In this document: in pieces, positions 1 through 64,000 of the stretch
Layout of the letters: every line of letters begins with the position of its first letter
How positions within the stretch are numbered: the first letter of the stretch is position 1
Assembly: GCA_963920765.1 (NCBI GenBank)
Contig: OY987242.1
Span: forward strand, 25,878,002-25,942,001
Reading direction: 5' to 3'
Length of the DNA stretch: 64,000 nt
From: Ulota crispa
Lineage: Eukaryota; Streptophyta; Bryopsida; Orthotrichales; Orthotrichaceae
Program-made: the position numbers and the translations under genes
Notes under the pieces: generated by a model
What the model was told of the DNA's origin: nothing
What the model saw: only the letters and a program-made list of their open reading frames with translations
Databases searched by the model: none

Positions 1-13
1 CTTATGGTATTAA

Positions 14-927
14 CCCCTAAAGGACCAAGCAAAGTTTTCACCAAAAACTCTTCAAAATTGTCATTTTTAGAGCATCAATCAAATTTGAAAACAAAAAACA
101 ATTTTATGCGTATGTGACTGTAGGATCTTGTAAAAGAATGGTTTTAGAAGATGTGGAAAAAATTTCAGATTTTTTCACCACATGGATTGGAAGTTAGAAT
201 GGTTTGAATATTCAAAAATGTCTTGTGAAAAATCAGGCAGCTACCCTTCAGAAGGTGAAATTCCTAAGAAAAAAGGCCATGTGGGTGGTGCTTCTCCAAA
301 CTCCTTATTCCATCTAAGTAAAGTACATGTCAAAAAAGTTTCAAATCATTTGGAGTTGTATAACATATGGAAAAAAATTAGTAAGTAAAAAGAAGTAGAG
401 AATGATTAAAAATACTAAATTGTTAAGAATTTAATCATGGAAATGAAAAATGCCAATCCCAATGGTCATATTGTTGTCAAAAACAATCTTCATCCTTTGG
501 GTTTGTTTTTTTTCCAAAATGTTGAAAATTGAGTAAAATAAAGGACTTCAAAGTTTATTTTGGAGTAGAGAAACATAACTGCCCGCAAACAAAAAATCCT
601 CATAACTTTCATCTCGTTGATCCAAATTGAATGATTTGAAGCTTCCTACGTTCACATGAACCTCCTAAACCAATTTAAAATTTTAGTTTTTGAAAAAAGT
701 GTATTTTGAAAATCTACCCAAGCTGCCCGCCAAACGTAAAAAAGAACATATTACGCCATAACTTTTTACTCATAATTCCAAATATCATGAAATTTAGTGC
801 ATATGAAAGATAAACCTTGTCCCCACATTCTAATAAAATTTCAGCCGAAAATATGAAAAGCTCCAATCACAAGTACATGCCCGAAATTGCTATGTTTCTA
901 AAAAAAGGGTGTCTGGTCCTTTAGGGG
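14..927. mobile_element. TTAA-flanked piggyBac-like non-autonomous element (copy P1)
   Basis: The element begins CCCCTAAAGGACCAAGC and ends with the inverted form GGTCCTTTAGGGG; TTAA flanks both sides (10-13 and 928-931). It is 914 bp long with no credible coding region. Its interior shares the block around 'CCCGCAAAC' with copies P5, P10 and P11. TTAA duplication with CCC-starting termini is typical of the piggyBac superfamily; assignment is by termini and target only. Confidence 0.8.
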
Positions 928-931
928 TTAA

Positions 932-1365
932 CAACATCTAAATGTGCATGTAGCCAGGTTTGAAATTTCTTTGACAACAAAGCATCCCTCCTTCCTCAAT
1001 TATTTTCTCCTTTACTCACATAAAATGATGAGTGAAGTTTTTGTTTGCAAATAAGTAAATATTGTATAGGGAATTGCTAAACAATCTTCCATGTTGATGC
1101 AACATTCCAAGGTACAAAGTTTGCCGCTGTATGTTGTCTAATTGGCATAAAAATCAAGGGTAAGTTCTTATTGCCATCAAAGGTGCCCCTAATCATAATG
1201 GAAGTGCGCTTGCTCTTGAAAATTAGTGTCAAATATGTTGCATTATATTGCTCATTTGATTTTTGCCAAATTTTGATTTGACAAAACTTGTTCATGTGAC
1301 GCATTTCCAATCTTTTATTGTATGTTCAAGTTTTTTGCTATTTTGGCTTACACAATGAACATTGA
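932..1365. other. AT-rich spacer, nothing recognised
   Basis: Spacer between two TTAA elements. Short open frames here have no recognisable domain and no splice or promoter context. Confidence 0.5.
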
Positions 1366-2255
1366 GCCCTAAACGCCCAAGGCCATTTTTTCTCAAAAAA
1401 CATTCAAAACTACCATTTTCAGTTATGAGATTCCAAGAGAAATGTTTTTCTTTTTTCTACAGATTTAATCATAGGATCTTACATAAGACTTATGCAACAA
1501 GCCATGGTGAAGATTTCATGAGATTTGACCATATGGATTGAGAGATATGATTATTTGAAGTTAGAATATATAGTCTTTTTGACCTTTGCATGCCCAAAAC
1601 TCTCAAACTCCTTTGACCACATGTTATGAATATTATTGGCATGTTGCAAAGAGTTGCCCAACATGCTCTAAATCATGTTAGGCACATTTCTACAAATTTT
1701 TAAGACCAACAAAGACGTGGAACACACCCTATGTGGCCTTGCATTACAAACATGTGCTTGAGATTCACACTGCATTGGGACTTTTTGCAAACCAACTTTT
1801 TGAGACCTAATTTTGAGTTACAATAATCCAAAAGGCAGCTTGAAAAACTTTATCTTTATTGGCAACCACAAAAAAAAAGTTTGAAAAGAAAACCAAACCT
1901 TGAGTAGCTATTGCATTTCAAACGCAAGTGTTTTTTTTATCATAAATAATCATGTATTTATCTAATACACTATTGCTCTAGATGTACTCCAATGAAGGTC
2001 ATGCCTTCATTGATTGCTTATAGAAGTCAATGAAAAATGGTATGCTTAAATTATCCCTTAAATTAAAAAACCCTTAAAACACCAATAACTTTTGAATTGT
2101 AACTCTGACTTCAATAAAAACTATACTCATGCGTAGCCCTTGCGAAAACATGTTTCAAATTAAAAATTCAAAGAAAATGATCAAAAATCCCAACGGCATA
2201 AGCTTGCCCAAAATTCATTTTGTCCCACATAGGAACAATGAGCTTTTCTTAGGGG
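1366..2255. mobile_element. TTAA-flanked piggyBac-like element (P2), left end decayed
   Basis: The left end reads GCCCTAAACGCCCAAGG after a mutated TTGA. The right end is AGGGG followed by TTAA (2256-2259). Just inside the right end is a 'TTTGTCCCACATAGG' block like those inside the right ends of P5 and P13. No coding potential was seen. Confidence 0.6.
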
Positions 2256-2259
2256 TTAA

Positions 2260-3339
2260 CCCGTGAGCACCTAGGCCCTTTTCACCAAAATTAGGGTTTT
2301 TGGAGATCAACAACTTTGATGCATTGTATCTAAGTCAATTGGATGATCCACAAAAAGTGATCATTGAAAATAGTGAAACACCTACAGTAGTCCCTGGTTA
2401 ACATGAAAGCATTAAGACAAAATATCTTTTCATCTTACAGAAGCATTCATTGTAGCAAAACTCACCATGCCAAAAAGGAAAGCCATGCTTCTAGGGCCAG
2501 CGTAATGGTAAAGGCAAATTTCTCTTACGTAGACAGGTTTTGTTCATAAAGCAGCCCCTGGACATTAATGCAAGAGGTGTTTTTTTCTTATGGAAACATT
2601 TTTTCTTACCCAAGCAAAGAACACGTGTTCCTGGCCTCATTGGGACAAGGACATTCATGTTAGGCAAGCATTTTTGTTACATGGATTAATCCTATGGAGG
2701 CACCACTGTACTTAGAAAATGGCTTGCAAATTTTGGGAACAATTGAGTGTGGGAGATGGGTGATATAACATTTGATCAAACAACATGTGATGACAAAATC
2801 TCAATTTTTGGCTGGTAGTTGCTTTATATTGATGCTTACAAAATTCTATAAGCCCCTCATTCTTCTCATTTTTTGGGAGTAGCAAGATTAGATGTGAATG
2901 CACACATTGTAAATTATTGAAGATTGCACTTCTTTTTATGTCAAGTTTTAGGGCTTCAAGTTGCTTTTGCACAAAAAACAATGATCATCACAATTAGTGA
3001 TGGTTGCCATAATAAGGGTTTAGAACATGCTTGAATTCTTACCAACAACTTTCCCGCTACCATAAAGCACACACAAGGAAGGTTGCGAGGGATATTGACT
3101 GGTTGCAGCTTGTAACACGCTATTTGCCACCATGCCCCATATGGTGTTTCACCCAATCAAATCTCTTGCAGCACTTGTACAACATTTGACTTTTGTCGCC
3201 ATTACTCCACTGACATGTATACCTCAAATGCCTTCATAATTGTTGTTTATAGCAAGATCAAAAAATTAGATTTGATTCTTCAAATAAGCATTTGAAATCC
3301 CTAGTGACAAGATCTCGTCGTCGCTGGGGCGCTTAAGGG
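2260..3339. mobile_element. TTAA-flanked piggyBac-like element (P3), abutting P2
   Basis: Starts CCCGTGAGCACC directly after the TTAA that also ends P2, and ends AAGGG followed by TTAA (3340-3343). The interior matches P12 (51624-52377) in opposite orientation, for example the 'CACCAAAATTAGGG' segment near the left end. Open frames on the minus strand (2712-3156) fall in this repeat and resemble no known protein. Confidence 0.65.
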
Positions 3340-3348
3340 TTAATATGG

Positions 3349-3556
3349 GGTTTTAAACATAAAATCTGGCCTTTGATCTTCTCACCTCACAAGATCTTTG
3401 CTCACCAGTGAATTGTTTTTGTTCCCTTGCATGCGCAAAGTCTGAGACACTCGTGAGTTTGCAAAAGTTTCTGCAAAAAAAGTTTTGATATTTGAGGAAG
3501 CAGGTGCATGAGCCCAGCAAAGCCAAGAACGTGAGTTTTTGAAGTTCACTCCTCAC
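3349..3556. mobile_element. Partial copy of a short TIR element (family O), cut by the gap
   Basis: This stretch is the approximate reverse complement of 13180-13366, the right part of the complete family-O copy at 13043-13366. The remainder is lost in the N run. Confidence 0.55.
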
Positions 3557-3756
3557 NNNNNNNNNNNNNNNNNNNNNNNNNNNNNNNNNNNNNNNNNNNN
3601 NNNNNNNNNNNNNNNNNNNNNNNNNNNNNNNNNNNNNNNNNNNNNNNNNNNNNNNNNNNNNNNNNNNNNNNNNNNNNNNNNNNNNNNNNNNNNNNNNNNN
3701 NNNNNNNNNNNNNNNNNNNNNNNNNNNNNNNNNNNNNNNNNNNNNNNNNNNNNNNN
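3557..3756. other. Assembly gap of 200 N
   Basis: Exactly 200 unresolved bases, probably a fixed-size scaffold gap. It sits between two repeats, a common cause of assembly breaks. Confidence 0.95.
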
Positions 3757-3883
3757 CCAATCTAGGATAAGATTTTACATTTGGATTTCCTAAATTTTCA
3801 AAAAAAATCACCTTCTTACTAACCCCCCAAAAGTGGCAGTTTTGAGTGATTTTCACGGAAGAAATGGCTCAGTCCTTTAGGAG
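3757..3883. mobile_element. Terminal part of a TTAA element (P4) after the gap
   Basis: It is nearly the reverse complement of the first ~130 bp of P5 and ends CCTTTAGGAG followed by TTAA (3884-3887). The other end is missing, presumably in the gap. Confidence 0.6.
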
Positions 3884-3887
3884 TTAA

Positions 3888-4329
3888 CAATTCCTTATAT
3901 AATACAGTACATCGTACGTTTACCAACTCCAGAAAACGCCTTATAGGGTGTACCTCTTTGCCAGCACATGAAAGTCTGTCCTTTCAAGGGACAAGGGTTG
4001 CCGTAGAAGGGGCACCCTACATATTCTGTCGGGCCATGCCAGCCTGCCAAGTGGCACGCTCCTAACATACCACAACGTCGGTAAAGTAAGCTTAGGCTGA
4101 GTTTCATCTATCCCTTGCGGTGGCGGACTGGCTGAGTCAGCGCAGTTGCCTGAATTATCGGAGTCCACACAAAAGGATATCTCCAGCCAGAACTTTAGGT
4201 GGTAGATTTTAGCCTTAAACGACATTATCGGTCCTAGTGGAGCAGCCCTAAGGATGAATCATAGAACGAATAAGAAGCAAATATCCCTTCACTTGAATTT
4301 TCAACACCCGTGTCTATAAAACAAACATC
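3888..4329. other. Spacer with a GC-richer patch, function unknown
   Basis: Base composition between about 3900 and 4230 is visibly more GC-rich than the flanks. Two minus-strand frames stay open (3941-4225 and 3895-4107, the latter cysteine-rich), but neither matches a family I recognise and no splice sites support a gene. It could be a fragment of former coding DNA. Confidence 0.3.
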
Positions 4330-4331
4330 TA

Positions 4332-5631
4332 CACCGAATAGTGCATTTAGGTTTCCTTAACCCCTACAGGACGGAGTCATTTTTTCAGTGAAAATCACTC
4401 AAAACTGTCACTTTTGGGGGTCAGTAAGAAGGTGATTTTTTTTGAAAATTTGGGAAACCCAAAAGTAAAATCTTACCCTAGATTGGATTAGGTATTTATG
4501 GAAAAAAAATCAGGTCATTCCAGATGGACATGAGTGAGATATTTACATCTAAAGTGAAAAGAAAAGTTTTTTTCCATGCTGCCCCAAAATTTTAGAAGCC
4601 TTTGACCACTCTTATAACAAAAAAGTTGCTCTATGCAACTTTGCGCTTTATTTTTCCCATGTAGGAGATCAAGTTAGCTATGTGTGGGAGAATTTCCAAA
4701 TCAATTGGAACTATACAACACATGGGAAAAAAACCGTAAGTAAAAAGAAGTAGAGAATGAGCCAAATCACTAAATTGTTAAGAATTTAATTATTAAAATG
4801 AAAAATGCAAACCCCAACGGTCATGATGTTGTGATAAACAATCTACATCCTTTGGTTTTGTTCTTTTTCCAAAATAATAAAAATTGAGTAAAATAAAGGA
4901 CTTCAAAGTTTATTTTAGAGTAGAGATTCCATAACTACCCGCAAACAAAAACTCCTCAAAACTTTCATGTCATTGATTGAAATTGAATGATTCAAAGCTT
5001 CTCACCTATTAAAATATCTAAAGAACCAATTTCAAATTTTAATTTAAAAAAAAATTAATTTTTGAAGAAGTTTTTGGGCTGCCTATGCGAGCAGTCCTCC
5101 CTTGCTTTTTAGATTTTCATGCATAACTTCTTCAATAATTGTTGGAATGAGGAAAAAATTAGATGCCCACTTAGATCTTTGAATTCCCCACCTTCAATTA
5201 AAGTTTCAGAAATCACACAAAGTAGTTTATCCAAAGGTACATGCCCAAACTCCCACCTGTCCCCCAAAGGGACAACGGTCCTTTAGGGGTTAACAATCAG
5301 GTTGCCTTACCTTTGGCAAAGTTACTTCATGACGCACCCTTGGCCACTTGGAGAGGCATGCAACTCTTTATATGCTACGGTAATTATTGGTTTTGTGTTG
5401 CCATCTCAAGATGCTCCTAGTGATGGGGTTTTTCAATTCTTGGTTCAGTGTAAAGTTTCAACTTTCCTTCTCCTTAGTTTAGGCACTTGTTGCTGTGCCC
5501 AACCTCTACTTGCTTCCTCCATTGTTTATCACAATAATTATTGACAAAATTTAATTTAGTCTTGGTAAATATTTAAATGATGCGAAATATCAAGAAATTA
5601 GTATGTGGCAACCTAAATGCACTATTTGGTG
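4332..5631. mobile_element. TA-flanked short TIR element (family D) split by P5
   Basis: The outer ends are CACCGAATAGTGCATTTAGG on the left and its inverted form on the right, each bordered by TA (4330-4331, 5632-5633). The inner parts match the reverse complement of the D units at 60.5-61.8 kb. Removing P5 and one TTAA restores the continuity seen in those units. Confidence 0.75.
4361..5289. mobile_element. TTAA-flanked piggyBac-like element (P5) nested in family D
   Basis: Starts CCCCTACAGGACGG and ends CGGTCCTTTAGGGG; TTAA at 4357-4360 and 5290-5293. The host D sequence elsewhere (61705-61726, read in reverse) has a single TTAA at this point, so the target duplication can be seen directly. 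929 bp, non-coding. Confidence 0.85.
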
Positions 5632-5633
5632 TA

Positions 5634-6695
5634 AAAGATTTAGAATTGTTGAAGCCCACTAAAAATTATGGAATTTGTTCAAAATACCATGGGAAACCTA
5701 CATGCAATCTTAAATTGAACAGCAATACTCTACATATTCTCTAATTTAAAATTATGAATAAACATCATTTGTTCATCAAGTATTTGTGCATTCTTCTAAA
5801 TATGACAAATGGTGTCCTACTTTGAAACACTTTGGGTGGGTTCTAGCTATTTCAATCTATGTATAAAATGCAAGATAAAATATAGAATGGTTAGCAAAAT
5901 GTGTAAGGTAAGGGTCTTACACAAGTGCATTCTAGCGTTTAAGCTACTTGGAACAAGGGCAGAGCTTGAGTAACCAATGGCACAAATGTGAGAATGCACT
6001 TGCATGAGGCCCTTACTCTACCTAAACGTTGCTTGAAAACCTTGACACGTGTGTGTAGGAGTGACATTACACGTTTGAACACAATTCACCAATATCCTGC
6101 ATTACGGATACACAAGGTTACACCATTCCACACTTTTTGTTGATATGTTCACAAGCACAAGGGCAATTGAGGATACAAAGGATTATGTTCAGGCAACTTT
6201 TACGTTCCAAATTGGTTTTTCCAATATTCATATATAAAAAAGAACCCCTCCAAATTAGGGTTTTGGTGAAGCTGCTCACTCTAAAGAGAGAAATTTGCAA
6301 TGTAACTTCCAATGACCAACCAAATGGAGAGAAGGATACATGCGTAAAGTGGTTTACACTAAGATTTTACTTTGAATCAAGTTGTGGCCTTTGTTGATAT
6401 TGCGGACAATTTTTTTGGTATTAATTTAAAAAAATACATATATATATATATATATGTGTCTACATATATATATCTATATATATACATAAAGTGTTGCTTT
6501 AAGTTTTATAAAATATTGTAAATGGTAATGATACAAGTATTAAAAATCATTAATGTAATTTTAATTTTTAATTTTGATTAACTAAAAAAGGGGTATGGCA
6601 AAATTGGTAGACTCTACAAACTTAAATAATTTGAGCATTAGTAAAAGAACTTATTAAATGATACATAAACTTGTTTCTATATAATGAGAACCCAA
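5634..6695. other. AT-rich spacer with a short (TA)n tract
   Basis: No gene seen. A mixed AT microsatellite lies at about 6434-6490. The frames at 6118-6397 are open on both strands without protein resemblance. Confidence 0.5.
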
Positions 6696-6699
6696 TTAA

Positions 6700-7605
6700 C
6701 CCCTAAACGATCATTGTCCATATAGGGGACAAATTGGATTTTGGGCAGGTACATACGGCCTCAAATTTTATCCTAATTTTTTGAAACTTTTTTTGAAGAT
6801 AGAAAACACATTAGCTTTTGGGGAATCTAATTTTTATTCCAATTGATGCCAGAGAGCAAAAGTTATGCCCAAATAAGCACAAATTTGGGGAGAGGGGCAG
6901 CAAAAAAAAATCTCATAAAGACTTGAATTTTTTTTTTCTTATAGATTATATCTTTGTCTACATCTGAGGCTTTTATTCATTCCATTTGGACTAGTTATGA
7001 GAAAGTTATGGACAATCTTGATTTTTGGGCAACTCAAGCATCTTCTTGACAAAATAACTTATAAACTTCATTTTTGAATGCAAGTTTAACATTTTTTCAA
7101 ATTTTTTTTGGAGAGGGTGAAGTTTGCTTTCTAGAACAATCTCACCATTGGGATTATTGCGTTTCAATTCCATTGTAGGGTTATTAGCAATTTAAGTTTT
7201 AGTTCAATCTCATACCTTCTTCTATCTAATGTTTTTTTAAAGAATGAAAATTAAGTATTTTTTTTAAAACTTTTTCCCAAGATTCCCAACTCAACTTCCT
7301 ACCACAAAAAAATAGAATTCCAAACTCTTTGGTGCAAAAATTTTAAGTTAAAAATGTTGAAAGTTAAAAGGTCTAGTCAAGAAAGGTGCAAAAAAAGTTT
7401 TGTTTTACGCTTTATATGCATTCATCTTCCAATCTGTGCTATCAAAGTTTTTGAGTTTTGTATGACACATTCTTATAGTAGTTTAGCACAAGATCTTATA
7501 GTCAGATATGCAAAATGCCTGATTTTTAAACTCTTTTACTCTTTGCCATAGAAGTGGCAATTTTGAGTGTCTTTTGACAAAATAAAGGCCATGGTCCTTT
7601 AGGGG
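6700..7605. mobile_element. TTAA-flanked piggyBac-like element (P6)
   Basis: Starts CCCCTAAACGATCATTGTCC, ends GGTCCTTTAGGGG; TTAA at 6696-6699 and 7606-7609. 906 bp, about the size of P1, P5 and P10. No coding potential. Confidence 0.8.
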
Positions 7606-7609
7606 TTAA

Positions 7610-8626
7610 AAGAAGGAAAATTTTGAAAAACAACTCTGTATCTTGCTGTGTTCTGAAAAATACCTTTGCTATTTTTAGAGCACTTCAAAATCTAGGGGTA
7701 TTTTCCCAAATTTCCCATATATGAAATTGAAAATAGGGAATTTACAAACAGGGGCATTAAAATAAAAATTATTTCAAATAGGGTACAGTTTCAAAATAAT
7801 TACAAATATGAGCACAATTTTAAAATAATTATAAATAGGGGCAAATTTTCAAAACAATTTGTAAATTTTGTAATTTTTTTGATTTTGACATAGATACATC
7901 ACATGAAATGTTAGTTAACTTTCAAAAAACTTAAGAGCAAAGGAGATGCCAATTTTTGGAAAGAACTATAATTTCTTGAAAGTTAGCTAACATTTAATGT
8001 GATATATCTAAATCAATCAATGTCCAAACCAACATTTCTTTTATGGGTTAAAAATAGCCAAAATTCATCATGAAAAATTATCTTTCACTATCACTATAGG
8101 AAATAAATGTGAAAAAGATTGTCTTTTTCACCAATGTTCACATGTAATTGATAATCCTATAGCCAAACCTTGATTGAGGACCATATATGTATTTCCTTAT
8201 TGGTTGATTGGCATCACCAACTTAATCTTCAACCAAGATAATATGGGTGTCCTATTTGTCACATATTTCATCTCTCACATTTTAATAGTAGTAATTTTTC
8301 AACAATCCCCACATATTTCATCTCTCACATTTTAATTGTAGTAATTTTTCAAAAGTCATCACCAGTACACTTGATTTGCGCCTCCTTACTTGTGTAATAA
8401 GAAACCATTGGTAGCCAAAATTCTCTGCACCTTTTGTCATGAACGAAGCATGCTTCTTCAAGTGTTTTTCCAATATAGCCACCTCAGTGAATTTCAATCA
8501 TAAATCATTGCCAACACTTCCATAAGTTGAAATCCTTAAAAAAAAACCCTAGTTCAAACCAAAAAAAATTACAAAAATTTACAAATTATTTGGAAATTGT
8601 GCCCTTATTTGTAATATTTTCATTTG
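7610..8626. other. AT-rich spacer with degenerate short repeats
   Basis: Contains irregular ~30-bp units ('AAATAGGGGCA' variants) around 7740-7870. A near-exact ~51-bp tandem duplication lies at 8259-8355 ('CACATATTTCATCTCTCAC' twice). A decayed inverted repeat pairs about 7880-7930 with 7970-8035. No gene recognised. Confidence 0.5.
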
Positions 8627-9030
8627 GGAATTGATATAGGTATCACTCCTTTTTTACTATTCTACCACACCTACTATATATGGTCATTATTTATGATATT
8701 ATAGTAGGTGTGGATCACAAGAAAAACATCACTAATTTGCAAATATTGCTTGACATAGAAGTTACAACTTTTGGTTTTTGTTGTTGAGTTCTAGGTCCCA
8801 CTCATATGGTTAATTAAAAAATCTAAATTATGCTTAGTTTAATTTTGATTTTGTTCAATTGATACTATGAACAAAATCCAGTGTTAAAAAAAAAATCAAA
8901 GTTGCAACTTCTATGTCAAGCTGTATTTTCAAATTAGTGATATTTTTTTTGCATAATCTAATATTGTAAACATCAACCACATATAGTGTAGGTGTGGTAG
9001 AATAGTCAAAAAGGGGTGCGGTACATACAG
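8627..9030. mobile_element. Foldback element (family G)
   Basis: Both arms carry 'TACCACACCTACTATA' and, further in, 'CTTGACATAGAAGTT' in inverted orientation. The family is also present at 14707-14965. Non-coding; MITE-like. Confidence 0.65.
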
Positions 9031-9424
9031 TATGGTAGTACGCTCATAAACCGTTCACACATTTTGAACCATCTAGTAGCCTGTTGTTAAATGGTGCATT
9101 GGTGGTTCTTAAGTTGTTGGCCTCTTACAACTCATTGAATGCATGAAAGAAAAGGTGTTTTTAATTGCAAGAGCCAATCATTCTCCTTGCTTCCCCAAAT
9201 CTCTTCACAACTTACAAGTGAACAATTTTTGGAAGGTATAAGGTTATTAATAGGTATCTATAACACTAGCACTTTGAGAATTCATAAGTAACTCAAAATG
9301 CTTTAAAAAACATGAAATGACTTGTGTTGCATTCCACATCTATTTCTCTTTGTTTGAAAAATGAACTAAAAATCCTTCCATTCACGGAAAACCATGAAAA
9401 AGAGAGATGAGCCCTTAGATGGGC

Positions 9425-9930
9425 GGTTTTTGAGCGTACTAAGGTAGCAAAATCCATAAGCGTTGCGTCCCCATGCCCGTCACCTGATAGTGGCAGGGCT
9501 AATCAATAAAAAAACAAAGGGTTGTGGGTGATTGAGTGATGGTTATGGGTGATTGAGTGATGGTTATGGGTGATTGAGTGATGGTTATGGGTGATTGAGT
9601 GATGGTTATGGGTGATTGAGTGATGGTTATGGGTGATGAAGTCATGGTTGTGGGTAACTAGCATGAGGTTTTGAGTACCCTTCTCACTATTTAAGAACCA
9701 ACAAGCCTTGTTTTTAGCATCTCTTACACATGGTTCCTACAATTTCAGTGATTTTGGACTTTGAAAAATCTTTCTGAACAAATGCTTGCAGTTGAAACCT
9801 TGAAATTGATGTCAGTATTTTTGGTTTCCATTTCCTAACTTACAGTATTTTTTTCAAAGTTAGTCAAATGTTTTACCTACTCCAAAAGCCTTATTTCCAC
9901 GCTTATGGGTGCGCGTACCTTACCTTATAT
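9425..9930. mobile_element. Dispersed repeat family F, copy 1
   Basis: Bounded by related inverted ends: 'ACTAAGGTAGCAAAATCC' on the left and 'CACGCTTATGGGTGCGCG' on the right. The interior ('TTTTTAGCATCTCTTACACA') recurs at 11843-12800 and, inverted, at 17692-18050. Two copies bracket the small gene at 10.4-11.3 kb. No coding capacity. Confidence 0.55.
9526..9651. repeat. 21-bp tandem repeat, about six copies
   Basis: Unit GGGTGATTGAGTGATGGTTA plus T. Five units are identical and start at 9526, 9547, 9568, 9589 and 9610; a diverged sixth starts at 9631. It lies inside repeat family F, whose other copies have only one or two diverged units, so the expansion is local. Confidence 0.9.
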
Positions 9931-10079
9931 CGATTCCCTTTTCATTTTCATGCTCCTACTGTTTGTGATTTCCCGATTGAAATTCCTCCGCTCGTTGGAT
10001 ACCCCTACGACCGTAGGATACGAGTCCCGTACTGTCCCCATCGTACAAACGCCAAGTCCAACCATATCCAGCCAGGCAC

Positions 10080-10290
10080 CAGCCGGCGACGTCCACGTCA
10101 CGAAGGCGCGTACCAGGTGTCACCATATACCAGCTGCCACATAGTAGGCGGCCTCCACTCAGATCTGCCCACGTCGCATTCCCACGTGTCGTCTTCTACA
10201 ACTCTCTCTCTCTCTCTCTGACTGCACTCCAAAACTTCCCGTTCTCCCGGGTTTATAACCCCGCCGAAGACGCCATTATTTTCATTCAGT
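10080..10290 (+). promoter_or_regulatory. Core promoter of the small two-exon gene
   Basis: A TATA box (TTTATAAC, about 10252-10259) lies in a GC-richer stretch, with a (CT)n tract at 10203-10220 just upstream. ACGT cores occur near 10088, 10095, 10171 and in CACGTGTC at 10183-10190. The last is a typical ABRE/G-box sequence, so ABA or stress control is possible. Transcription probably starts around 10285-10295. Confidence 0.6.
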
Positions 10291-10423
10291 TCTTCTACAC
10301 CAACAGTTCTTCCTCTACAGATCGTCGATAAGCTTGCATCCGTTGTAGCTATCTCTTGTTTACAGATCGCTTTCGAGAATACCGAATAGGTTTGATTGAG
10401 TTTGCGCAGAAAGTTTTGTTGTC

Positions 10424-11277
10424 ATGGACGCTTTGAGGCATACGGATGCAAGAGTGCAGCACGCGACTCACCCTGGCGGTACCACGCGATGGAGGCTACA
10501 AAGGTATTGGTCTTGATATCTGTCTTAATACTTTCCATTTGCGTTTGCATCTGTAGTCAGTTTAAGAGACGTTGTGATTCTTTTCCCTTCGACACTCGGT
10601 CATTCACAGCGTGTTTAATCGGTCTGTAAGTGAGTCGTAGTATCAGTTACTCGACTCCCTTACGGAAGGTGTTGCAGTAGTTTTAGCATCTTTTTTAAGG
10701 CGTTGTAAAAGATTTGTGATCTTTAGTGCATATGCTGGAGTAGATCTATGTGTTAGTAATTCTCTGGAGGAGAGCTCTGTCTCAAGTTCTTTCCATTTGC
10801 GTTTGCATCTGTAGCCTGTTTAAGACACGATACGATTCTTTTCCGTCCGACAGTCGGTGGTTTTTCAGAGCGTGTTTAAGCGATTTGTTAGTGAGACGTT
10901 GTCACAGTCCTTCGATCTTCTCATGGAAGGTGTTGCAGTAGTTTTAGCATCCTTATAAGGCGTTGCAGGAAATTGGTGATCTTTAGTGCATATGCTGGAG
11001 TGGATCTATGTGCGAGTGATTTTCTTGAGGAGAGCTGTTGTTTGAAGTTGGTATTGAAGTCCCATGTGCTGATGGATTTTATTATTTTCGATGCTGCAGA
11101 TACAACCCGATGAACAGGCTGCGCTGGAAAAAGAACAAGGTGACGCATCCAGTGGGATACCAGAAGGCGAAGACGAGGGCGAAGTTGAACTACATCAACC
11201 CTTTGTTTTACATCCGGCGCATCAAGCGTAACCTCACAGGCGTCGGACATCGACGAAGGACTACAACTGTGTATTAG
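10424..11277 (+). CDS. Small two-exon gene, product unrecognised (85 codons)
   Basis: The first ATG after the TATA box is at 10424, and no upstream ATG lies in the inferred leader. Exon 1 is 10424-10503, ending CTACAAAG before GTATTGG. Exon 2 is 11100-11277, after a TGCTGCAG acceptor. The splice joins in phase to give 85 residues ending in a TAG stop. The predicted protein is very basic (runs of R and K, C-terminal HRRRTTTVY) with no signal peptide or membrane segment. Exon 2 has high GC at third positions in this frame. A second frame is also open through the same splice: ATG at 10489 to TAA at 11229, 48 codons, acidic (residues such as DEQAALEKEQ). I cannot decide by eye which frame is used, or whether the transcript is non-coding. 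Promoter, intron and a poly(A) signal at 11498 support a real transcription unit. Confidence 0.5.
10516..11036 (+). repeat. 259-bp tandem duplication inside the intron
   Basis: Two head-to-tail copies, about 10516-10774 and 10775-11036, diverged by substitutions and small indels. Shared blocks include 'TTTCCATTTGCGTTTGCATC' and 'GATCTTTAGTGCATATGCTG', offset by 258-260 bases. They fill nearly the whole 596-base intron. Confidence 0.85.
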
Positions 11278-11497
11278 ATGCGGTTTGTTTTAAGACTCTT
11301 AGATCTCGGTTGTACAAAAAGAGGCGGGCTGACTTTGACAGAAACCGTACGAATGGGTACGCGAGGATGAGCGCTATCGTTTATCCTTAGATTTTCGTGA
11401 AAGGCAAGGTAGTCATTGTGTTGAACAGGTTACTGCAAGAGTGTACATATCAGGCCTTTTCACATCTGTAATTTCAGGTGCTTTTTGTATTGGTTTG

Positions 11498-11503
11498 AAT
11501 AAA
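11498..11503 (+). terminator. Poly(A) signal of the small gene
   Basis: AATAAA about 220 bases after the stop codon, preceded by T/G-rich sequence, as expected for a plant 3' end. Confidence 0.5.
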
Positions 11504-11529
11504 AATTCCTTTTTTGCAATATTGTAGCG

Positions 11530-11842
11530 TCCATATTAACTAGGCTCGTTTTGCTCTGTTGCTAAGCTTGATGTGTTGAATTGTAATCACGGTTGCATCT
11601 ATCTCTATTGCAAACTGTTGAGCAAGCATTGCTCAAATATGTGATACAATAAATGGTCCGGTGCAATCATTGCCATTGTCAGTCGTCATTCCGTGCTGAA
11701 CTCTATGCATACGAGTAAAAAATAATGGCAATGTCTCATTCGCCGTTGAAACTCAAAATCCGCTAACCAGTCTTGTTACGTACGCAATTTAAAAATAGGC
11801 GGTAGCCTTGTAACAACTGACATCATAATTGATTGAACTAAG
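11530..11842. other. 3' flank of the small gene, no gene seen
   Basis: Mixed-composition unique sequence running up to repeat family F. No open frame with supporting signals. Confidence 0.5.
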
Positions 11843-12800
11843 TGATGGTTATGGGTGACAAAGTGATGGTTGTGGATGATTGGTATGACAGTTTTGAATA
11901 CCCATTTCACTACTTAAGAATCAACAAAACTTGTTTTTAGCATCTCTTACACATGGTTTCTACAATTTGAGTGATTTAGCATTTTGAAAAATTTCCATGC
12001 ACAGATGATTATGTGAATAAATTCTCAAACTAAACTAATATTTTTTATTTTCTGTTTCCAATCTAATGATATAATTTTTGCTCTTGTCCAACTACCTTAA
12101 CCATGCTAAAGTGCTCAACCCCTAAATGCCCAAGGCACCCAATTTGGGTGTTTGCAAAACTTTGAAGACGAATAAAATCTTATCAAATCACTATTTTTGG
12201 TATTTTCTTTTGAACACAAGATTTTTTTGAAGTCTATTTTCAACATCAAAAATATGATTTTGAAAATGAATGTTCATGATTTTTCTATTCAAGATTTTGT
12301 ACAAGGGTGTCCACTACAATCTCGAGTTTTCTAGTGTTGGAAGATCTAAAAATGAGCCTCAAATACACTAGAGCTTGGAGAAAAATCCGCATTAGAAATC
12401 CATTAAAAAAAAAATACAAGAGTAGATTTTGAAAACCGTAAATTGGTTGAGGTTAAACATGCAATGACCTTAACCTCATATTTTTTTGATGACCAACTTT
12501 TTAGATTTGACATGTAAAATGAGGATTAGAAAACTTGAAGTCACTTTTGCAGTTTTAACACCCTCATGTTCAAATGTTATAATCTTTCAAACTGTAAGTG
12601 ATACAATTGTTATGTTTTCTTTTTTCATGTAATCTCTAACATGTCAAGTTTAAATTTGTACATTTATAATTTAAAAAAACTATATAAAATTTATGAAAAG
12701 GTTGATTGATTGTTCACTTTCCTGAAAATGCCAAGAAGTTCAAAATGGTCTTAGACATTTAGGGGTTAAACTCACGCTTATGGGGGTGGCTACCTTATAT
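11843..12800. mobile_element. Dispersed repeat family F, copy 2, interrupted by P7
   Basis: The left part (11843-12114) matches 9620-9880 of copy 1. The right end ('CACGCTTATGGGGGTGGC') resumes after P7. Taking P7 out joins the two halves as in copies 1 and 3. Confidence 0.6.
12119..12765. mobile_element. TTAA-flanked piggyBac-like element (P7) nested in family F
   Basis: Starts CCCCTAAATGCCCAAGG after TCAA (mutated TTAA) and ends CATTTAGGGG followed by TTAA (12766-12769). 647 bp, with no protein recognised. Confidence 0.7.
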
Positions 12801-13042
12801 GGGGAAAATATAAACAAGGTGATGCTGTGCAGCTAAGCTACAGAACATTACTTGAAAATGGGAATGACGGTTTCTTCACACTTCGTCCCATCTCATCCAC
12901 ATCAATACCACGTCTTATCTTGTCGGATACTTATCAAAATGGAAGGATTATCAAAGCAGGTTTATGGTTTGTACATATAATTCCCTGCATTGAAATTACC
13001 AGCTGGTAAAGTATTATTGCTTTTAAATTTCTACATTGATTA

Positions 13043-13366
13043 GGGGCTTCAAATATCAACTTTTTAAAGGTGAATTGAGTAGCGATTCACCTCTGTGAAT
13101 TCACTAGTGAATCGGGAGGTGACTCACTTCTAGACTTCACTCCTAATGTGATTCACTTGAGGAGTGAATTTCATAAACTCACTTTCGTGACTTTGTGGGG
13201 CTCATGCACTTATGTTCTCAAACCTTGAAACTTCTTTTGCAAAAACTTCTGCAAAGTCACGGGTGTCTCATACTTTGTATGTGCAAGGGAACAAAAACAA
13301 TTCACTAGTGAGCGGAGATCCTGTGAGGTGAGAAGTTCAAAGGCCAGATTTTAAGTTTGAAGCCCC
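13043..13366. mobile_element. Short TIR element (family O)
   Basis: Ends are GGGGCTTCAAA and its complement TTTGAAGCCCC. The interior is rich in 'GATTCAC/GTGAATT' motifs. A partial inverted copy is at 3349-3556. No coding capacity. The preceding 240 bases (12801-13042) hold a frame from 12827 to 13009 that looks gene-like but is unsupported. Confidence 0.55.
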
Positions 13367-13663
13367 CTATTATTGCATTTAAGTTGCTCACGCTAATTGC
13401 CCGACATTTTACACTATTGCTGCAACATTAACTTTCATCAGTAATTACTACAATAAGCAATTTTCAAAGGGCCTACTAACATCAATGATGCTATTGAGAA
13501 AAATAAATTATTGGCTTCTACATTGTAAATCATGGTTAATTCAGTAATTTAGAGTATTGCATAACTTGCATGCATCTTCAAGTGATCAAATAATGAATAA
13601 TGAGGTAACTATCTAGGGTAAGGCAACCTAATAATCAAGGCAACCTAAATGTGATATTCAATG
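13367..13663. mobile_element. Family D element, decayed left end
   Basis: Left end resembles TAGTGCATTTAGGTTGC with substitutions; right end contains 'GGCAACCTAAATGTGATATT'. Internal 'AAGTGATCAAATAATG' and 'GGTAAGGCAACCTAAT' match the 61-kb array units. Confidence 0.6.
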
Positions 13664-13845
13664 TAGAGAACTAATTTTAATCATGAATTTGAGAGGATAA
13701 GAATCAAAAGAGTATCAAAGAGAAATATGAGTTGTTACACAAACACGTTGGTGAAACTTGGTCAAAGCATAGGTATAGTAGTTGATTCAAACTTTGACTG
13801 AAGATCCACTTTCTTGGTACTTTTGTACAGAGTATTGCCATGTAT

Positions 13846-14415
13846 CCTTGATTACAAGTCAATTTGGCACTGCTGCATTGCTATTTGTTAATTGATTTTC
13901 AACTTGTTGTTTGTTACACCGCCAACTTGTTGTGTTGCACGTCACTTTATTGTCTAGTATTTTGTTGAATCTTGTCATGTTGCAACTATTTTTGTCACTT
14001 GTGGCTCAATGGGGTTGTGTGAGGTGGTGTGCAGAGCTATGATATAGAGTATGGAATGACAAGTGACAAAAATCGCTCTAACATGACGAGAATCAACAAT
14101 ACTAGATGACTAATTGACGTGCAACACAACAAGTTGGTGGTGTAACAAACAAGTTGAAAATCAGTTAACAAATAGCAATGCAGCAATGCCAAATTGACTT
14201 GTAATCAAGGATATATCATAGCTCTACACACCACCTCACACAACCCCATAGAGAGCCACAAATGACAAAAATCGTTGCAACATGACAAGGATCAACAAAA
14301 TACTATACAACAAACTAACGTGTAATACAACAAGTTGACGGTGTAACAAACAACAAGTTGAAAATCAATTAACGAATAGCAATGCAATAGTGCCAAATTG
14401 ACTTGTAATGAAGGA
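13846..14415. repeat. Three-copy repeat (one inverted, two direct)
   Basis: About 190 bases at 13846-14035 recur as reverse complement at about 14050-14210 and again at about 14220-14415. Marker words are 'CCAAATTGACTTGTAATCAA' and 'AACAAGTTGAAAATCA'. Copies 1 and 2 form a large hairpin. No coding sense. Confidence 0.75.
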
Positions 14416-14429
14416 TACAATAAACACTA

Positions 14430-14706
14430 CATTTTAGTTGTCTTACCTAGGAAATTTATCACATGACTCATTGCTTGGCTACTCAAAGGTGCATGCAACT
14501 CACTAGATACTAAGATTTCACACGGTTTATGACTTGAACATTGCTAGTTTGTTTGTTTTTGACTTCATTATTAATGTTGTGAGGTCCTTAAAAATCATTT
14601 ATTGCAATAAATTTTTAATGAAAATTACTAGAATATAAATAAGTACTTGTACAGTATAAAATATCAAGAAGTTAGTATTTGACAACTCAAATGCAATATT
14701 TAGTGA
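14430..14706. mobile_element. Family D element, reversed and decayed
   Basis: The right end 'AAATGCAATATTTAGTG' and the preceding 'AAATATCAAGAAGTTAGTAT' match the right end of the D copy at 5565-5631. It abuts the family G copy that follows. Confidence 0.5.
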
Positions 14707-14965
14707 GGAATTGATGTTTGTACCACATATTTTTGACTATTCTACAACACTTACTATATATGACCAATATTTACAATATTATAGTAGGTATGGACCATGA
14801 GCAAAACATCACTACCTTGAAAATATAACGTGACAAAGAACTTGCAACTTCAACTTTGATTTTAAACTCTAGATCCTACTTATAGTATTGATTTAAAGAG
14901 CTAAATTAAACTATATAGTAGGTGTGGTAGAATAGTTGAAAGTGTGTTGTACAAATATCAATTCC
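14707..14965. mobile_element. Foldback element (family G), second copy
   Basis: Termini are GGAATTGATGTTTGTACC and GTACAAATATCAATTCC, in inverted orientation. Subterminal 'CTATTCTACAACACTTAC' pairs with 'GTAGGTGTGGTAGAATAG'. 259 bp. Confidence 0.7.
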
Positions 14966-15313
14966 TATTCAGTGTAGACAATATGCAATGAATTGAGATA
15001 TAAAATTTGTGACAAAGTGTGAAAATACCAACATAGAGAATAGCTAAAGCCCCTACTTTAGGCTCTTAACCAATTAGACTTTGGGATTATAATGGGTAAT
15101 GGGACATAATGTTAGTTGCAATTGAGAAATTTAAGAAATGGAGAAATCATCATATACCCAATTTTATTGAAACCAAAATTTACCACTAAAACCCCTTGTG
15201 CAATTTCAAAGTGGAGAATTGGATTACCTTTTTTTCATTCAAAGTGAAAACAAGCTACTTTACTACGGAGTATTGTTCATATACATTTAGACTAATCATG
15301 TCAACTTAATTTT

Positions 15314-15610
15314 GGGGAAAATTTAATGGAAACCCCTAAAGTTTACTATATTTGTACAAATGCTCCTAGTTTTGCATAAATACCCTTTAACCTTAATTTT
15401 CAAGTGTTTGTTTGTTTATTTTTTTTCCCACTTCTTTCTCCCTTTATGCACATACAATACAAGAAAGAAGCAATATGCGCACAAATGGAGAAGAGAGTGG
15501 TAAATAAAAACAAAACTAACACATGAAAATTATGGACCAAGGGTATTCATGCAATTTCTCAAAAACCATAGACGCTTGTACAAATACGGCAAACTTCAAG
15601 GTATCCATCA
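15314..15610. mobile_element. Foldback element (family L), copy 1
   Basis: Ends 'GGGGAAAATTTAATGGA' and 'TCCATCAAATTTAA' are inverted. Internal 'CAAGTGTTTGTTTG' pairs with its complement. Similar copies are at 53397-53717 and 57764-58076. Confidence 0.6.
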
Positions 15611-16497
15611 AATTTAATTTGTAATAACTTCAACTATGAAGAGACTAGTTATTACTAGTTCAGGAATTAGGAATGAGATTATGTCCTAATCTTTTTAATT
15701 TGTTCTATTTTGAAAAGATAGTAATATCCATAGATTTAAAAATAGTTAGAAAGATCTGATATAGTTTAGCGTATCATGCTTAGTGGTCTTTAGGCTTTTA
15801 CATGACCAAATATATAGGATAGTCTACAACTTGATGTAGTGTGATCCATTATTATTGAATTGATAAAGTGTTTATGTGTTTTTATTGATAAATGAAAGAA
15901 AATTCAAGCTATCCGATGAGTGCCTTCTTTGATATCAAATAAAGATTTCTATAAATTAAATCTATAGAATGTTTCAATTATCAATGACTACTTCCATAGA
16001 TGTTTTGGTTGTGTACACCTTCATGATCAACATCTACATATGCAAGATTTAGAAATTTTTGGGTTAGTTGAACTATTTTTTATTTCTATTAAAATTTTAT
16101 GCCTAAAATCCATTACCACTAATGTATGGCTGATGAACTCTAATTGTAAACTTAAGTGGTCTATGAGTAAGGTAGGGTGTCCTAAAATTGCTTTGACTTC
16201 TCATACTACACCTATAATCAATGCTAAAATAGTTACCATGGAGTCTTAAAATGGTGCCTTAATTAAATGAGGCATACTAGCACATTTGCAATGACAATAT
16301 AAAATAAGTAATTAAGAAATAAGATGAACATGATTGTTCTGGAAGCTCCTCCTTGCATCTATGTTAGGTTAGCAAAATCATGTTTGGTTGTTATACAAAA
16401 GTTTGAATGTTGATTTAAGAATGAACAAGCATTAAATCACTTTGGGTGAATTCACTTTTGAACTCTTTGATATCAATCTTGAGTCTTGCAAGGCTCA
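15611..16497. other. AT-rich spacer, nothing recognised
   Basis: The open frame at 16040-16249 has no recognisable domain, no splice context and strongly AT-biased codons. No gene supported. Confidence 0.5.
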
Positions 16498-16501
16498 TTA
16501 A

Positions 16502-16735
16502 CCCTTGAACGATTGAGTAGCCCTTCTCGACCAATACAATACGGGGTATTTTTCTTGTATTTGAAGTGCATCCACACCTTTTTCACATTTGAGATCAACA
16601 AAGAAGTTAGAATATAGATCAATGTTGTTCTAGTGAGGTAGTCAAGATCCCAAATTAAAACTTTTTGTTGGTAGCAAATGCCAATTATACAGCAGCGTAT
16701 ATACTATGTATTATAGTAGCTCGGTCCTTGAAGGG
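16502..16735. mobile_element. Short TTAA-flanked element (P8)
   Basis: Starts CCCTTGAACGATTGAG and ends GGTCCTTGAAGGG; TTAA at 16498-16501 and 16736-16739. 234 bp, the same length as P9. Confidence 0.6.
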
Positions 16736-16953
16736 TTAAAGAATCACAGATGAGTGGGTTTTGCCTTCCTAGAATTGAGGGAAGTAACTTTGGCTGCAAA
16801 ATTCAAGAAATTTATCATTGTTTCCATAAAGATTCTACATCAATATTAATGAAATTGGGTTGGATATGGTTTTTTCTTGCCTCCTAAAAGTGATTCACCA
16901 AAGAATGCTTCAACACTTTCAACACCTCCCAACAAAGAAAGATCAGAGCTTTA

Positions 16954-17240
16954 AACACCATATTCATTAAAATGAGAGATTGGAGACCTCTCAAAATAAT
17001 CATGTTCATCTCAACCTAAATCAGCAATTTCCATTAGAATGAGAGTTTTGAGCTGAATTGACATAAACCTTTTAATTATAGGTCAAATTTGAAAGGTTTT
17101 ATGTCAATTTAACTCAAATCAAGTTAAATTGACATATAACCTTTCAACTTTAGCTGAATTAACATAAAACCATTTGTTGAGTTTTCTTTAAATTACCTCT
17201 CATTTGAATGAAAAACTCTTATTTGAGTGAATATGGTGTT
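16954..17240. mobile_element. Family C element, TTTA target duplication
   Basis: Ends AACACCATATTCATT and GAATATGGTGTT. TTTA flanks both sides (16950-16953, 17241-17244). The interior is a second inverted repeat around 'GTCAATTTAACTC'. Confidence 0.7.
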
Positions 17241-17244
17241 TTTA

Positions 17245-17690
17245 GTGATACTTCGGAGACCCCTTACCTTAAATGTATATTCAATACCAAGCATAACAAA
17301 ATACCTGAGTCATCTATAAGCAACCACAAGCAAAAGAAAACAATATTTTTTCAAAAGTAGGGGACAAGCTTCATTCTTTCATTTGGAACTGATTTATGAA
17401 CACCCTAAAATGCATGCAGGTAAAGAATAAATGAATAGGAGCATTCACCTCTGCATGTTTCATCCACATGATTAGATATGATTAGCAACTTTCATCTCAA
17501 TATTGATAAAATTAGTGTTTCTTTGAGAGGATTTGGCAAATTCACTCAATTCTTGCACAAACATCTTGAGAAAATTGTCTTATCACCAAGGTCTAATCAT
17601 TCCTATGAGCATCCTCAATCCAATCTAATACTTGTCTCATCATTGAACAAGTACATCCTACTTTCATTTCCAAAGGTTCCAATCATCCCC
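17245..17690. other. AT-rich spacer, nothing recognised
   Basis: The open frame 17478-17759 runs into repeat family F and is not supported as a gene. Confidence 0.5.
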
Positions 17691-17691
17691 A

Positions 17692-18050
17692 CTAAGGTAG
17701 GAGCACCCATAAGCGTGAAACTTAGGGTTTTGGGTTTAGGAAAATTAGTTGAACTTTGAAAAAAGTAGTGTTAAGTTAGGAAGAGGAAACCAAAAATATT
17801 GGCATCGATTTGAAAGTTCCAATAGCAAGCATTGGTTCACAAAGATTTTTCAAAGTCCTAAATTACTGAAAATATGTAATTGTGTGTAGGAGATGTTTGT
17901 AGTATGCTCATACACTCATAATACTAACTTGAGGAGTTCTTAAATAGTGAGATGGGGCACTAAAAACTATCATGCCAAACACCCAAAACCTTCATTTTGT
18001 CACCCATAACCAATATCATTGACACAAGTAGGTATCAAGGATGGGGACAC
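17692..18050 (-). mobile_element. Dispersed repeat family F, copy 3 (inverted)
   Basis: Read on the minus strand it runs from about 18050 to 17692 and ends 'CACGCTTATGGGTGCTCC', as do copies 1 and 2 on the plus strand. It has a single diverged 21-bp unit and no nested insertion. Confidence 0.55.
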
Positions 18051-18067
18051 TAATGCGCCTTACCTTA

Positions 18068-18445
18068 GAGCATCACCACCCAGCCCCAAAAATTGGCCAC
18101 CTTCTAGCTTGCAAATGGGAGGGGCCATCCAATTTGGAGGTTGCCAGCCATTGTCATGTTAAGAGGCCAAGGCTCCTTGGCCCCCATTGGCTCCTTCATT
18201 TTGTGCTCAAAAATAACAAATTGTGGGCAAATCATGTTACAAGAGAAAGGTGCGCCTCTTGTCTCATTAGGTTTTGAAGGCCAAGAGGGTGGCTTGAAAA
18301 CAAGGCAATTTTTCAAGCCATGATAAAATTTGGGGTCACCCTTTCCAAAAGGTCATCCATTTTTGGGGTTGGGTGGGGCTCTTTTTTGGGAGTAAGCCAG
18401 CCTCTTCCCAAAAGGCCATCTATTTTAAGGGGTTGGGTGGGAATG
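18068..18445. mobile_element. Harbinger-like short element, TTA target duplication
   Basis: Left end GAGCATCACCACCCAGCCCC follows TTA; right end GGGTTGGGTGGGAATG precedes TTA. Frames on both strands (18041-18574) fall within this element and look spurious. Confidence 0.5.
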
Positions 18446-18448
18446 TTA

Positions 18449-20223
18449 TTATATCTACATACTCTACTAGTGTTTTTTTTTTTTTGGTTTTGGACTGGTA
18501 ACTTACGAGGCCATATGGCAAAATTTAGTGGTGCATATATGGTCACACCAGATTTTTTTAAAGTGCAAAATTAGGCTGCAAGTGTTTATACTTTGAGCTT
18601 GTTGATTGTGACCAGACTTTTCTAAAATAAAAAATTGGTGTTGCAAGAGTGAATTTTTTGAAAACATGGGTTACAAAACCCAAAAATTTATAACAAAAGA
18701 GACATTATCTCAAAGAAACGTAAGGGCCACTTGATTTTCAAATAATACGACTCTCAACATGGTGTGAAGATCACTTTGTTTTCTACCTAAGTTCCTAATT
18801 GATTGGCCAAAAACAACTAACATATTTTTTTTTCTAATGCATAATAGGCATCTAGATTTGGAATGTTGAACAACATCTAACACCAAGATGCTATTTTTTC
18901 CTCATTTTTTTGTATAGACTTGAAGCTTGAATTATTTTTTGTAGCTTTCTGGCTTTTAAAAGCCTAAAAAAATACCTTGTACACTAGATCAACCAAGCTT
19001 CATCTTATTGACTTGTAATTAAATACAGAAATTCATTTAAACTTGGTGTTGGTTTTAAAAGGCGGTTTGAAGGTGCTCGTAACAGGGACGCTGTAACTAG
19101 CGGTAGGAAGTAGCAATAGGATTAGACATCAGGATAAGATCAGTGATAACCTGGAACCGACAGAAGGTGTGCTTCACATAATCGTACCAAACCTTATTTT
19201 CTTTACATGCATACAATGCCTGGCGGGTATGCCTGATCATTAGATTCCTACGAGATTGCATAGTTCAGTGCAAGATAATGAGCAGTTGTACCAACCCCCT
19301 TTCCTTTTTGTTGTAAGATGTTATGACCTTAAACTAAATCATGCATAAAAAGTGAACATGAACTCAAAAGTCATCAACACAAGAAAAACCCACAAGCTCA
19401 AACAGAAATTCGAGAAGTTGAATCAATGAGCTTCATAAGCTCTATTCCTCACACTATAGAAAGGAGCACCTGAAAGAGATGCTCTCCTCACCCTCGAGCT
19501 CAGTCAACAGCGGAGAAAGTAAAGTAACCTATTTCATTGGAAGAATAAAAATCTCACCAAAAAATAAGGAAACCTCGAAGCTTGTTTATTACTTAGCATT
19601 CTCGCTCTAACTCCGTTTGAAACCATCCATCCATCAAAGTTTAACTATAATTCATGAGAGCTGAGTACTTCCAGTGCAATTGGCATTCATTTGAATACTG
19701 TCAAACTCTAGAGCACTTGTCATCACCTTAAAGCTATCTAATGAAGTGCTAGGTAGTGACAAGTGCAGAGGTCATGAAGAATTTGAGATGATTGAGCATT
19801 GGACACGGGCGAGATTTGATTTACCTAGCTTGTAATTAGTTCTCGAACATGCTCTTTTACGATAAAATCTTCATAAACTGTCACAGACGGATAACAGTAC
19901 ATTGCAAAATAATGTGTATCATGCTAACACGGACATTGAAAATCACATATTCCTGGATTAACATTGATTCTGAAAGATGTTTGGTATCTCCATCTAATGC
20001 TAAGTTACATCCAAAGATGACCTTGATTGCAGAAATGATTTAAATAGAAAACAAGACAATGCCCGATTAGGGCTACCCTTCCATAGAAAACGGCCAGTCA
20101 ATGTTAAGGACTACATTCTCGGCTAAAAATTTGGACAAACTTTCAAATCTTACAAAGTACAACAGGAAAATATCTGTAAGAATGATATTGATGGAAAGGG
20201 ATTGAGCCCTCTAACGCCGCAGC
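18449..20223. other. 3' flank of KAS II, possibly including its 3' UTR
   Basis: About 18449-19050 is AT-rich. From about 19060 the composition becomes unique and less AT-biased, and stays so up to the KAS II stop codon at 20224. The KAS II 3' UTR probably occupies part of 19.6-20.2 kb. I saw no convincing AATAAA on the minus strand near the stop; a TTTATT at 19583 (AATAAA on the minus strand) is a distant candidate. The ORF 19849-20043 is not supported. Confidence 0.4.
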
Positions 20224-23200
20224 CTACTCCTCATTACTCTCACTGTACGGGGCAAAAAGGATGGAAGAATTTTGACCACCAAAGCCGAAAGAGTTGGACA
20301 AGGCCACTTTGATATTCAGTCGCTCTTTCTCTGCTCCGACGATCACCTTCATATCCTGCACAATCAAAGAAATATCAAGAAGTGAAACCATAGCAATTTA
20401 CAGATACAAAAGATGTACAGAAGTATGAACAGATTAGTACGCTTTGCAAGTGATCAAAGATGCAGGTTCAAAATAAATGTGCATTTGAGCTCAATAGCCA
20501 GCAGAAAAAGCTAGTGGAGGAGAGTTTACCACAACGCTCTCAGGATTCTCCAGATTAATTGTGGGGTGAACCCAGCCGCTCCTTATGGCCTTCACAAGTA
20601 AGAATTCCAAAAATGAGAGACTGAAGACTGGTCATACCAAAAAGGCAAATTCGCAACCGCAACATTCGAACAAAGGATATTCATGATAATCTCAATTGGC
20701 TTATCATAAACCACGAAGGTAATTGATCTTTAGAGCGGAATCAGATTTGCCCGGTACCTGAATGGTTGCGATAGCTTCAACGGCACCAGAAGCGCCAAGC
20801 AGATGACCAAGCATTGACTTCGTAGAGTTGATTCGCAACTGCAAATATTGGAACAGGACAATAAATGCATGCTTAAGAACGGGCTGTGTGTGAGCAACCC
20901 CAAAAACTGAACAGATTTCAGTCATAATACAAGACCACTCAAATTGCCGAGCAAAAAACATCTTCAATGCAATGTCGTGAACATTACGCTGGACATTTTA
21001 CAATGTATACTCAACCATACATCAAGTAGGGGGCAACGCACTTGTATTATTGCTCAACATGACCTAGGCTTAACAGCCTTGCAACAAGAACATCGCAATC
21101 ATAGTTCTTGTATTTAAGTAGTTTACCTCTGGGTTCTCTCCAAAAGAACGCATAAGAGCTTTATACTCCTGAAGATCACCAGCTTTAGTCGAAGTTGCAT
21201 GGGCATTAACGTAGTTGACCTCATGTCTGCTAACTCCTGCATCTGCAAGAGCCTTCTCTATACAAAGCATGACACCGGCACCTGCAAACATCCATGGCAT
21301 TCAATGAAGAAAATGACCCAAACCCTTCCGTTTCATAGCTACCGACCCTTTACTACAAAAAATTGTGTTTCACCAAAAATAAAAGCATTTATTTGACGCC
21401 ATATTCTACATCTTAAGGTCACAGGCGATCTCTATTGGGTTCTCAATCGAACATATAATCTACAAGGTATATTTTTCAACTTTGTAATTCAAAAAAATCT
21501 GAAGCTTACCTTCAGGATGAGGTTCAGTTGTATGGTAAGCATCACACGAGAAGCTCCCTCCAAGAAATTCGGCATAAATTTCTGCTCCGCGTTTCTGCAC
21601 CCCAGACGAGTGCCAAATTTCAGTGCCCAACTCTGAGCACAATTCTCAAATAAAATGCAGAAGAAAAAATTAAGTAAAATGAATGTGAGCCAGTTTTGCA
21701 TCCCTACCTTGGCGTGTTCCAGCTCCTCCAAAAGAAGAACCCCTGCTCCCTCTCCCATAACAAATCCATCTCGATCCTTCAAGACATCAAGAAACCATCA
21801 GGAACTGAAAGGCTCCACTTTACAAAAACATACTACAGAATTAAATGCCACACAGCAAAAACAATAGCACAGTACGAGACAAGCGTCTCAACGGGCCGAT
21901 ATAAAAGGAAATATATTGGCCTCTTTTTCGCTAGCAACACAACCTAAAGGAAGACAATTGATATTCCTTCATATTGGAGGGAGTGCAAGACAATGATCCT
22001 CCATATAGGTTGTATCATTAGCAAAAAAAGCTGGGTGATATAGTGACATAGCTGACAAGATAACTTGTAATTCCCAAGTTTTGAAGCATCTCTTTGAGGA
22101 AACTTACTGGTTTGGACATTACCTGATTAGAATACCACCAATACTATACGAAGCGACAGATATTATCAGAAACTTAGATAGTCATGTACCTGGTCCCAGG
22201 GACGAGAAGCTTTGGACGGATCATTATTGCGCTGAGACAATGCCCGGCAGGCAACGAAGCCTCCAAGTCCTGTCCACATCATAAAGTGAGATAATCTGTT
22301 CGTAGACTCGCAGAAAGAGTGCCCAGACCTTAAAGAATTAACTTAGGTCCTGCCCAGTATCATTTACAATTTTTACATGACTAAACTGGTTTTTCTGTGC
22401 GATTGTGCCCACATGAGTCAAAAACAACAAAATGACGAATATTGACGTACCGTAAGGCCACACGATCACAATGACAAAACACAAACATGCGGCATTGTGA
22501 ACAATTCCCAATAAGAAATACAGATGACATTAGTACCAGAAGTTTTCTTACCAATTGGGATGACTGCAGCATCCGATCCTCCCGACAACATTATATCCTG
22601 TGCACAAGATTATACTTTTAAACTTAGATGAGGCTTCCTCGAGGAATAGTAAAATACGGTAATAACTGAACCTGCATGACTGTCGCAGCTTAGAGAATAA
22701 CTCTACAAGCACATGCATAATACTATTCGTACGCCGGTAACTCACCGCTTCACCCCTGGTGATATGGTTTGCAGCACTTAATATACAAAAATTGCTTGTT
22801 GCACAAGCTGTAGAAATGGAATAGTTAGGTCCCATCCAACCCTGCAGCGAATAACAGCTTCCTCTTTTAGTAACAGAGAAGGATACACAGCACAGTTATA
22901 CTGAAGATACTATTACCAACATTAATATGGCAGAAAATGCGATGAACAACACAACTTTACAGGTCACAAAACATGACAGAAAAGTAATGAAAAGGTAGAA
23001 TTGTGTGTTTCCAATCTGGACCTATTGGACACCGACAATCACAATTTCATGCTTGTAAGAGAAACGAATTTCAATTAAGCTGTTTTTGGAACGTATGGAA
23101 GGCCAACTCAGAGTCTCTATAAGAAAAGATCAACGTGGGTAAAAACTACAATGTTGTAAGATCTAATGGTGCTTTATGCTCCTATAATGCATATAAGAGC

Positions 23201-25235
23201 ATCAAGTAACATACGATACTGGATATGAAACACAGAAGTTCACTAACCAAGTCCATAGCTAGCATCGCAGACCCCATATTTGTCGTCGCAAATGGTACAC
23301 AAAATGGGTTCATCTTGCGATATGATACCCTTAAAGCCTCGATTGCGTCATTAAAAATCTGCTTCCACAATTGCTGATGTTATGACCACAAAGAGCTCAC
23401 AGGCTCAATGGAACTACCTGCCATGGGAACCCATATGATGCCTGCAACTCCTTGAGCGGCAACATTCATGGCAAACTGTTCTCTGATTTGAGGATCTTAT
23501 CGTCCTCTAATCAAAACCATAATATATCCTAATACGAATTACACAATTTTGAAAACTGAAAATAGCATTGAAGTATAAGGAGATGCATGGAAAGATAAAA
23601 ATACGCTATATTGCAAGCAAGCATAATTTCCAAACTACTTTGAGTTCCCACCTGCTTGCAGGAGCTATAGAAATAAAAATTAGACAAAAGAACTACAACG
23701 GTACCTGCATGCCTCCCATGGCTGACCCAATAAGCACACCGCATCTTGACTTATCCAATCCCTCCCCAATCTCTGTAAGTCCAGCATCGGCTACAGCTTT
23801 TTTCCCGGCAGTGAGCAGATAGAGCATGAATTTGTCCATCCGTCTTTCAAACTTTCTGGCAACCCAGCCTTCTGAGGAAAAGCCTTTAATTTCGCCAGCT
23901 ATTCTCTGCCATACAAAAGCAGGAAAGACGTTGGTATACTAATTTGGAAACTATTGTGATATATTGCGTGAGTGAGATATATACCAACTAAGATCAGAAT
24001 TTATTAAGACTTGCTGACATGTTGCAAGACCTTTCTGAATTGAAACTACTACGTGTGCTTCAATCCTGACAGCATGATCCCCCGAAGTGATATATCAAAC
24101 GAACAACATGAGAATTGTATTTTTGATACCCTTTGAGGACTACAATCAATTTCAGTCCATTGTCAAATAATGCGGAGCTGAAGCTAGCAACCTAAAATTT
24201 ACAAGAGACCCTGAAGTATTGCAACGCAATGTGAGAACAAAAACCAATTGTGTAAAGGTCTTGAATAATATTACCGTTGGAAATTCCTTGCAATCAAAAT
24301 TCTCTATCTCAGAGACACCACTTTTGCCATCCAAGAGGTTGGCATAAAAGGTGTTGGCATCGTGACCAAGACTGGAGACAACGCCCATCCCAGTAACAAC
24401 CACCCTCCTAGGCTTTGTGGCTGTTTTCTTGGACTCGATGGATTCTTTGACTGGTTGTACAGGGTTCGTTGCAACAGAGGAGGCCTTCCCTGTAAAATAT
24501 CACGCAAGTATTAGCAGTAGCATAAAAATTGTGATTTTTTTGCAAATTGGAGGTTTAAGCAAATAAGTAACCAATGGAACCAATCACAACGGTAGAAGAT
24601 TTTGGAATAGTTGTCACTGTAAAACAAAAACCCCTCGTATTGATCTAAAAAGGGCACTTTTCCTGCAAAGGATATTTTCATTTGTGCTAAAGAAGTCTCG
24701 AAATACTATTGCCATGTTATACGATGCAGCTCAGGAGTATTCGAGCTTCACGAGTCGCTAGATACCAAAAGAAGCAAAAGCAAGATACTAGTAAAAAACG
24801 ATAAATAATCGCTAGAAAGAATCCTTCACCTGCTAAAGCTTTCACAGGTCTTCTTACAGATTGCACTGCCCTGGTCTTCAGTGCTGGTAGTCCCGCTCCA
24901 AAAAATGAAACATCTCCAACTAGAAACTCATTCTTGAAGCTTTCAGTTTCGGGGCAACTTTCGAAGGCAAGGTATGAACCAAGACCAGATATGCCGGATC
25001 CACAAGGTGCTCCCATGCACACATTGGAAAACGCACGAGATTGAATATCATCAGTCTTTATTGACCAGCTTGCTCCTGCTAAACGTTTCGAGCTAGCATT
25101 CCTCCTTCGAATCCTCCCTGAGGGGCTTCCAGAAGGTGCGGAGTTCACTGGATCATCTGCAAACCCAGCAACAGCGCTGGACATGCAAGCTGCAAAAAGC
25201 CATGTACAAAGCGGCGAGGCTGCACCGATCGTCAT
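20224..25235 (-). CDS. FAB1: Plastid 3-oxoacyl-[acyl-carrier-protein] synthase II (KAS II)
   Basis: KAS II condenses malonyl-ACP with palmitoyl-ACP in the plastid, committing carbon to C18 fatty acids. Thirteen GT-AG exons on the minus strand read in phase: 25235-24830, 24489-24275, 23905-23705, 23358-23248, 22841-22746, 22597-22552, 22269-22190, 21776-21708, 21594-21510, 21281-21127, 20838-20758, 20589-20530 and 20355-20224 (TAG). Total 578 residues. Residues 1 to about 160 are serine/alanine/arginine-rich, as expected of a plastid transit peptide. The thiolase-fold enzyme starts at [15 protein letters not shown] (163 on). The nucleophile is Cys324 in STACATSN; the catalytic histidines are His464 (NAHATST) and His500 (SMLGHLLGA). 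The block [18 protein letters not shown] and the ending SSILFAPY are typical of plant KAS II rather than KAS I. The start is supported by an in-frame TGA two codons upstream. Oddity: the GFGG loop reads GGQN (Gln563), where plant KAS II usually has His. Confidence 0.93.
23383..23496 (-). other. Exon-like open stretch in KAS II intron 3
   Basis: Minus-strand frame of 38 codons without ATG start (residues such as [20 protein letters not shown]). It has no counterpart in KAS II, where exon 3 (ending GSAMGGMQ) joins exon 4 (starting IFNDAIEA). Perhaps a chance frame or a relic. Confidence 0.2.
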
Positions 25236-26114
25236 TGTTCAGCAACAGATCACTGTACTTGGTCACTATCTGTATACATTACAGTAATCATGTGAGAATC
25301 GTTTACAGAGGCTGTTGATCAAGAATCTACTAATGAAGACTACTCCTAGAAAGCCTGAGGTCAAAGCATTGTCTGCAGCCTCAGCAGAAGCTAAATCCTA
25401 GCTGTACAGGCGTAAACAACTTCCAGGCAAGTTCAGGAGGAGCAAAATCCACTGCTAGAAAAGTGCACGTAGATTGTGATGAAGCGTCGATTACTTTTGC
25501 AGAAAACCAGAGGACCTAGAGGAGTGAGATCCTAATAGAACCAGAAAGTTCTGTCAACTTTGTCATTCTGGTACGAGAGCGCAGCTAGTGGCAACTAGTC
25601 GATTATAGTAACAACACAGTATTCAGTACAACTGTGTCAACTAACTTCAGTAACGTCGGAGCACCATGCTACTAAGCAAGAACGTCCGCACATGGATGTC
25701 ATGAAAACACTATCCAGATTTAAAAATAATGATATTACAAGGAGCAAGGCGACTCTACACTAAGTGACCGGGCCCAGCCAAGAACGTATCAAAAATATTC
25801 AAATCAACATAGCAAATGACCATGGAGAGATCATAATTATCTCGCATAATTGAAGAGGTTTAATCCAGAAACGCCAGAGCTACTTCAGCATATTGAAAAG
25901 TTAAACATATATCAATTAGCTGGTAATATTGCAAGCAAGACACGGGGCTGTGTAATTAATTAAATGTGGAAGGAAGAACAAATCAAAGCATCACTAATTA
26001 TCGGCACGCCACGAACAAAAGAAAAATTAATGTCGTCAAAGAGAACAAATATGAAATGAGAAAATAAATATAATAGGAATGCGACTGACGTCAGCTGTCT
26101 CCACCATATCAGGA
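25236..26114 (-). other. Probable 5'-UTR intron of KAS II, proximal part
   Basis: No gene of its own seen. Acceptor-like TATACAG and AGTACAG sites occur 20-40 bases before the KAS II ATG (about 25250-25270, minus strand). They suit a leader intron reaching to the CT-rich leader near 27.5 kb. Confidence 0.4.
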
Positions 26115-27280
26115 CAGCAATATTTTCTGCTGAAACCTTCAAATTAGGAGCCACGACGATCACATACAGCATCAGTTTCAAGAAACACACGCAGAATATC
26201 ATCACTGTGTAGCTTTCGAAAAGGCAAGCACTAACCCTCCTCTCAGAGAAAGCACAAATCGAACTACCTAAAATCGATCTGGAGCAAAACAGAGGAATAT
26301 GTAAAACGCTTCTACAGGGAGAAAGGCGTCCACATTTCGTCACACCTCAGAGGCGATACGCAACCAGCGTAATTTCCTTATCGCATTCGACAAGAGCACA
26401 TATCCGAAACCAAATTTTTCCAGTAGACATTCGCTGACAAGCGTTTCATCCTCTCCACTTCCAGCTACGTTAATATCCAGTCCTCAGAGAATCAAAGTTC
26501 AATAAAGAAGGCAGGAACATTTCTGCTGGAATCTTCAAATTGAGAGCTACAAAGGGACAACACAAGGACTCTGCGACACGCAGCATGACATCCTTGTGCA
26601 GCAGCCCTCCACCATCGCCAACTCTCCGCTAAGAGAAAGCACGACTTCGAACTACCTAACATAAACACAGAAGTGCATACAAAACGCTTCTACTGAAAGG
26701 AAGACGTTCACATTTCGCCACACATCAGAAACGATACGTAACTAGCTCAAGTCAAAATCCGCATTCTACAAAGCCGAAACCAAAATTATCCACAATACAT
26801 AACGCTGACAACAGTTTCCAACTCTGCACTCCACATTCTATCTCCAAATTATCAAAATCCAATACAGTATACACTCGACAGCATCTTCTTCAACCATAAA
26901 CCAGACCACAGCACCACTTCTACTCGAATCTTCAAATGATCAGGCACAAAGATAACACAGCCATGTCGATACAACAACACACAGCAAATAAAAAAATCAC
27001 TGTACAGCGTTCAACAAGCAAGAACCACAGAGCAAGCACACTACTCACCTTCAAACAACCTAAAATCAATCAGGAACTAAAAAGCTAGAAAAAAACATAC
27101 AACAAAACAGGAAAAAACACGCTCACATTCCAGACGCTCACATTTCAGACGCTCACATTTTCCACAGCTCAAGGTACATCATCACGCATTCGACAAAAAG
27201 CGAAACTAAAACGTCCACAACTCTTTTCACTTCACGCTACATTATCATTGACCAAAATCCAATAGAGAAGAGGCGGGAAT
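26115..27280. repeat. About 390-bp unit in three degenerate tandem copies
   Basis: Marker words recur at a spacing of about 388-396 bases. 'GAACTACCTAA' is at 26261 and 26649; 'TAAAATCRAT' is at 26269 and 27061. 'CACATTTCG', 'GCATTCGACAA' and 'TCTTCAAAT' also recur. The three units lie between the KAS II ATG and its inferred promoter, so probably in the leader intron. Confidence 0.7.
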
Positions 27281-27399
27281 TGCACTTCGGCGGTAAAGCC
27301 GGAACGGGAACTGAAATTCAAATCCTTATGAGCAACAATAGTATGTGTAATCACACAGCAAAACAATGTATGCATTGTTCTACTACCGGAAGAGAGGGT

Positions 27400-27720
27400 T
27401 TCGCAGCGTCGACGGCATTGTTGGAGCGGCGGACAGCGAGGTACCTGCGGGAGAGAGAAGCAAGACCTAGGAGTGTGGGAGACGCACCTGTATTGAAGTG
27501 CTGCGAGTGGGAGGGCAGGGCCGGGAGGTGTGTGTGTGAGTGTGAGTGTATGTGTGTGTCGGAGAGCGGCGTTGCTTGTTATAAGACACGGCGTGGCGTG
27601 GAGATCATGGCCACTTGAAGGAGTAAGAAACTGAGTGAGCAGGAGAGAGACGAGAGAAAGAGAGGAGAGAGGAGAGAGAAGCGAGAGAGAGATCGAGGTC
27701 GGACGGAGAAGCCTAGGTGA
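27400..27720 (-). promoter_or_regulatory. Inferred KAS II promoter and 5' leader
   Basis: On the minus strand a TATAAC box (complement of 27578-27583) is followed by CA/CT-rich leader sequence and a good donor, AATACAG|GTGCGT, near 27490. Upstream (27625-27700) is a long CT-rich patch on this strand. No conflicting gene lies between this site and the KAS II ATG. Linking it to KAS II is inference; a separate non-coding transcript is possible. Confidence 0.45.
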
Positions 27721-27762
27721 GTCCGACCGGGCGATAACAAGCAACTCGTAGATCATGGGCAT

Positions 27763-28182
27763 GGCCGGGTTTTCTTACCTCGTGCGTGGAAAACTTTTAA
27801 GTATTCTCGTTTCTGAACTATTCTCATTTATTGGTGAATAAGGTAGGAGGCTCATAAACCGTCCATTTAAGGGCTGAAACTAGATTTTGGGGAGGGAAAC
27901 TTTTTCAAATATTTTTCAGTGAATTTTCTTTGAAAGGTAAAAGGAATTAGCATCTAACCCGAGTTTTTTCATATTTTTTAGAGCTTTGTGGATATAGTTA
28001 TGAAATTTTGAAGTTGAAGTGCATAGGGCTCTAAAACCGTCCACCTCCTCAAATGTAATCCACTTGTACATTTCTGAAGCCCATAAAAAACAGCATGTAC
28101 AAAGGCCATACATTTGAGAAAGTGGACGGTTTTAATGCTTGGACAGTTTCAGAGCCTCCTACCTTAAGGAAAATGTATAGGG
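27763..28182. other. Spacer with decayed inverted repeat
   Basis: 'AGGTAGGAGGCTCATAAACC' near 27841 pairs with 'AGAGCCTCCTACCTTAAGG' near 28151, and 'ACCGTCCA' repeats in both arms. This suggests an old foldback element at about 27840-28170. No gene seen. Confidence 0.45.
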
Positions 28183-28185
28183 TAA

Positions 28186-28594
28186 GAGCATCTCCACTCT
28201 TGTACTCCAAACGGAGCACGCCAAGGAGCTTTTAACGTGCCTGGAATATATGGAAGGGAGTTGTTGCAGGCAAGGCCTCCTCCCTTGCTCTCAAAATAAG
28301 CACACTAAGTGCAGCTAGTGGGGGGACTGTAAGTGTCAAACGTCAGTATTTGTGCAAACTTTTTCATCTGCGGCAGTGTGCTACTTGACCTTTCCACTAT
28401 TTTATAGGGTACTAAGCGTGAAAATCAAGCACGTGCGATTTACAAGAGGCACTAGACTTTGGTGTCTTCAAAGACGTGCTTAGCGAGGCCTGGGAAATTG
28501 TTCCGTTTAGCAAGTGCTTGGTGGACCTCAATCTCAAGGCTGAGCAAGCTAGGCATGATATTTCCCAGTTTGGAGAAAAAGAGTGGAGATGCTT
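28186..28594. mobile_element. Harbinger-like short element, TAA target duplication
   Basis: Ends GAGCATCTCCACTCTTG and AAGAGTGGAGATGCTT are inverted, flanked by TAA (28183-28185, 28595-28597). 409 bp. The frames at 28412-28749 overlap it and are not supported. Confidence 0.75.
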
Positions 28595-28681
28595 TAATGC
28601 TTGATGATGAGTGCAATATGAGGGGAAATGAGCTGACGTGGAGGACAAAGTTCAATGAGAAGTTTTCTTTGCATAAATTAA

Positions 28682-28915
28682 CCCGTGAAGGATGTGCCTA
28701 CCAAAAGTGTTGGATGTATTCATACAAGGACTATTTAGTATTCGAATAAATGGCTTTATGGTAAATGCCAAAAATTCCCAAAAAACCCTAGTTGACTGAT
28801 ACTATGTTACAACTTGGCTTAAATTTTACAACTAGTGGGATTCATGTGCTACCCAAATACCCCATCTGTATTCAACATAAGAGAGCGTATACAATACAAC
28901 AACATCCTTTAGGGG
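28682..28915. mobile_element. Short TTAA-flanked element (P9)
   Basis: Starts CCCGTGAAGGATG, ends CATCCTTTAGGGG; TTAA at 28678-28681 and 28916-28919. 234 bp. Confidence 0.7.
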
Positions 28916-28919
28916 TTAA

Positions 28920-29466
28920 GGTAGGAGCACTCAATATCAACAATGTACTTAATGGGGTCACTTTTTATACATAGTGCTCATTCTGAATATTAAAATATGG
29001 GTACACCATAGATAGCTTATCATTTTGGTTAACAACAATAAGCAATTTATGATGCACCTAAATTTAAATTTTAGAATGACCACTTTGAGTAAATAGTGAC
29101 ACCATTAGGTAAATTGTTGGTATTGGGTGCTCCTACTTACTACAAACATTACATGACATAATCGCTACAAACAAACAAGATGGTATAAAAGCCTTTTAGC
29201 CGACTAGGAATCACATCTTCTGACCTGCCATATGCAGTTTAATAACAACAATTTGTGAAAAATGAAGGCAAGATATAGTGATGTATATCATTCCCTGCAC
29301 AAGCAAACAAGGTGAACTTGTAAATTTGATGGTGAAGAACTTATAATATCCAATTATGTAAGTTCTTCCTCAAAATGCTCAAAAAATCCTAATTTTACAA
29401 AACATTCTGATCAATAAATGAACAAGGAACATCTCTCTGTAAACATCCCTTTAGTGGTTTATTAAC
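28920..29466. other. Spacer, no gene seen
   Basis: The sequence after P9 ('AAGGTAGGAGCACTC...') pairs with 'GGGTGCTCCTACTTA' near 29127, so an old inverted repeat of about 220 bp may be present. No coding signal. Confidence 0.4.
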
Positions 29467-29469
29467 TAA

Positions 29470-29928
29470 GGCCCTCTTTACACTAGCTGCAAGAAGCCAT
29501 GGAGAGCAAAATTTGAGGCAATGAAAAACACAAAAATTGAGAAGACCAAGCAATGTCACTCATGTTGGAAATTTCCTAGCAAGGATAAGAGAAAAAAATG
29601 AGGTGAATAATACGTTTGCCATTGTGTGTCAATAAAAGTGCACTATTTTTGGGTATATCAATATTTGCGTCAAGCCCATCAAAAGAGGTATGCTTGACTA
29701 AAAATTTGGAGGATCATTTAGCCAAAGTCTTTACATCCAATCAATTTCATTTTTTAAATGTTTTTTAGGAAATATGTTGAAAATTTAAAACAAAATTTTG
29801 CAACTTCTTTTCACTTTCCATTGTAACAAAAGATCATTACCTCCAAAAGCTGACCTTCCAAGAACAAGCCATGACTTGTGAGAGATTTTTTTCACATTTT
29901 CATGATCACCTCTCATATAAAGAGGGCC
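29470..29928. mobile_element. Harbinger-like short element, TAA target duplication
   Basis: Ends GGCCCTCTTTACAC and TATAAAGAGGGCC; TAA at 29467-29469 and 29929-29931. 459 bp. The minus frame at 29785-29979 crosses its boundary and is spurious. Confidence 0.75.
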
Positions 29929-29931
29929 TAA

Positions 29932-31245
29932 ATAATGATGTGCAATATCCCAAAATATGGATTTGGTAATGTTGTGCATTACAATTTATAAATGGAGCCT
30001 TGTTTTTAACATTTTTTATATGATATTATTGGGGGATTTACAAATAAGTGCATGCAACCTTAAAAACTAATTTTTTTTGTTGGCTGTGCGACAGGCAGCC
30101 ACCAATGCTTGCAGGTAAAGAAGACTTGAATAGAAATGGATAGATTCAACAAAGTATGCATGTTCATCCTTAAATTCTACTATTATTTGTATTTTTCACT
30201 TAGATTTTAGCAAACCTGATATAAGCCTAGAGAATTTGGCAATTTCATCCATTTCTTCATCCAATTTTTCTAGTGTTATGGTAGCCAGGTACTAATCAAG
30301 GGAAGGTTTTGGCAAAAATTTGCCAGCTTTTTGAACGCTGAGTGCATGATTAATGTGATTAAAAATGAAGGCAATGTTATTATGTAACTACTAGTGGTCC
30401 CCGTTCCGGTAGAAGGCTATTGTGCAAGACAGTTTAAGCGGTTTGTCTCTTTCTCTTGCAACCACCCCCTATCCTTGTATATACCCCATCCCTGAGGCCG
30501 ACCATAACCGCCATTTAATCTTCTTGGAGCACAGACACCCAACTACCCAACTAATAAAAATAAGACTATTATAGAAATAAGACAAACAAGGGCTCAAATG
30601 TATTATTATAATGTGTCATACAATATGTTTGCAAACAAAACAAGACTTGACTTCAAAAGCTAATGGAAGTTCAAGTGCATTAGCAGGGCAAGAAGAAACA
30701 CAATATTGATGGTGAAAGATTCTCAAGTATATCAAATGTTTTACAATGAGTTGCAAGCAATTGGTAGCTATCAAGTAATGAACAACCATGGGTGAACAAT
30801 GAACAAGGGGCATCACCAATTCAATACTTGTCTCTTGTTTGCAATTGTTTGTGATTTCTTCTCCTTATTTGTATATTTTCTTGTAAACATTATAACATCT
30901 TAATATACATAACCAATAATGTGTGATTCTTAAATTAACTCTCAAACATGTGTTTTTATGAGTTTGGCAAAAACAAACAATAAACAATAAAAACTACTCA
31001 AAAAAACTACTTCAATTCATATAACTTACACACACACAGTATTTTGGTTATATCACTAGAGAAAATGAAATTAATACAAATTTATCCTCTTTACAACATA
31101 AAACAAAGGTGTCGAGTTGATCAAATACTAAAATCGATTTGGTAATAATCTCTAAAAAACACTTGGAAAAAAACAAAGCTTGGTTAATTTCTAAGTGTTT
31201 TCCAATCACTAAGAAATTCTATAAAATATTTAGAGAACATATTAG

Positions 31246-31247
<2 letters not shown>
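29932..31247. other. AT-rich spacer, no gene recognised
   Basis: A slightly GC-richer patch at about 30395-30545 has no clear frame. Nothing else recognised. Confidence 0.45.
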
Positions 31248-31294
<47 letters not shown>

Positions 31295-31306
31295 TGTATA
31301 TATATA

Positions 31307-31352
<46 letters not shown>
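31248..31352. repeat. (TA)n microsatellite
   Basis: About 100 bases of almost pure TA with two short TGAATG/TGAAT interruptions. Frames here encode only alternating Tyr-Ile and are artefacts. Confidence 0.95.
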
Positions 31353-31354
<2 letters not shown>

Positions 31355-31433
31355 TAGTAACCACAATAAGCATTTTTTAAGAATTTTTGATCATTTACAT
31401 AAAAATTGTGATTTACTGAAAATGATGCAAGAT

Positions 31434-31473
31434 TGTATATATGTATATATATGTATATATATGTATATATATG

Positions 31474-31540
<67 letters not shown>
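31434..31540. repeat. (TA)n / (TATG)n microsatellite
   Basis: Begins with ATATATGT-type units, then pure TA for about 60 bases. Confidence 0.95.
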
Positions 31541-31542
<2 letters not shown>

Positions 31543-31706
31543 TTTTGAAATTTCAACAACATTTGATGGATTCAAAATCTCTGTTTCTTCATTTTTTCTT
31601 TTCTTAGAGTTTAGGGACTTCTATTTAAAACATTTACATTTTGACCACAAGGGTTATAAGCACAAGAAAAAAGAATGCAAAGTTAGTGTTTAAGACCCTC
31701 AATGCA

Positions 31707-31850
31707 AAAGAACAATGTCAATTTGGACATTTTCTATCAATTAAGGCACCATAATTTGGATACTTTTTTGTCAATTTGGACATTTTAGTCAATTTGGATA
31801 TGTCACATCAGATAGTTTTCTTGTGATGCCTATTGACCTATTCAAAAAAC
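31707..31850. mobile_element. CACTA-like short element (family H), decayed
   Basis: Contains 'GTCAATTTGGACATTTT' and 'TTAGTCAATTTGGATATGTC' in the same order as the copies at 33151-33288 and 34104-34250. Its termini are mutated. Confidence 0.45.
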
Positions 31851-31980
31851 GCATTGGAGCACCCCAACATTGAGAAGTATCGGAATATTTGGATGACAAA
31901 TCTTGTTTTCAACATGTGCAATGCATTCATACTTTCATGTGTTGACATGGCTTGTTTCATAGTGCCAACTTTGTGAGGGC

Positions 31981-32492
31981 ATTTGCAATGCACCCAACAA
32001 AAGTCCTGGTGTATAATGTCCAGTCTTTTAATAGACAATAAACTTTAACAAAAAAAATTTACAAGTTGAAGGGCGTTGAAAATGTTATTGTGAAAACATA
32101 ATAAAATTTGGGTTGGAACATTCACTAGTTTAGATATATCCCATCAAATATTAGCTAGCTTCCAAAAAAGATAGAGGTTTTTCTAAATCAAACCTAAAAT
32201 AGAATAAAGTCAGCCAAGAGGAGTGTAGTACTATACAATGACATCCCAATATTGTACCCTTGATTGAATTTTTCTTTTTTAGGTTTGATTTGGAAAGACT
32301 TCTAATTTTTTTGGAATCTAACTAACATTTGATGGGGTGTGTTTAAATTAGTCAATGTCCAAACCCAAATTTTGTTATGTTTTCACAATGATATTTATTT
32401 TCCATGCCTAAAAATATTATGTTAAAGTTTATTGTCTATTAAAAAAAACTAGACATAACATACCGGGACTGTTGCTGGGTGCATTGCAGATT
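31981..32492. mobile_element. Foldback element, arms of about 225 bp
   Basis: 'ATTTGCAATGCACCCAACAA' at the left pairs with 'TTGCTGGGTGCATTGCAGAT' at the right. Inner pairs include 'AATAGACAATAAACTTTAAC' with 'GTTAAAGTTTATTGTCTATT', and 'AAATTTGGGTTGGAACATT' with its complement. Arms differ at many sites. Non-coding. Confidence 0.75.
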
Positions 32493-32505
32493 TTTAAGTG
32501 CATTA

Positions 32506-32920
32506 GGGTATCCCCAATCCACCCGAGATTTGAGCTCCGGAAAGTGTGTTAGACCGTGCCTGACGCCGGCTCTCTTACAGAGTAGGGCCATTTCCCAATC
32601 CACCACCTCCCAATGCACATACATTATGACACTCACTAAACACAGTATTTTAATAGTTTATGTCTTTTTTAAGTGCTTACGTGTGACTTATTCATATCAA
32701 AAGTATCTGAAATTCCTTGAAATTGCGTCAAAGTTAGAGCTGGAATGATATGCAGGACTTTCCAAATAGTGAAAATTTACAAGGGAGGGCTATGTGAGGA
32801 GCCCTGAAAAATGCAATATAGTTTACCTGCTGCATTAAAGCCCATGTTTTTGCTCAAGTCCGGTTAAAAATCCGGCACAAGCTTTTGCCTGCCTCTCTTA
32901 CGACTACATTGGGGATGCCC
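32506..32920. mobile_element. Harbinger-like short element, TTA target duplication
   Basis: Ends GGGTATCCCCAATCC and CATTGGGGATGCCC; TTA at 32503-32505 and 32921-32923. 415 bp, with a GC-richer interior and no recognised coding region. Confidence 0.75.
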
Positions 32921-33150
32921 TTAGTTGGCAATTAATAAAAATTAGGACCTACAGAGATCCTATTCTCGGGAAAAATGATAGTATCTAGAAAGTTCGCCAT
33001 ATCGACAGGTTGATAAAATCCTTCGGGATTCTTGCACGTTTATGGGCGAAATTGGCCATTGACTCCCTCTTCCTGCAAGTCGTTCAGACTTGCCTCGGCC
33101 GCTTGGTGTGCAGTGTGCACGAACGACACAAAAGTTGAGCCGGATGCAGT

Positions 33151-33288
33151 CACTAAGTTACAAGGGAGCAGTGTCAATTTGGACATTTTTTTGTCAACTA
33201 GGTCACATTGATTCTAACATTTTTTTTTGTTAATTTGGACATTTTAGTCAATTTGAACGTGTCACTGCACACAATTTTTCTTGTAGTG
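33151..33288. mobile_element. CACTA-like short element (family H), AGT duplication
   Basis: Left end CACTAAGTTACAAGGGAG; right end TTTTTCTTGTAGTG, the complement of the classic plant CACTACAAGAAAA terminus. AGT flanks both sides (33148-33150, 33289-33291). 138 bp. Confidence 0.75.
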
Positions 33289-33576
33289 AGTGTTCGGAGA
33301 ATTTTTTGAAGATTCACCTGCTAAAATCTTGCATTTAATAGTGTGAATTGGATTTCACTAACATGCATTGATTGATTCTTGTAACATTTTATTTTTTTAA
33401 TGTAATCTATAATATAATAGAATATTGTGCAGTGGTGGTGGTGGTTGAACTCAACGGTTTCGTAAGTAGGGAGGACGATTCTGCAAAGTCCATCTTTAGT
33501 CCCACTTAAAAATAGAGTAGAGTTCAAGTACAACTGAAGTTATGAATGGAATGAAGTAAGATTTGAGGGGCATGGC

Positions 33577-33702
33577 CTACAAGGAAACCATGGTTGAATC
33601 TACAAAAAGTTGACAAAGATTGTGACCTAACCTACAGTATATTGTAGGTTAGGTCACAATCTTTGTCAACTTTTTGTAAATTCAACCATGGTTTCCTTGT
33701 AG
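33577..33702. repeat. Near-perfect 126-bp palindrome
   Basis: Arms of about 60 bp run from CTACAAGGAAACCATGG to CCATGGTTTCCTTGTAG around the centre 'CAGTATATTG'. Outer ends match the CTACAAGGAAA ends of family H, so it is probably a minimal CACTA-like foldback. Confidence 0.9.
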
Positions 33703-33705
33703 TAG

Positions 33706-33905
33706 AGGGGCATGGGGAAGGGGGCACAAGAATAAAGGGGCACGGGGATAGAGGGGCACGGGGATAGAGGGGCATGGGGATAGAGGGGCATATGGATAGG
33801 GGACATTGGGATATGGAGCATAGAGATAGGGAGCATGGGGATAGAGGGCACAGGGATAGGGGGCACATGGATAGGGGGCATGTGGCATAGGGGTGATGTG
33901 GCACA
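33706..33905. repeat. G-rich minisatellite, about 15-16 bp units
   Basis: A dozen variants of 'ATAGAGGGGCACGGGG', directly beside the palindrome. Long proline/cysteine frames on the minus strand (33632-33976) are produced by this repeat and are not genes. Confidence 0.9.
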
Positions 33906-34014
33906 ACTGTTGGTACAATGGGTGTGTAAACTAGTATACTATAATTTAAAAATTTGGAAAGAACTAGCCAATTCATTATTCAATAGTTTCATGTTTCAAT
34001 TGATTTTTTTGCAG

Positions 34015-34435
34015 TTTCAACCGGCTGACAATACACTAACCGTTGATTCTCCCCAAACATTGGTTGGATGGTCTTTAGGCAAAGTGTTGATTTTGGTGCC
34101 ATGCTACAAGGAAATAGTGTCAATTTGAATATTTTTTGACATTTGGACAAGTTGATTCAGACATTTTCCTGCCACAACAGATTTTTTTTGTGTCATTTTA
34201 GACATATTTAGTCAATTTGGACGTGTTAAGTTGGACAGTTTTCCTTGTAGCTTGTGATAGGAGCAACTCGGGAGAATGATACGGGGAGTGGAGTTCCTGC
34301 TGCTTTGTGGATATGAGAGACGACGGGGACAACTTTATGGTTTTGCCAAGACACACAGTGAACTCAGTATTGCTTAATTTCGCATGTTCTGAGGTGACCG
34401 ACGTTATCAATGGTACTTTCTTTGGTACTTTGTGA
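34015..34435 (+). pseudogene. Gene fragment interrupted by a CACTA-like insertion
   Basis: After an acceptor-like TTTTTTTGCAG, 34015-34103 reads open with a protein-like composition (QPADNTLTVDSPQTLVGW). After the family H copy, 34251 onward continues (VIGATRENDTGSGVPAALW, stop). A +1 shift then gives DDGDNFMVLPRHTVNSVLL... ending at TGA 34433-34435. Composition is less AT-rich than the surroundings. I do not recognise the protein. The insertion plus frameshift suggest a dead fragment, or one exon of a gene not otherwise visible. Confidence 0.35.
34104..34250. mobile_element. CACTA-like short element (family H)
   Basis: Ends CTACAAGGAAATAGTG and TTTTCCTTGTAG are inverted; the interior 'TTTAGTCAATTTGGACGTGT' is shared with 33151-33288. 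It sits inside the gene-like fragment at 34015-34435. Confidence 0.65.
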
Positions 34436-36810
34436 TGATCGATGATGGTGGTGAGTCCCTTTAAAAAATGCAGGTTTTTATTGCTACGATTTATGGATTG
34501 TTGGTTACACGCTGGAGTAGTTATCCTTCAGGTCTTCATCGTAGAATTGGGGGTGCATTGTTCTTCTCAGTGAAAACTTGGTAAAGTCATTGACTCAAAT
34601 AGCGCCCGCCATGCATTGAATTATTGGTGAAAGACAATTGTCGTTAGAGTTGAAAAGGCTTGGCAATATTCAAGATAGACATACCTATTCCCAAGCAGCT
34701 CTCAATTCCACAATTTACATTTGAGGTGTCCACCTTACACTCTTGAGCCTAAAGTGGAGCATTGAACACTACTTACACAAGCAAATCTTGTCACATCTCA
34801 GTTGCTAAATTGGTTTGGGAGGGCTGGGATTGGGACCGTCAAGTGTTGTTACATGAACACATCTAAACAGTTACATGAACACATCTAAAGAGTTTCAAAA
34901 TTAATCTGCACTTGCTTTTTAGGGTCTTATGAGTTGTAACTTTGCCATTTGGTATAAAGTATTCTACGATATTTTTTCCACAAAAATGACATTCCATAAT
35001 AACTTATTGAAAGGCTAATCCTATAGATTTTTTTCCTGAATTTTTCAAGACCTTGCGATACCCCAAACCCACAAACGCTTGGGTATGGGTCTGTCCACCT
35101 TACCGCTTTTGTTTGGGGTGCTATGGTTGTATTCAAGCATGTCACTTGTCTCAGGAAATGAAGGTGGCAAGTACTCACCTGTTTGGTTTCTTTGTTTATT
35201 TGTGGTGGTCTTGTGCTGTACGATTTCCTTGCGTGGTTGCCTGTTTGCTGGGCTGATGTTGACGTTGCAAGCTCTCTTTTTTGGGAAGACTGACCCCCTT
35301 ATTTTGCGATGTTTGATAGATACCTTTCATTTTTTTGGAAGTTGCTGGGGGTATGCTTGTCAAGAGTGATGGAAACATTTCAAACAATGAGCTGCCCATG
35401 TTTGAAAAAGAAAGATTATAACGAGGGTGATGTACACATTAAAAAAACAACAGAAAAACAAAAAAAGGCCTCACGAGAGTGATTGTAGTGATTGTGTCCG
35501 CGCGTTTGAACTGGAGGTTTATTAAGGGCTCACATTTTTACTTAAGAATGAAATGAAGTCTCAAAGCGTCCTCATGCATTTAATGCTGTCCATGCTGTTG
35601 ATATTGTAGTCTCAGCCAGAAAAAATTTTGCCACCAAAAAATTGACTCCTTGTCTGTCGATTTTGTTGGCAAGTGAAGTCAAGGGGAGGGTGGCTAAGGT
35701 TGATCAATGTGCTAGGAAGTTTGCATACAAACTTAGGATTGTAGGATTGTTTTTCACTAGGAGTCAAAGTCTACCAGAACTTGGGGTGTCTGTACCAACT
35801 TTCACCACTTATGCCTCAAGTGAGGTTCCAAGAACGGTCAAAACAGCCGATTGTAACAAGAGTGTAGTATGGGCATTTTTTCTTGCATTTAAAGACCTTG
35901 GGGTCAAAAAGTTGATTCTGTAAATATAAGTGTCCAAAATTTAAGAAGAGAAAGAATGAAGAAATAGATTTCAAATCCATGCAACAATATTATATATGTG
36001 TATATATACAATATATTTATTTTTAATTTATTTATTAGTATATGGGCATACATTTTGTGCAAGTTGGACATGTATGGGTAATGTAATATTCAACTTTCCA
36101 AAATCCAATCAATTGGTTTAGAATCTAATCTTGATGTACTTTACAAAAAAAAAAAAAAAAAAAAAAAACTCACAACCTTGATGCACCATCTTTTTTTGAA
36201 ACAAATAATGGTAATTGCCTTTCTCACTATGCTACTCTTTAATACTTTGCTAGGGGGCACTTGGTGTTTTGTTGGTTTTCCAACACATAGTTGAAGGGTG
36301 TTTGATGTCCTATATTTGGGGCATTTTTTTTGTTTCAACTTCCACCAAAAATTAAAAAACATGGTTGGAGGGCACTTGGTATTCTATATCTAGGACGTTC
36401 TTTATTGCTTCAACTTACACCAAAAATTACTAGAAGGTTTTGGAAAAGAGCACAAAGTTGAAATCCCCTCCCACTCAATAGTATAGATAAATATAAAATT
36501 GCTAAAGCTACAACCTTGTGAGCATGCAATTTGAGACTTCAATATTGTTTTTTTAATTCAAATTGTCCATCATTCATTCACTCATGGCATTACCACTTCC
36601 TTGAAAGAAAGAAGGACAAATACAAATTTTTGTTGAACTTTATTGCACCATTGCTATTTGTTAATGTATTTTTGCTATAAATAATTCAAAAATATTATAT
36701 TTTTTTAGCTCAAATTCAAGCACCTCCATTTTTTTTAATATAGCCATAGAATGGTAAAGGTATCAAAACTTTTAGAAAATAATACCATGTAGGTGAATGA
36801 ATGAGACTTG
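34436..36810. other. Spacer with two unsupported gene-like frames
   Basis: A plus frame at about 35079-35369 is rich in hydrophobic residues, as in membrane segments. The frame at 35642-35923 stays open for 93 codons from a non-ATG start. Neither has an identifiable family or flanking signals. A poly(A) run occupies 36145-36168. Confidence 0.3.
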
Positions 36811-36954
36811 CACTAGACAAAAAACGTGTCCTAGATAACTAATTCACAACAATTATAAATGTTCTAAACAACTATACAATGACTCAATTATTATTGTTTA
36901 GAATATTTGTAATTGTTATGAACCAATCATTTAAGACACTTTTTTCTTTTAGTA
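36811..36954. mobile_element. CACTA-like foldback element, TTG duplication
   Basis: Left end CACTAGACAAAAAACGTGTC, right end GACACTTTTTTCTTTTAGTA (last base mutated from G). TTG at 36808-36810 and 36955-36957. The 144 bp are almost entirely two pairing arms. Confidence 0.7.
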
Positions 36955-36957
36955 TTG

Positions 36958-38153
36958 GGACATAATGTGAATTGCCAAGTCTCTTCTAACTCTTTAAGAT
37001 TTCAATGGAGATGAGACATAGTATGAAATGCCCTTAAGATTTATAATTCCATGATCCAAATATTCTTTTGTAATGATTGTAGGTATAAAGGTACTTTGGC
37101 AAAAATTATAATAACATTTTCTTGTGTGGCCATTTTGAAGTTTGTTTGGCATGGAAGAACACCAAGCAATCCTTTATTGAGTATTGTGACAAATTGTTTT
37201 AATACAAAGTAATTCAACCCTTTAAGGTTTAGTCATTTCATCCCTTACGGTGAGAATGCAAATTTATGGAGACTTGGAAAATGTGATAGAAACTGGGTCT
37301 GAAAAATATACAAGTATGGGCAAAAGCTTGAGATTATAATCCTCTACATGGTTGGATCAACAATAACTCTCACCAATGTTTGTTGATGAAATTTGAAACG
37401 AATAGTTCTAACCCCCTAAAAGCTGATTAGGAATTGAACATTAAATTTCAAAATATTTATTTCCGTTTTGTATATGGTCATTAATCCTCGTGGTAGTGAT
37501 TTTCTTAGGATTTTTTTATATTACCTACTGGTTGCGGTCATTTCTAAAGGAAAGTTTTGTGAACTATAACTTTTTGGCTAGGTAGAGTATGCTTTTGTTT
37601 TATTTTAACCACAGAACATATGCAAAGATTTTCTTTTGGAGAACAATATCATGTCAATGCTAGAAAACTAACACAAAAATACAAACATAAAGATCTAAGA
37701 GGGTGGAGGAAAATCTGAAAGTCTTAATGTCCTAAACCTACATCACAAATTTCTAAAGGTGCTATTTCAATGTAATAACAATAAAATGTTGAAATAATGT
37801 CAATTGTTATAAGTTCAATCATTTGTTTTTTATTCAATTCATTGGTTTTGAATTTAGTAATATCAACATTCATCATTTTAATATGATTTCAAATATAAAT
37901 TAGAACTATCAACCATTGTTTAGCTCTTCACATTGGATTTAAATTTTGTACGTCCAACAAAAGTTGTTTCAATATCACAACAAACATCCATGGTTTCAAC
38001 AATGTATTGATGAAACAATCATCTATGATTTCAATAGATTATTGAAACAATCAAAAGACACAAAGCAGATTTCATTTGTTCACATGTGAATTTAGAGAAC
38101 ATAAATGTGTCAGTTGAGGAATTTGGTTCTAACTCGGTGAGAAGATAAGGGTG
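36958..38153. other. AT-rich spacer, no gene recognised
   Basis: Simple AT-rich sequence. A diverged repeat of 'ATCATTTGTTTTTTATTCAA'-type words lies around 37820-38040. No supported frame. Confidence 0.45.
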
Positions 38154-38487
38154 GCTTCACTCTATGGCCAAAGGTCGAGAGGCCGTCGGTTTGCACCAAT
38201 GAGATTGCACAAAATTGAGAGTCCGGCCGCTCAAGCCTTCACACTAGAGGCCAAACTCCAAAGGCCGTCATCCACCATTTGCCTACATGGAAGCACTTTA
38301 TCATTCAAGGTTGACGGCCTCTCAAAGGGAAGTTTGGGTTCAACAAAAATGGAGACCCAAACTATGGGTGAGAGGCCATCAGTTTCAAGCATTTATTATC
38401 TATTTTCAGCAAATTTTCTTGGCCTCTTGGCAAAGTTTGGCCACTCAATCTGAGGGCCTCTCGACTTGGCCGGTCATAGTGTGAAGC
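38154..38487. mobile_element. Foldback element with GC-richer ends (family N)
   Basis: Ends GCTTCACTCTATGGCC and GGTCATAGTGTGAAGC are inverted. Subterminal 'GGTCGAGAGGCCGTC' pairs with 'GAGGGCCTCTCGACTTGG'. Plus frames 38151-38484 lie entirely within it. Confidence 0.65.
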
Positions 38488-39210
38488 GGACCTAAGAAGG
38501 TCCCAAACCAAATAGAGAAGATAAGAAAGTCCCAAATTTCATAACAAGCTAGTCAGGCATACCTCCACATATGAAACCATGTTCAAAACTTGAATTTGTT
38601 GATGAAGAAATGGTTTGCATTGCCAAAATGAGGTATGACTATTATAGCTTGTAAAATTTTGGTAATTTCAAAGCATCTGCACTCTGACTAGTGATAATGG
38701 TCATACAAACTTTATGCAATCCACTAATTGGCTCATGTTAGTAGGCCCTACTTTGGAATACATTTTTACTAAAGCAATGAGTTGTTCTACCTTTTTACCA
38801 CTCAACATTTGAAATTGAACTTTGCAATGGAATTGCAATTGACCATAATGTGTAATTTCCTCCATATCATGAGATTCTTCAACTTGAAGTGAAACAAAAC
38901 AAAACTACAGATGACCAAAGAAATGTGGAGTAACCCTTGCATACATGGGCCAATTATCCAACCAATTAGATGCTCCTTGGGGTATGGCCAATGAATTGAA
39001 AACTTGATAAACCTACAAACAAAAATCTTAAAATGGTTAGCACACTTTCAAATCTAACGCATGTTTTGATTTGAATTTTCTAAAACGTGTCTTTAAGGAT
39101 TGTTTTCACACTAAAAAAATTTGGAGATTTGAGTTTTAGAATGTTTCTTACCTCACCACCTATTAAAACATTCTCAAATTTGTAAATATCCAAGGCCTCA
39201 AGAAAATAGA

Positions 39211-40049
39211 TACGTAGAGTGACTACCAAAATTGTCTCAATGTTTGCTTAGACGCCAAGTTTTTTTCAATATTTCCACTCTAAATTAGTGGCATTTTATC
39301 TTCAGATTTTTTGTGAGTGATCCTCGTGCAATCGTGATCAAGCCTACCAAATTTCAATTACTAAAAACCAAAATCCTATTTTTGGTAAATTGTTTTGTGT
39401 CAAAATCAAGAAGGTTGATTAAAAAACATTGATGATGAATTTTTGAGATTTGATTGCATGGGTATGTTGGAGACATCCATACATGTATCTTTGCTTCAAA
39501 CAAATATTTCCAAAAAAATTCTAAAAAAAATCTAAAAATATTTTAATTTTAAGCCAAATTTAGTAAAATTGATCATTCTTCATATAATCTTTTTTTCTTT
39601 TTTGAAAATAAACATATTATCATGTTGAAAGGTACAAACTTAATCATAACATATGATTTATTTTGCCAAAAAATAGATCATATGAAGGATGATCAATTTT
39701 ACTAAATTTGGCATGAAATTAAAATATTTTTAGAACTTTTTTAGAATATTTTTGGAAATATTTGTTGAAGCAAAGATGTGCGTATGGATGTCTCCAACAT
39801 AATCATGCAATCAAATCTCAAAAATTTATCACTAATGTTTTATGATCAATTTTCTTGATTTTGACACAAAAAAATTACCAAAAATAGGATTTTGGTTTTT
39901 AGTAACTAAAATTTGGCATGCTTGATTATGATTGCATGAGGATCACACACAAATAATTTGAGGATAAAATGCCACTAATTTATAGTGGAAATATTGAAAA
40001 AAACTTGGAGTCTAAACAACCATTGAGACAATTTTGGTAGTCATTGTAT
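39211..40049. mobile_element. Long foldback element, arms of about 380 bp
   Basis: 'GACTACCAAAATTGTCTCAA' (39221) pairs with 'TTGAGACAATTTTGGTAGTC' (about 40023). Pairing continues through 'GATCATTCTTCATATAATC' and 'GATCATATGAAGGATGATC', leaving a loop of about 70 bases. Arms differ at scattered sites. It lies within the transposase relic. Confidence 0.85.
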
Positions 40050-40071
40050 CTTAGGACGCTAAAGAATAAAG

Positions 40072-41233
40072 AACGCTATATTCATTAAATTAGGAAAAAG
40101 AGTACATTTTGGGACTTTTGTAGGATTAAGGTGGTCACCTTAATCCAAGCTCTAGCAATTTTTTTGGTACATGTGCCCTCACCTGAGAAGAGGAATTTGC
40201 GAGGGAAAAAATCTTAATGGCTCATACTAAATTTGATACCTTTGAATCTGGTTTAACCCCTAAAGGACCAAGCCCTTTTTTCAGTGAAAGTTACTGAAAA
40301 TTGCCACTTTTATTTTTGGAAATCCAACTGTAAGATCTTGCCCTAGACTATGGAAGGTAATTGTGGAAAATAAATTAGCTCATTCTCAATGTAGAGGAGT
40401 GAGGTATTGACTTTTGAAGTGAAAAAAAAAAGTTTTTTCCCTGCTGCCCAAAAATTTCAGAAGCCTTTGATTGCTTCTAAATAAATAAAAAAATGCTCTA
40501 CACAAATGTGAGGTTTAATTTTCCCATGTAGAAGACCAAGTTAGGTAAGTGTGGGAGAATTTCCAAATTAATTGGAGGTGTGAATCATATTTTGTAAAAT
40601 CCTGCAATGCTGTAAGGCCATCAAATTTGCATATACACTAGGCAAAATTGGAGGATTTATGTAAAATTGTGAAATGTGAATTACTTTGATCCAAATGACA
40701 AAAACCAAGGAATCTTAGTCTACTACAGCAAGGAAAAAAAAAGTCAAAAAACAAATTCACAAAGAGCACAAATAGTATAGCACCAAAGGCAAAAGGAATG
40801 GAAGTATGGGAGTTCCGTACTTGCCCGCAAACTAAAACTTTTCAATCATAAATTGGAATTGAATGATTCAAAGCTCCCCACATATGAATAAATCTAAAGA
40901 ACCAATTTCAGATTTTTATTTTGAAAAAATATTATTTTTAGAAAAGTTTTTGGCTGCTTGATCTCCACCTTTTTTCAAAAATTCATTCATAACTTCTTCA
41001 ATAAATGTTGGAATGAAGAAGAAATTAGATGCCCACGTAGGTCTTTGAATTCCTCATCTTCCATAAAAGTTTCAAAAAATCATACAAAGGAGTTTAATTG
41101 TAAGTACATGCCCAAAATCCCAATTGTCCCTCGAGGGGACAATTGGTCCTTTAGGGGTTAAGGTGGCTATTTTGGATTAAGGTGAGGTACAAAATGGTAC
41201 CCATCATTTTCCCAATTTAATGGATATGGCGAT
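40072..41233. mobile_element. Family C element, AAAG duplication, split by P10
   Basis: Ends AACGCTATATTCATT and AATGGATATGGCGAT. AAAG at 40068-40071 and 41234-41237. Without P10 it is about 257 bp, like other family C copies. It sits inside the transposase relic. Confidence 0.75.
40257..41157. mobile_element. TTAA-flanked piggyBac-like element (P10) nested in family C
   Basis: Starts CCCCTAAAGGACCAAGCCC and ends TTGGTCCTTTAGGGG; TTAA at 40253-40256 and 41158-41161. The paralogous family C copy at 56003-56258 has TTGA at the matching point and no insertion. 901 bp. Confidence 0.85.
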
Positions 41234-43799
41234 AAAGTCTTTGCCTTCTTAGAAGTATTCAATTGTGTGGAATTCAAAGAAAGATCATTGCTTGGTTGTA
41301 ACCATTCCTTGTGCATAACCACAATTGCCCCACCAAGCACATTTTCTCCAAGCCTGCATGGTATAAATCATACTTTGTGTAAATTCTATTCCAAGTATTG
41401 GGATAATGACAAATTCTATTAGTTACATATCTTCCTACTAATAATAACTAGTAGTGAATATATCAAAAGGTTGTGATTAGTAAACTTGCTTTTTCCAAGG
41501 TGGTTGTTTTTCGATTGACATTATCATCAACAAATTTTGTGCATGTTTCTAATTCAATTTTTCTCAAGGCTTGTAATCTCCAGTTCTGTTTCACTATTTG
41601 TACGGTTGCAGCTCTCTTGTTGCTTGCACGATATGCAAGCTTCAAATGTGTAATATGCATGTGTTCATAGATGTTGGTACTGTATTCCCAAAGAAGACTA
41701 GATCTTTGGATGCTTGAACTGAAATGGGTTGGCAATGTTAAAATCAAACTATTAATAGGGTCCAAATGTTGACTTGAATTGCCTTATGACTCTGATAAGA
41801 AAAAAAAATAGTAACCAATATTAGAAATTTTCAAGTAAAATATTGAATAATTTAGACTTTGATAATACGACTACATTTTTTTTCATTGTTCAAGGCAAGT
41901 TTTAAAATAGAATAAAAAGATAATATAGGAAGTTTGCTTTTACCTTGTCATCAATTCATCCATGGAAATTACTGAGCTTTTGGTATGGGCAAGGCTTTGA
42001 CTTGCCACCATATACCACTTGAGGAATAAGACAAAACATTGAATCACAGGTTCTTCATATAGCCTAATTAAACACAAGACTATGACTTGCAGAATGATTT
42101 GAATGAATACATAAATATACAATTTAAAGTAAAAAAAACATAAAAATCTCAACCAATTCAAACCATATTGACAAAACAAAATTAAAAAAGTAGATTTGCA
42201 CTTGCATAACTACTATATGCTCAAAGGCTGCAAAATTGGCGTTGGAACTAAAATAGCTACCCTTGTTCACTTCTTGGAATCATGTATCCAGAAAAGCGTG
42301 CACCATTTTTTATTACAAAGAGTCTCTTGTCCAATCCCTTCATGTTCCTTGAACCATGAGGCATCACTTGTAGGCAATTCAAAAGTGTCTTGAATATGCC
42401 AGTGTTAGATTGGTGAAGAACATCCACATGGATGGCTTGATATGGATTGCCCTAGCACATTGCAAAAAAAAGATCACATTGACTTGGCAACATTAATCAG
42501 TGATGATTCCTTGAAAAAGTCATAAAATAAGGCAAATGCTACAAATTAAGGCAAAGTATACTTACAAGTACTAGATGCAAAGATGATGCTCTTGATAAAG
42601 CCTCTACTTAATTTTGAGGTAGTGACAAGCATGTCCTAGATTTGTAAGTCCTCTCCATTGAAGCCTTTGTTCAAATAAGATTGTTGACATCCATAGATGA
42701 CAAATTTTCCTTCTTACAAAGGCAGATACTACATGGCAATTGACAAATATTAATGTCATAAGTACATGTAAGCTTAGTTCCCTCATGATGATAATAGATT
42801 TAGGCATAAAACAATGAAAATACCCTTTGAGGAGTACTAGAAGGGTCTACTAATTGGATACCCTTGTATATACAATTCAAAAAATTAGTAACATCGTTGG
42901 AAGAAGTATTTTAGTAATTATAACATTGCAACTAATAGCATCTCAAAAAAGATTGATACGTACTTAAACTTTACTATAAGCTTTCACTTCTTTCAAAATG
43001 ATTGATAAATTTGCTTGAAAACACTTCAAAACATGCATGTGTGTTGGTTTCCCCTCAACATTAAGAAAATTCAACCAAAATTAATAAAAACAAAACTCTC
43101 TACAATGACAAATATTGAAATAAGACGTGATTTGGATTTGGTTAAGGGACATTCACCTAAATAGCTTAATACTAGAAGAATAGCAATCAATTGAGTTCCA
43201 GTTAATGATCCTTGTTTCTCACATGAGATATTAGCAAGGGACATATAAATAGGATATCCAGCCGCTCTTCTGTCATTTGACAATGAAATTTGGTCATTGT
43301 AAAAGATCAAGCCACCAATAACACAATCCTTGCAATTGACATGTTTTTTCATGGCCAACCACCATTCCCCTGTGTCTGGTGTTGTATAGGTATCAACATG
43401 TGAGGATTTCAATACAAATCCATTTGCATTTGAAGGGGATGAAAACAACTTTGTAAAGACCTCCATAGGATCTTTGTAATGGAGCACAAGTTCCTTAGAG
43501 TTACATCATTTTGTGTCAAGTACATGTCTAACCCATCCCTGTTCAAAATCATTATCAATGTGATGTTAGAACACATTAGACCCTATTAAAAAAAGAGATC
43601 CAATTAAAGTCCAACGCTTTTTCTACAACATTGAGTTCAAAAAATGGTCAAGGAACCTTACATCTTCAATATCATACTTTTCAGTTTCATACTTCTCAAT
43701 ATCTCTCCAACTCCTCAGAGTTACTTCTTTCATCTTGAAAGGTGGATCCAAAAGTGTATGTAGTAGTGCATCCATATCAATTCTTGACAGTTCCGTGGA

Positions 43800-46700
43800 A
43801 TTTCAACATTTCTTGACAAACTTGATAACTTGCAAGTTGGAATCAATCATTGGAAGAGGTCTTTTAAAGTTTTGGTATTTGCCAGTGTCTTCAATTCAAT
43901 ATCTATAAAGTCCAAGTTCTCTTGGCATGAAGTGGTAGTGTGGTAGCTAGTAGCAGAAGATGAAGGGCCCACATCTTGTACATGGGCAAGTTCCTCTTTT
44001 ACAAGATTTGGTTGTCTCCTTACAATGGCAATAACTAAACATTTACCTCTTCTTTGATGTGTTATTAGAGCCCCCTTGTTTGGAAAATTTATGGCACTAA
44101 TTACATTATAGTCACATAGAGGAAAATTTTACCTACATAGTGTGCATCTTTGAAATACAAAAGATATGAACAATGACTTTTGCTATATGTTTGTGCTATC
44201 AAATGTTAAAATAATCATCACATACTTTTTTCAATTAATTTTTACGTGAAGCCAAGGAAATAAAATAAAAGAATTCACCAAACATAGAGCTCTTATTTTT
44301 AGACATTGACATTTCATATGTTGGTGAAGGTTCTATAAAGCAATACATTTAGTCGGATAGTTTTGGTAGAATACTTTTACAATGAAAATAAAGGAAATAA
44401 TTTGAAGGGCTTCATAAATGAGTTGCAAGAGTTCTAGTGGGTATTGTATAGTACAACGCAACAATCTAGGAAAAAATTACTTGAGTATATCTTGGACAAG
44501 CCAATCCCTTGGTGAATTCTCTTGACTACAAGATAAAGAAACAATGCTTACAAGTTTCTCAGTTCACTGACTTTAAATGACAATTTTGAATTTGTATGTA
44601 GGGATAGTAAAATGCGCTTCTAGTATTACTCACCAAATTTGAATTCTATCTCAAAAGATTACTATGAGGTTTTTTTCAAATTCAAACTCAAAACTCAAAC
44701 TTACTCACAACTTGCATTTTTTTTAATAAAATTATGTATTAAATTTTCTTAAGAAAATGATCACAAATAATTTCTACGAGTCATTCCACTTGTATAAACT
44801 AGCTTCCTTAATAATTTCTATCTATTAAATAGTCACCAAGGGTTGCAAGATAACTCTTGAATTTTAGAGTTAGAAAGACGCTATATCAGTTTGTTATTTT
44901 CTAAATCTTAAAAAAAATTACGCTTGGAAATGTTTTGAAAGAATACTTCCTTTCAAAATTAAAACAAGTAACCAAATACTTTTAAAATTTGGCAAAAAGG
45001 AGAAAAATATGTATTTTTGACATTTATTCTATTTACAATGGTTGAATAGATATTAAGTGTAGTGTTTGTTCTTGTTCTAATTGGGCTTTCAAACATGGGT
45101 CTATGGCACAATTAGGTACCCCTATCAGATCACCCTAGACATCAAGAAAGGACCCTGCCCCCACTGCACCATTTGAGTTTGGACTTCTTTGGACTTTCTA
45201 TATTTAGAGAGAATTTTGAATGTGCAAGTGACAAGGCATTTTCCTTATGCTCTCCTTAGGTTATAACATTCATTTCATAGTTGTTCCCTCCATAATATTG
45301 ACTATCTTGAATCCTTTTACACCATACAAGTAATTAGAATCCAAATGTCTTGATCCAGAATTTTCTAAGACTTATATTTTGTTATGCTTTCACAAAATTA
45401 ATTATGAACATTTTGGCAAATTTGGTCACTCATGCACCTAGAAACAAGTACATGTGTGTGTTTTTGCCACTTGAAAAGTAAAAATGCAATTTTTTGATGT
45501 TTCAAATTCTAGGGCATGAAAAATCCACATGAAATTGTTGTTAAAAGAATTCAAAAATATTAACTTTAGTAATGTATGGACTAATACCACTTTAAAGTTA
45601 TGGACCAACAACTATATAATATTCATTTTCCTAAATCCTATCAAAAAAATTTGCAATTGAGATGAATCATTTACTTTGATGAAATGCAAGAGTTTCAAAA
45701 TTTCTCACAAAAGCTTACATCTAGACATGACAACATTCTTCATTTTTTAAAAGCATTTTTATTTTTTGCTTATCTAGAAGTATAAGTACCTAATTTTCAA
45801 TACATTAACATCACATCACTATCCATTAGGGCTTAACACATAGGAGAAGTATCATAAAGTAAGGCCAAATCACGATTAAGCAATCTATTTGGGATACCTT
45901 GATTGTGCCATCCCACATAACTGTCACTTGCACACAAGTTGCAGCCCCATCTCTTACCTTTCCAAAATCCCAAAAGCTCCAATATAGGGAGAAGAAGTAG
46001 ATAGCAAATGCAATTATCATTTGAGGCCTCTATGTATTTGGGTTCCTCTTAATATTGTTTCTGTATTTAACACATCCAAAAGCGCCTCTTTGTATTCAAA
46101 ACCTCTTTGTATTCAACGCCTCTTTGTATTCAAGTTCTTTTTATTGTTTATGCATTTAGTAAGTGACAAAGCACCTCTTCATATTCAAATTCCTTTGAAA
46201 AGTTTCTATTTTCAAAGTTTTACAGGATATTGATCATTGTTCCTCTTAGCAAACATGACGCTACCCTTTAATGCAGCATCAGAAAGTTGTTTTCTTTAGC
46301 TATAGTATGTTGATCATTTCTTCCAGCAAAGATGACACTTTGGCCTTTTATGCAAAAGCATGTGACACATTAATAGGAAGTGCTAATATTATGTATGAGG
46401 AGTTTACTTGGGAGTGCACTCCCCATTTTTTTGGCTACAAGTGTGACCAAAATCTTGGATCCCTGTCTTATGTTGTAAAAAATCAATTAAATATTTTGAA
46501 AAATTTAAAGTGTGTTTTTCTATATTGCAAGTTTACATTGTGAATTATTAAAAAAAAAAAATTATTTATTTATTTATAATTTTGAAAGAAAACAAATACA
46601 CTGTACAATTGGGATTTTTTGACCTCCTATATTACATGGTAAAAATTTATTTAAAAAAATTATTTTTAAATCGCCAATAAATGAAAGCTTGATTATAATT

Positions 46701-47153
46701 TTTGTATACCAAAGTTGAATGCATTGGCATTCAAACGCAATCCTGATAAATATTTGAAGTGAAACTTCAACCATTTTAGATTTTTAGTGCATTCTTCACT
46801 TGCACATTTGGATATCTTATTTAATTCATTTGAATCCAAATTTTCTTCACGTAAAAGATATAATGATTTTTTTAGAACACCCAAAAATTTGGAGCAAAAT
46901 CAAAATTTATTAAAAAGTAAATAGGGGTGGAAAATTTACTTGGTCACATGTGATATCCAAAAAATACATTGACTGACCTCCCCAAGGGCGTTTAGATTGT
47001 AGAGAAGTCTTCTTTTTTATGCCAAGGCTGATTGGTGTTGGTAGTTAGCGCCATAAGGTAATTTTATAATGAGTTGATTACGTACACATTGTTCTCAACG
47101 ATAGTTTTAACCATAATGTATGCTATCTCCTTCCTTTTGTAACCATGACATTT
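43800..47153. other. AT-rich spacer, possible N-terminal transposase traces
   Basis: About 43830-44040 reads on the minus strand as broken frames with clustered Cys residues, possibly the transposase N-terminus. Beyond that, AT-rich DNA with a short direct repeat 'CCTCTTTGTATTCAA' at 46080-46140. No gene supported. Confidence 0.4.
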
Positions 47154-47358
47154 CACTAGAAGAAAATTGTGTTGGAATTCACTAAATTATGTAAGGTAAT
47201 TTATGTTGAGTTCCATGTTTTCATTGCAAAATTTTGCTGAATAGTGCAAAATTTTGCATTGTTCAGCAAATTTTTTTGTTAGAAACATGAAACTCAGCAT
47301 AAACTACCTTACATAATTTACATAATTTAGTGAGTTTCAATACGGTTTTCTACTAGAG
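47154..47358. mobile_element. CACTA-like foldback element, TTT duplication
   Basis: Left CACTAGAAGAAAATTGTG; right CAATACGGTTTTCTACTAGAG (one mismatch at the tip) with TTT on both sides (47151-47153, 47359-47361). Arms include 'AATTATGTAAGGTAATTTA' and its complement. Confidence 0.75.
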
Positions 47359-47361
47359 TTT

Positions 47362-50300
47362 GGTAGCTCATTTTTGTTGTTGTTATTTACATCTCGTTGC
47401 AAGAAAGCGACAACATGCTGTCATATTTGAGATCTCCAAGTGTATTAACATTGTGCGCTTTCTTGGTGCATAAGACATACTCTTGAATTAAATAGAGGAC
47501 AGTAGGCCTACAATGTTTGGAGGAGCAAGTTTGGCTAGTGAATATTGCAGTGGAAGCACAAGGAGTGCACTATATATGATGTTTGTGGGTAATGTGCGTT
47601 CAAGCCCCTATAAGATGGTGGCTATGTAGGTAAAAAAATTGATTTCTATAGGGCTATATTTACCTAAATTTCTAAATTTTGACAATTTCATGTACCCTAG
47701 GCTTCATTTGAATTAAGTTCTTGTGATATTTTTGTATACCCTATGTTCATTATAAATACACAATGACACAAACAAAATTACACACATGTAATCAAAGACC
47801 AAACACTTCAAAACATAAATTTTAACCAATCATATAATACCTCAAACAAGAACTTTAGAGAAAACATAAAGCATAGAAAATCATATAGTATACCTAAAAG
47901 CATATTTGTAATTTCAATATAGGATGAAGGAAAAAGTAGTGAAACCCATTCCACTTCAACCACAAAACCCTTTTAAGTTGATCACGTAGAAAAATTAGAG
48001 AAAGCATGGGAAACAAATCCGTACACAAAGATAGCGTTGCACCTGAACCCTTACAAAATCTAGAAACTGCAAGCGAACATAAGGCGTTCTTGAAGAATCT
48101 GAGATAAATTGTGCAATCAAAACCACAAAACATTCAAGCGTGCAAACAAGAGTTGCTAAAGCACAACCCAACCCTCAAACCCCACGCTAACCCTAAGCCC
48201 AAGCCACAAGCTCGTAAATGAACAACAATGAAAGCTTCATCCACGTGTCCAATCATGTATCATTACCTGTACATCATTAATTAACCCTACAACCCTAAGC
48301 TACTGGTGGATATAGCTAACATTGAATACTTTGATAAGGATCAAACATGGAATACTTTGTCATACTCAAAACATGGGATACTTCAACTAACCATTAAATA
48401 ATTAAAATACATCCAATAAAAGTGTAGATTTTATTTTTTGAATGTTGGCAAGTCTATTGTACAATTAAAAAGATTATAATTCTCATTATTATGCCATACC
48501 CTTCATTATTTATAAAGAGCCCACACCCATTTCAATGATGCTAACGTTTTATAAAGCCATGTCAAAAATTTAGGACCAAAGCAATTATTATAACCCTTCA
48601 TTTGATTGCACTGTGTACAATAAATAAAAAGGGAGTGCACTCCCCGTGAGTGGAAGTTACCTCTTACAGTTGGTAACAGCTTTATGGAAGGATTGTCCAA
48701 ACATGTATGTAGTTTTCATCTCTCACACTATCTACTGGCAAAATCTTCACCCTCTTGGTTTTTGGATTTGAAATTGTCAATGTTTGATCAATAGTAGATC
48801 TTAGAAAATAGGCATCATGCAACTACTTGTTATTGCTGGACTAGAGGTTTCTTACTTTCCTTTTACATGAGACGATGCCAAACCGTTCATTTTGTCTATG
48901 TGATAAAAGTAGGTTAGGTGGAGTTTTATAAAATAACCGTCATCACCAAATTTGATTAGTATAATAGGGAGCTAGCTCTTCCATCCATGTTAATGTGGCC
49001 TTTTGTAATAGAATCATTAAATATTGTCAATTTCAATATTGGGGCATCCATCCTATTATATTGTACGTACAATTACAAATCTACAATTGATATTGTATAC
49101 TACAAACAATGTAATATTTGTGTAAATAGGAGTTCTAATATTTAGTGGTTTGCACTTTGCAATGAAACTTAAACCTAGAAAAAGTGGTTATAATTGGAGT
49201 TTGAGTGCAGGATAGGTTGCAATAGCAATTTCTTCTACAATTCTTGATCAATTCAAAATTGAAAGCCATTGGAAGGTGAAAGGTGTTCACTTTCTTGTTT
49301 AGCTAGTATCACTTCTTCACCATCTTTGAAGCATTTATCTTTGCCATTGACTTGTCCCTCATGCAATTCTTTTGTTAAATTCTTTTACGAGACTTAAATA
49401 GCCTCACCAATTGAAGCTAATCAACACCCTCTACTTTCACTAAATCTAATGTTGGCATTGTTAGATTTGCATTTTTATTTTAGCTCTAGAAGGTGCTAGC
49501 GTGGTGACAGTTACAACCTTGTACATCTAATGATTCCATTGATTGCGGGTATTTGGAGATTTTGACATTGAAGTTTGGTTTATGAGCTAATCCATTCACT
49601 TAGCAACAATTTGCATAAATTGAAACATGTCTCAAAAACATGTGCACAACAAAGATAAGATGATTTATGGATTTGCACATTTTCTTTGCTCCAAATAACC
49701 CTAAATCCTCAAAAAAATCTCATGAACTTTTAGTGCAACCTATAATCATATCTCCTTTACTATTGGGTAGTTGCAAGGATGACCTGCCAGTTTTTTCTCA
49801 AACACCCTTAGTACTATGTAGTACTATGAAGTATTATGAGTTTTTGAAATATTTTTTTTTAAATCAAATAAAATATGGACAATTTGTAAAGCACTTAAAA
49901 TAGCATACTTGTGAAAATTTAGACTGACCTAGAAATTTTTTATTCTAAAAGTTATGCACAAAATAAAATCACCAACAAAATGCCAATTTCTTTCTTGCTT
50001 TTTAGAAAATACTAAAATAATTCAAAAAAATAAAATAAAAAATGTCCATTTGAGAACCCATTAAACACATTCACATGGTACAATTGCTTTGTTGAGGAAT
50101 TTCTTCATATTTTGCCAATGAAGGGAGATAGAATGCCCACTTTGAGACAATGTAAATGCCATGGAATTTATAATTTTGCAAAACCCTTCTATAAATGCAT
50201 GTAAGCATGCTCCATAAACAACATCCTTGATTTATAACCCTAGAAAAGCTTTTTTGGACCCAAAATAGTACTAAAAACCCCCAAAATGGCCAAGGTAGAC

Positions 50301-50763
50301 ACATATTTGGGGCTGCTTAAAAATAGCAAAATAATTTTAAAAAACACCAAAAAAACATTGAACTTCAATAACTTGCATGTTCATGTTACTCTAAAAGGAT
50401 GAGTCAACATGATTTCTTTTGTAAAAGTTACAAGCAAAAAACAAGCCGCAAAAGGTGAGGGGGACAGAATGCAATACATGTCATTCTTGCAATCACCCTA
50501 TTATGTATAGTAGAACACTACATTTTTCCCAAAATAGGCTATAATTTCATTGTTGTTGCTCGGGCAATTATTGTGCTTTGCAAAGCTCTCAAAAACTACC
50601 ATGTAAGCTTTAGATGTATTTTAGCACTAGAATACTGGACCCAATGAAGCAACACATGTTACTCAATATATTATGACTCTTAATTACAAAATTTTCAATT
50701 TAATATTGCACTTGATGTTGTACATCAACAATCATATAAAATGAGAAATGTCATGTTTAAGCC
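47362..50763. other. AT-rich spacer, no gene recognised
   Basis: Long stretch without supported frames, splice structure or repeats with clear ends. A motif GGGAGTGCACTCCCC at 48631 also occurs as GGGAGTGCACTCCCC near 46411. Weak candidates only. Confidence 0.45.
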
Positions 50764-50767
50764 TTAA

Positions 50768-51505
50768 CCCCTCAAGGCCCAAGCAGCGTTTTTGGGCTGT
50801 GTAGTGATTTTGGGCAGGCCACTACAAATGGGTTTTGATTTTTTTTTTTTAATTTTATTTTCACACATGAAGTATCCAAGGAGTAGCTTTAAGGCCCAAC
50901 AACTTTCATGACTTTGGACTACATGGCTCAAAAGTTATTGCATGATTTGTTGTTTTCTTTGCTCGTCAAGGCAGCCCGGGCAGCTCAAAAGTTTCTTTAA
51001 AAATTACATTTCAAGTTTTTTGTTTAATTTTAAATTGGTTCTTTAGATCTACATATAGGTGGGAAGTTTTGAATCATTCAATTTCCATTAATGAGATGAA
51101 AGTTATGAGAAGTTTTAGTTTGCGGGTAGGTAGACTCCACACCTACCCGCAAACTAAAACTTCTCATAACTTTCATCTCATTAATGGAAATTGAATGATT
51201 CAAAACTTCCCACCTATATGTAGATCTAAAGAACCAATTTAAAATTAAACAAAAAACTTGAAATGTAATTTTTAAAGAAACTTTTGAGCTGCCCGGGCTG
51301 CATTGACGAGCAAAGAAAACAACAAATCATGCAATAACTTTTGAGCCATGTAGTCCAAAGTCATGAAAGTTGTTGGGCCTTAAAGCTACTCCTTGGGTAC
51401 TTCATGTGTGAAAATAAAATTTTTAAAAAAAAATCAAAACCCATTTGTAGTGGCCTGCCCAAAATCACTACACAGCTAAAAAATTGCTGCTTGGGCCTTG
51501 AGGGG
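50768..51505. mobile_element. TTAA-flanked piggyBac-like hairpin element (P11)
   Basis: Starts CCCCTCAAGGCCCAAGC and ends GCTTGGGCCTTGAGGGG; TTAA at 50764-50767 and 51506-51509. The two halves (about 365 bp each) are nearly perfect inverted copies around 51130 with a short loop (AGACTCCACA). The inner part shares 'CCCGCAAACTAAAACTT' with P1, P5 and P10. Confidence 0.9.
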
Positions 51506-51623
51506 TTAAGCTCTTAACCTTAAACCTATACCAAAACTCATCAATATGCAATTTCTAATCTTTTAAAAAATACATGGGTTTTGGTCAATATTACATGTTA
51601 CTCAAGTGACACCTAAGCCTTAA

Positions 51624-52377
51624 TCCATGAATGCCCAAAAGGACCAAAAGTGTCCTTGCAAGATTTAAAAGCTTGTTTGAGGCACTGCATCTAATTTTTT
51701 GACCTTGCTATAAACTATAATTACAAAGGCATTCAAGTTGTCCATGCCAATGGACTTATGGCAAAGCAAGCCAAATGTCGTACAAGTGCCTCAAGAGATT
51801 TGATTGGGTGAAACACCATACAGGGCGTGGTGGCAAACAACATTTTACAAGTTGTAACCAATCAATAACCCATGCAAGCTTCTTTGAGTGTGTTTGTTGG
51901 TAGCAAGAAATCCATTGGCAAGGGTTCAAACAAGTTCTAAACCCTTTTTGTGGCAACCCTCATCGCTTGTGCCAATCATCATTTTCAATGCATTAGTAGT
52001 TTGAAGCCCTAAAACTTGACATAAAAAGAAGTACAACTTTCAATAATTTGCAAGTGTGCTCATTCACATTTGATCTTGCTACTCACAAAAATTGAGATGA
52101 ATCCCAAGCTTGTAGAATTTTGTAAAAATCATCAAATAACAACTACCTACCAAAAAATGAGATTTTGTTATCACATTTTGCTTGATCAAATGTTATAATC
52201 TCCCATCTCCCATGGTTGATTGTTCCCAAAATTTGGAAGCCATTTTGCAAACAGGTGTTCCACCATTTTCAATGGTCACTTTTTGTGAATCATCCAATTG
52301 GCTAAGATACAATGTATCAAAGTTGTAGGTCTCCCAAAACCCTAATTTTGGTGAAATCGGCATGGACGCTCAGGGAT
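51624..52377. mobile_element. TTAA-flanked piggyBac-like element (P12), reverse relative of P3
   Basis: TTAA at 51620-51623 and 52378-52381 with decayed ends (TCCATGAATGCCC / CGCTCAGGGA). The interior matches P3 in reverse, for example 'CACTTTTTGTGAATCATCCA'. Confidence 0.6.
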
Positions 52378-52381
52378 TAAA

Positions 52382-53396
52382 AGACCTTCATGATAAATAA
52401 CTTTCTCAAACTCAATTGCATGTGTCACATGTTTCACAAATGCACAATCCTATGTTTTTGTCTTATTCAATCACAAAAGCATTATACATGACAATGATAG
52501 GTAGACTCACCATTACCAATGCTTCAAAGTCAAATGAATTTCTCAAAACTTTATTAAACCCACATGCTTTGTCCATGTATCATATTCATCACGAAGAACT
52601 CTACAATCTACCATTCAATTCCCAAAGATAGCATGTATAGTTTTGGGCGGACAATGACGAGAGACACCATCTCATTTGTCATTGTTGATTGAGTGGTTTT
52701 CAAAAAGACATGGAATTATGTGACATCACTCAAAATACCTTTCCACCAAGTTTATTGTATACTTTATTAAAGATTTTTTATGAAAAATATCCTTGAATAT
52801 TGGGATACTTTGATCAATATCCTTGATTTTTTGGGAATTGCAAAGATATCCCTGTAGGGACTTTAGAGACAAGGACATTTACAAATATCCTCTTTGTCAC
52901 TAAACAAGTTGCTTGTGTGTGTGTGCCCATAACCAGGAAGTAACATAAGATTAATGCAATAGTAAAAGCTACCCAAGTTTTGTTATTTGTCACATATCAA
53001 GCAATGCACAATGCGTGCGTGTGCAACAAAAGTAAATTTCACACAATGATGCACACATGCCAACATTGTCTAATGATGCCAATCAAGAAAAACTTGACAA
53101 CAATATGGCTAAGGATGTGATAGTTAAAACTTGCAAGCATGACGTTTGCAACAAACCTCTTTGCAACCCCTATATTTTCAAAGATATCCCCACAACTTCC
53201 AAAATATCAAAAGTATTCATCAAGATTCTACAAAATACAAAGGTAGTTCTCAAAATTTTCCTATATTCAAAGAACAATCATGTATGAAGTCCCTCAAAAG
53301 GGGTTAATTCTTGTTCAACATAACTCAAAAATAAAGTACCACCCAAATCTAACCAATGAAACTCAAACACCACAATCTAAATGATTATAAAATAAA
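52382..53396. other. AT-rich spacer, no gene recognised
   Basis: The plus frames at 52416-52631 and 53057-53287 lack family resemblance and context. Nothing else seen. Confidence 0.45.
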
Positions 53397-53717
53397 GGGA
53401 AAATTTCATGAACACTCCTAAAATTTGCCATATGTGTATAGATACCCCTAGTTTCTCAGAAATTGCACAAATATCTTTGATCATAATTTTCAAGTGTTTG
53501 TTTTGTTATGCAGGCTACTTCCTTCATAACCAATGTTAAAGCAAGGAGTGCAATAGAATAAAAAAGAAGCAATACGTGCACAAGAGAGAAGGAAGTGACA
53601 TGCACAATATAACAAATGCCTTAAAATTATGGTCCAAAGTTATTTGTGCAATTTCTGAAAAATCAGAGGAATCTACACAAATATGGCAAACTTCAGTGAA
53701 TATTCATAAATTTTCCC
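53397..53717. mobile_element. Foldback element (family L), copy 2
   Basis: Ends GGGAAAATTTCATGAA and TTCATAAATTTTCCC. Inner pairs include 'TAGATACCCCTAGTTTCTCA' with 'TGAAAAATCAGAGGAATCTA'. Flanked by ATAAA on both sides. Confidence 0.65.
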
Positions 53718-53903
53718 ATAAACAAAAACCCAATTTTGGGCATATAAGTGACATAACCAGTGACACTCAAACATCACGACTAAATGATTAATAAATAGAA
53801 ACCCACTTTTGGGCATATAATGTACTCTGATAACAAAGAAAAGAGGATACAAAACACAATGACAACTTTCTACCTTCGAATTTCAAAAACCTCAAAATTA
53901 CCT

Positions 53904-54246
53904 TTACAGTTCGAAAAAGAGGAGAACATATCTAAGCTTAAATGCTCCGAAAGCTTGCTGGGACGGGTCTGCTTGATCCTCAGAATATGCTAGCAAATAA
54001 TCATCAAGAAGGGCGGTCAACAGCCAATAATTTACTTCATAATTTTCACCTCACTTTTCTTTAACGCCGCAGGGTTTTAGGGTTTAAGGTTAGTGTTCTC
54101 TAATGTGGATCTTATCATGTATCTTTGCCTCAAAAGATCACATCAAAACCTGCCACCACTATAAAACCCAGAACTGGGAATAAGAATTTCCACATAAAAA
54201 ACCTGCTTCACGCAACAAATTTGCACCGTAAGCCACAATCCACATC
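53904..54246 (-). pseudogene. Possible two-exon gene remnant, product unknown
   Basis: On the minus strand a 44-base exon (54246-54203) lies between TTTTTATTACAG and GTTTTTTATG. A second exon (54049-53904, stop TAA) follows a 153-base GT-AG intron. They join in phase to give a protein-like stretch (VAYGANLLREAGENYEVNYW, then LLTALLDDYLLAYSEDQADP). No further exons are evident upstream, although an open Cys-containing frame lies at 54280-54525. I do not recognise the family. It may be the 3' end of a decayed gene or a captured fragment. Confidence 0.35.
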
Positions 54247-54249
54247 CTG

Positions 54250-56002
54250 TAATAAAAATCTAAACACCAAAAGATCCATTTAAGGAGGGTTGGAGTGGGA
54301 ATGGTAGCAACTTTGGACATGTTGAATAAAACATGTCATACATATCTTACACTTCAAACCACTGCTAAACTCTTTTCTCCTCTCACTCTTGTGTCCATGT
54401 GAATGACGACACAAAAATATAGCCATTTTAACAAAATTGACAATACATCCCCTTGCACAATACAAACCTGTTGTGAAAGAAGCAATTTTAGAGCAACTAT
54501 CAACACAGTTTGAACATATAACCACTTACGCATATGGTATTTGGATTACACATTCATTTTACATATTGGAATATCTGTTCAATCATTTGCAAAAAAGGAC
54601 AGTGTCAAAATGCTCAAGAACACATAAGCCTATGTATGACATAACACTTTTTCCATGTCATACAACATAAGAAAGAGTAACTAAAATAGATCTTAGAACA
54701 TTATACTATGTCCCTTTTTAATTGTCAACATGACATCATATTTGAAAAAAAATTGTTGTCAAGAAACATAGAAATATGAACAGAGCATTGGATTTTGCCA
54801 AAGTGGAATCCTAGCTCAACCTCCAAGTTCTAATTCTAACATTGTTCAGTGTGACCTAAGGAAGGACCTTTCATGTCAGTTTCTTCTAAATTGGCAATAT
54901 TTATGTACCAAAGGTTACATCAAAATATCTTCACAAAGGTCTAAATGTAATATGTGCAAATTTGGGAAAAAAAACACAATTTTGGGACAATTGAATTCTT
55001 GTGTTTTTAAGAGATTCTTGGTGATTTATAATGAATTTTATGATGATTTCTTCAAGATAAAGAATTATCAGAAAACTCACTCTAAATCACCAAACTATTT
55101 TCACAAATGCAAAATTCAAGCCCCAAAACCTGGATTTGGGAAAGTCTTTTTCCCAAATTAACGAATGTCGTGTATCTTCTAATTCCAGTTTCAAACTGGA
55201 CCTTTTAAGTGGAGAATTCTATAGGAAATGGAAGTGAAAAAAGATGCAAAGCCATCAAATGTAAATTACTCAGTTAACTTTGGCAGGTTGAGTATTCAGC
55301 ACTGACTCAAAACAGAATGGAGGAGATATACATATATAACTAACCAAAAGACTACCTTGACACACCCTCGTTAATTTTGCATTAATTAAACAGCTAGTAC
55401 TGTTACTTTCTTTATATGCAAGGTACAAAACCTTCTAGCAAAGATTTTCAATGCATTCTCATATTTAATAATGGATATACAAGATTAAGAATCACATACC
55501 GGATGCCGGGTACAATGGGTTTGTGATATGTGCATATCACAAACTTATTGCTAAACCTTGGACCTAAATGCACCCATTGAAATTTCTACAAGTGTACCCT
55601 TACATGCATTGTTTAATCTAAATTAACAACCACGAAGTCAAAACATACTAAACCTACACTAAAATTTCAAATTTTGATTGGTACGTTGAGAGTTGAAAAG
55701 TTGAGACGTGACCATTCACATTACATCCCAATTTGAGCACCCCAATTTGCTGCATTTTGTCTACTTCACAAACACTGTTTGAAAAATTTTGGCACCAAAA
55801 GAAGTGGGACTTCACCCAAAGTTTAGGTCAACCAATTCGTGTGACCCAACTTTCAACCCAAGATCTACTCATCCCACCAATATTTTTGCACAAAACAAAT
55901 CATGACTTCCTTTAGTACTAATTTCTGTCCCCAATAAAGTTGGAGTCTTGCAATTGAAGTGGGACTTGCACAAATGGGATATAGGAAGTGATAAGCACCA
56001 CC
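54250..56002. other. Mostly unique spacer, no complete gene seen
   Basis: The minus frame at 54280-54525 contains a CKICMTC pair of cysteines but no defined zinc-finger family. Other frames (54952-55161 and similar) look random. Confidence 0.4.
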
Positions 56003-56258
56003 AATGCCATATTAAGTAAATGGGGAGAAACAAAGGTACCATTTTGTACTTCACCTCAATCCAAAATAGTCACCTCAAACCAAATTCAAAAGTATCAGAT
56101 TCAATCTTAGCCAGTAAGATTTTTTCCCTCACAAATTCCTCCTCTTAGATGAGGACACGTATACCAAAGAAAAAGCTGGAGCTCGGTTTGGGGTGATCAC
56201 CCCAAACTTTCAAAAGTCCCAAAATGACCGTTTTCACCCAAATTACATAATTAGGGGG
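56003..56258. mobile_element. Family C element, decayed
   Basis: Left AATGCCATATTAAGTAAAT. The interior ('GTATCAGATTCAATCTTAGC', 'GAGGACACGT', 'GAGCTCGGTTTGG') matches 59142-59397. It preserves the unoccupied version of the site into which P10 inserted at 40.25/41.16 kb. Confidence 0.65.
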
Positions 56259-56590
56259 TGACCTCCTAAGATATTCTTTAGCTTGAGAAAAAGACACACT
56301 ATTAAACTTCATTTCAAACTTCGGTGTCATCTTTGAGGTGTCATTACACCTCACCTTCCGATCAGATCTCGAGTACGTAAAAGGACACCAACAAAATATA
56401 TTGACATGCAATACTCACTCCACACAACAAAGATTCAAACAAGAGTTCAAGAATGCTAAACATTTTGAAAGACGAGTCGGCATTGCAAGCCCAAGAGGCT
56501 AGAGTGGCTTCTTCATCTTCACGGGTTATATCGACACTGCGTACCTGTAGCAGTCTCGGAAGTGTGTCGCCGGGTCAAAAATAAATAGCG

Positions 56591-56896
56591 CTAAGATCCG
56601 GACAAAATCGATGGCGGCTCGGTGGGAGCATGTATGCGCTGCTGCTGGTGCTCGTCGCCGTGGGGATTATAAGCGGAGAAGTTGAACACCATGGTGGCCT
56701 TGCGGCGGTTATACCGCGGCCGGGGCCGCAGAATGGACGCGATCTTGGTCATCATCTTCTTCGCCAGCACTCCCGGACTACTACCACCACCACCACGTGC
56801 GAGCTTACTACTAGTCTTGTCGTCCCTGAGTTTGTCCTCCCTGCTCTTGCTAAGCGACACCGCTAGCAGACTGTAGTCCCTCTCCCTGAACGACAT
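56591..56896 (-). CDS. Small single-exon protein, 101 codons, function unknown
   Basis: ATG at 56896, TAG at 56591-56593, in a clearly GC-richer island (56.5-57.3 kb). The predicted product begins MSFRERDYSLLAVSLSKSRE, is basic and serine-rich with a GGGG run near residue 35, and has a central KKMMTKIASIL segment followed by an arginine-rich stretch. It has no signal peptide or membrane helix. The upstream strand is CT-rich, as in plant leaders. Upstream ATGs open short frames, one of 38 codons from about 57092, which argues for leader uORFs or a later start site. No domain recognised. Moderate support from composition and length only. Confidence 0.4.
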   Translation of the reverse strand: MSFRERDYSLLAVSLSKSREDKLRDDKTSSKLARGGGGSSPGVLAKKMMTKIASILRPRPRYNRRKATMVFNFSAYNPHGDEHQQQRIHAPTEPPSILSGS

Positions 56897-56899
56897 CGC

Positions 56900-57310
56900 T
56901 CGTGTCTGTGCACGCCGACCTCCTCTCCGCTCTTCTCCTTGCACTTCAACGACGATCAAGGAGCGCTAGCTAGCTAGCTACAGTCGCACAACCATCCGTG
57001 AGCTCGCACTACATCGATCAGTGCTCGTGCTCCTTGTGAGAGAGACGACCCTAGACACAAATGCCTCCCTCCAGTTTGAGTTTGGGAGTGACATGAGCGA
57101 GAGGCAGAGCTGGCTGGTGTGGTGTGAGAGAGAGAGAGCAGGTTTGTTTGTGATGGACTGGAGTGAGAGCGTTCCAGTGTAGATGCATCGGGCGAGGTGG
57201 TCGTCGTGGAGGCGGAGGAGGGAATCTGCAAGATGCGATGCGGGGTGGCTTTTGTAAACAGGAGTGCAAGCTGTCGACGAGATCTTGGCGGGGTGAAGCA
57301 AGCCCAGGAC
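56900..57310 (-). promoter_or_regulatory. CT-rich leader/promoter of the 101-codon gene
   Basis: On the minus strand 57130-57150 is a (CT)n run, followed by unique GC-richer sequence to the ATG. A 'TAGC' quadruplet repeat lies near 56968-56983. No clear TATA box was identified. Confidence 0.35.
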
Positions 57311-57332
57311 TGTAGGAGTAGGAGGCCGCTTA

Positions 57333-57646
57333 GAGCATCTCCACCGGTTCAGACTCGCTCAAAGTTTTTCATTTGGTTTGGCAAGGCCTGAAGGTTCCCA
57401 ATCTCCACCCATGCTCTTTGAAAAGGTGACCTAACACTCCAAGACACCTTATCAATAAGCAGTTGACCACTTATTTAGGGAAGTAAAGGATAAAGTTCAC
57501 TAAAGCTAAGGTGAATAGTGCATGAATAGTGGTTTGAAGAGTGGCTTGCTAGACCCGCCAAATAAGAGAGTTTGAGCGTGGCCTGAGAGGGGCTTGGCTA
57601 CTTTTCATGCACTTTGAGCAAGCCAGAGCCACTAGAGGAGATGCTC
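57333..57646. mobile_element. Harbinger-like short element, TTA target duplication
   Basis: Ends GAGCATCTCCACCGG and GAGGAGATGCTC are inverted; TTA at 57330-57332 and 57647-57649. 314 bp, immediately upstream of the 101-codon gene region. Confidence 0.75.
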
Positions 57647-57763
57647 TTACTAGAAGAGCTCTATCTGTCATTAAGTTATTACATGGCATGAAGGAGACTT
57701 GGTGTGTTGCACTTGCATATGCATGATTGTGGGACAAGGTAATTACAATGGTAATAAAAATAA

Positions 57764-58076
57764 GGGAAAATTTCTTTGATACCCTTGAAGTTTGCAATAT
57801 TTCCACAAATACCCCTACTTTTTCAGAAATATCGCAAATACCCTCAAGCCAAAAAAATTAGACATTTGTTTTGTTGTGCATGCCACTTTCCTTCTCAATT
57901 TATGTAAACACATAACAAGAACGCAATAATATGCACACAAAGAGAGAAGGAAGTGGCATGCATAACAAAACAAACACCTAAAATTTTTAGTCCAACGGTG
58001 TTTTCTGATATTTCAGAGAAAGCAGGGGTATCTGTGAAAATACTGCAAACAACAGGGGTATCCATGAAATTTTCCC
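57764..58076. mobile_element. Foldback element (family L), copy 3
   Basis: Ends GGGAAAATTTCTTTGATACC and GGTATCCATGAAATTTTCCC; TAA at 57761-57763 and 58077-58079. Internal arms include 'AAGTGGCATGCATAACAAAA' and its partner near 57875. Confidence 0.7.
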
Positions 58077-58234
58077 TAAAAGTAATAATCTGCCTTGTGT
58101 TGGAGTTAATCAGTCCTATCCTTCTTCATAATTCTAAGGTCCCTGAATCCAAATATGAATTGCAAAGTTCCCAAATTCAGTTTTCTGGTGGTAAATATCT
58201 AAACACTTGCATGGTTCTTGCATGTGAAAAATCA

Positions 58235-58622
58235 GAGCCTTTCCACCCTGGCCCTACAATCACCGAGCTGGCACTGCAAATGGGAAGGTGACGAGGCGAG
58301 CTGATTGCCATCAACTTGAACCACCCAGAAATAACCTCTTGGTTAGCCGGAATTCAGAAGTCAACTGTGCAGTTAAATACCGGCAACAACGCCAAGGCCG
58401 GGCGCCATTCGAGAACTGGCGTTCTTCCCTGAAAATGGGCCAGAAAATCTGTGGAGAGGCCGTTTTTGCAGTTTACCGGAGGAAGTGGACGACGTCGAGG
58501 ACGAGGACAGATGATTCTCGTGTTCAGTTCACCGACGCCGGTAATTTGAATAACGGATTGGCGGGTATGGTGGGCTCAGTTTTCTGCACATACGTCGATG
58601 TGGGGCCAGGGCGGAAAAGCTC
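58235..58622. mobile_element. TIR-bounded segment with gene-like GC-rich core
   Basis: Left GAGCCTTTCCACCCTGGCCC is inverted at the right as GGGGCCAGGGCGGAAAAGCT plus C. Between them lies GC-rich sequence with a protein-like frame of about 45 codons (58381-58513, with residues FFPENGPENLWRG, then an acidic end). A related end is at about 59550. It resembles a Pack-type element carrying a captured gene piece; the source gene is not recognised. Confidence 0.4.
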
Positions 58623-58668
58623 AAATTTTTTTTCAAACGAGGGTGATAGTGTGATAATTTGCCCTTAA

Positions 58669-59139
58669 CCCGTAAAGGCTCAAGGACTGTTTTTGGTAAA
58701 ATAGTGATTTTGGGCAACTCACTACAAGTGGATGTTTCATCTTTTTTTTTTGAAAATTTCACACATGATGTATCCAAGGAGTAGTTTTCAAATCCAGCAA
58801 TTTTCATAATCTTTGACTACATGGTTTAAAAGTTATTGCATGATATGTTGTTGTTTTTTTAACTCCGGGCAGCCTGGGCAGCTCTAAAAACTTCTTTAAA
58901 AATTAATTTTAAAGAAGTTTTTTGAGTTGCCCATTCTGCCCGGAGTTCAAAAAAAACAACATATCATGCAATAACTTTTAAACCATGCAGTCAAAAGTTA
59001 TGAAAATTGTTGGACCTTGAAGCTACTCCTTGGATACATCATGTGTGAAATTTTCAAAGAAAAAAGATGAAATGTCTACTTGTAGTGAGTTGTCCAAAAT
59101 CCATTTTGTCCCCCAAAGGGACAAGTGGGCTTTTAGGGG
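58669..59139. mobile_element. TTAA-flanked piggyBac-like hairpin element (P13)
   Basis: Starts CCCGTAAAGGCTCAAGG, ends GGGCTTTTAGGGG; TTAA at 58665-58668 and 59140-59143. It is an inverted repeat centred near 58900 with arms of about 200 bp ('GCATGATATGTTGTTGTTTT' against its complement). The right TTAA overlaps the first bases of the next family C element. Confidence 0.8.
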
Positions 59140-59141
59140 TT

Positions 59142-59397
59142 AACACCATATTCAATAAATTGGGAAAAGAGGTGTCTCAACTTGTACTCCCCCTCAAACC
59201 CAAAAAGTTAGATTTGAAGGTATCAGATTCAGTCTCAGCCACTAAGATTTTTTCCCTTGCAAATCCCTCCTCTCAAGTGAGGACACGTGTAAAAAAAAAT
59301 GTTGAGCTCGGTTTGAGGAAATCACCTCAAACTTTTGAAAGCGAGTCTAAAAGTCCCAAATTATACCTTTTTTTCCCAATTTATTGAATATGGTGAA
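59142..59397. mobile_element. Family C element, inferred CCTT duplication
   Basis: Ends AACACCATATTCAATAAATT and AATTTATTGAATATGGTG. Its original left flank was displaced by P13. Joining across P13 gives CCTT on the left, and CCTT follows the right end at about 59399. Confidence 0.7.
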
Positions 59398-59399
59398 TC

Positions 59400-60535
59400 C
59401 TTATATTTTTGTTGTTCAATTATATTCTCCTACACAACTCTAGTCCAATACAAGGTATTAGAATCCAAATGTGAACTCAAAATTTCCAAATTCAATCTCC
59501 CGATGGTAAAGATTCAAAATTTCACATTTTCTAACGCATGAAAAATAGTGCTTTTCCACCTTGACCCCACATCGATGTATGTGTAGTAGTGAAAATTATT
59601 TTGTGCTAATTATTGCTTTTTGCTACACCAAGATTGGGTGTGGCTATTGTTCTATAATTAGTATTTTTTGAAAAAATGTTGAATATCTAGCCAACTTCTA
59701 TACACGGGTTTAGGAACAGGAGCCCGATTTTCAAGATTCTACTTGATGTCGCCTCACTCTACTAGTGCAATATTCTAGTTTCTCACAAAATCATCATGAG
59801 AATTAGCTTTGATGAAAGCTTGAGACATAACATTCAGTAGCTTGAAGAGAGGCTGCCTTTCCCTCTCTTCAGGTATCATCCACGAGTTTCATCTTGACAC
59901 AAAATTAAATTAAATTAAATTTTCTGACACGTCTGCCCCCCTCAACGTGTGTGCACTAAACTACGCCTCTCTTTCATAAACTCTGACAAATTCAACCAAG
60001 TGTCCCCATAGCTAAAGAAGGGTGTGGAATATTCCACACCCTTGTCTTGGAGGGAGGGCAGGATTTACTAGTGCTACTAAATGTTATGGAGCATCCCACT
60101 TTACATCTGTAAAAAAATGTAGCCATCCTTGGTACTCAACCATTTTTTGGTTAGAAAAAAGCTCAGGCCACTCCATCTAAAATATTTTCACTGAATTGTG
60201 CAGGAAACTGAGCCGGTATGGTGGCGACGAGTAGGTGGGTGGTTCGGTAAATGTTGCATTCATTTCCGTGGGAATAAGTGTCGTTGGTACGGGAAGTGCA
60301 CTCGCTCCAGTCCTTGCTTGAAATTAAGGTAAGTTACTAGTTGCTTCGTAAGCTCAAGTTAGCATTCTGCGGGCTGTGGCGCGCGAGGACAGCCCCGGAT
60401 CGAGGAGTATCCAGCATCGACGCCGTACATTGCCTCCTGTCCAAGCTGGAACATCTGCGCCAATCTGAGGAGGACACCCGGCATTTATTGTATTGATAGC
60501 AAGTTAAAATGCAAGGTTGAACTTTACAAATACAG
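59400..60535. other. Spacer with a GC-rich gene-like fragment at about 60370-60500
   Basis: Around 60370-60500 the plus strand is GC-rich and one frame reads protein-like (APDRGVSSIDAVHCLLSKLE, then HLRQSEEDTRHLLY and a stop). A preceding stretch (60210-60325) also has raised GC and ends in an AAG|GTAAGT donor-like site. No start, no family. Perhaps a relic exon. 59400-60200 is AT-rich with nothing recognised. Confidence 0.3.
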
Positions 60536-60537
60536 TA

Positions 60538-60837
60538 CACTGAATATTGCGTTTAGGTTGCCCACATTAATTTCTTGACATTTCACACTATGTAAATATT
60601 TACTGCTACAGTAATCTAAACCAAAAATCAGCGTTAAGGTCTGTCAACATCAATGAAGTTGCAAAAAGATAAATTAGTGGCTTCCAAGTCATAAATCATG
60701 TGAAATTCAAGTATTTGGAGAGTTGCATGCGCCTTTAAGTGACCAAGTGATGAGTCATGAGGTAACTTACCAAGATAAGGCAACCTAATTTTTAAGGCAA
60801 CCTAATTTTTAAGGCAACCTAAATGCAATATTCAATG
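60538..60837. mobile_element. Family D array, unit 1
   Basis: Starts CACTGAATATTGCGTTTAGG after TA and ends 'GGCAACCTAAATGCAATATT' CAATG before TA (60838-60839), which is shared with unit 2. 300 bp. Confidence 0.7.
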
Positions 60838-60839
60838 TA

Positions 60840-61412
60840 CACCAAATAGTGCATTTAGGTTGTCCCATACTAATTTCTTGACATTCCACACTATTTAAAA
60901 ACTTATTGTTATTTAAAATAGTTTTTATCAATAATCATTGTGATAAGTAATTTTTATAAGATTTGACAACTAATACAAAGCTATAGATACACAAACTAAC
61001 AACATCCAACTTGTAAAACAAGTGAAATTTTAATATATAAAGAGTTACATACACTTCCAGGTGGGTAAAACACCATATTAGGTAAATTAGGAAAAGGGTA
61101 TATTTTTAGACTTTTGCAGGTTGTACATAATCATGTACAACTGAGCTCAGCGTTTTTTTTTTTTTTTTTTTTTGTACATGTGCCCTCACCTAGGAGGAGG
61201 AATTTGCGAGGGAAATTTTTTTAGTGGCTCAGACTGAATTTGATACCTTCAAATCTGGTTGTGGGTGACGTTCTCGATGTAGGTGAAGTACAAATTGGGA
61301 CACCCTTTTTTCCCAATTTACCTAATATGGTGTTGTAAGTGGTGGGTCATGAGGTAACTTTCCAAGGTAAGGCAACCTAATTGTTGAGGCAACCTAAATG
61401 CACTATTTGGTG
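60840..61412. mobile_element. Family D array, unit 2, with nested family C copy
   Basis: Starts CACCAAATAGTGCATTTAGG, ends with its complement, and is flanked by single shared TA dinucleotides. The family C copy at 61069-61334 splits it. Without that it is about 300 bp. Confidence 0.8.
61069..61334. mobile_element. Family C element, GTAA duplication, nested in family D
   Basis: Perfect ends AACACCATATTAGGTAAATT and AATTTACCTAATATGGTGTT. GTAA at 61065-61068 and 61335-61338. 266 bp, with a poly(T) run inside at 61149-61171. Confidence 0.85.
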
Positions 61413-61414
61413 TA

Positions 61415-61741
61415 CACCAAATAGTGCATTTAGGTTGCTCCATTCTAAACATCTCAACATTTCACACTATTTGAATATTTATCAAGATCACAATAACTTT
61501 TGTCAATCATTTTTGTCAATAATTATTGCGATAAACAATGGAGAAAGCAAGCAGAGATTGGGAGCAGTAACAAGCACCAAAGCTAGGGAGCAAGGAAGGT
61601 AAACTTTTTCACAAATTATAAAATTATTGTATTGTAAAGAGAGTTGCATGCCCCTCCAGGTGATCAAGGATGAGTCATGAGGTAACTTTGCCAAGGTAAG
61701 GCAACCTAATTGTTAAGGCAACCTAAATGCACTATTTGGTG
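61415..61741. mobile_element. Family D array, unit 3
   Basis: Starts CACCAAATAGTGCATTTAGG directly after the TA that ends unit 2. The junction at 61390-61437 is a perfect 48-base palindrome. Its right side (61705-61726) shows the intact single TTAA corresponding to the P5 insertion site. Confidence 0.8.
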
Positions 61742-61743
61742 TA

Positions 61744-61795
61744 CACTAAATAGTGCATTTAGGTTGCCCAACACTAATTTCAAAATAGTGTCTAA
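61744..61795. mobile_element. Family D array, truncated unit 4
   Basis: Starts CACTAAATAGTGCATTTAGG after the shared TA and loses similarity after about 50 bases. Confidence 0.6.
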
Positions 61796-62692
61796 TTTAT
61801 TAGATATGCATTTGTAACTAATTTGTATTCAAACAAAGAAAATCAATAAAAATAGTGCCAAGTGATTATCTCTGAGAGTAAATAAGGTTTTTATTTTTGA
61901 GATCCAAAAATTAGTTATATTGGTGTGGCCTTGTGCCATTGGCCCAAGCCCGTGCACCCCTCCTTGGCAAGAGTTTTCAAATGGTACCAGGCACGCCACT
62001 AAAATAAAAGGAAAAGTAATTTTCTAAATTTTTAATCCATAAAAAACTTCAAAATTCAATAACTTTCTAATGGTAAGCCCAAATGCCACAAAACCAAGCA
62101 TGCGTATTCCTCCTTGTCAAGAGCTTTTTGACAGTACCAAGCACGCAATGGGGGGACACAAGGTTTGAGAGATCTCATTGTGACAAACAAACATTCATCC
62201 AAATAAACAAACTCATTTAAGGTATTGATTGTACAACCATGTTGTTTGGAATAAAGAAGTTTACAATAACATTGAACTTAGAGGCAAGGTCTTTTACCAA
62301 TTGCAATTGCTCATCAATGTGCTTTGTCTTTGTTATTTGTTATTTGTTTTTTTTTTCAACTTTAAATTTTATAGTAGAATTTGTTGATTTGTAGAATTTG
62401 TTGATTTACTAGTAGAAATATTAACTCTAAATGTCCACAATGATTGTAATTGAGCTTGTGGACATCCATATTGTTTGCAATGAGTTCATTTTAACATGCT
62501 TTTCTACTAGGTTTTGATTTTCTAAAGACTCCAATATTTCATTAAGGGATTTGATATTTGGTATAAAATAATTTCATTCCATACATTAACCCAAAATTAA
62601 TATAGCCATTGACATGCTTCAAGATAGTTGTGTTTGCTAACCAACTACTTTTATAAAACAATATTGAAACAACAATGTGTAAATTCTAAACT
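61796..62692. other. AT-rich spacer with a diverged short duplication
   Basis: 'CCTTGGCAAGAG(T)TTT...GGTACCAGGCACGC' near 61953 recurs as 'CCTTGTCAAGAGC...AGTACCAAGCACGC' near 62113. No gene seen. Confidence 0.45.
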
Positions 62693-62695
62693 ACA

Positions 62696-62858
62696 CACTA
62701 GAAGAAAAACATGCAATAAATGACTAGGTCACAACAACTAAACAATAATTGCATGACTCTAATTGAGTCATTTTGTAGTTGTTACATAATTATTGTACAG
62801 TCGTTTGATTGTTGTGCAATTATTGTGACCTAGTCATTTATTGCATATTTTTCTTTTA
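62696..62858. mobile_element. CACTA-like foldback element, ACA duplication
   Basis: Left CACTAGAAGAAAAACATGC; right GCATATTTTTCTTTTA (terminal GTG lost), with ACA on both sides (62693-62695, 62859-62861). Arms pair through 'AATAAATGACTAGGTCAC'. Confidence 0.65.
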
Positions 62859-62861
62859 ACA

Positions 62862-63698
62862 ATATGTAATTATTGGTCACTAAAAAGTTACAAAAAAACC
62901 TAAAACAACTAGAATATTTGATTTATGCTTAGTGTCATCTAATGAATTTGATTTTTTTAAATTTTATCATTGTGTTTAACAAAAAAAATCCTCAAATTGT
63001 TGTTAGTTTATATCAAACATTCGCACACTTGTAAATTTTCAACATGTCTATAGGAATTTTGAGCTAAAAATAATATTTCACAATAGTAGATAAAATATGA
63101 AACTTTACATTTCATGTATTGTTCTCTTACTCTACAACTACATAATGTCATGTCATATTTTATGTATGATATTTCTCACATTTGGAGAGCCATATAAATA
63201 TCTACTTCCGACTGGCTTACTGTTTTACTTACTTTCACAAATATTTCATGGAACTTTGAAAAGAGTTGCAAACTGTGTTTTTTTTTTTTTTTTTTTTTTT
63301 AAGAGTTTCATCTGTTTCATGACTTTCATCTAAGATTGGTTCGTAATCGCGCCATCTTTTTCTTTCAAACTTAAAGAACTTTTCCTTGTTGATATTGGCC
63401 AAGTTTGAGTTAGGTGAAGAACATTCCTCTGGTGATTCCTTGAAAGACCCATGCATAGAATAGTCTTCTAGTATTGTTTGTAGTGGATTGCACCATCTTC
63501 TTCTTCGGATACTGTAGAGACATCCCTTATTGGAGTTCATGTTCATATTTGGTCCACAAATAAACTTACAAACTTTTTCCAACAAAATTTGGTTCTATCG
63601 TGTATTAAAAAATAACTTGATGACTTCTTGTGAAGATGGAAGTTGAAATAAAAACTCGGAAGAAAAATAACCTTGGAGTCCTAAATAGTTTTGCATTC
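62862..63698. other. Spacer with a minus-strand gene-like frame
   Basis: The minus frame from 63585 to about 63301 reads protein-like (for example RRRRWCNPLQTILEDYSMHG). It then runs into a 23-base A run (63278-63300 on this strand), which encodes only lysines. No family recognised. The A run could mark a retroposed transcript end or simply be a homopolymer. Confidence 0.3.
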
Positions 63699-63702
63699 CA
63701 AA

Positions 63703-63956
63703 AACACAATATTCATTAATTTGGGAAATGGCAATTTCCAATTTGTATGTCTCCTTAATTTGAAACTCTCATCTTAATCTTGTTTGGCACACTTGTGAGA
63801 AAACAACTAATACTTTACATATACTTTATAAATGACAGATGTCTAGATCCAAATTAGTCATGAAGAAGTGGAAATAAAATGGGCATGACATGAACTGAGA
63901 ATGTGGCCAGAAGTCCCAAAATGTGTTGGAATTCCCAAATTAATGAATATCAAGTT
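63703..63956. mobile_element. Family C element, CAAA duplication
   Basis: Ends AACACAATATTCATTAATTT and AAATTAATGAATATCAAGTT. CAAA at 63699-63702 and 63957-63960. 254 bp. Confidence 0.75.
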
Positions 63957-64000
63957 CAAAGTAAAAGAAATGGTAAATGCTAAAACCCAACTTAAAAGCA

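Follow-up and report, generated by a model that had tools for sequence, protein, structure and literature searches.

The window, by which we mean the whole 64-kb stretch of DNA analysed here, contains 13 short elements of 242–1088 bp, which are bounded by TTAA and carry CCC-type inverted ends. The count of 13 is a tally that includes copies identified on the basis of similarity or of a mutated end: both ends are present in 11 of them (one with TCAA), the left end is degenerate in one, and an assembly gap cuts the remaining one. The ends are mostly short, inverted and CC-starting; their first bases are CCC in nearly all cases and TCC, CTC or, once, GCC in degenerate copies, while the fourth base is T in some (CCCTTTA.., CCCTCTA.., CCCTTCA..) and C, G or A in others (CCCCT.., CCCGT.., CCCATT..). 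The rule for piggyBac, as worded in PMC10175614, is inverted ends of 12–19 bp starting with CCYT. Being short, with inverted ends, without a transposase match in the window and with ends present in thousands of copies, the elements have the properties by which MITEs are recognised.

The first element, a 922-bp non-autonomous one at 10–931, has TTAACCCCTAAAGGACC at both ends (13/13 each) and shares a 309-bp core (85%) with the 937-bp element at 4357–5293, whose ends score 11/13 and 13/13. The element of about 898 bp at 1362–2259 has a degenerate left end, TTGAGCCCTAAACGCCC, also given as TTGAGCCC, and the right end TTAACCCCTAAG at 2259; it is 75% identical over 448 bp to L041:6432–5992. The TTAA at 2256–2259 is common to this element and its neighbour at 2256–3343, which is 1088 bp long and has ends of a second type (CCCGTGAGCACC / CCCTTAAGCGCCCC). 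The left end of the latter matches those of the transposase elements L040, L020 and L048 at 10/13 bases and its right end at 11/13, the right end also reaching 11/13 against the transposase element L044. A relative of the 1088-bp element lies in the opposite orientation at 51620–52380 (761 bp, ends starting with TCC, 8/13 each), the 1088-bp element being 80% identical over 591 bp to 52246–51662. The outer 131 bp of a further element, on the minus strand at 3757–3887, have the end TTAACTCCTAAAGGACT at 3887, the other end lying in or beyond the N gap at 3557–3756; this piece is 90% identical to 4357–4486 reversed.

The 914-bp element at 6696–7609 (ends 11/13 and 13/13) is 90.3% identical to L008 over 929 bp, and the 655-bp element at 12115–12769, with TCAACCCCTAAATGCCC (TCAA) on the left and TTAACCCCTAAATGTCT on the right, is 74% identical over 202 bp to L039:7802–7999. 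Two elements are 242 bp long, one at 16498–16739 (ends 8/13 and 11/13; partial matches to L043:6617–6746 and 6202–6252) and the other at 28678–28919 (9/13 and 11/13). Both ends of the 909-bp element at 40253–41161 score 13/13. The 746-bp element at 50764–51509, with the ends CCCCTCAAGGCCC, is a near-perfect inverted repeat from end to end (96.7% to its own complement), and the 479-bp element at 58665–59143 (ends 10/13 and 11/13) is mostly an inverted repeat, 89% over 416 bp to its own complement.

The window was compared with 200 first-order Markov shuffles of itself. The window has 26 sites where TTAA precedes a match to CCCCTAAAGGACC at 8 or more of its 13 bases, the shuffle mean being 4.43 and the maximum 11; ends with at least 11/13 occur 14 times, and not once across the 200 shuffles. 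Pairs of ends facing inward at a distance of 200–1300 bp number nine, while the shuffles gave 0.11 on average and two at most, so that simple chance was rejected. The claim of the initial annotation, at least 13 CCC-ended copies between TTAA sites, is thus borne out by the count of 13 and by the nine pairs found mechanically.

The same ends are abundant throughout the genome. There are 8,154 exact copies of TTAACCCCTAAAGGACC in the 274.8-Mb genome versus none in the backward control, and 38,725 versus 40 when up to two mismatches are allowed, which amounts to one end about every 7 kb across the genome. A special cluster in the window was considered and rejected, given 14 ends with up to two mismatches against 9.0 expected at the genome-wide density; the element density of the window is ordinary for this genome.

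The role of TTAA as the boundary, with variable bases outside it, had been proposed from the window and holds up: the flanks differ between copies, and a single TTAA is found at the empty sites of two elements. For 15 elements, ten of them among the 13 in the window and five from other loci, the flanks were joined with one TTAA and compared with sequence from the window and the read loci, and a match across the joint was obtained for three of the 15. The empty site of 4357–5293 lies at 61743–61640 in the window (89.5%, single TTAA), and that of 40253–41161 at L039:6682–6939 (82.8%, TTAA). Each of these two sites has one relative with an intact single TTAA and other relatives in which TTAA is changed, such as window 56235–56006, a further empty site of 40253–41161 with TTGA. 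The third joint-spanning match, from locus L002, has CCAA instead of TTAA. Duplication of the TTAA target site on insertion is accordingly seen at the empty sites of the two window elements.

A search for the piggyBac transposase domain DDE_Tnp_1_7 (PF13843) gave 120 matches in the genome among the best candidates scored, the best with an E-value of 1.3e-73. The absence of a transposase for these elements from the window, as annotated initially, agrees with this search, since none of the 120 falls there; likewise, tblastn of four genome transposase frames and four other peptides against the window gave no match at E 0.1. The lack of the piggyBac domain in the window fits the non-autonomous nature of the short copies. 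Most transposase frames contain stops, and the transposase genes of the full-length elements are mostly decayed. Two open frames matched PF13843 alone when compared with Pfam (6.1e-61 and 8e-60). A 472-residue frame matches the solved piggyBat transposase 9c0f (3.6e-18) and the structure 6x67, titled 'Transposase' (6.6e-16), which we take to be the piggyBac transposase of T. ni. The alignment of one frame to 9c0f pairs TVDE with SLDE, CDN with MDN and GGVDVADQ with KGVDRADQ, the aspartates of which are presumably the catalytic residues, so that in this frame the catalytic triad is in place. Behind the DDE domain, a C-x2-C...C-x2-C...C...H motif was found at 10 distinct places including the query, with cysteines lost in some; the piece reached no Pfam family above the cut-off, the best being zf-HIT at E 0.08. 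Upstream of the DDE domain lies a conserved peptide region for which Pfam gives no match. PF13843 is absent from 14 control genomes, but the LEAFY family is absent from all 14 too, so the controls probably include no plant and their clean PF13843 result says little.

Fifteen PF13843 loci, picked for score, few stops or likeness to one already read, were read with their flanks. Ends of the TTAA/CCC type are present on both sides in seven, on one side in four and without an accepted pair in four; as the loci are not a random sample, 7/15 is no genome-wide rate. The delimited transposase elements are about 5.0–6.8 kb long. The full-length elements L039:763–5789 and L043:897–5922 are 90.5% alike over 5029 bp, the alignment stopping at the element ends while the flanks differ. 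Further full-length elements with both ends are the C7, C6 and C8 copies of L036, L027 and L013, as well as L046 and L048. Full-length elements are flanked by TTAA on both sides, in some cases mutated (TTCA on the left of L043, TTGA on the right of L046). A right end at L046:7315 was rejected as the transposase element's own, since comparison identified it as the end of a short element of 970 bp that is inserted at the terminal TTAA. The loci without an accepted end pair are L041, L042, L045 and L047, the last of which is covered by only 2.1 kb on the left; the weak candidates of L041 and L045, which score 10–11 of 16 bases and include one short-element end, were discarded.

An approach from the ends leads to the same kind of element. 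The element C6:14250317–14255832, chosen by its ends, is 5516 bp long, has exactly TTAACCCATTAAGGACC (17 bases) at both ends, 11/13 bases like the main end of the window, and encloses a PF13843 match and the cysteine-rich motif; a full-length alignment with the C7 copy gives 65.3% over 5641 positions. Among 51 end places in the ends-based search, one facing pair has a PF13843 match inside, and a second, at C9:15547480 and 15552887, 5.4 kb apart, contains no listed one. The position lists provide another candidate element, with PF13843 at C1:6989859–6990968 between TTAACCCCTGAGCGCCCAG at 6985160(+) and TTAACCCCTGAGCACCCAG at 6992863(-). When six window ends were set against 12 ends of transposase elements, the nearest one shared 9, 10, 10, 11, 11 and 11 of 13 bases. 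Longer elements with DDE_Tnp_1_7 inside, as asked for at first, were found with similar ends (7/15 loci; 11/13 in the C6 element) but not with exact ones: among the matches listed (the first 100 of thousands of places), no transposase element has exact CCCCTAAAGGACC at both ends, and by eye no exact TTAACCCCTAAAGGACC ends surround a transposase among the first 100 of 8,154 and the first 100 of 38,725. Given this coverage, the missing exact-end partner is a gap rather than a test. A non-piggyBac transposase between such ends, which would have spoken against the superfamily, was not encountered, in what is a weak test with one stretch chosen by its ends and 15 loci chosen by PF13843.

We propose that the short elements are non-autonomous, MITE-like transposons of the piggyBac superfamily in a genome that is probably that of a moss, with a probability of roughly 0.93. 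The assignment to piggyBac, already suggested for the window, is supported by DDE_Tnp_1_7 inside full-length elements with similar ends. The short elements would keep the ends recognised by the transposase while lacking its gene; this enzyme, of the piggyBac type and encoded at another place in the genome, would excise them at TTAA, and the excised copies would reinsert at further TTAA sites, so that each is again flanked by TTAA. It is probably these genome-encoded transposases that moved the copies in the window. Since four end types are also found as short facing pairs, there may be several transposase lineages, each serving a matching set of short elements.

It is quite unlikely that the short elements come from another TTAA superfamily, Kolobok or Sola3, and that the piggyBac transposases of the genome are unrelated to them. 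Sola3 also prefers and duplicates TTAA, and among the matches listed there is no autonomous element whose ends pair exactly with the CCCCTAAAGGACC copies. TTAA duplications are left by Kolobok too, but its ends are 5'-RR...YY-3' (PMC9587614), whereas those found here are of the CCC type, and Kolobok was rejected on this ground; moreover, a piggyBac transposase is encoded by an element whose ends differ at only 2 of 13 bases. Less probable still is mobilisation by a Plavaka-type transposase, of which a fragment lies in the window at 43071–43484 (-) (PF18759, E 6e-8; no match to phage by tblastn): the fragment is outside every listed pair of ends, and PF13843 is present in the sole long element that was selected through its ends, the other delimited elements, chosen by PF13843, being uninformative on Plavaka. 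An origin of the piggyBac sequences from a contaminating insect, fungus or protist can practically be dismissed, even though reports of such transposases from land plants are rare and PMC2528002 lists five plant superfamilies without piggyBac, because the 120 PF13843 matches sit on contigs C1 to C11, ten of them 15.8–41.4 Mb long, ends occur about every 7 kb genome-wide, a beta-ketoacyl synthase gene lies among the elements in the window, and C4, the contig with LEAFY, also has transposase matches. The moss-type residue of this LEAFY gene suggests a moss, in keeping with the plant host first supposed.

The elements of this genome share with known members of the superfamily (piggyBat 9c0f; 6x67) the TTAA target and its duplication, short inverted ends mostly starting with CCC, a DDE_Tnp_1_7 domain with three aspartate motifs and, at the places named above, a cysteine-rich motif behind it that Pfam does not recognise. 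The short non-coding copies also resemble animal piggyBac-like MITEs, such as those of coral (PMC2872659), which appear to have TTAA and piggyBac-type ends; the difference is the plant host, probably a moss, whose 275 Mb contain tens of thousands of ends. In the sections available, a Ceratopteris repeat table gives 1,230 PiggyBac copies and 122 kb (PMC6890710), a Stipa study gives one copy (PMC8319324) and an angiosperm MITE list has a PiggyBac entry (PMC10004981). These entries, as far as the sections go, are labels only, whereas transposase, ends and insertion sites are presented together here. No described piggyBac transposase from a moss or another land plant was among the matches listed in the open-licence literature as excerpted, and the word piggyBac is absent from the main text of two plant transposon reviews (PMC9033089, PMC10741241).

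Short piggyBac relatives in a plant genome are, as first remarked, notable, the superfamily being hardly documented in land plants and abundant here. Since full-length piggyBac elements with similar ends co-occur with the short repeats, a transposon group hardly documented in land plants has multiplied in this genome; it is the host and the scale that are notable, rather than the mechanism. For a superfamily best known from animals, a land plant with more than 100 transposase matches and tens of thousands of piggyBac-type ends changes the picture. Such a genome is a natural case for testing why piggyBac expanded in one lineage of plants yet seems rare in the rest, and it is a plant source of ends and transposases related to a widely used gene-transfer tool.

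Tentatively, and at somewhat less than even odds, these elements may constitute a distinct and long-diversified moss piggyBac lineage with elements of 5–7 kb, an additional conserved domain at the N-terminus that has no Pfam entry, and several transposase sublineages with their own ends and swarms of short elements, making up several percent of the genome; it could go back to ancient streptophytes and have been lost in flowering plants, or have arrived long ago by horizontal transfer. The conserved region upstream of the DDE domain sets the moss elements apart from the known superfamily, and so does their length of 5.0–6.8 kb, compared with 2.23–3.52 kb for complete bee elements (PMC10140906).

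The short elements of the window are read here as non-autonomous elements of the piggyBac type, with full-length piggyBac elements elsewhere in the genome. The window was scanned for TTAA followed by a sequence resembling its main terminal motif, CCCCTAAAGGACC (13 bases), with 200 shuffles as the control. Ends agreeing in at least 8 of 13 bases numbered 26 against a shuffle mean of 4.43, and those agreeing in at least 11 of 13 numbered 14 against 0.00. A mechanical search for ends facing inward at a spacing of 200–1300 bp gave nine pairs (shuffle mean 0.11); after adding copies known by similarity or with one mutated end, the total is 13 elements, which bears out the count of short TTAA-bounded elements (P1–P13) in the initial annotation. 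One of them is cut by an N gap (3557–3756; bare coordinates are window positions), the left end of another (1362–2259) is degenerate, and the delimited elements are 242 to 1088 bp long. The elements at 50764–51509 and 58665–59143 are inverted repeats along most of their length, and their RNA could form a long hairpin, a possible source of small RNA.

TTAA was confirmed as the element boundary, with outside bases varying from copy to copy. For 15 elements, 10 of the window's 13 and five from other loci, the two flanks were fused at one TTAA and compared with the window and loci read from the genome, and a match spanning the joint was found for three of the 15. For 4357–5293, one uninterrupted relative (61743–61640) has a single TTAA and a second has TCAA; for 40253–41161, a relative at L039:6682–6939 (L numbers denote other loci read from the genome, in their own coordinates) has a single TTAA, another at 56235–56006 has TTGA and a third at 61166–61320 is degenerate; for the element of L002, the relative has CCAA. 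Since two of these empty-site relatives carry TTAA once, the elements were inserted into TTAA with its duplication. Some short elements lie precisely on the TTAA that ends another piggyBac element, one TTAA being common to both, as at L046:6347–7315 and at 7360 of the extended L035 locus, and two elements share one TTAA at window 2256–2259; piggyBac element ends seem to act as insertion targets.

In the 274.8-Mb source genome, whose contig C1 contains the window, there are 4,072 + 4,082 exact copies of the 17-mer TTAACCCCTAAAGGACC (backward-read control 0), and 19,294 + 19,431 with up to two mismatches (control 23 + 17). Assuming two ends per element of ~0.9 kb, we estimate ~19,000 elements, or ~6% of the genome. 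The window holds 14 ends with up to two mismatches against 9.0 expected from the genome-wide density, and is therefore an ordinary stretch of this genome.

A profile search with PF13843 (DDE_Tnp_1_7, the piggyBac transposase domain) matched 120 places genome-wide, the best with E 1.3e-73; most of their frames contain stops. Neither PF13843 nor LEAFY matched in 14 control genomes, so these controls are uninformative on plants. Two transposase frames scanned against Pfam matched PF13843 alone (6.1e-61 and 8e-60). Among solved structures, a 472-aa frame of L046 matches piggyBat transposase 9c0f (3.6e-18), with the three aspartate motifs aligned between them, and 6x67, listed as 'Transposase' (6.6e-16), which we take to be T. 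ni piggyBac. A cysteine-rich motif C-terminal of the DDE domain was found at 10 distinct places including the query (L019 and L042 counted as one), some with cysteines or frames lost, and also in a C6 element (14250317–14255832). About 1.3 to 1.7 kb upstream of the DDE domain, eight elements (L039, L043, L042, L046 and copies of L036, L044, L013 and L027) and the C6 element share a conserved peptide region around LRYLFYRHxAKLLGW (L039:1490–1735, L042:6187–6549, L046:1546–1932, L044:1437–1772 and relatives). The L039/L042 and L046 types of this region are weakly alike (E 6e-6 to 0.004), and six of its peptides had no match in Pfam. Equal-score PF13843 matches in opposite orientation lie ~14 to 20 kb apart at G000:C2:36765124 and 36779670 and at G000:C7:18203169 and 18223004, as in large inverted duplications. 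A long short-repeat tandem array with 8-base steps lies behind a transposase domain at L041:4872–5459.

Fifteen PF13843 loci, picked by score, few stops or likeness to a locus already read, were read with flanks of at least 2 kb. Both TTAA/CCC-type ends were found in seven, one end in four (L044, L040, L020, L035) and no accepted pair in four (L041, L042, L045, L047). The seven are L039:763–5789 and L043:897–5922 (both with ends TTAACCCYTCATYGCC, the left TTAA of the latter mutated), which are 90.5% alike across 5029 bp with different flanks; on C7, the 5472-bp copy of L036 (TTAACCCATTAAGGAC); L046, 5656 bp long with TTGA at its right end; on C6, the 5556-bp copy of L027 (TTAACCCTCTAAC); on C8, the 5586-bp copy of L013 (TTAACCCTTTARNGACC); and L048 (6836 bp, TTAATCCTCAAGCGCCCC / TTAACCCCTGAGCGCCCAG). 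Outside this count, and selected by its ends, is the C6 element, in which two facing ends TTAACCCATTAAGGACC, 5516 bp apart, bracket a PF13843 match at 14253071–14254207; it aligns with the C7 copy from first to last base (65.3% over 5641 positions). The exact end TTAACCCATTAAGGACC occurs at 23 + 28 places genome-wide (control 0). In the C1 position lists, TTAACCCCTGAGCGCCCAG at 6985160 (+) and TTAACCCCTGAGCACCCAG at 6992863 (−) bracket a PF13843 match at 6989859–6990968. Facing TTAACCCATTAAGGACC ends 5.4 kb apart at G000:C9:15547480–15552887 have no PF13843 between them among the matches listed.

Six window ends were compared with 12 transposase-element ends. The main window end shares 11 of 13 bases with those of the C7 and C6 elements. 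In the second window type (2256–3343), the left end agrees with the L040/L020/L048 lineage in 10 of 13, and the right end in 11 of 13 with that lineage and equally with L044. Three transposase elements match the end at 16739 in 11 of 13, and the best agreement is 10 of 13 for the end at 50764 and just 9 of 13 for that at 58665. The longer DDE_Tnp_1_7 elements that the initial annotation proposed to look for exist with related ends, in seven of 15 loci and the C6 element, but none with exact CCCCTAAAGGACC at both ends was found among the matches listed (first 100 per search). Ends of transposase elements recur as short facing pairs, for example ~650 bp apart for TTAACCCCTCACCGCC, ~910 bp for TTAACCCTTTARNGACC and 410 bp for TTAACCCATTAAGGACC, which suggests a separate set of short followers for each transposase lineage.

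The piggyBac rule is given as CCYT-starting ends and TTAA (PMC10175614); Kolobok ends are given as RR (PMC9587614). A known superfamily supplies the mechanism; it is the host and the scale, together with the long elements, that are noteworthy. One account names five plant superfamilies without piggyBac (PMC2528002), another states its occurrence in plants in general terms (PMC10140906), repeat tables of a fern (PMC6890710) and a grass (PMC8319324) have a small PiggyBac row, and PiggyBac is included among angiosperm MITE superfamilies (PMC10004981). In the literature searched on piggyBac in plants, no description of a moss element was found among the matches listed.

The LEAFY DNA-binding domain occurs at one place in the genome, as two exon-like matches (C4:16277526–16279258), adjoined by the best of six SAM-domain matches above the cut-off (1.2e-27 at C4:16275377; the other five are far weaker). 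Its DNA-binding part reads KPKMRDYVHCYALHC; at site 312 within it, Arabidopsis has H and mosses have D. The host is almost certainly a plant and very probably a moss. LEAFY types are set by sites 312, 345 and 387, and type II genes are described from class Bryopsida and elsewhere from one liverwort (PMC6588583). Within the window, three exon-like frames at 20704–24499 (−) match beta-ketoacyl synthase families, spaced as if long introns lay between them. A fragment of a transposase of Plavaka, a superfamily known mainly from fungi, lies at 43071–43505 (−) (PF18759, E 6e-8).
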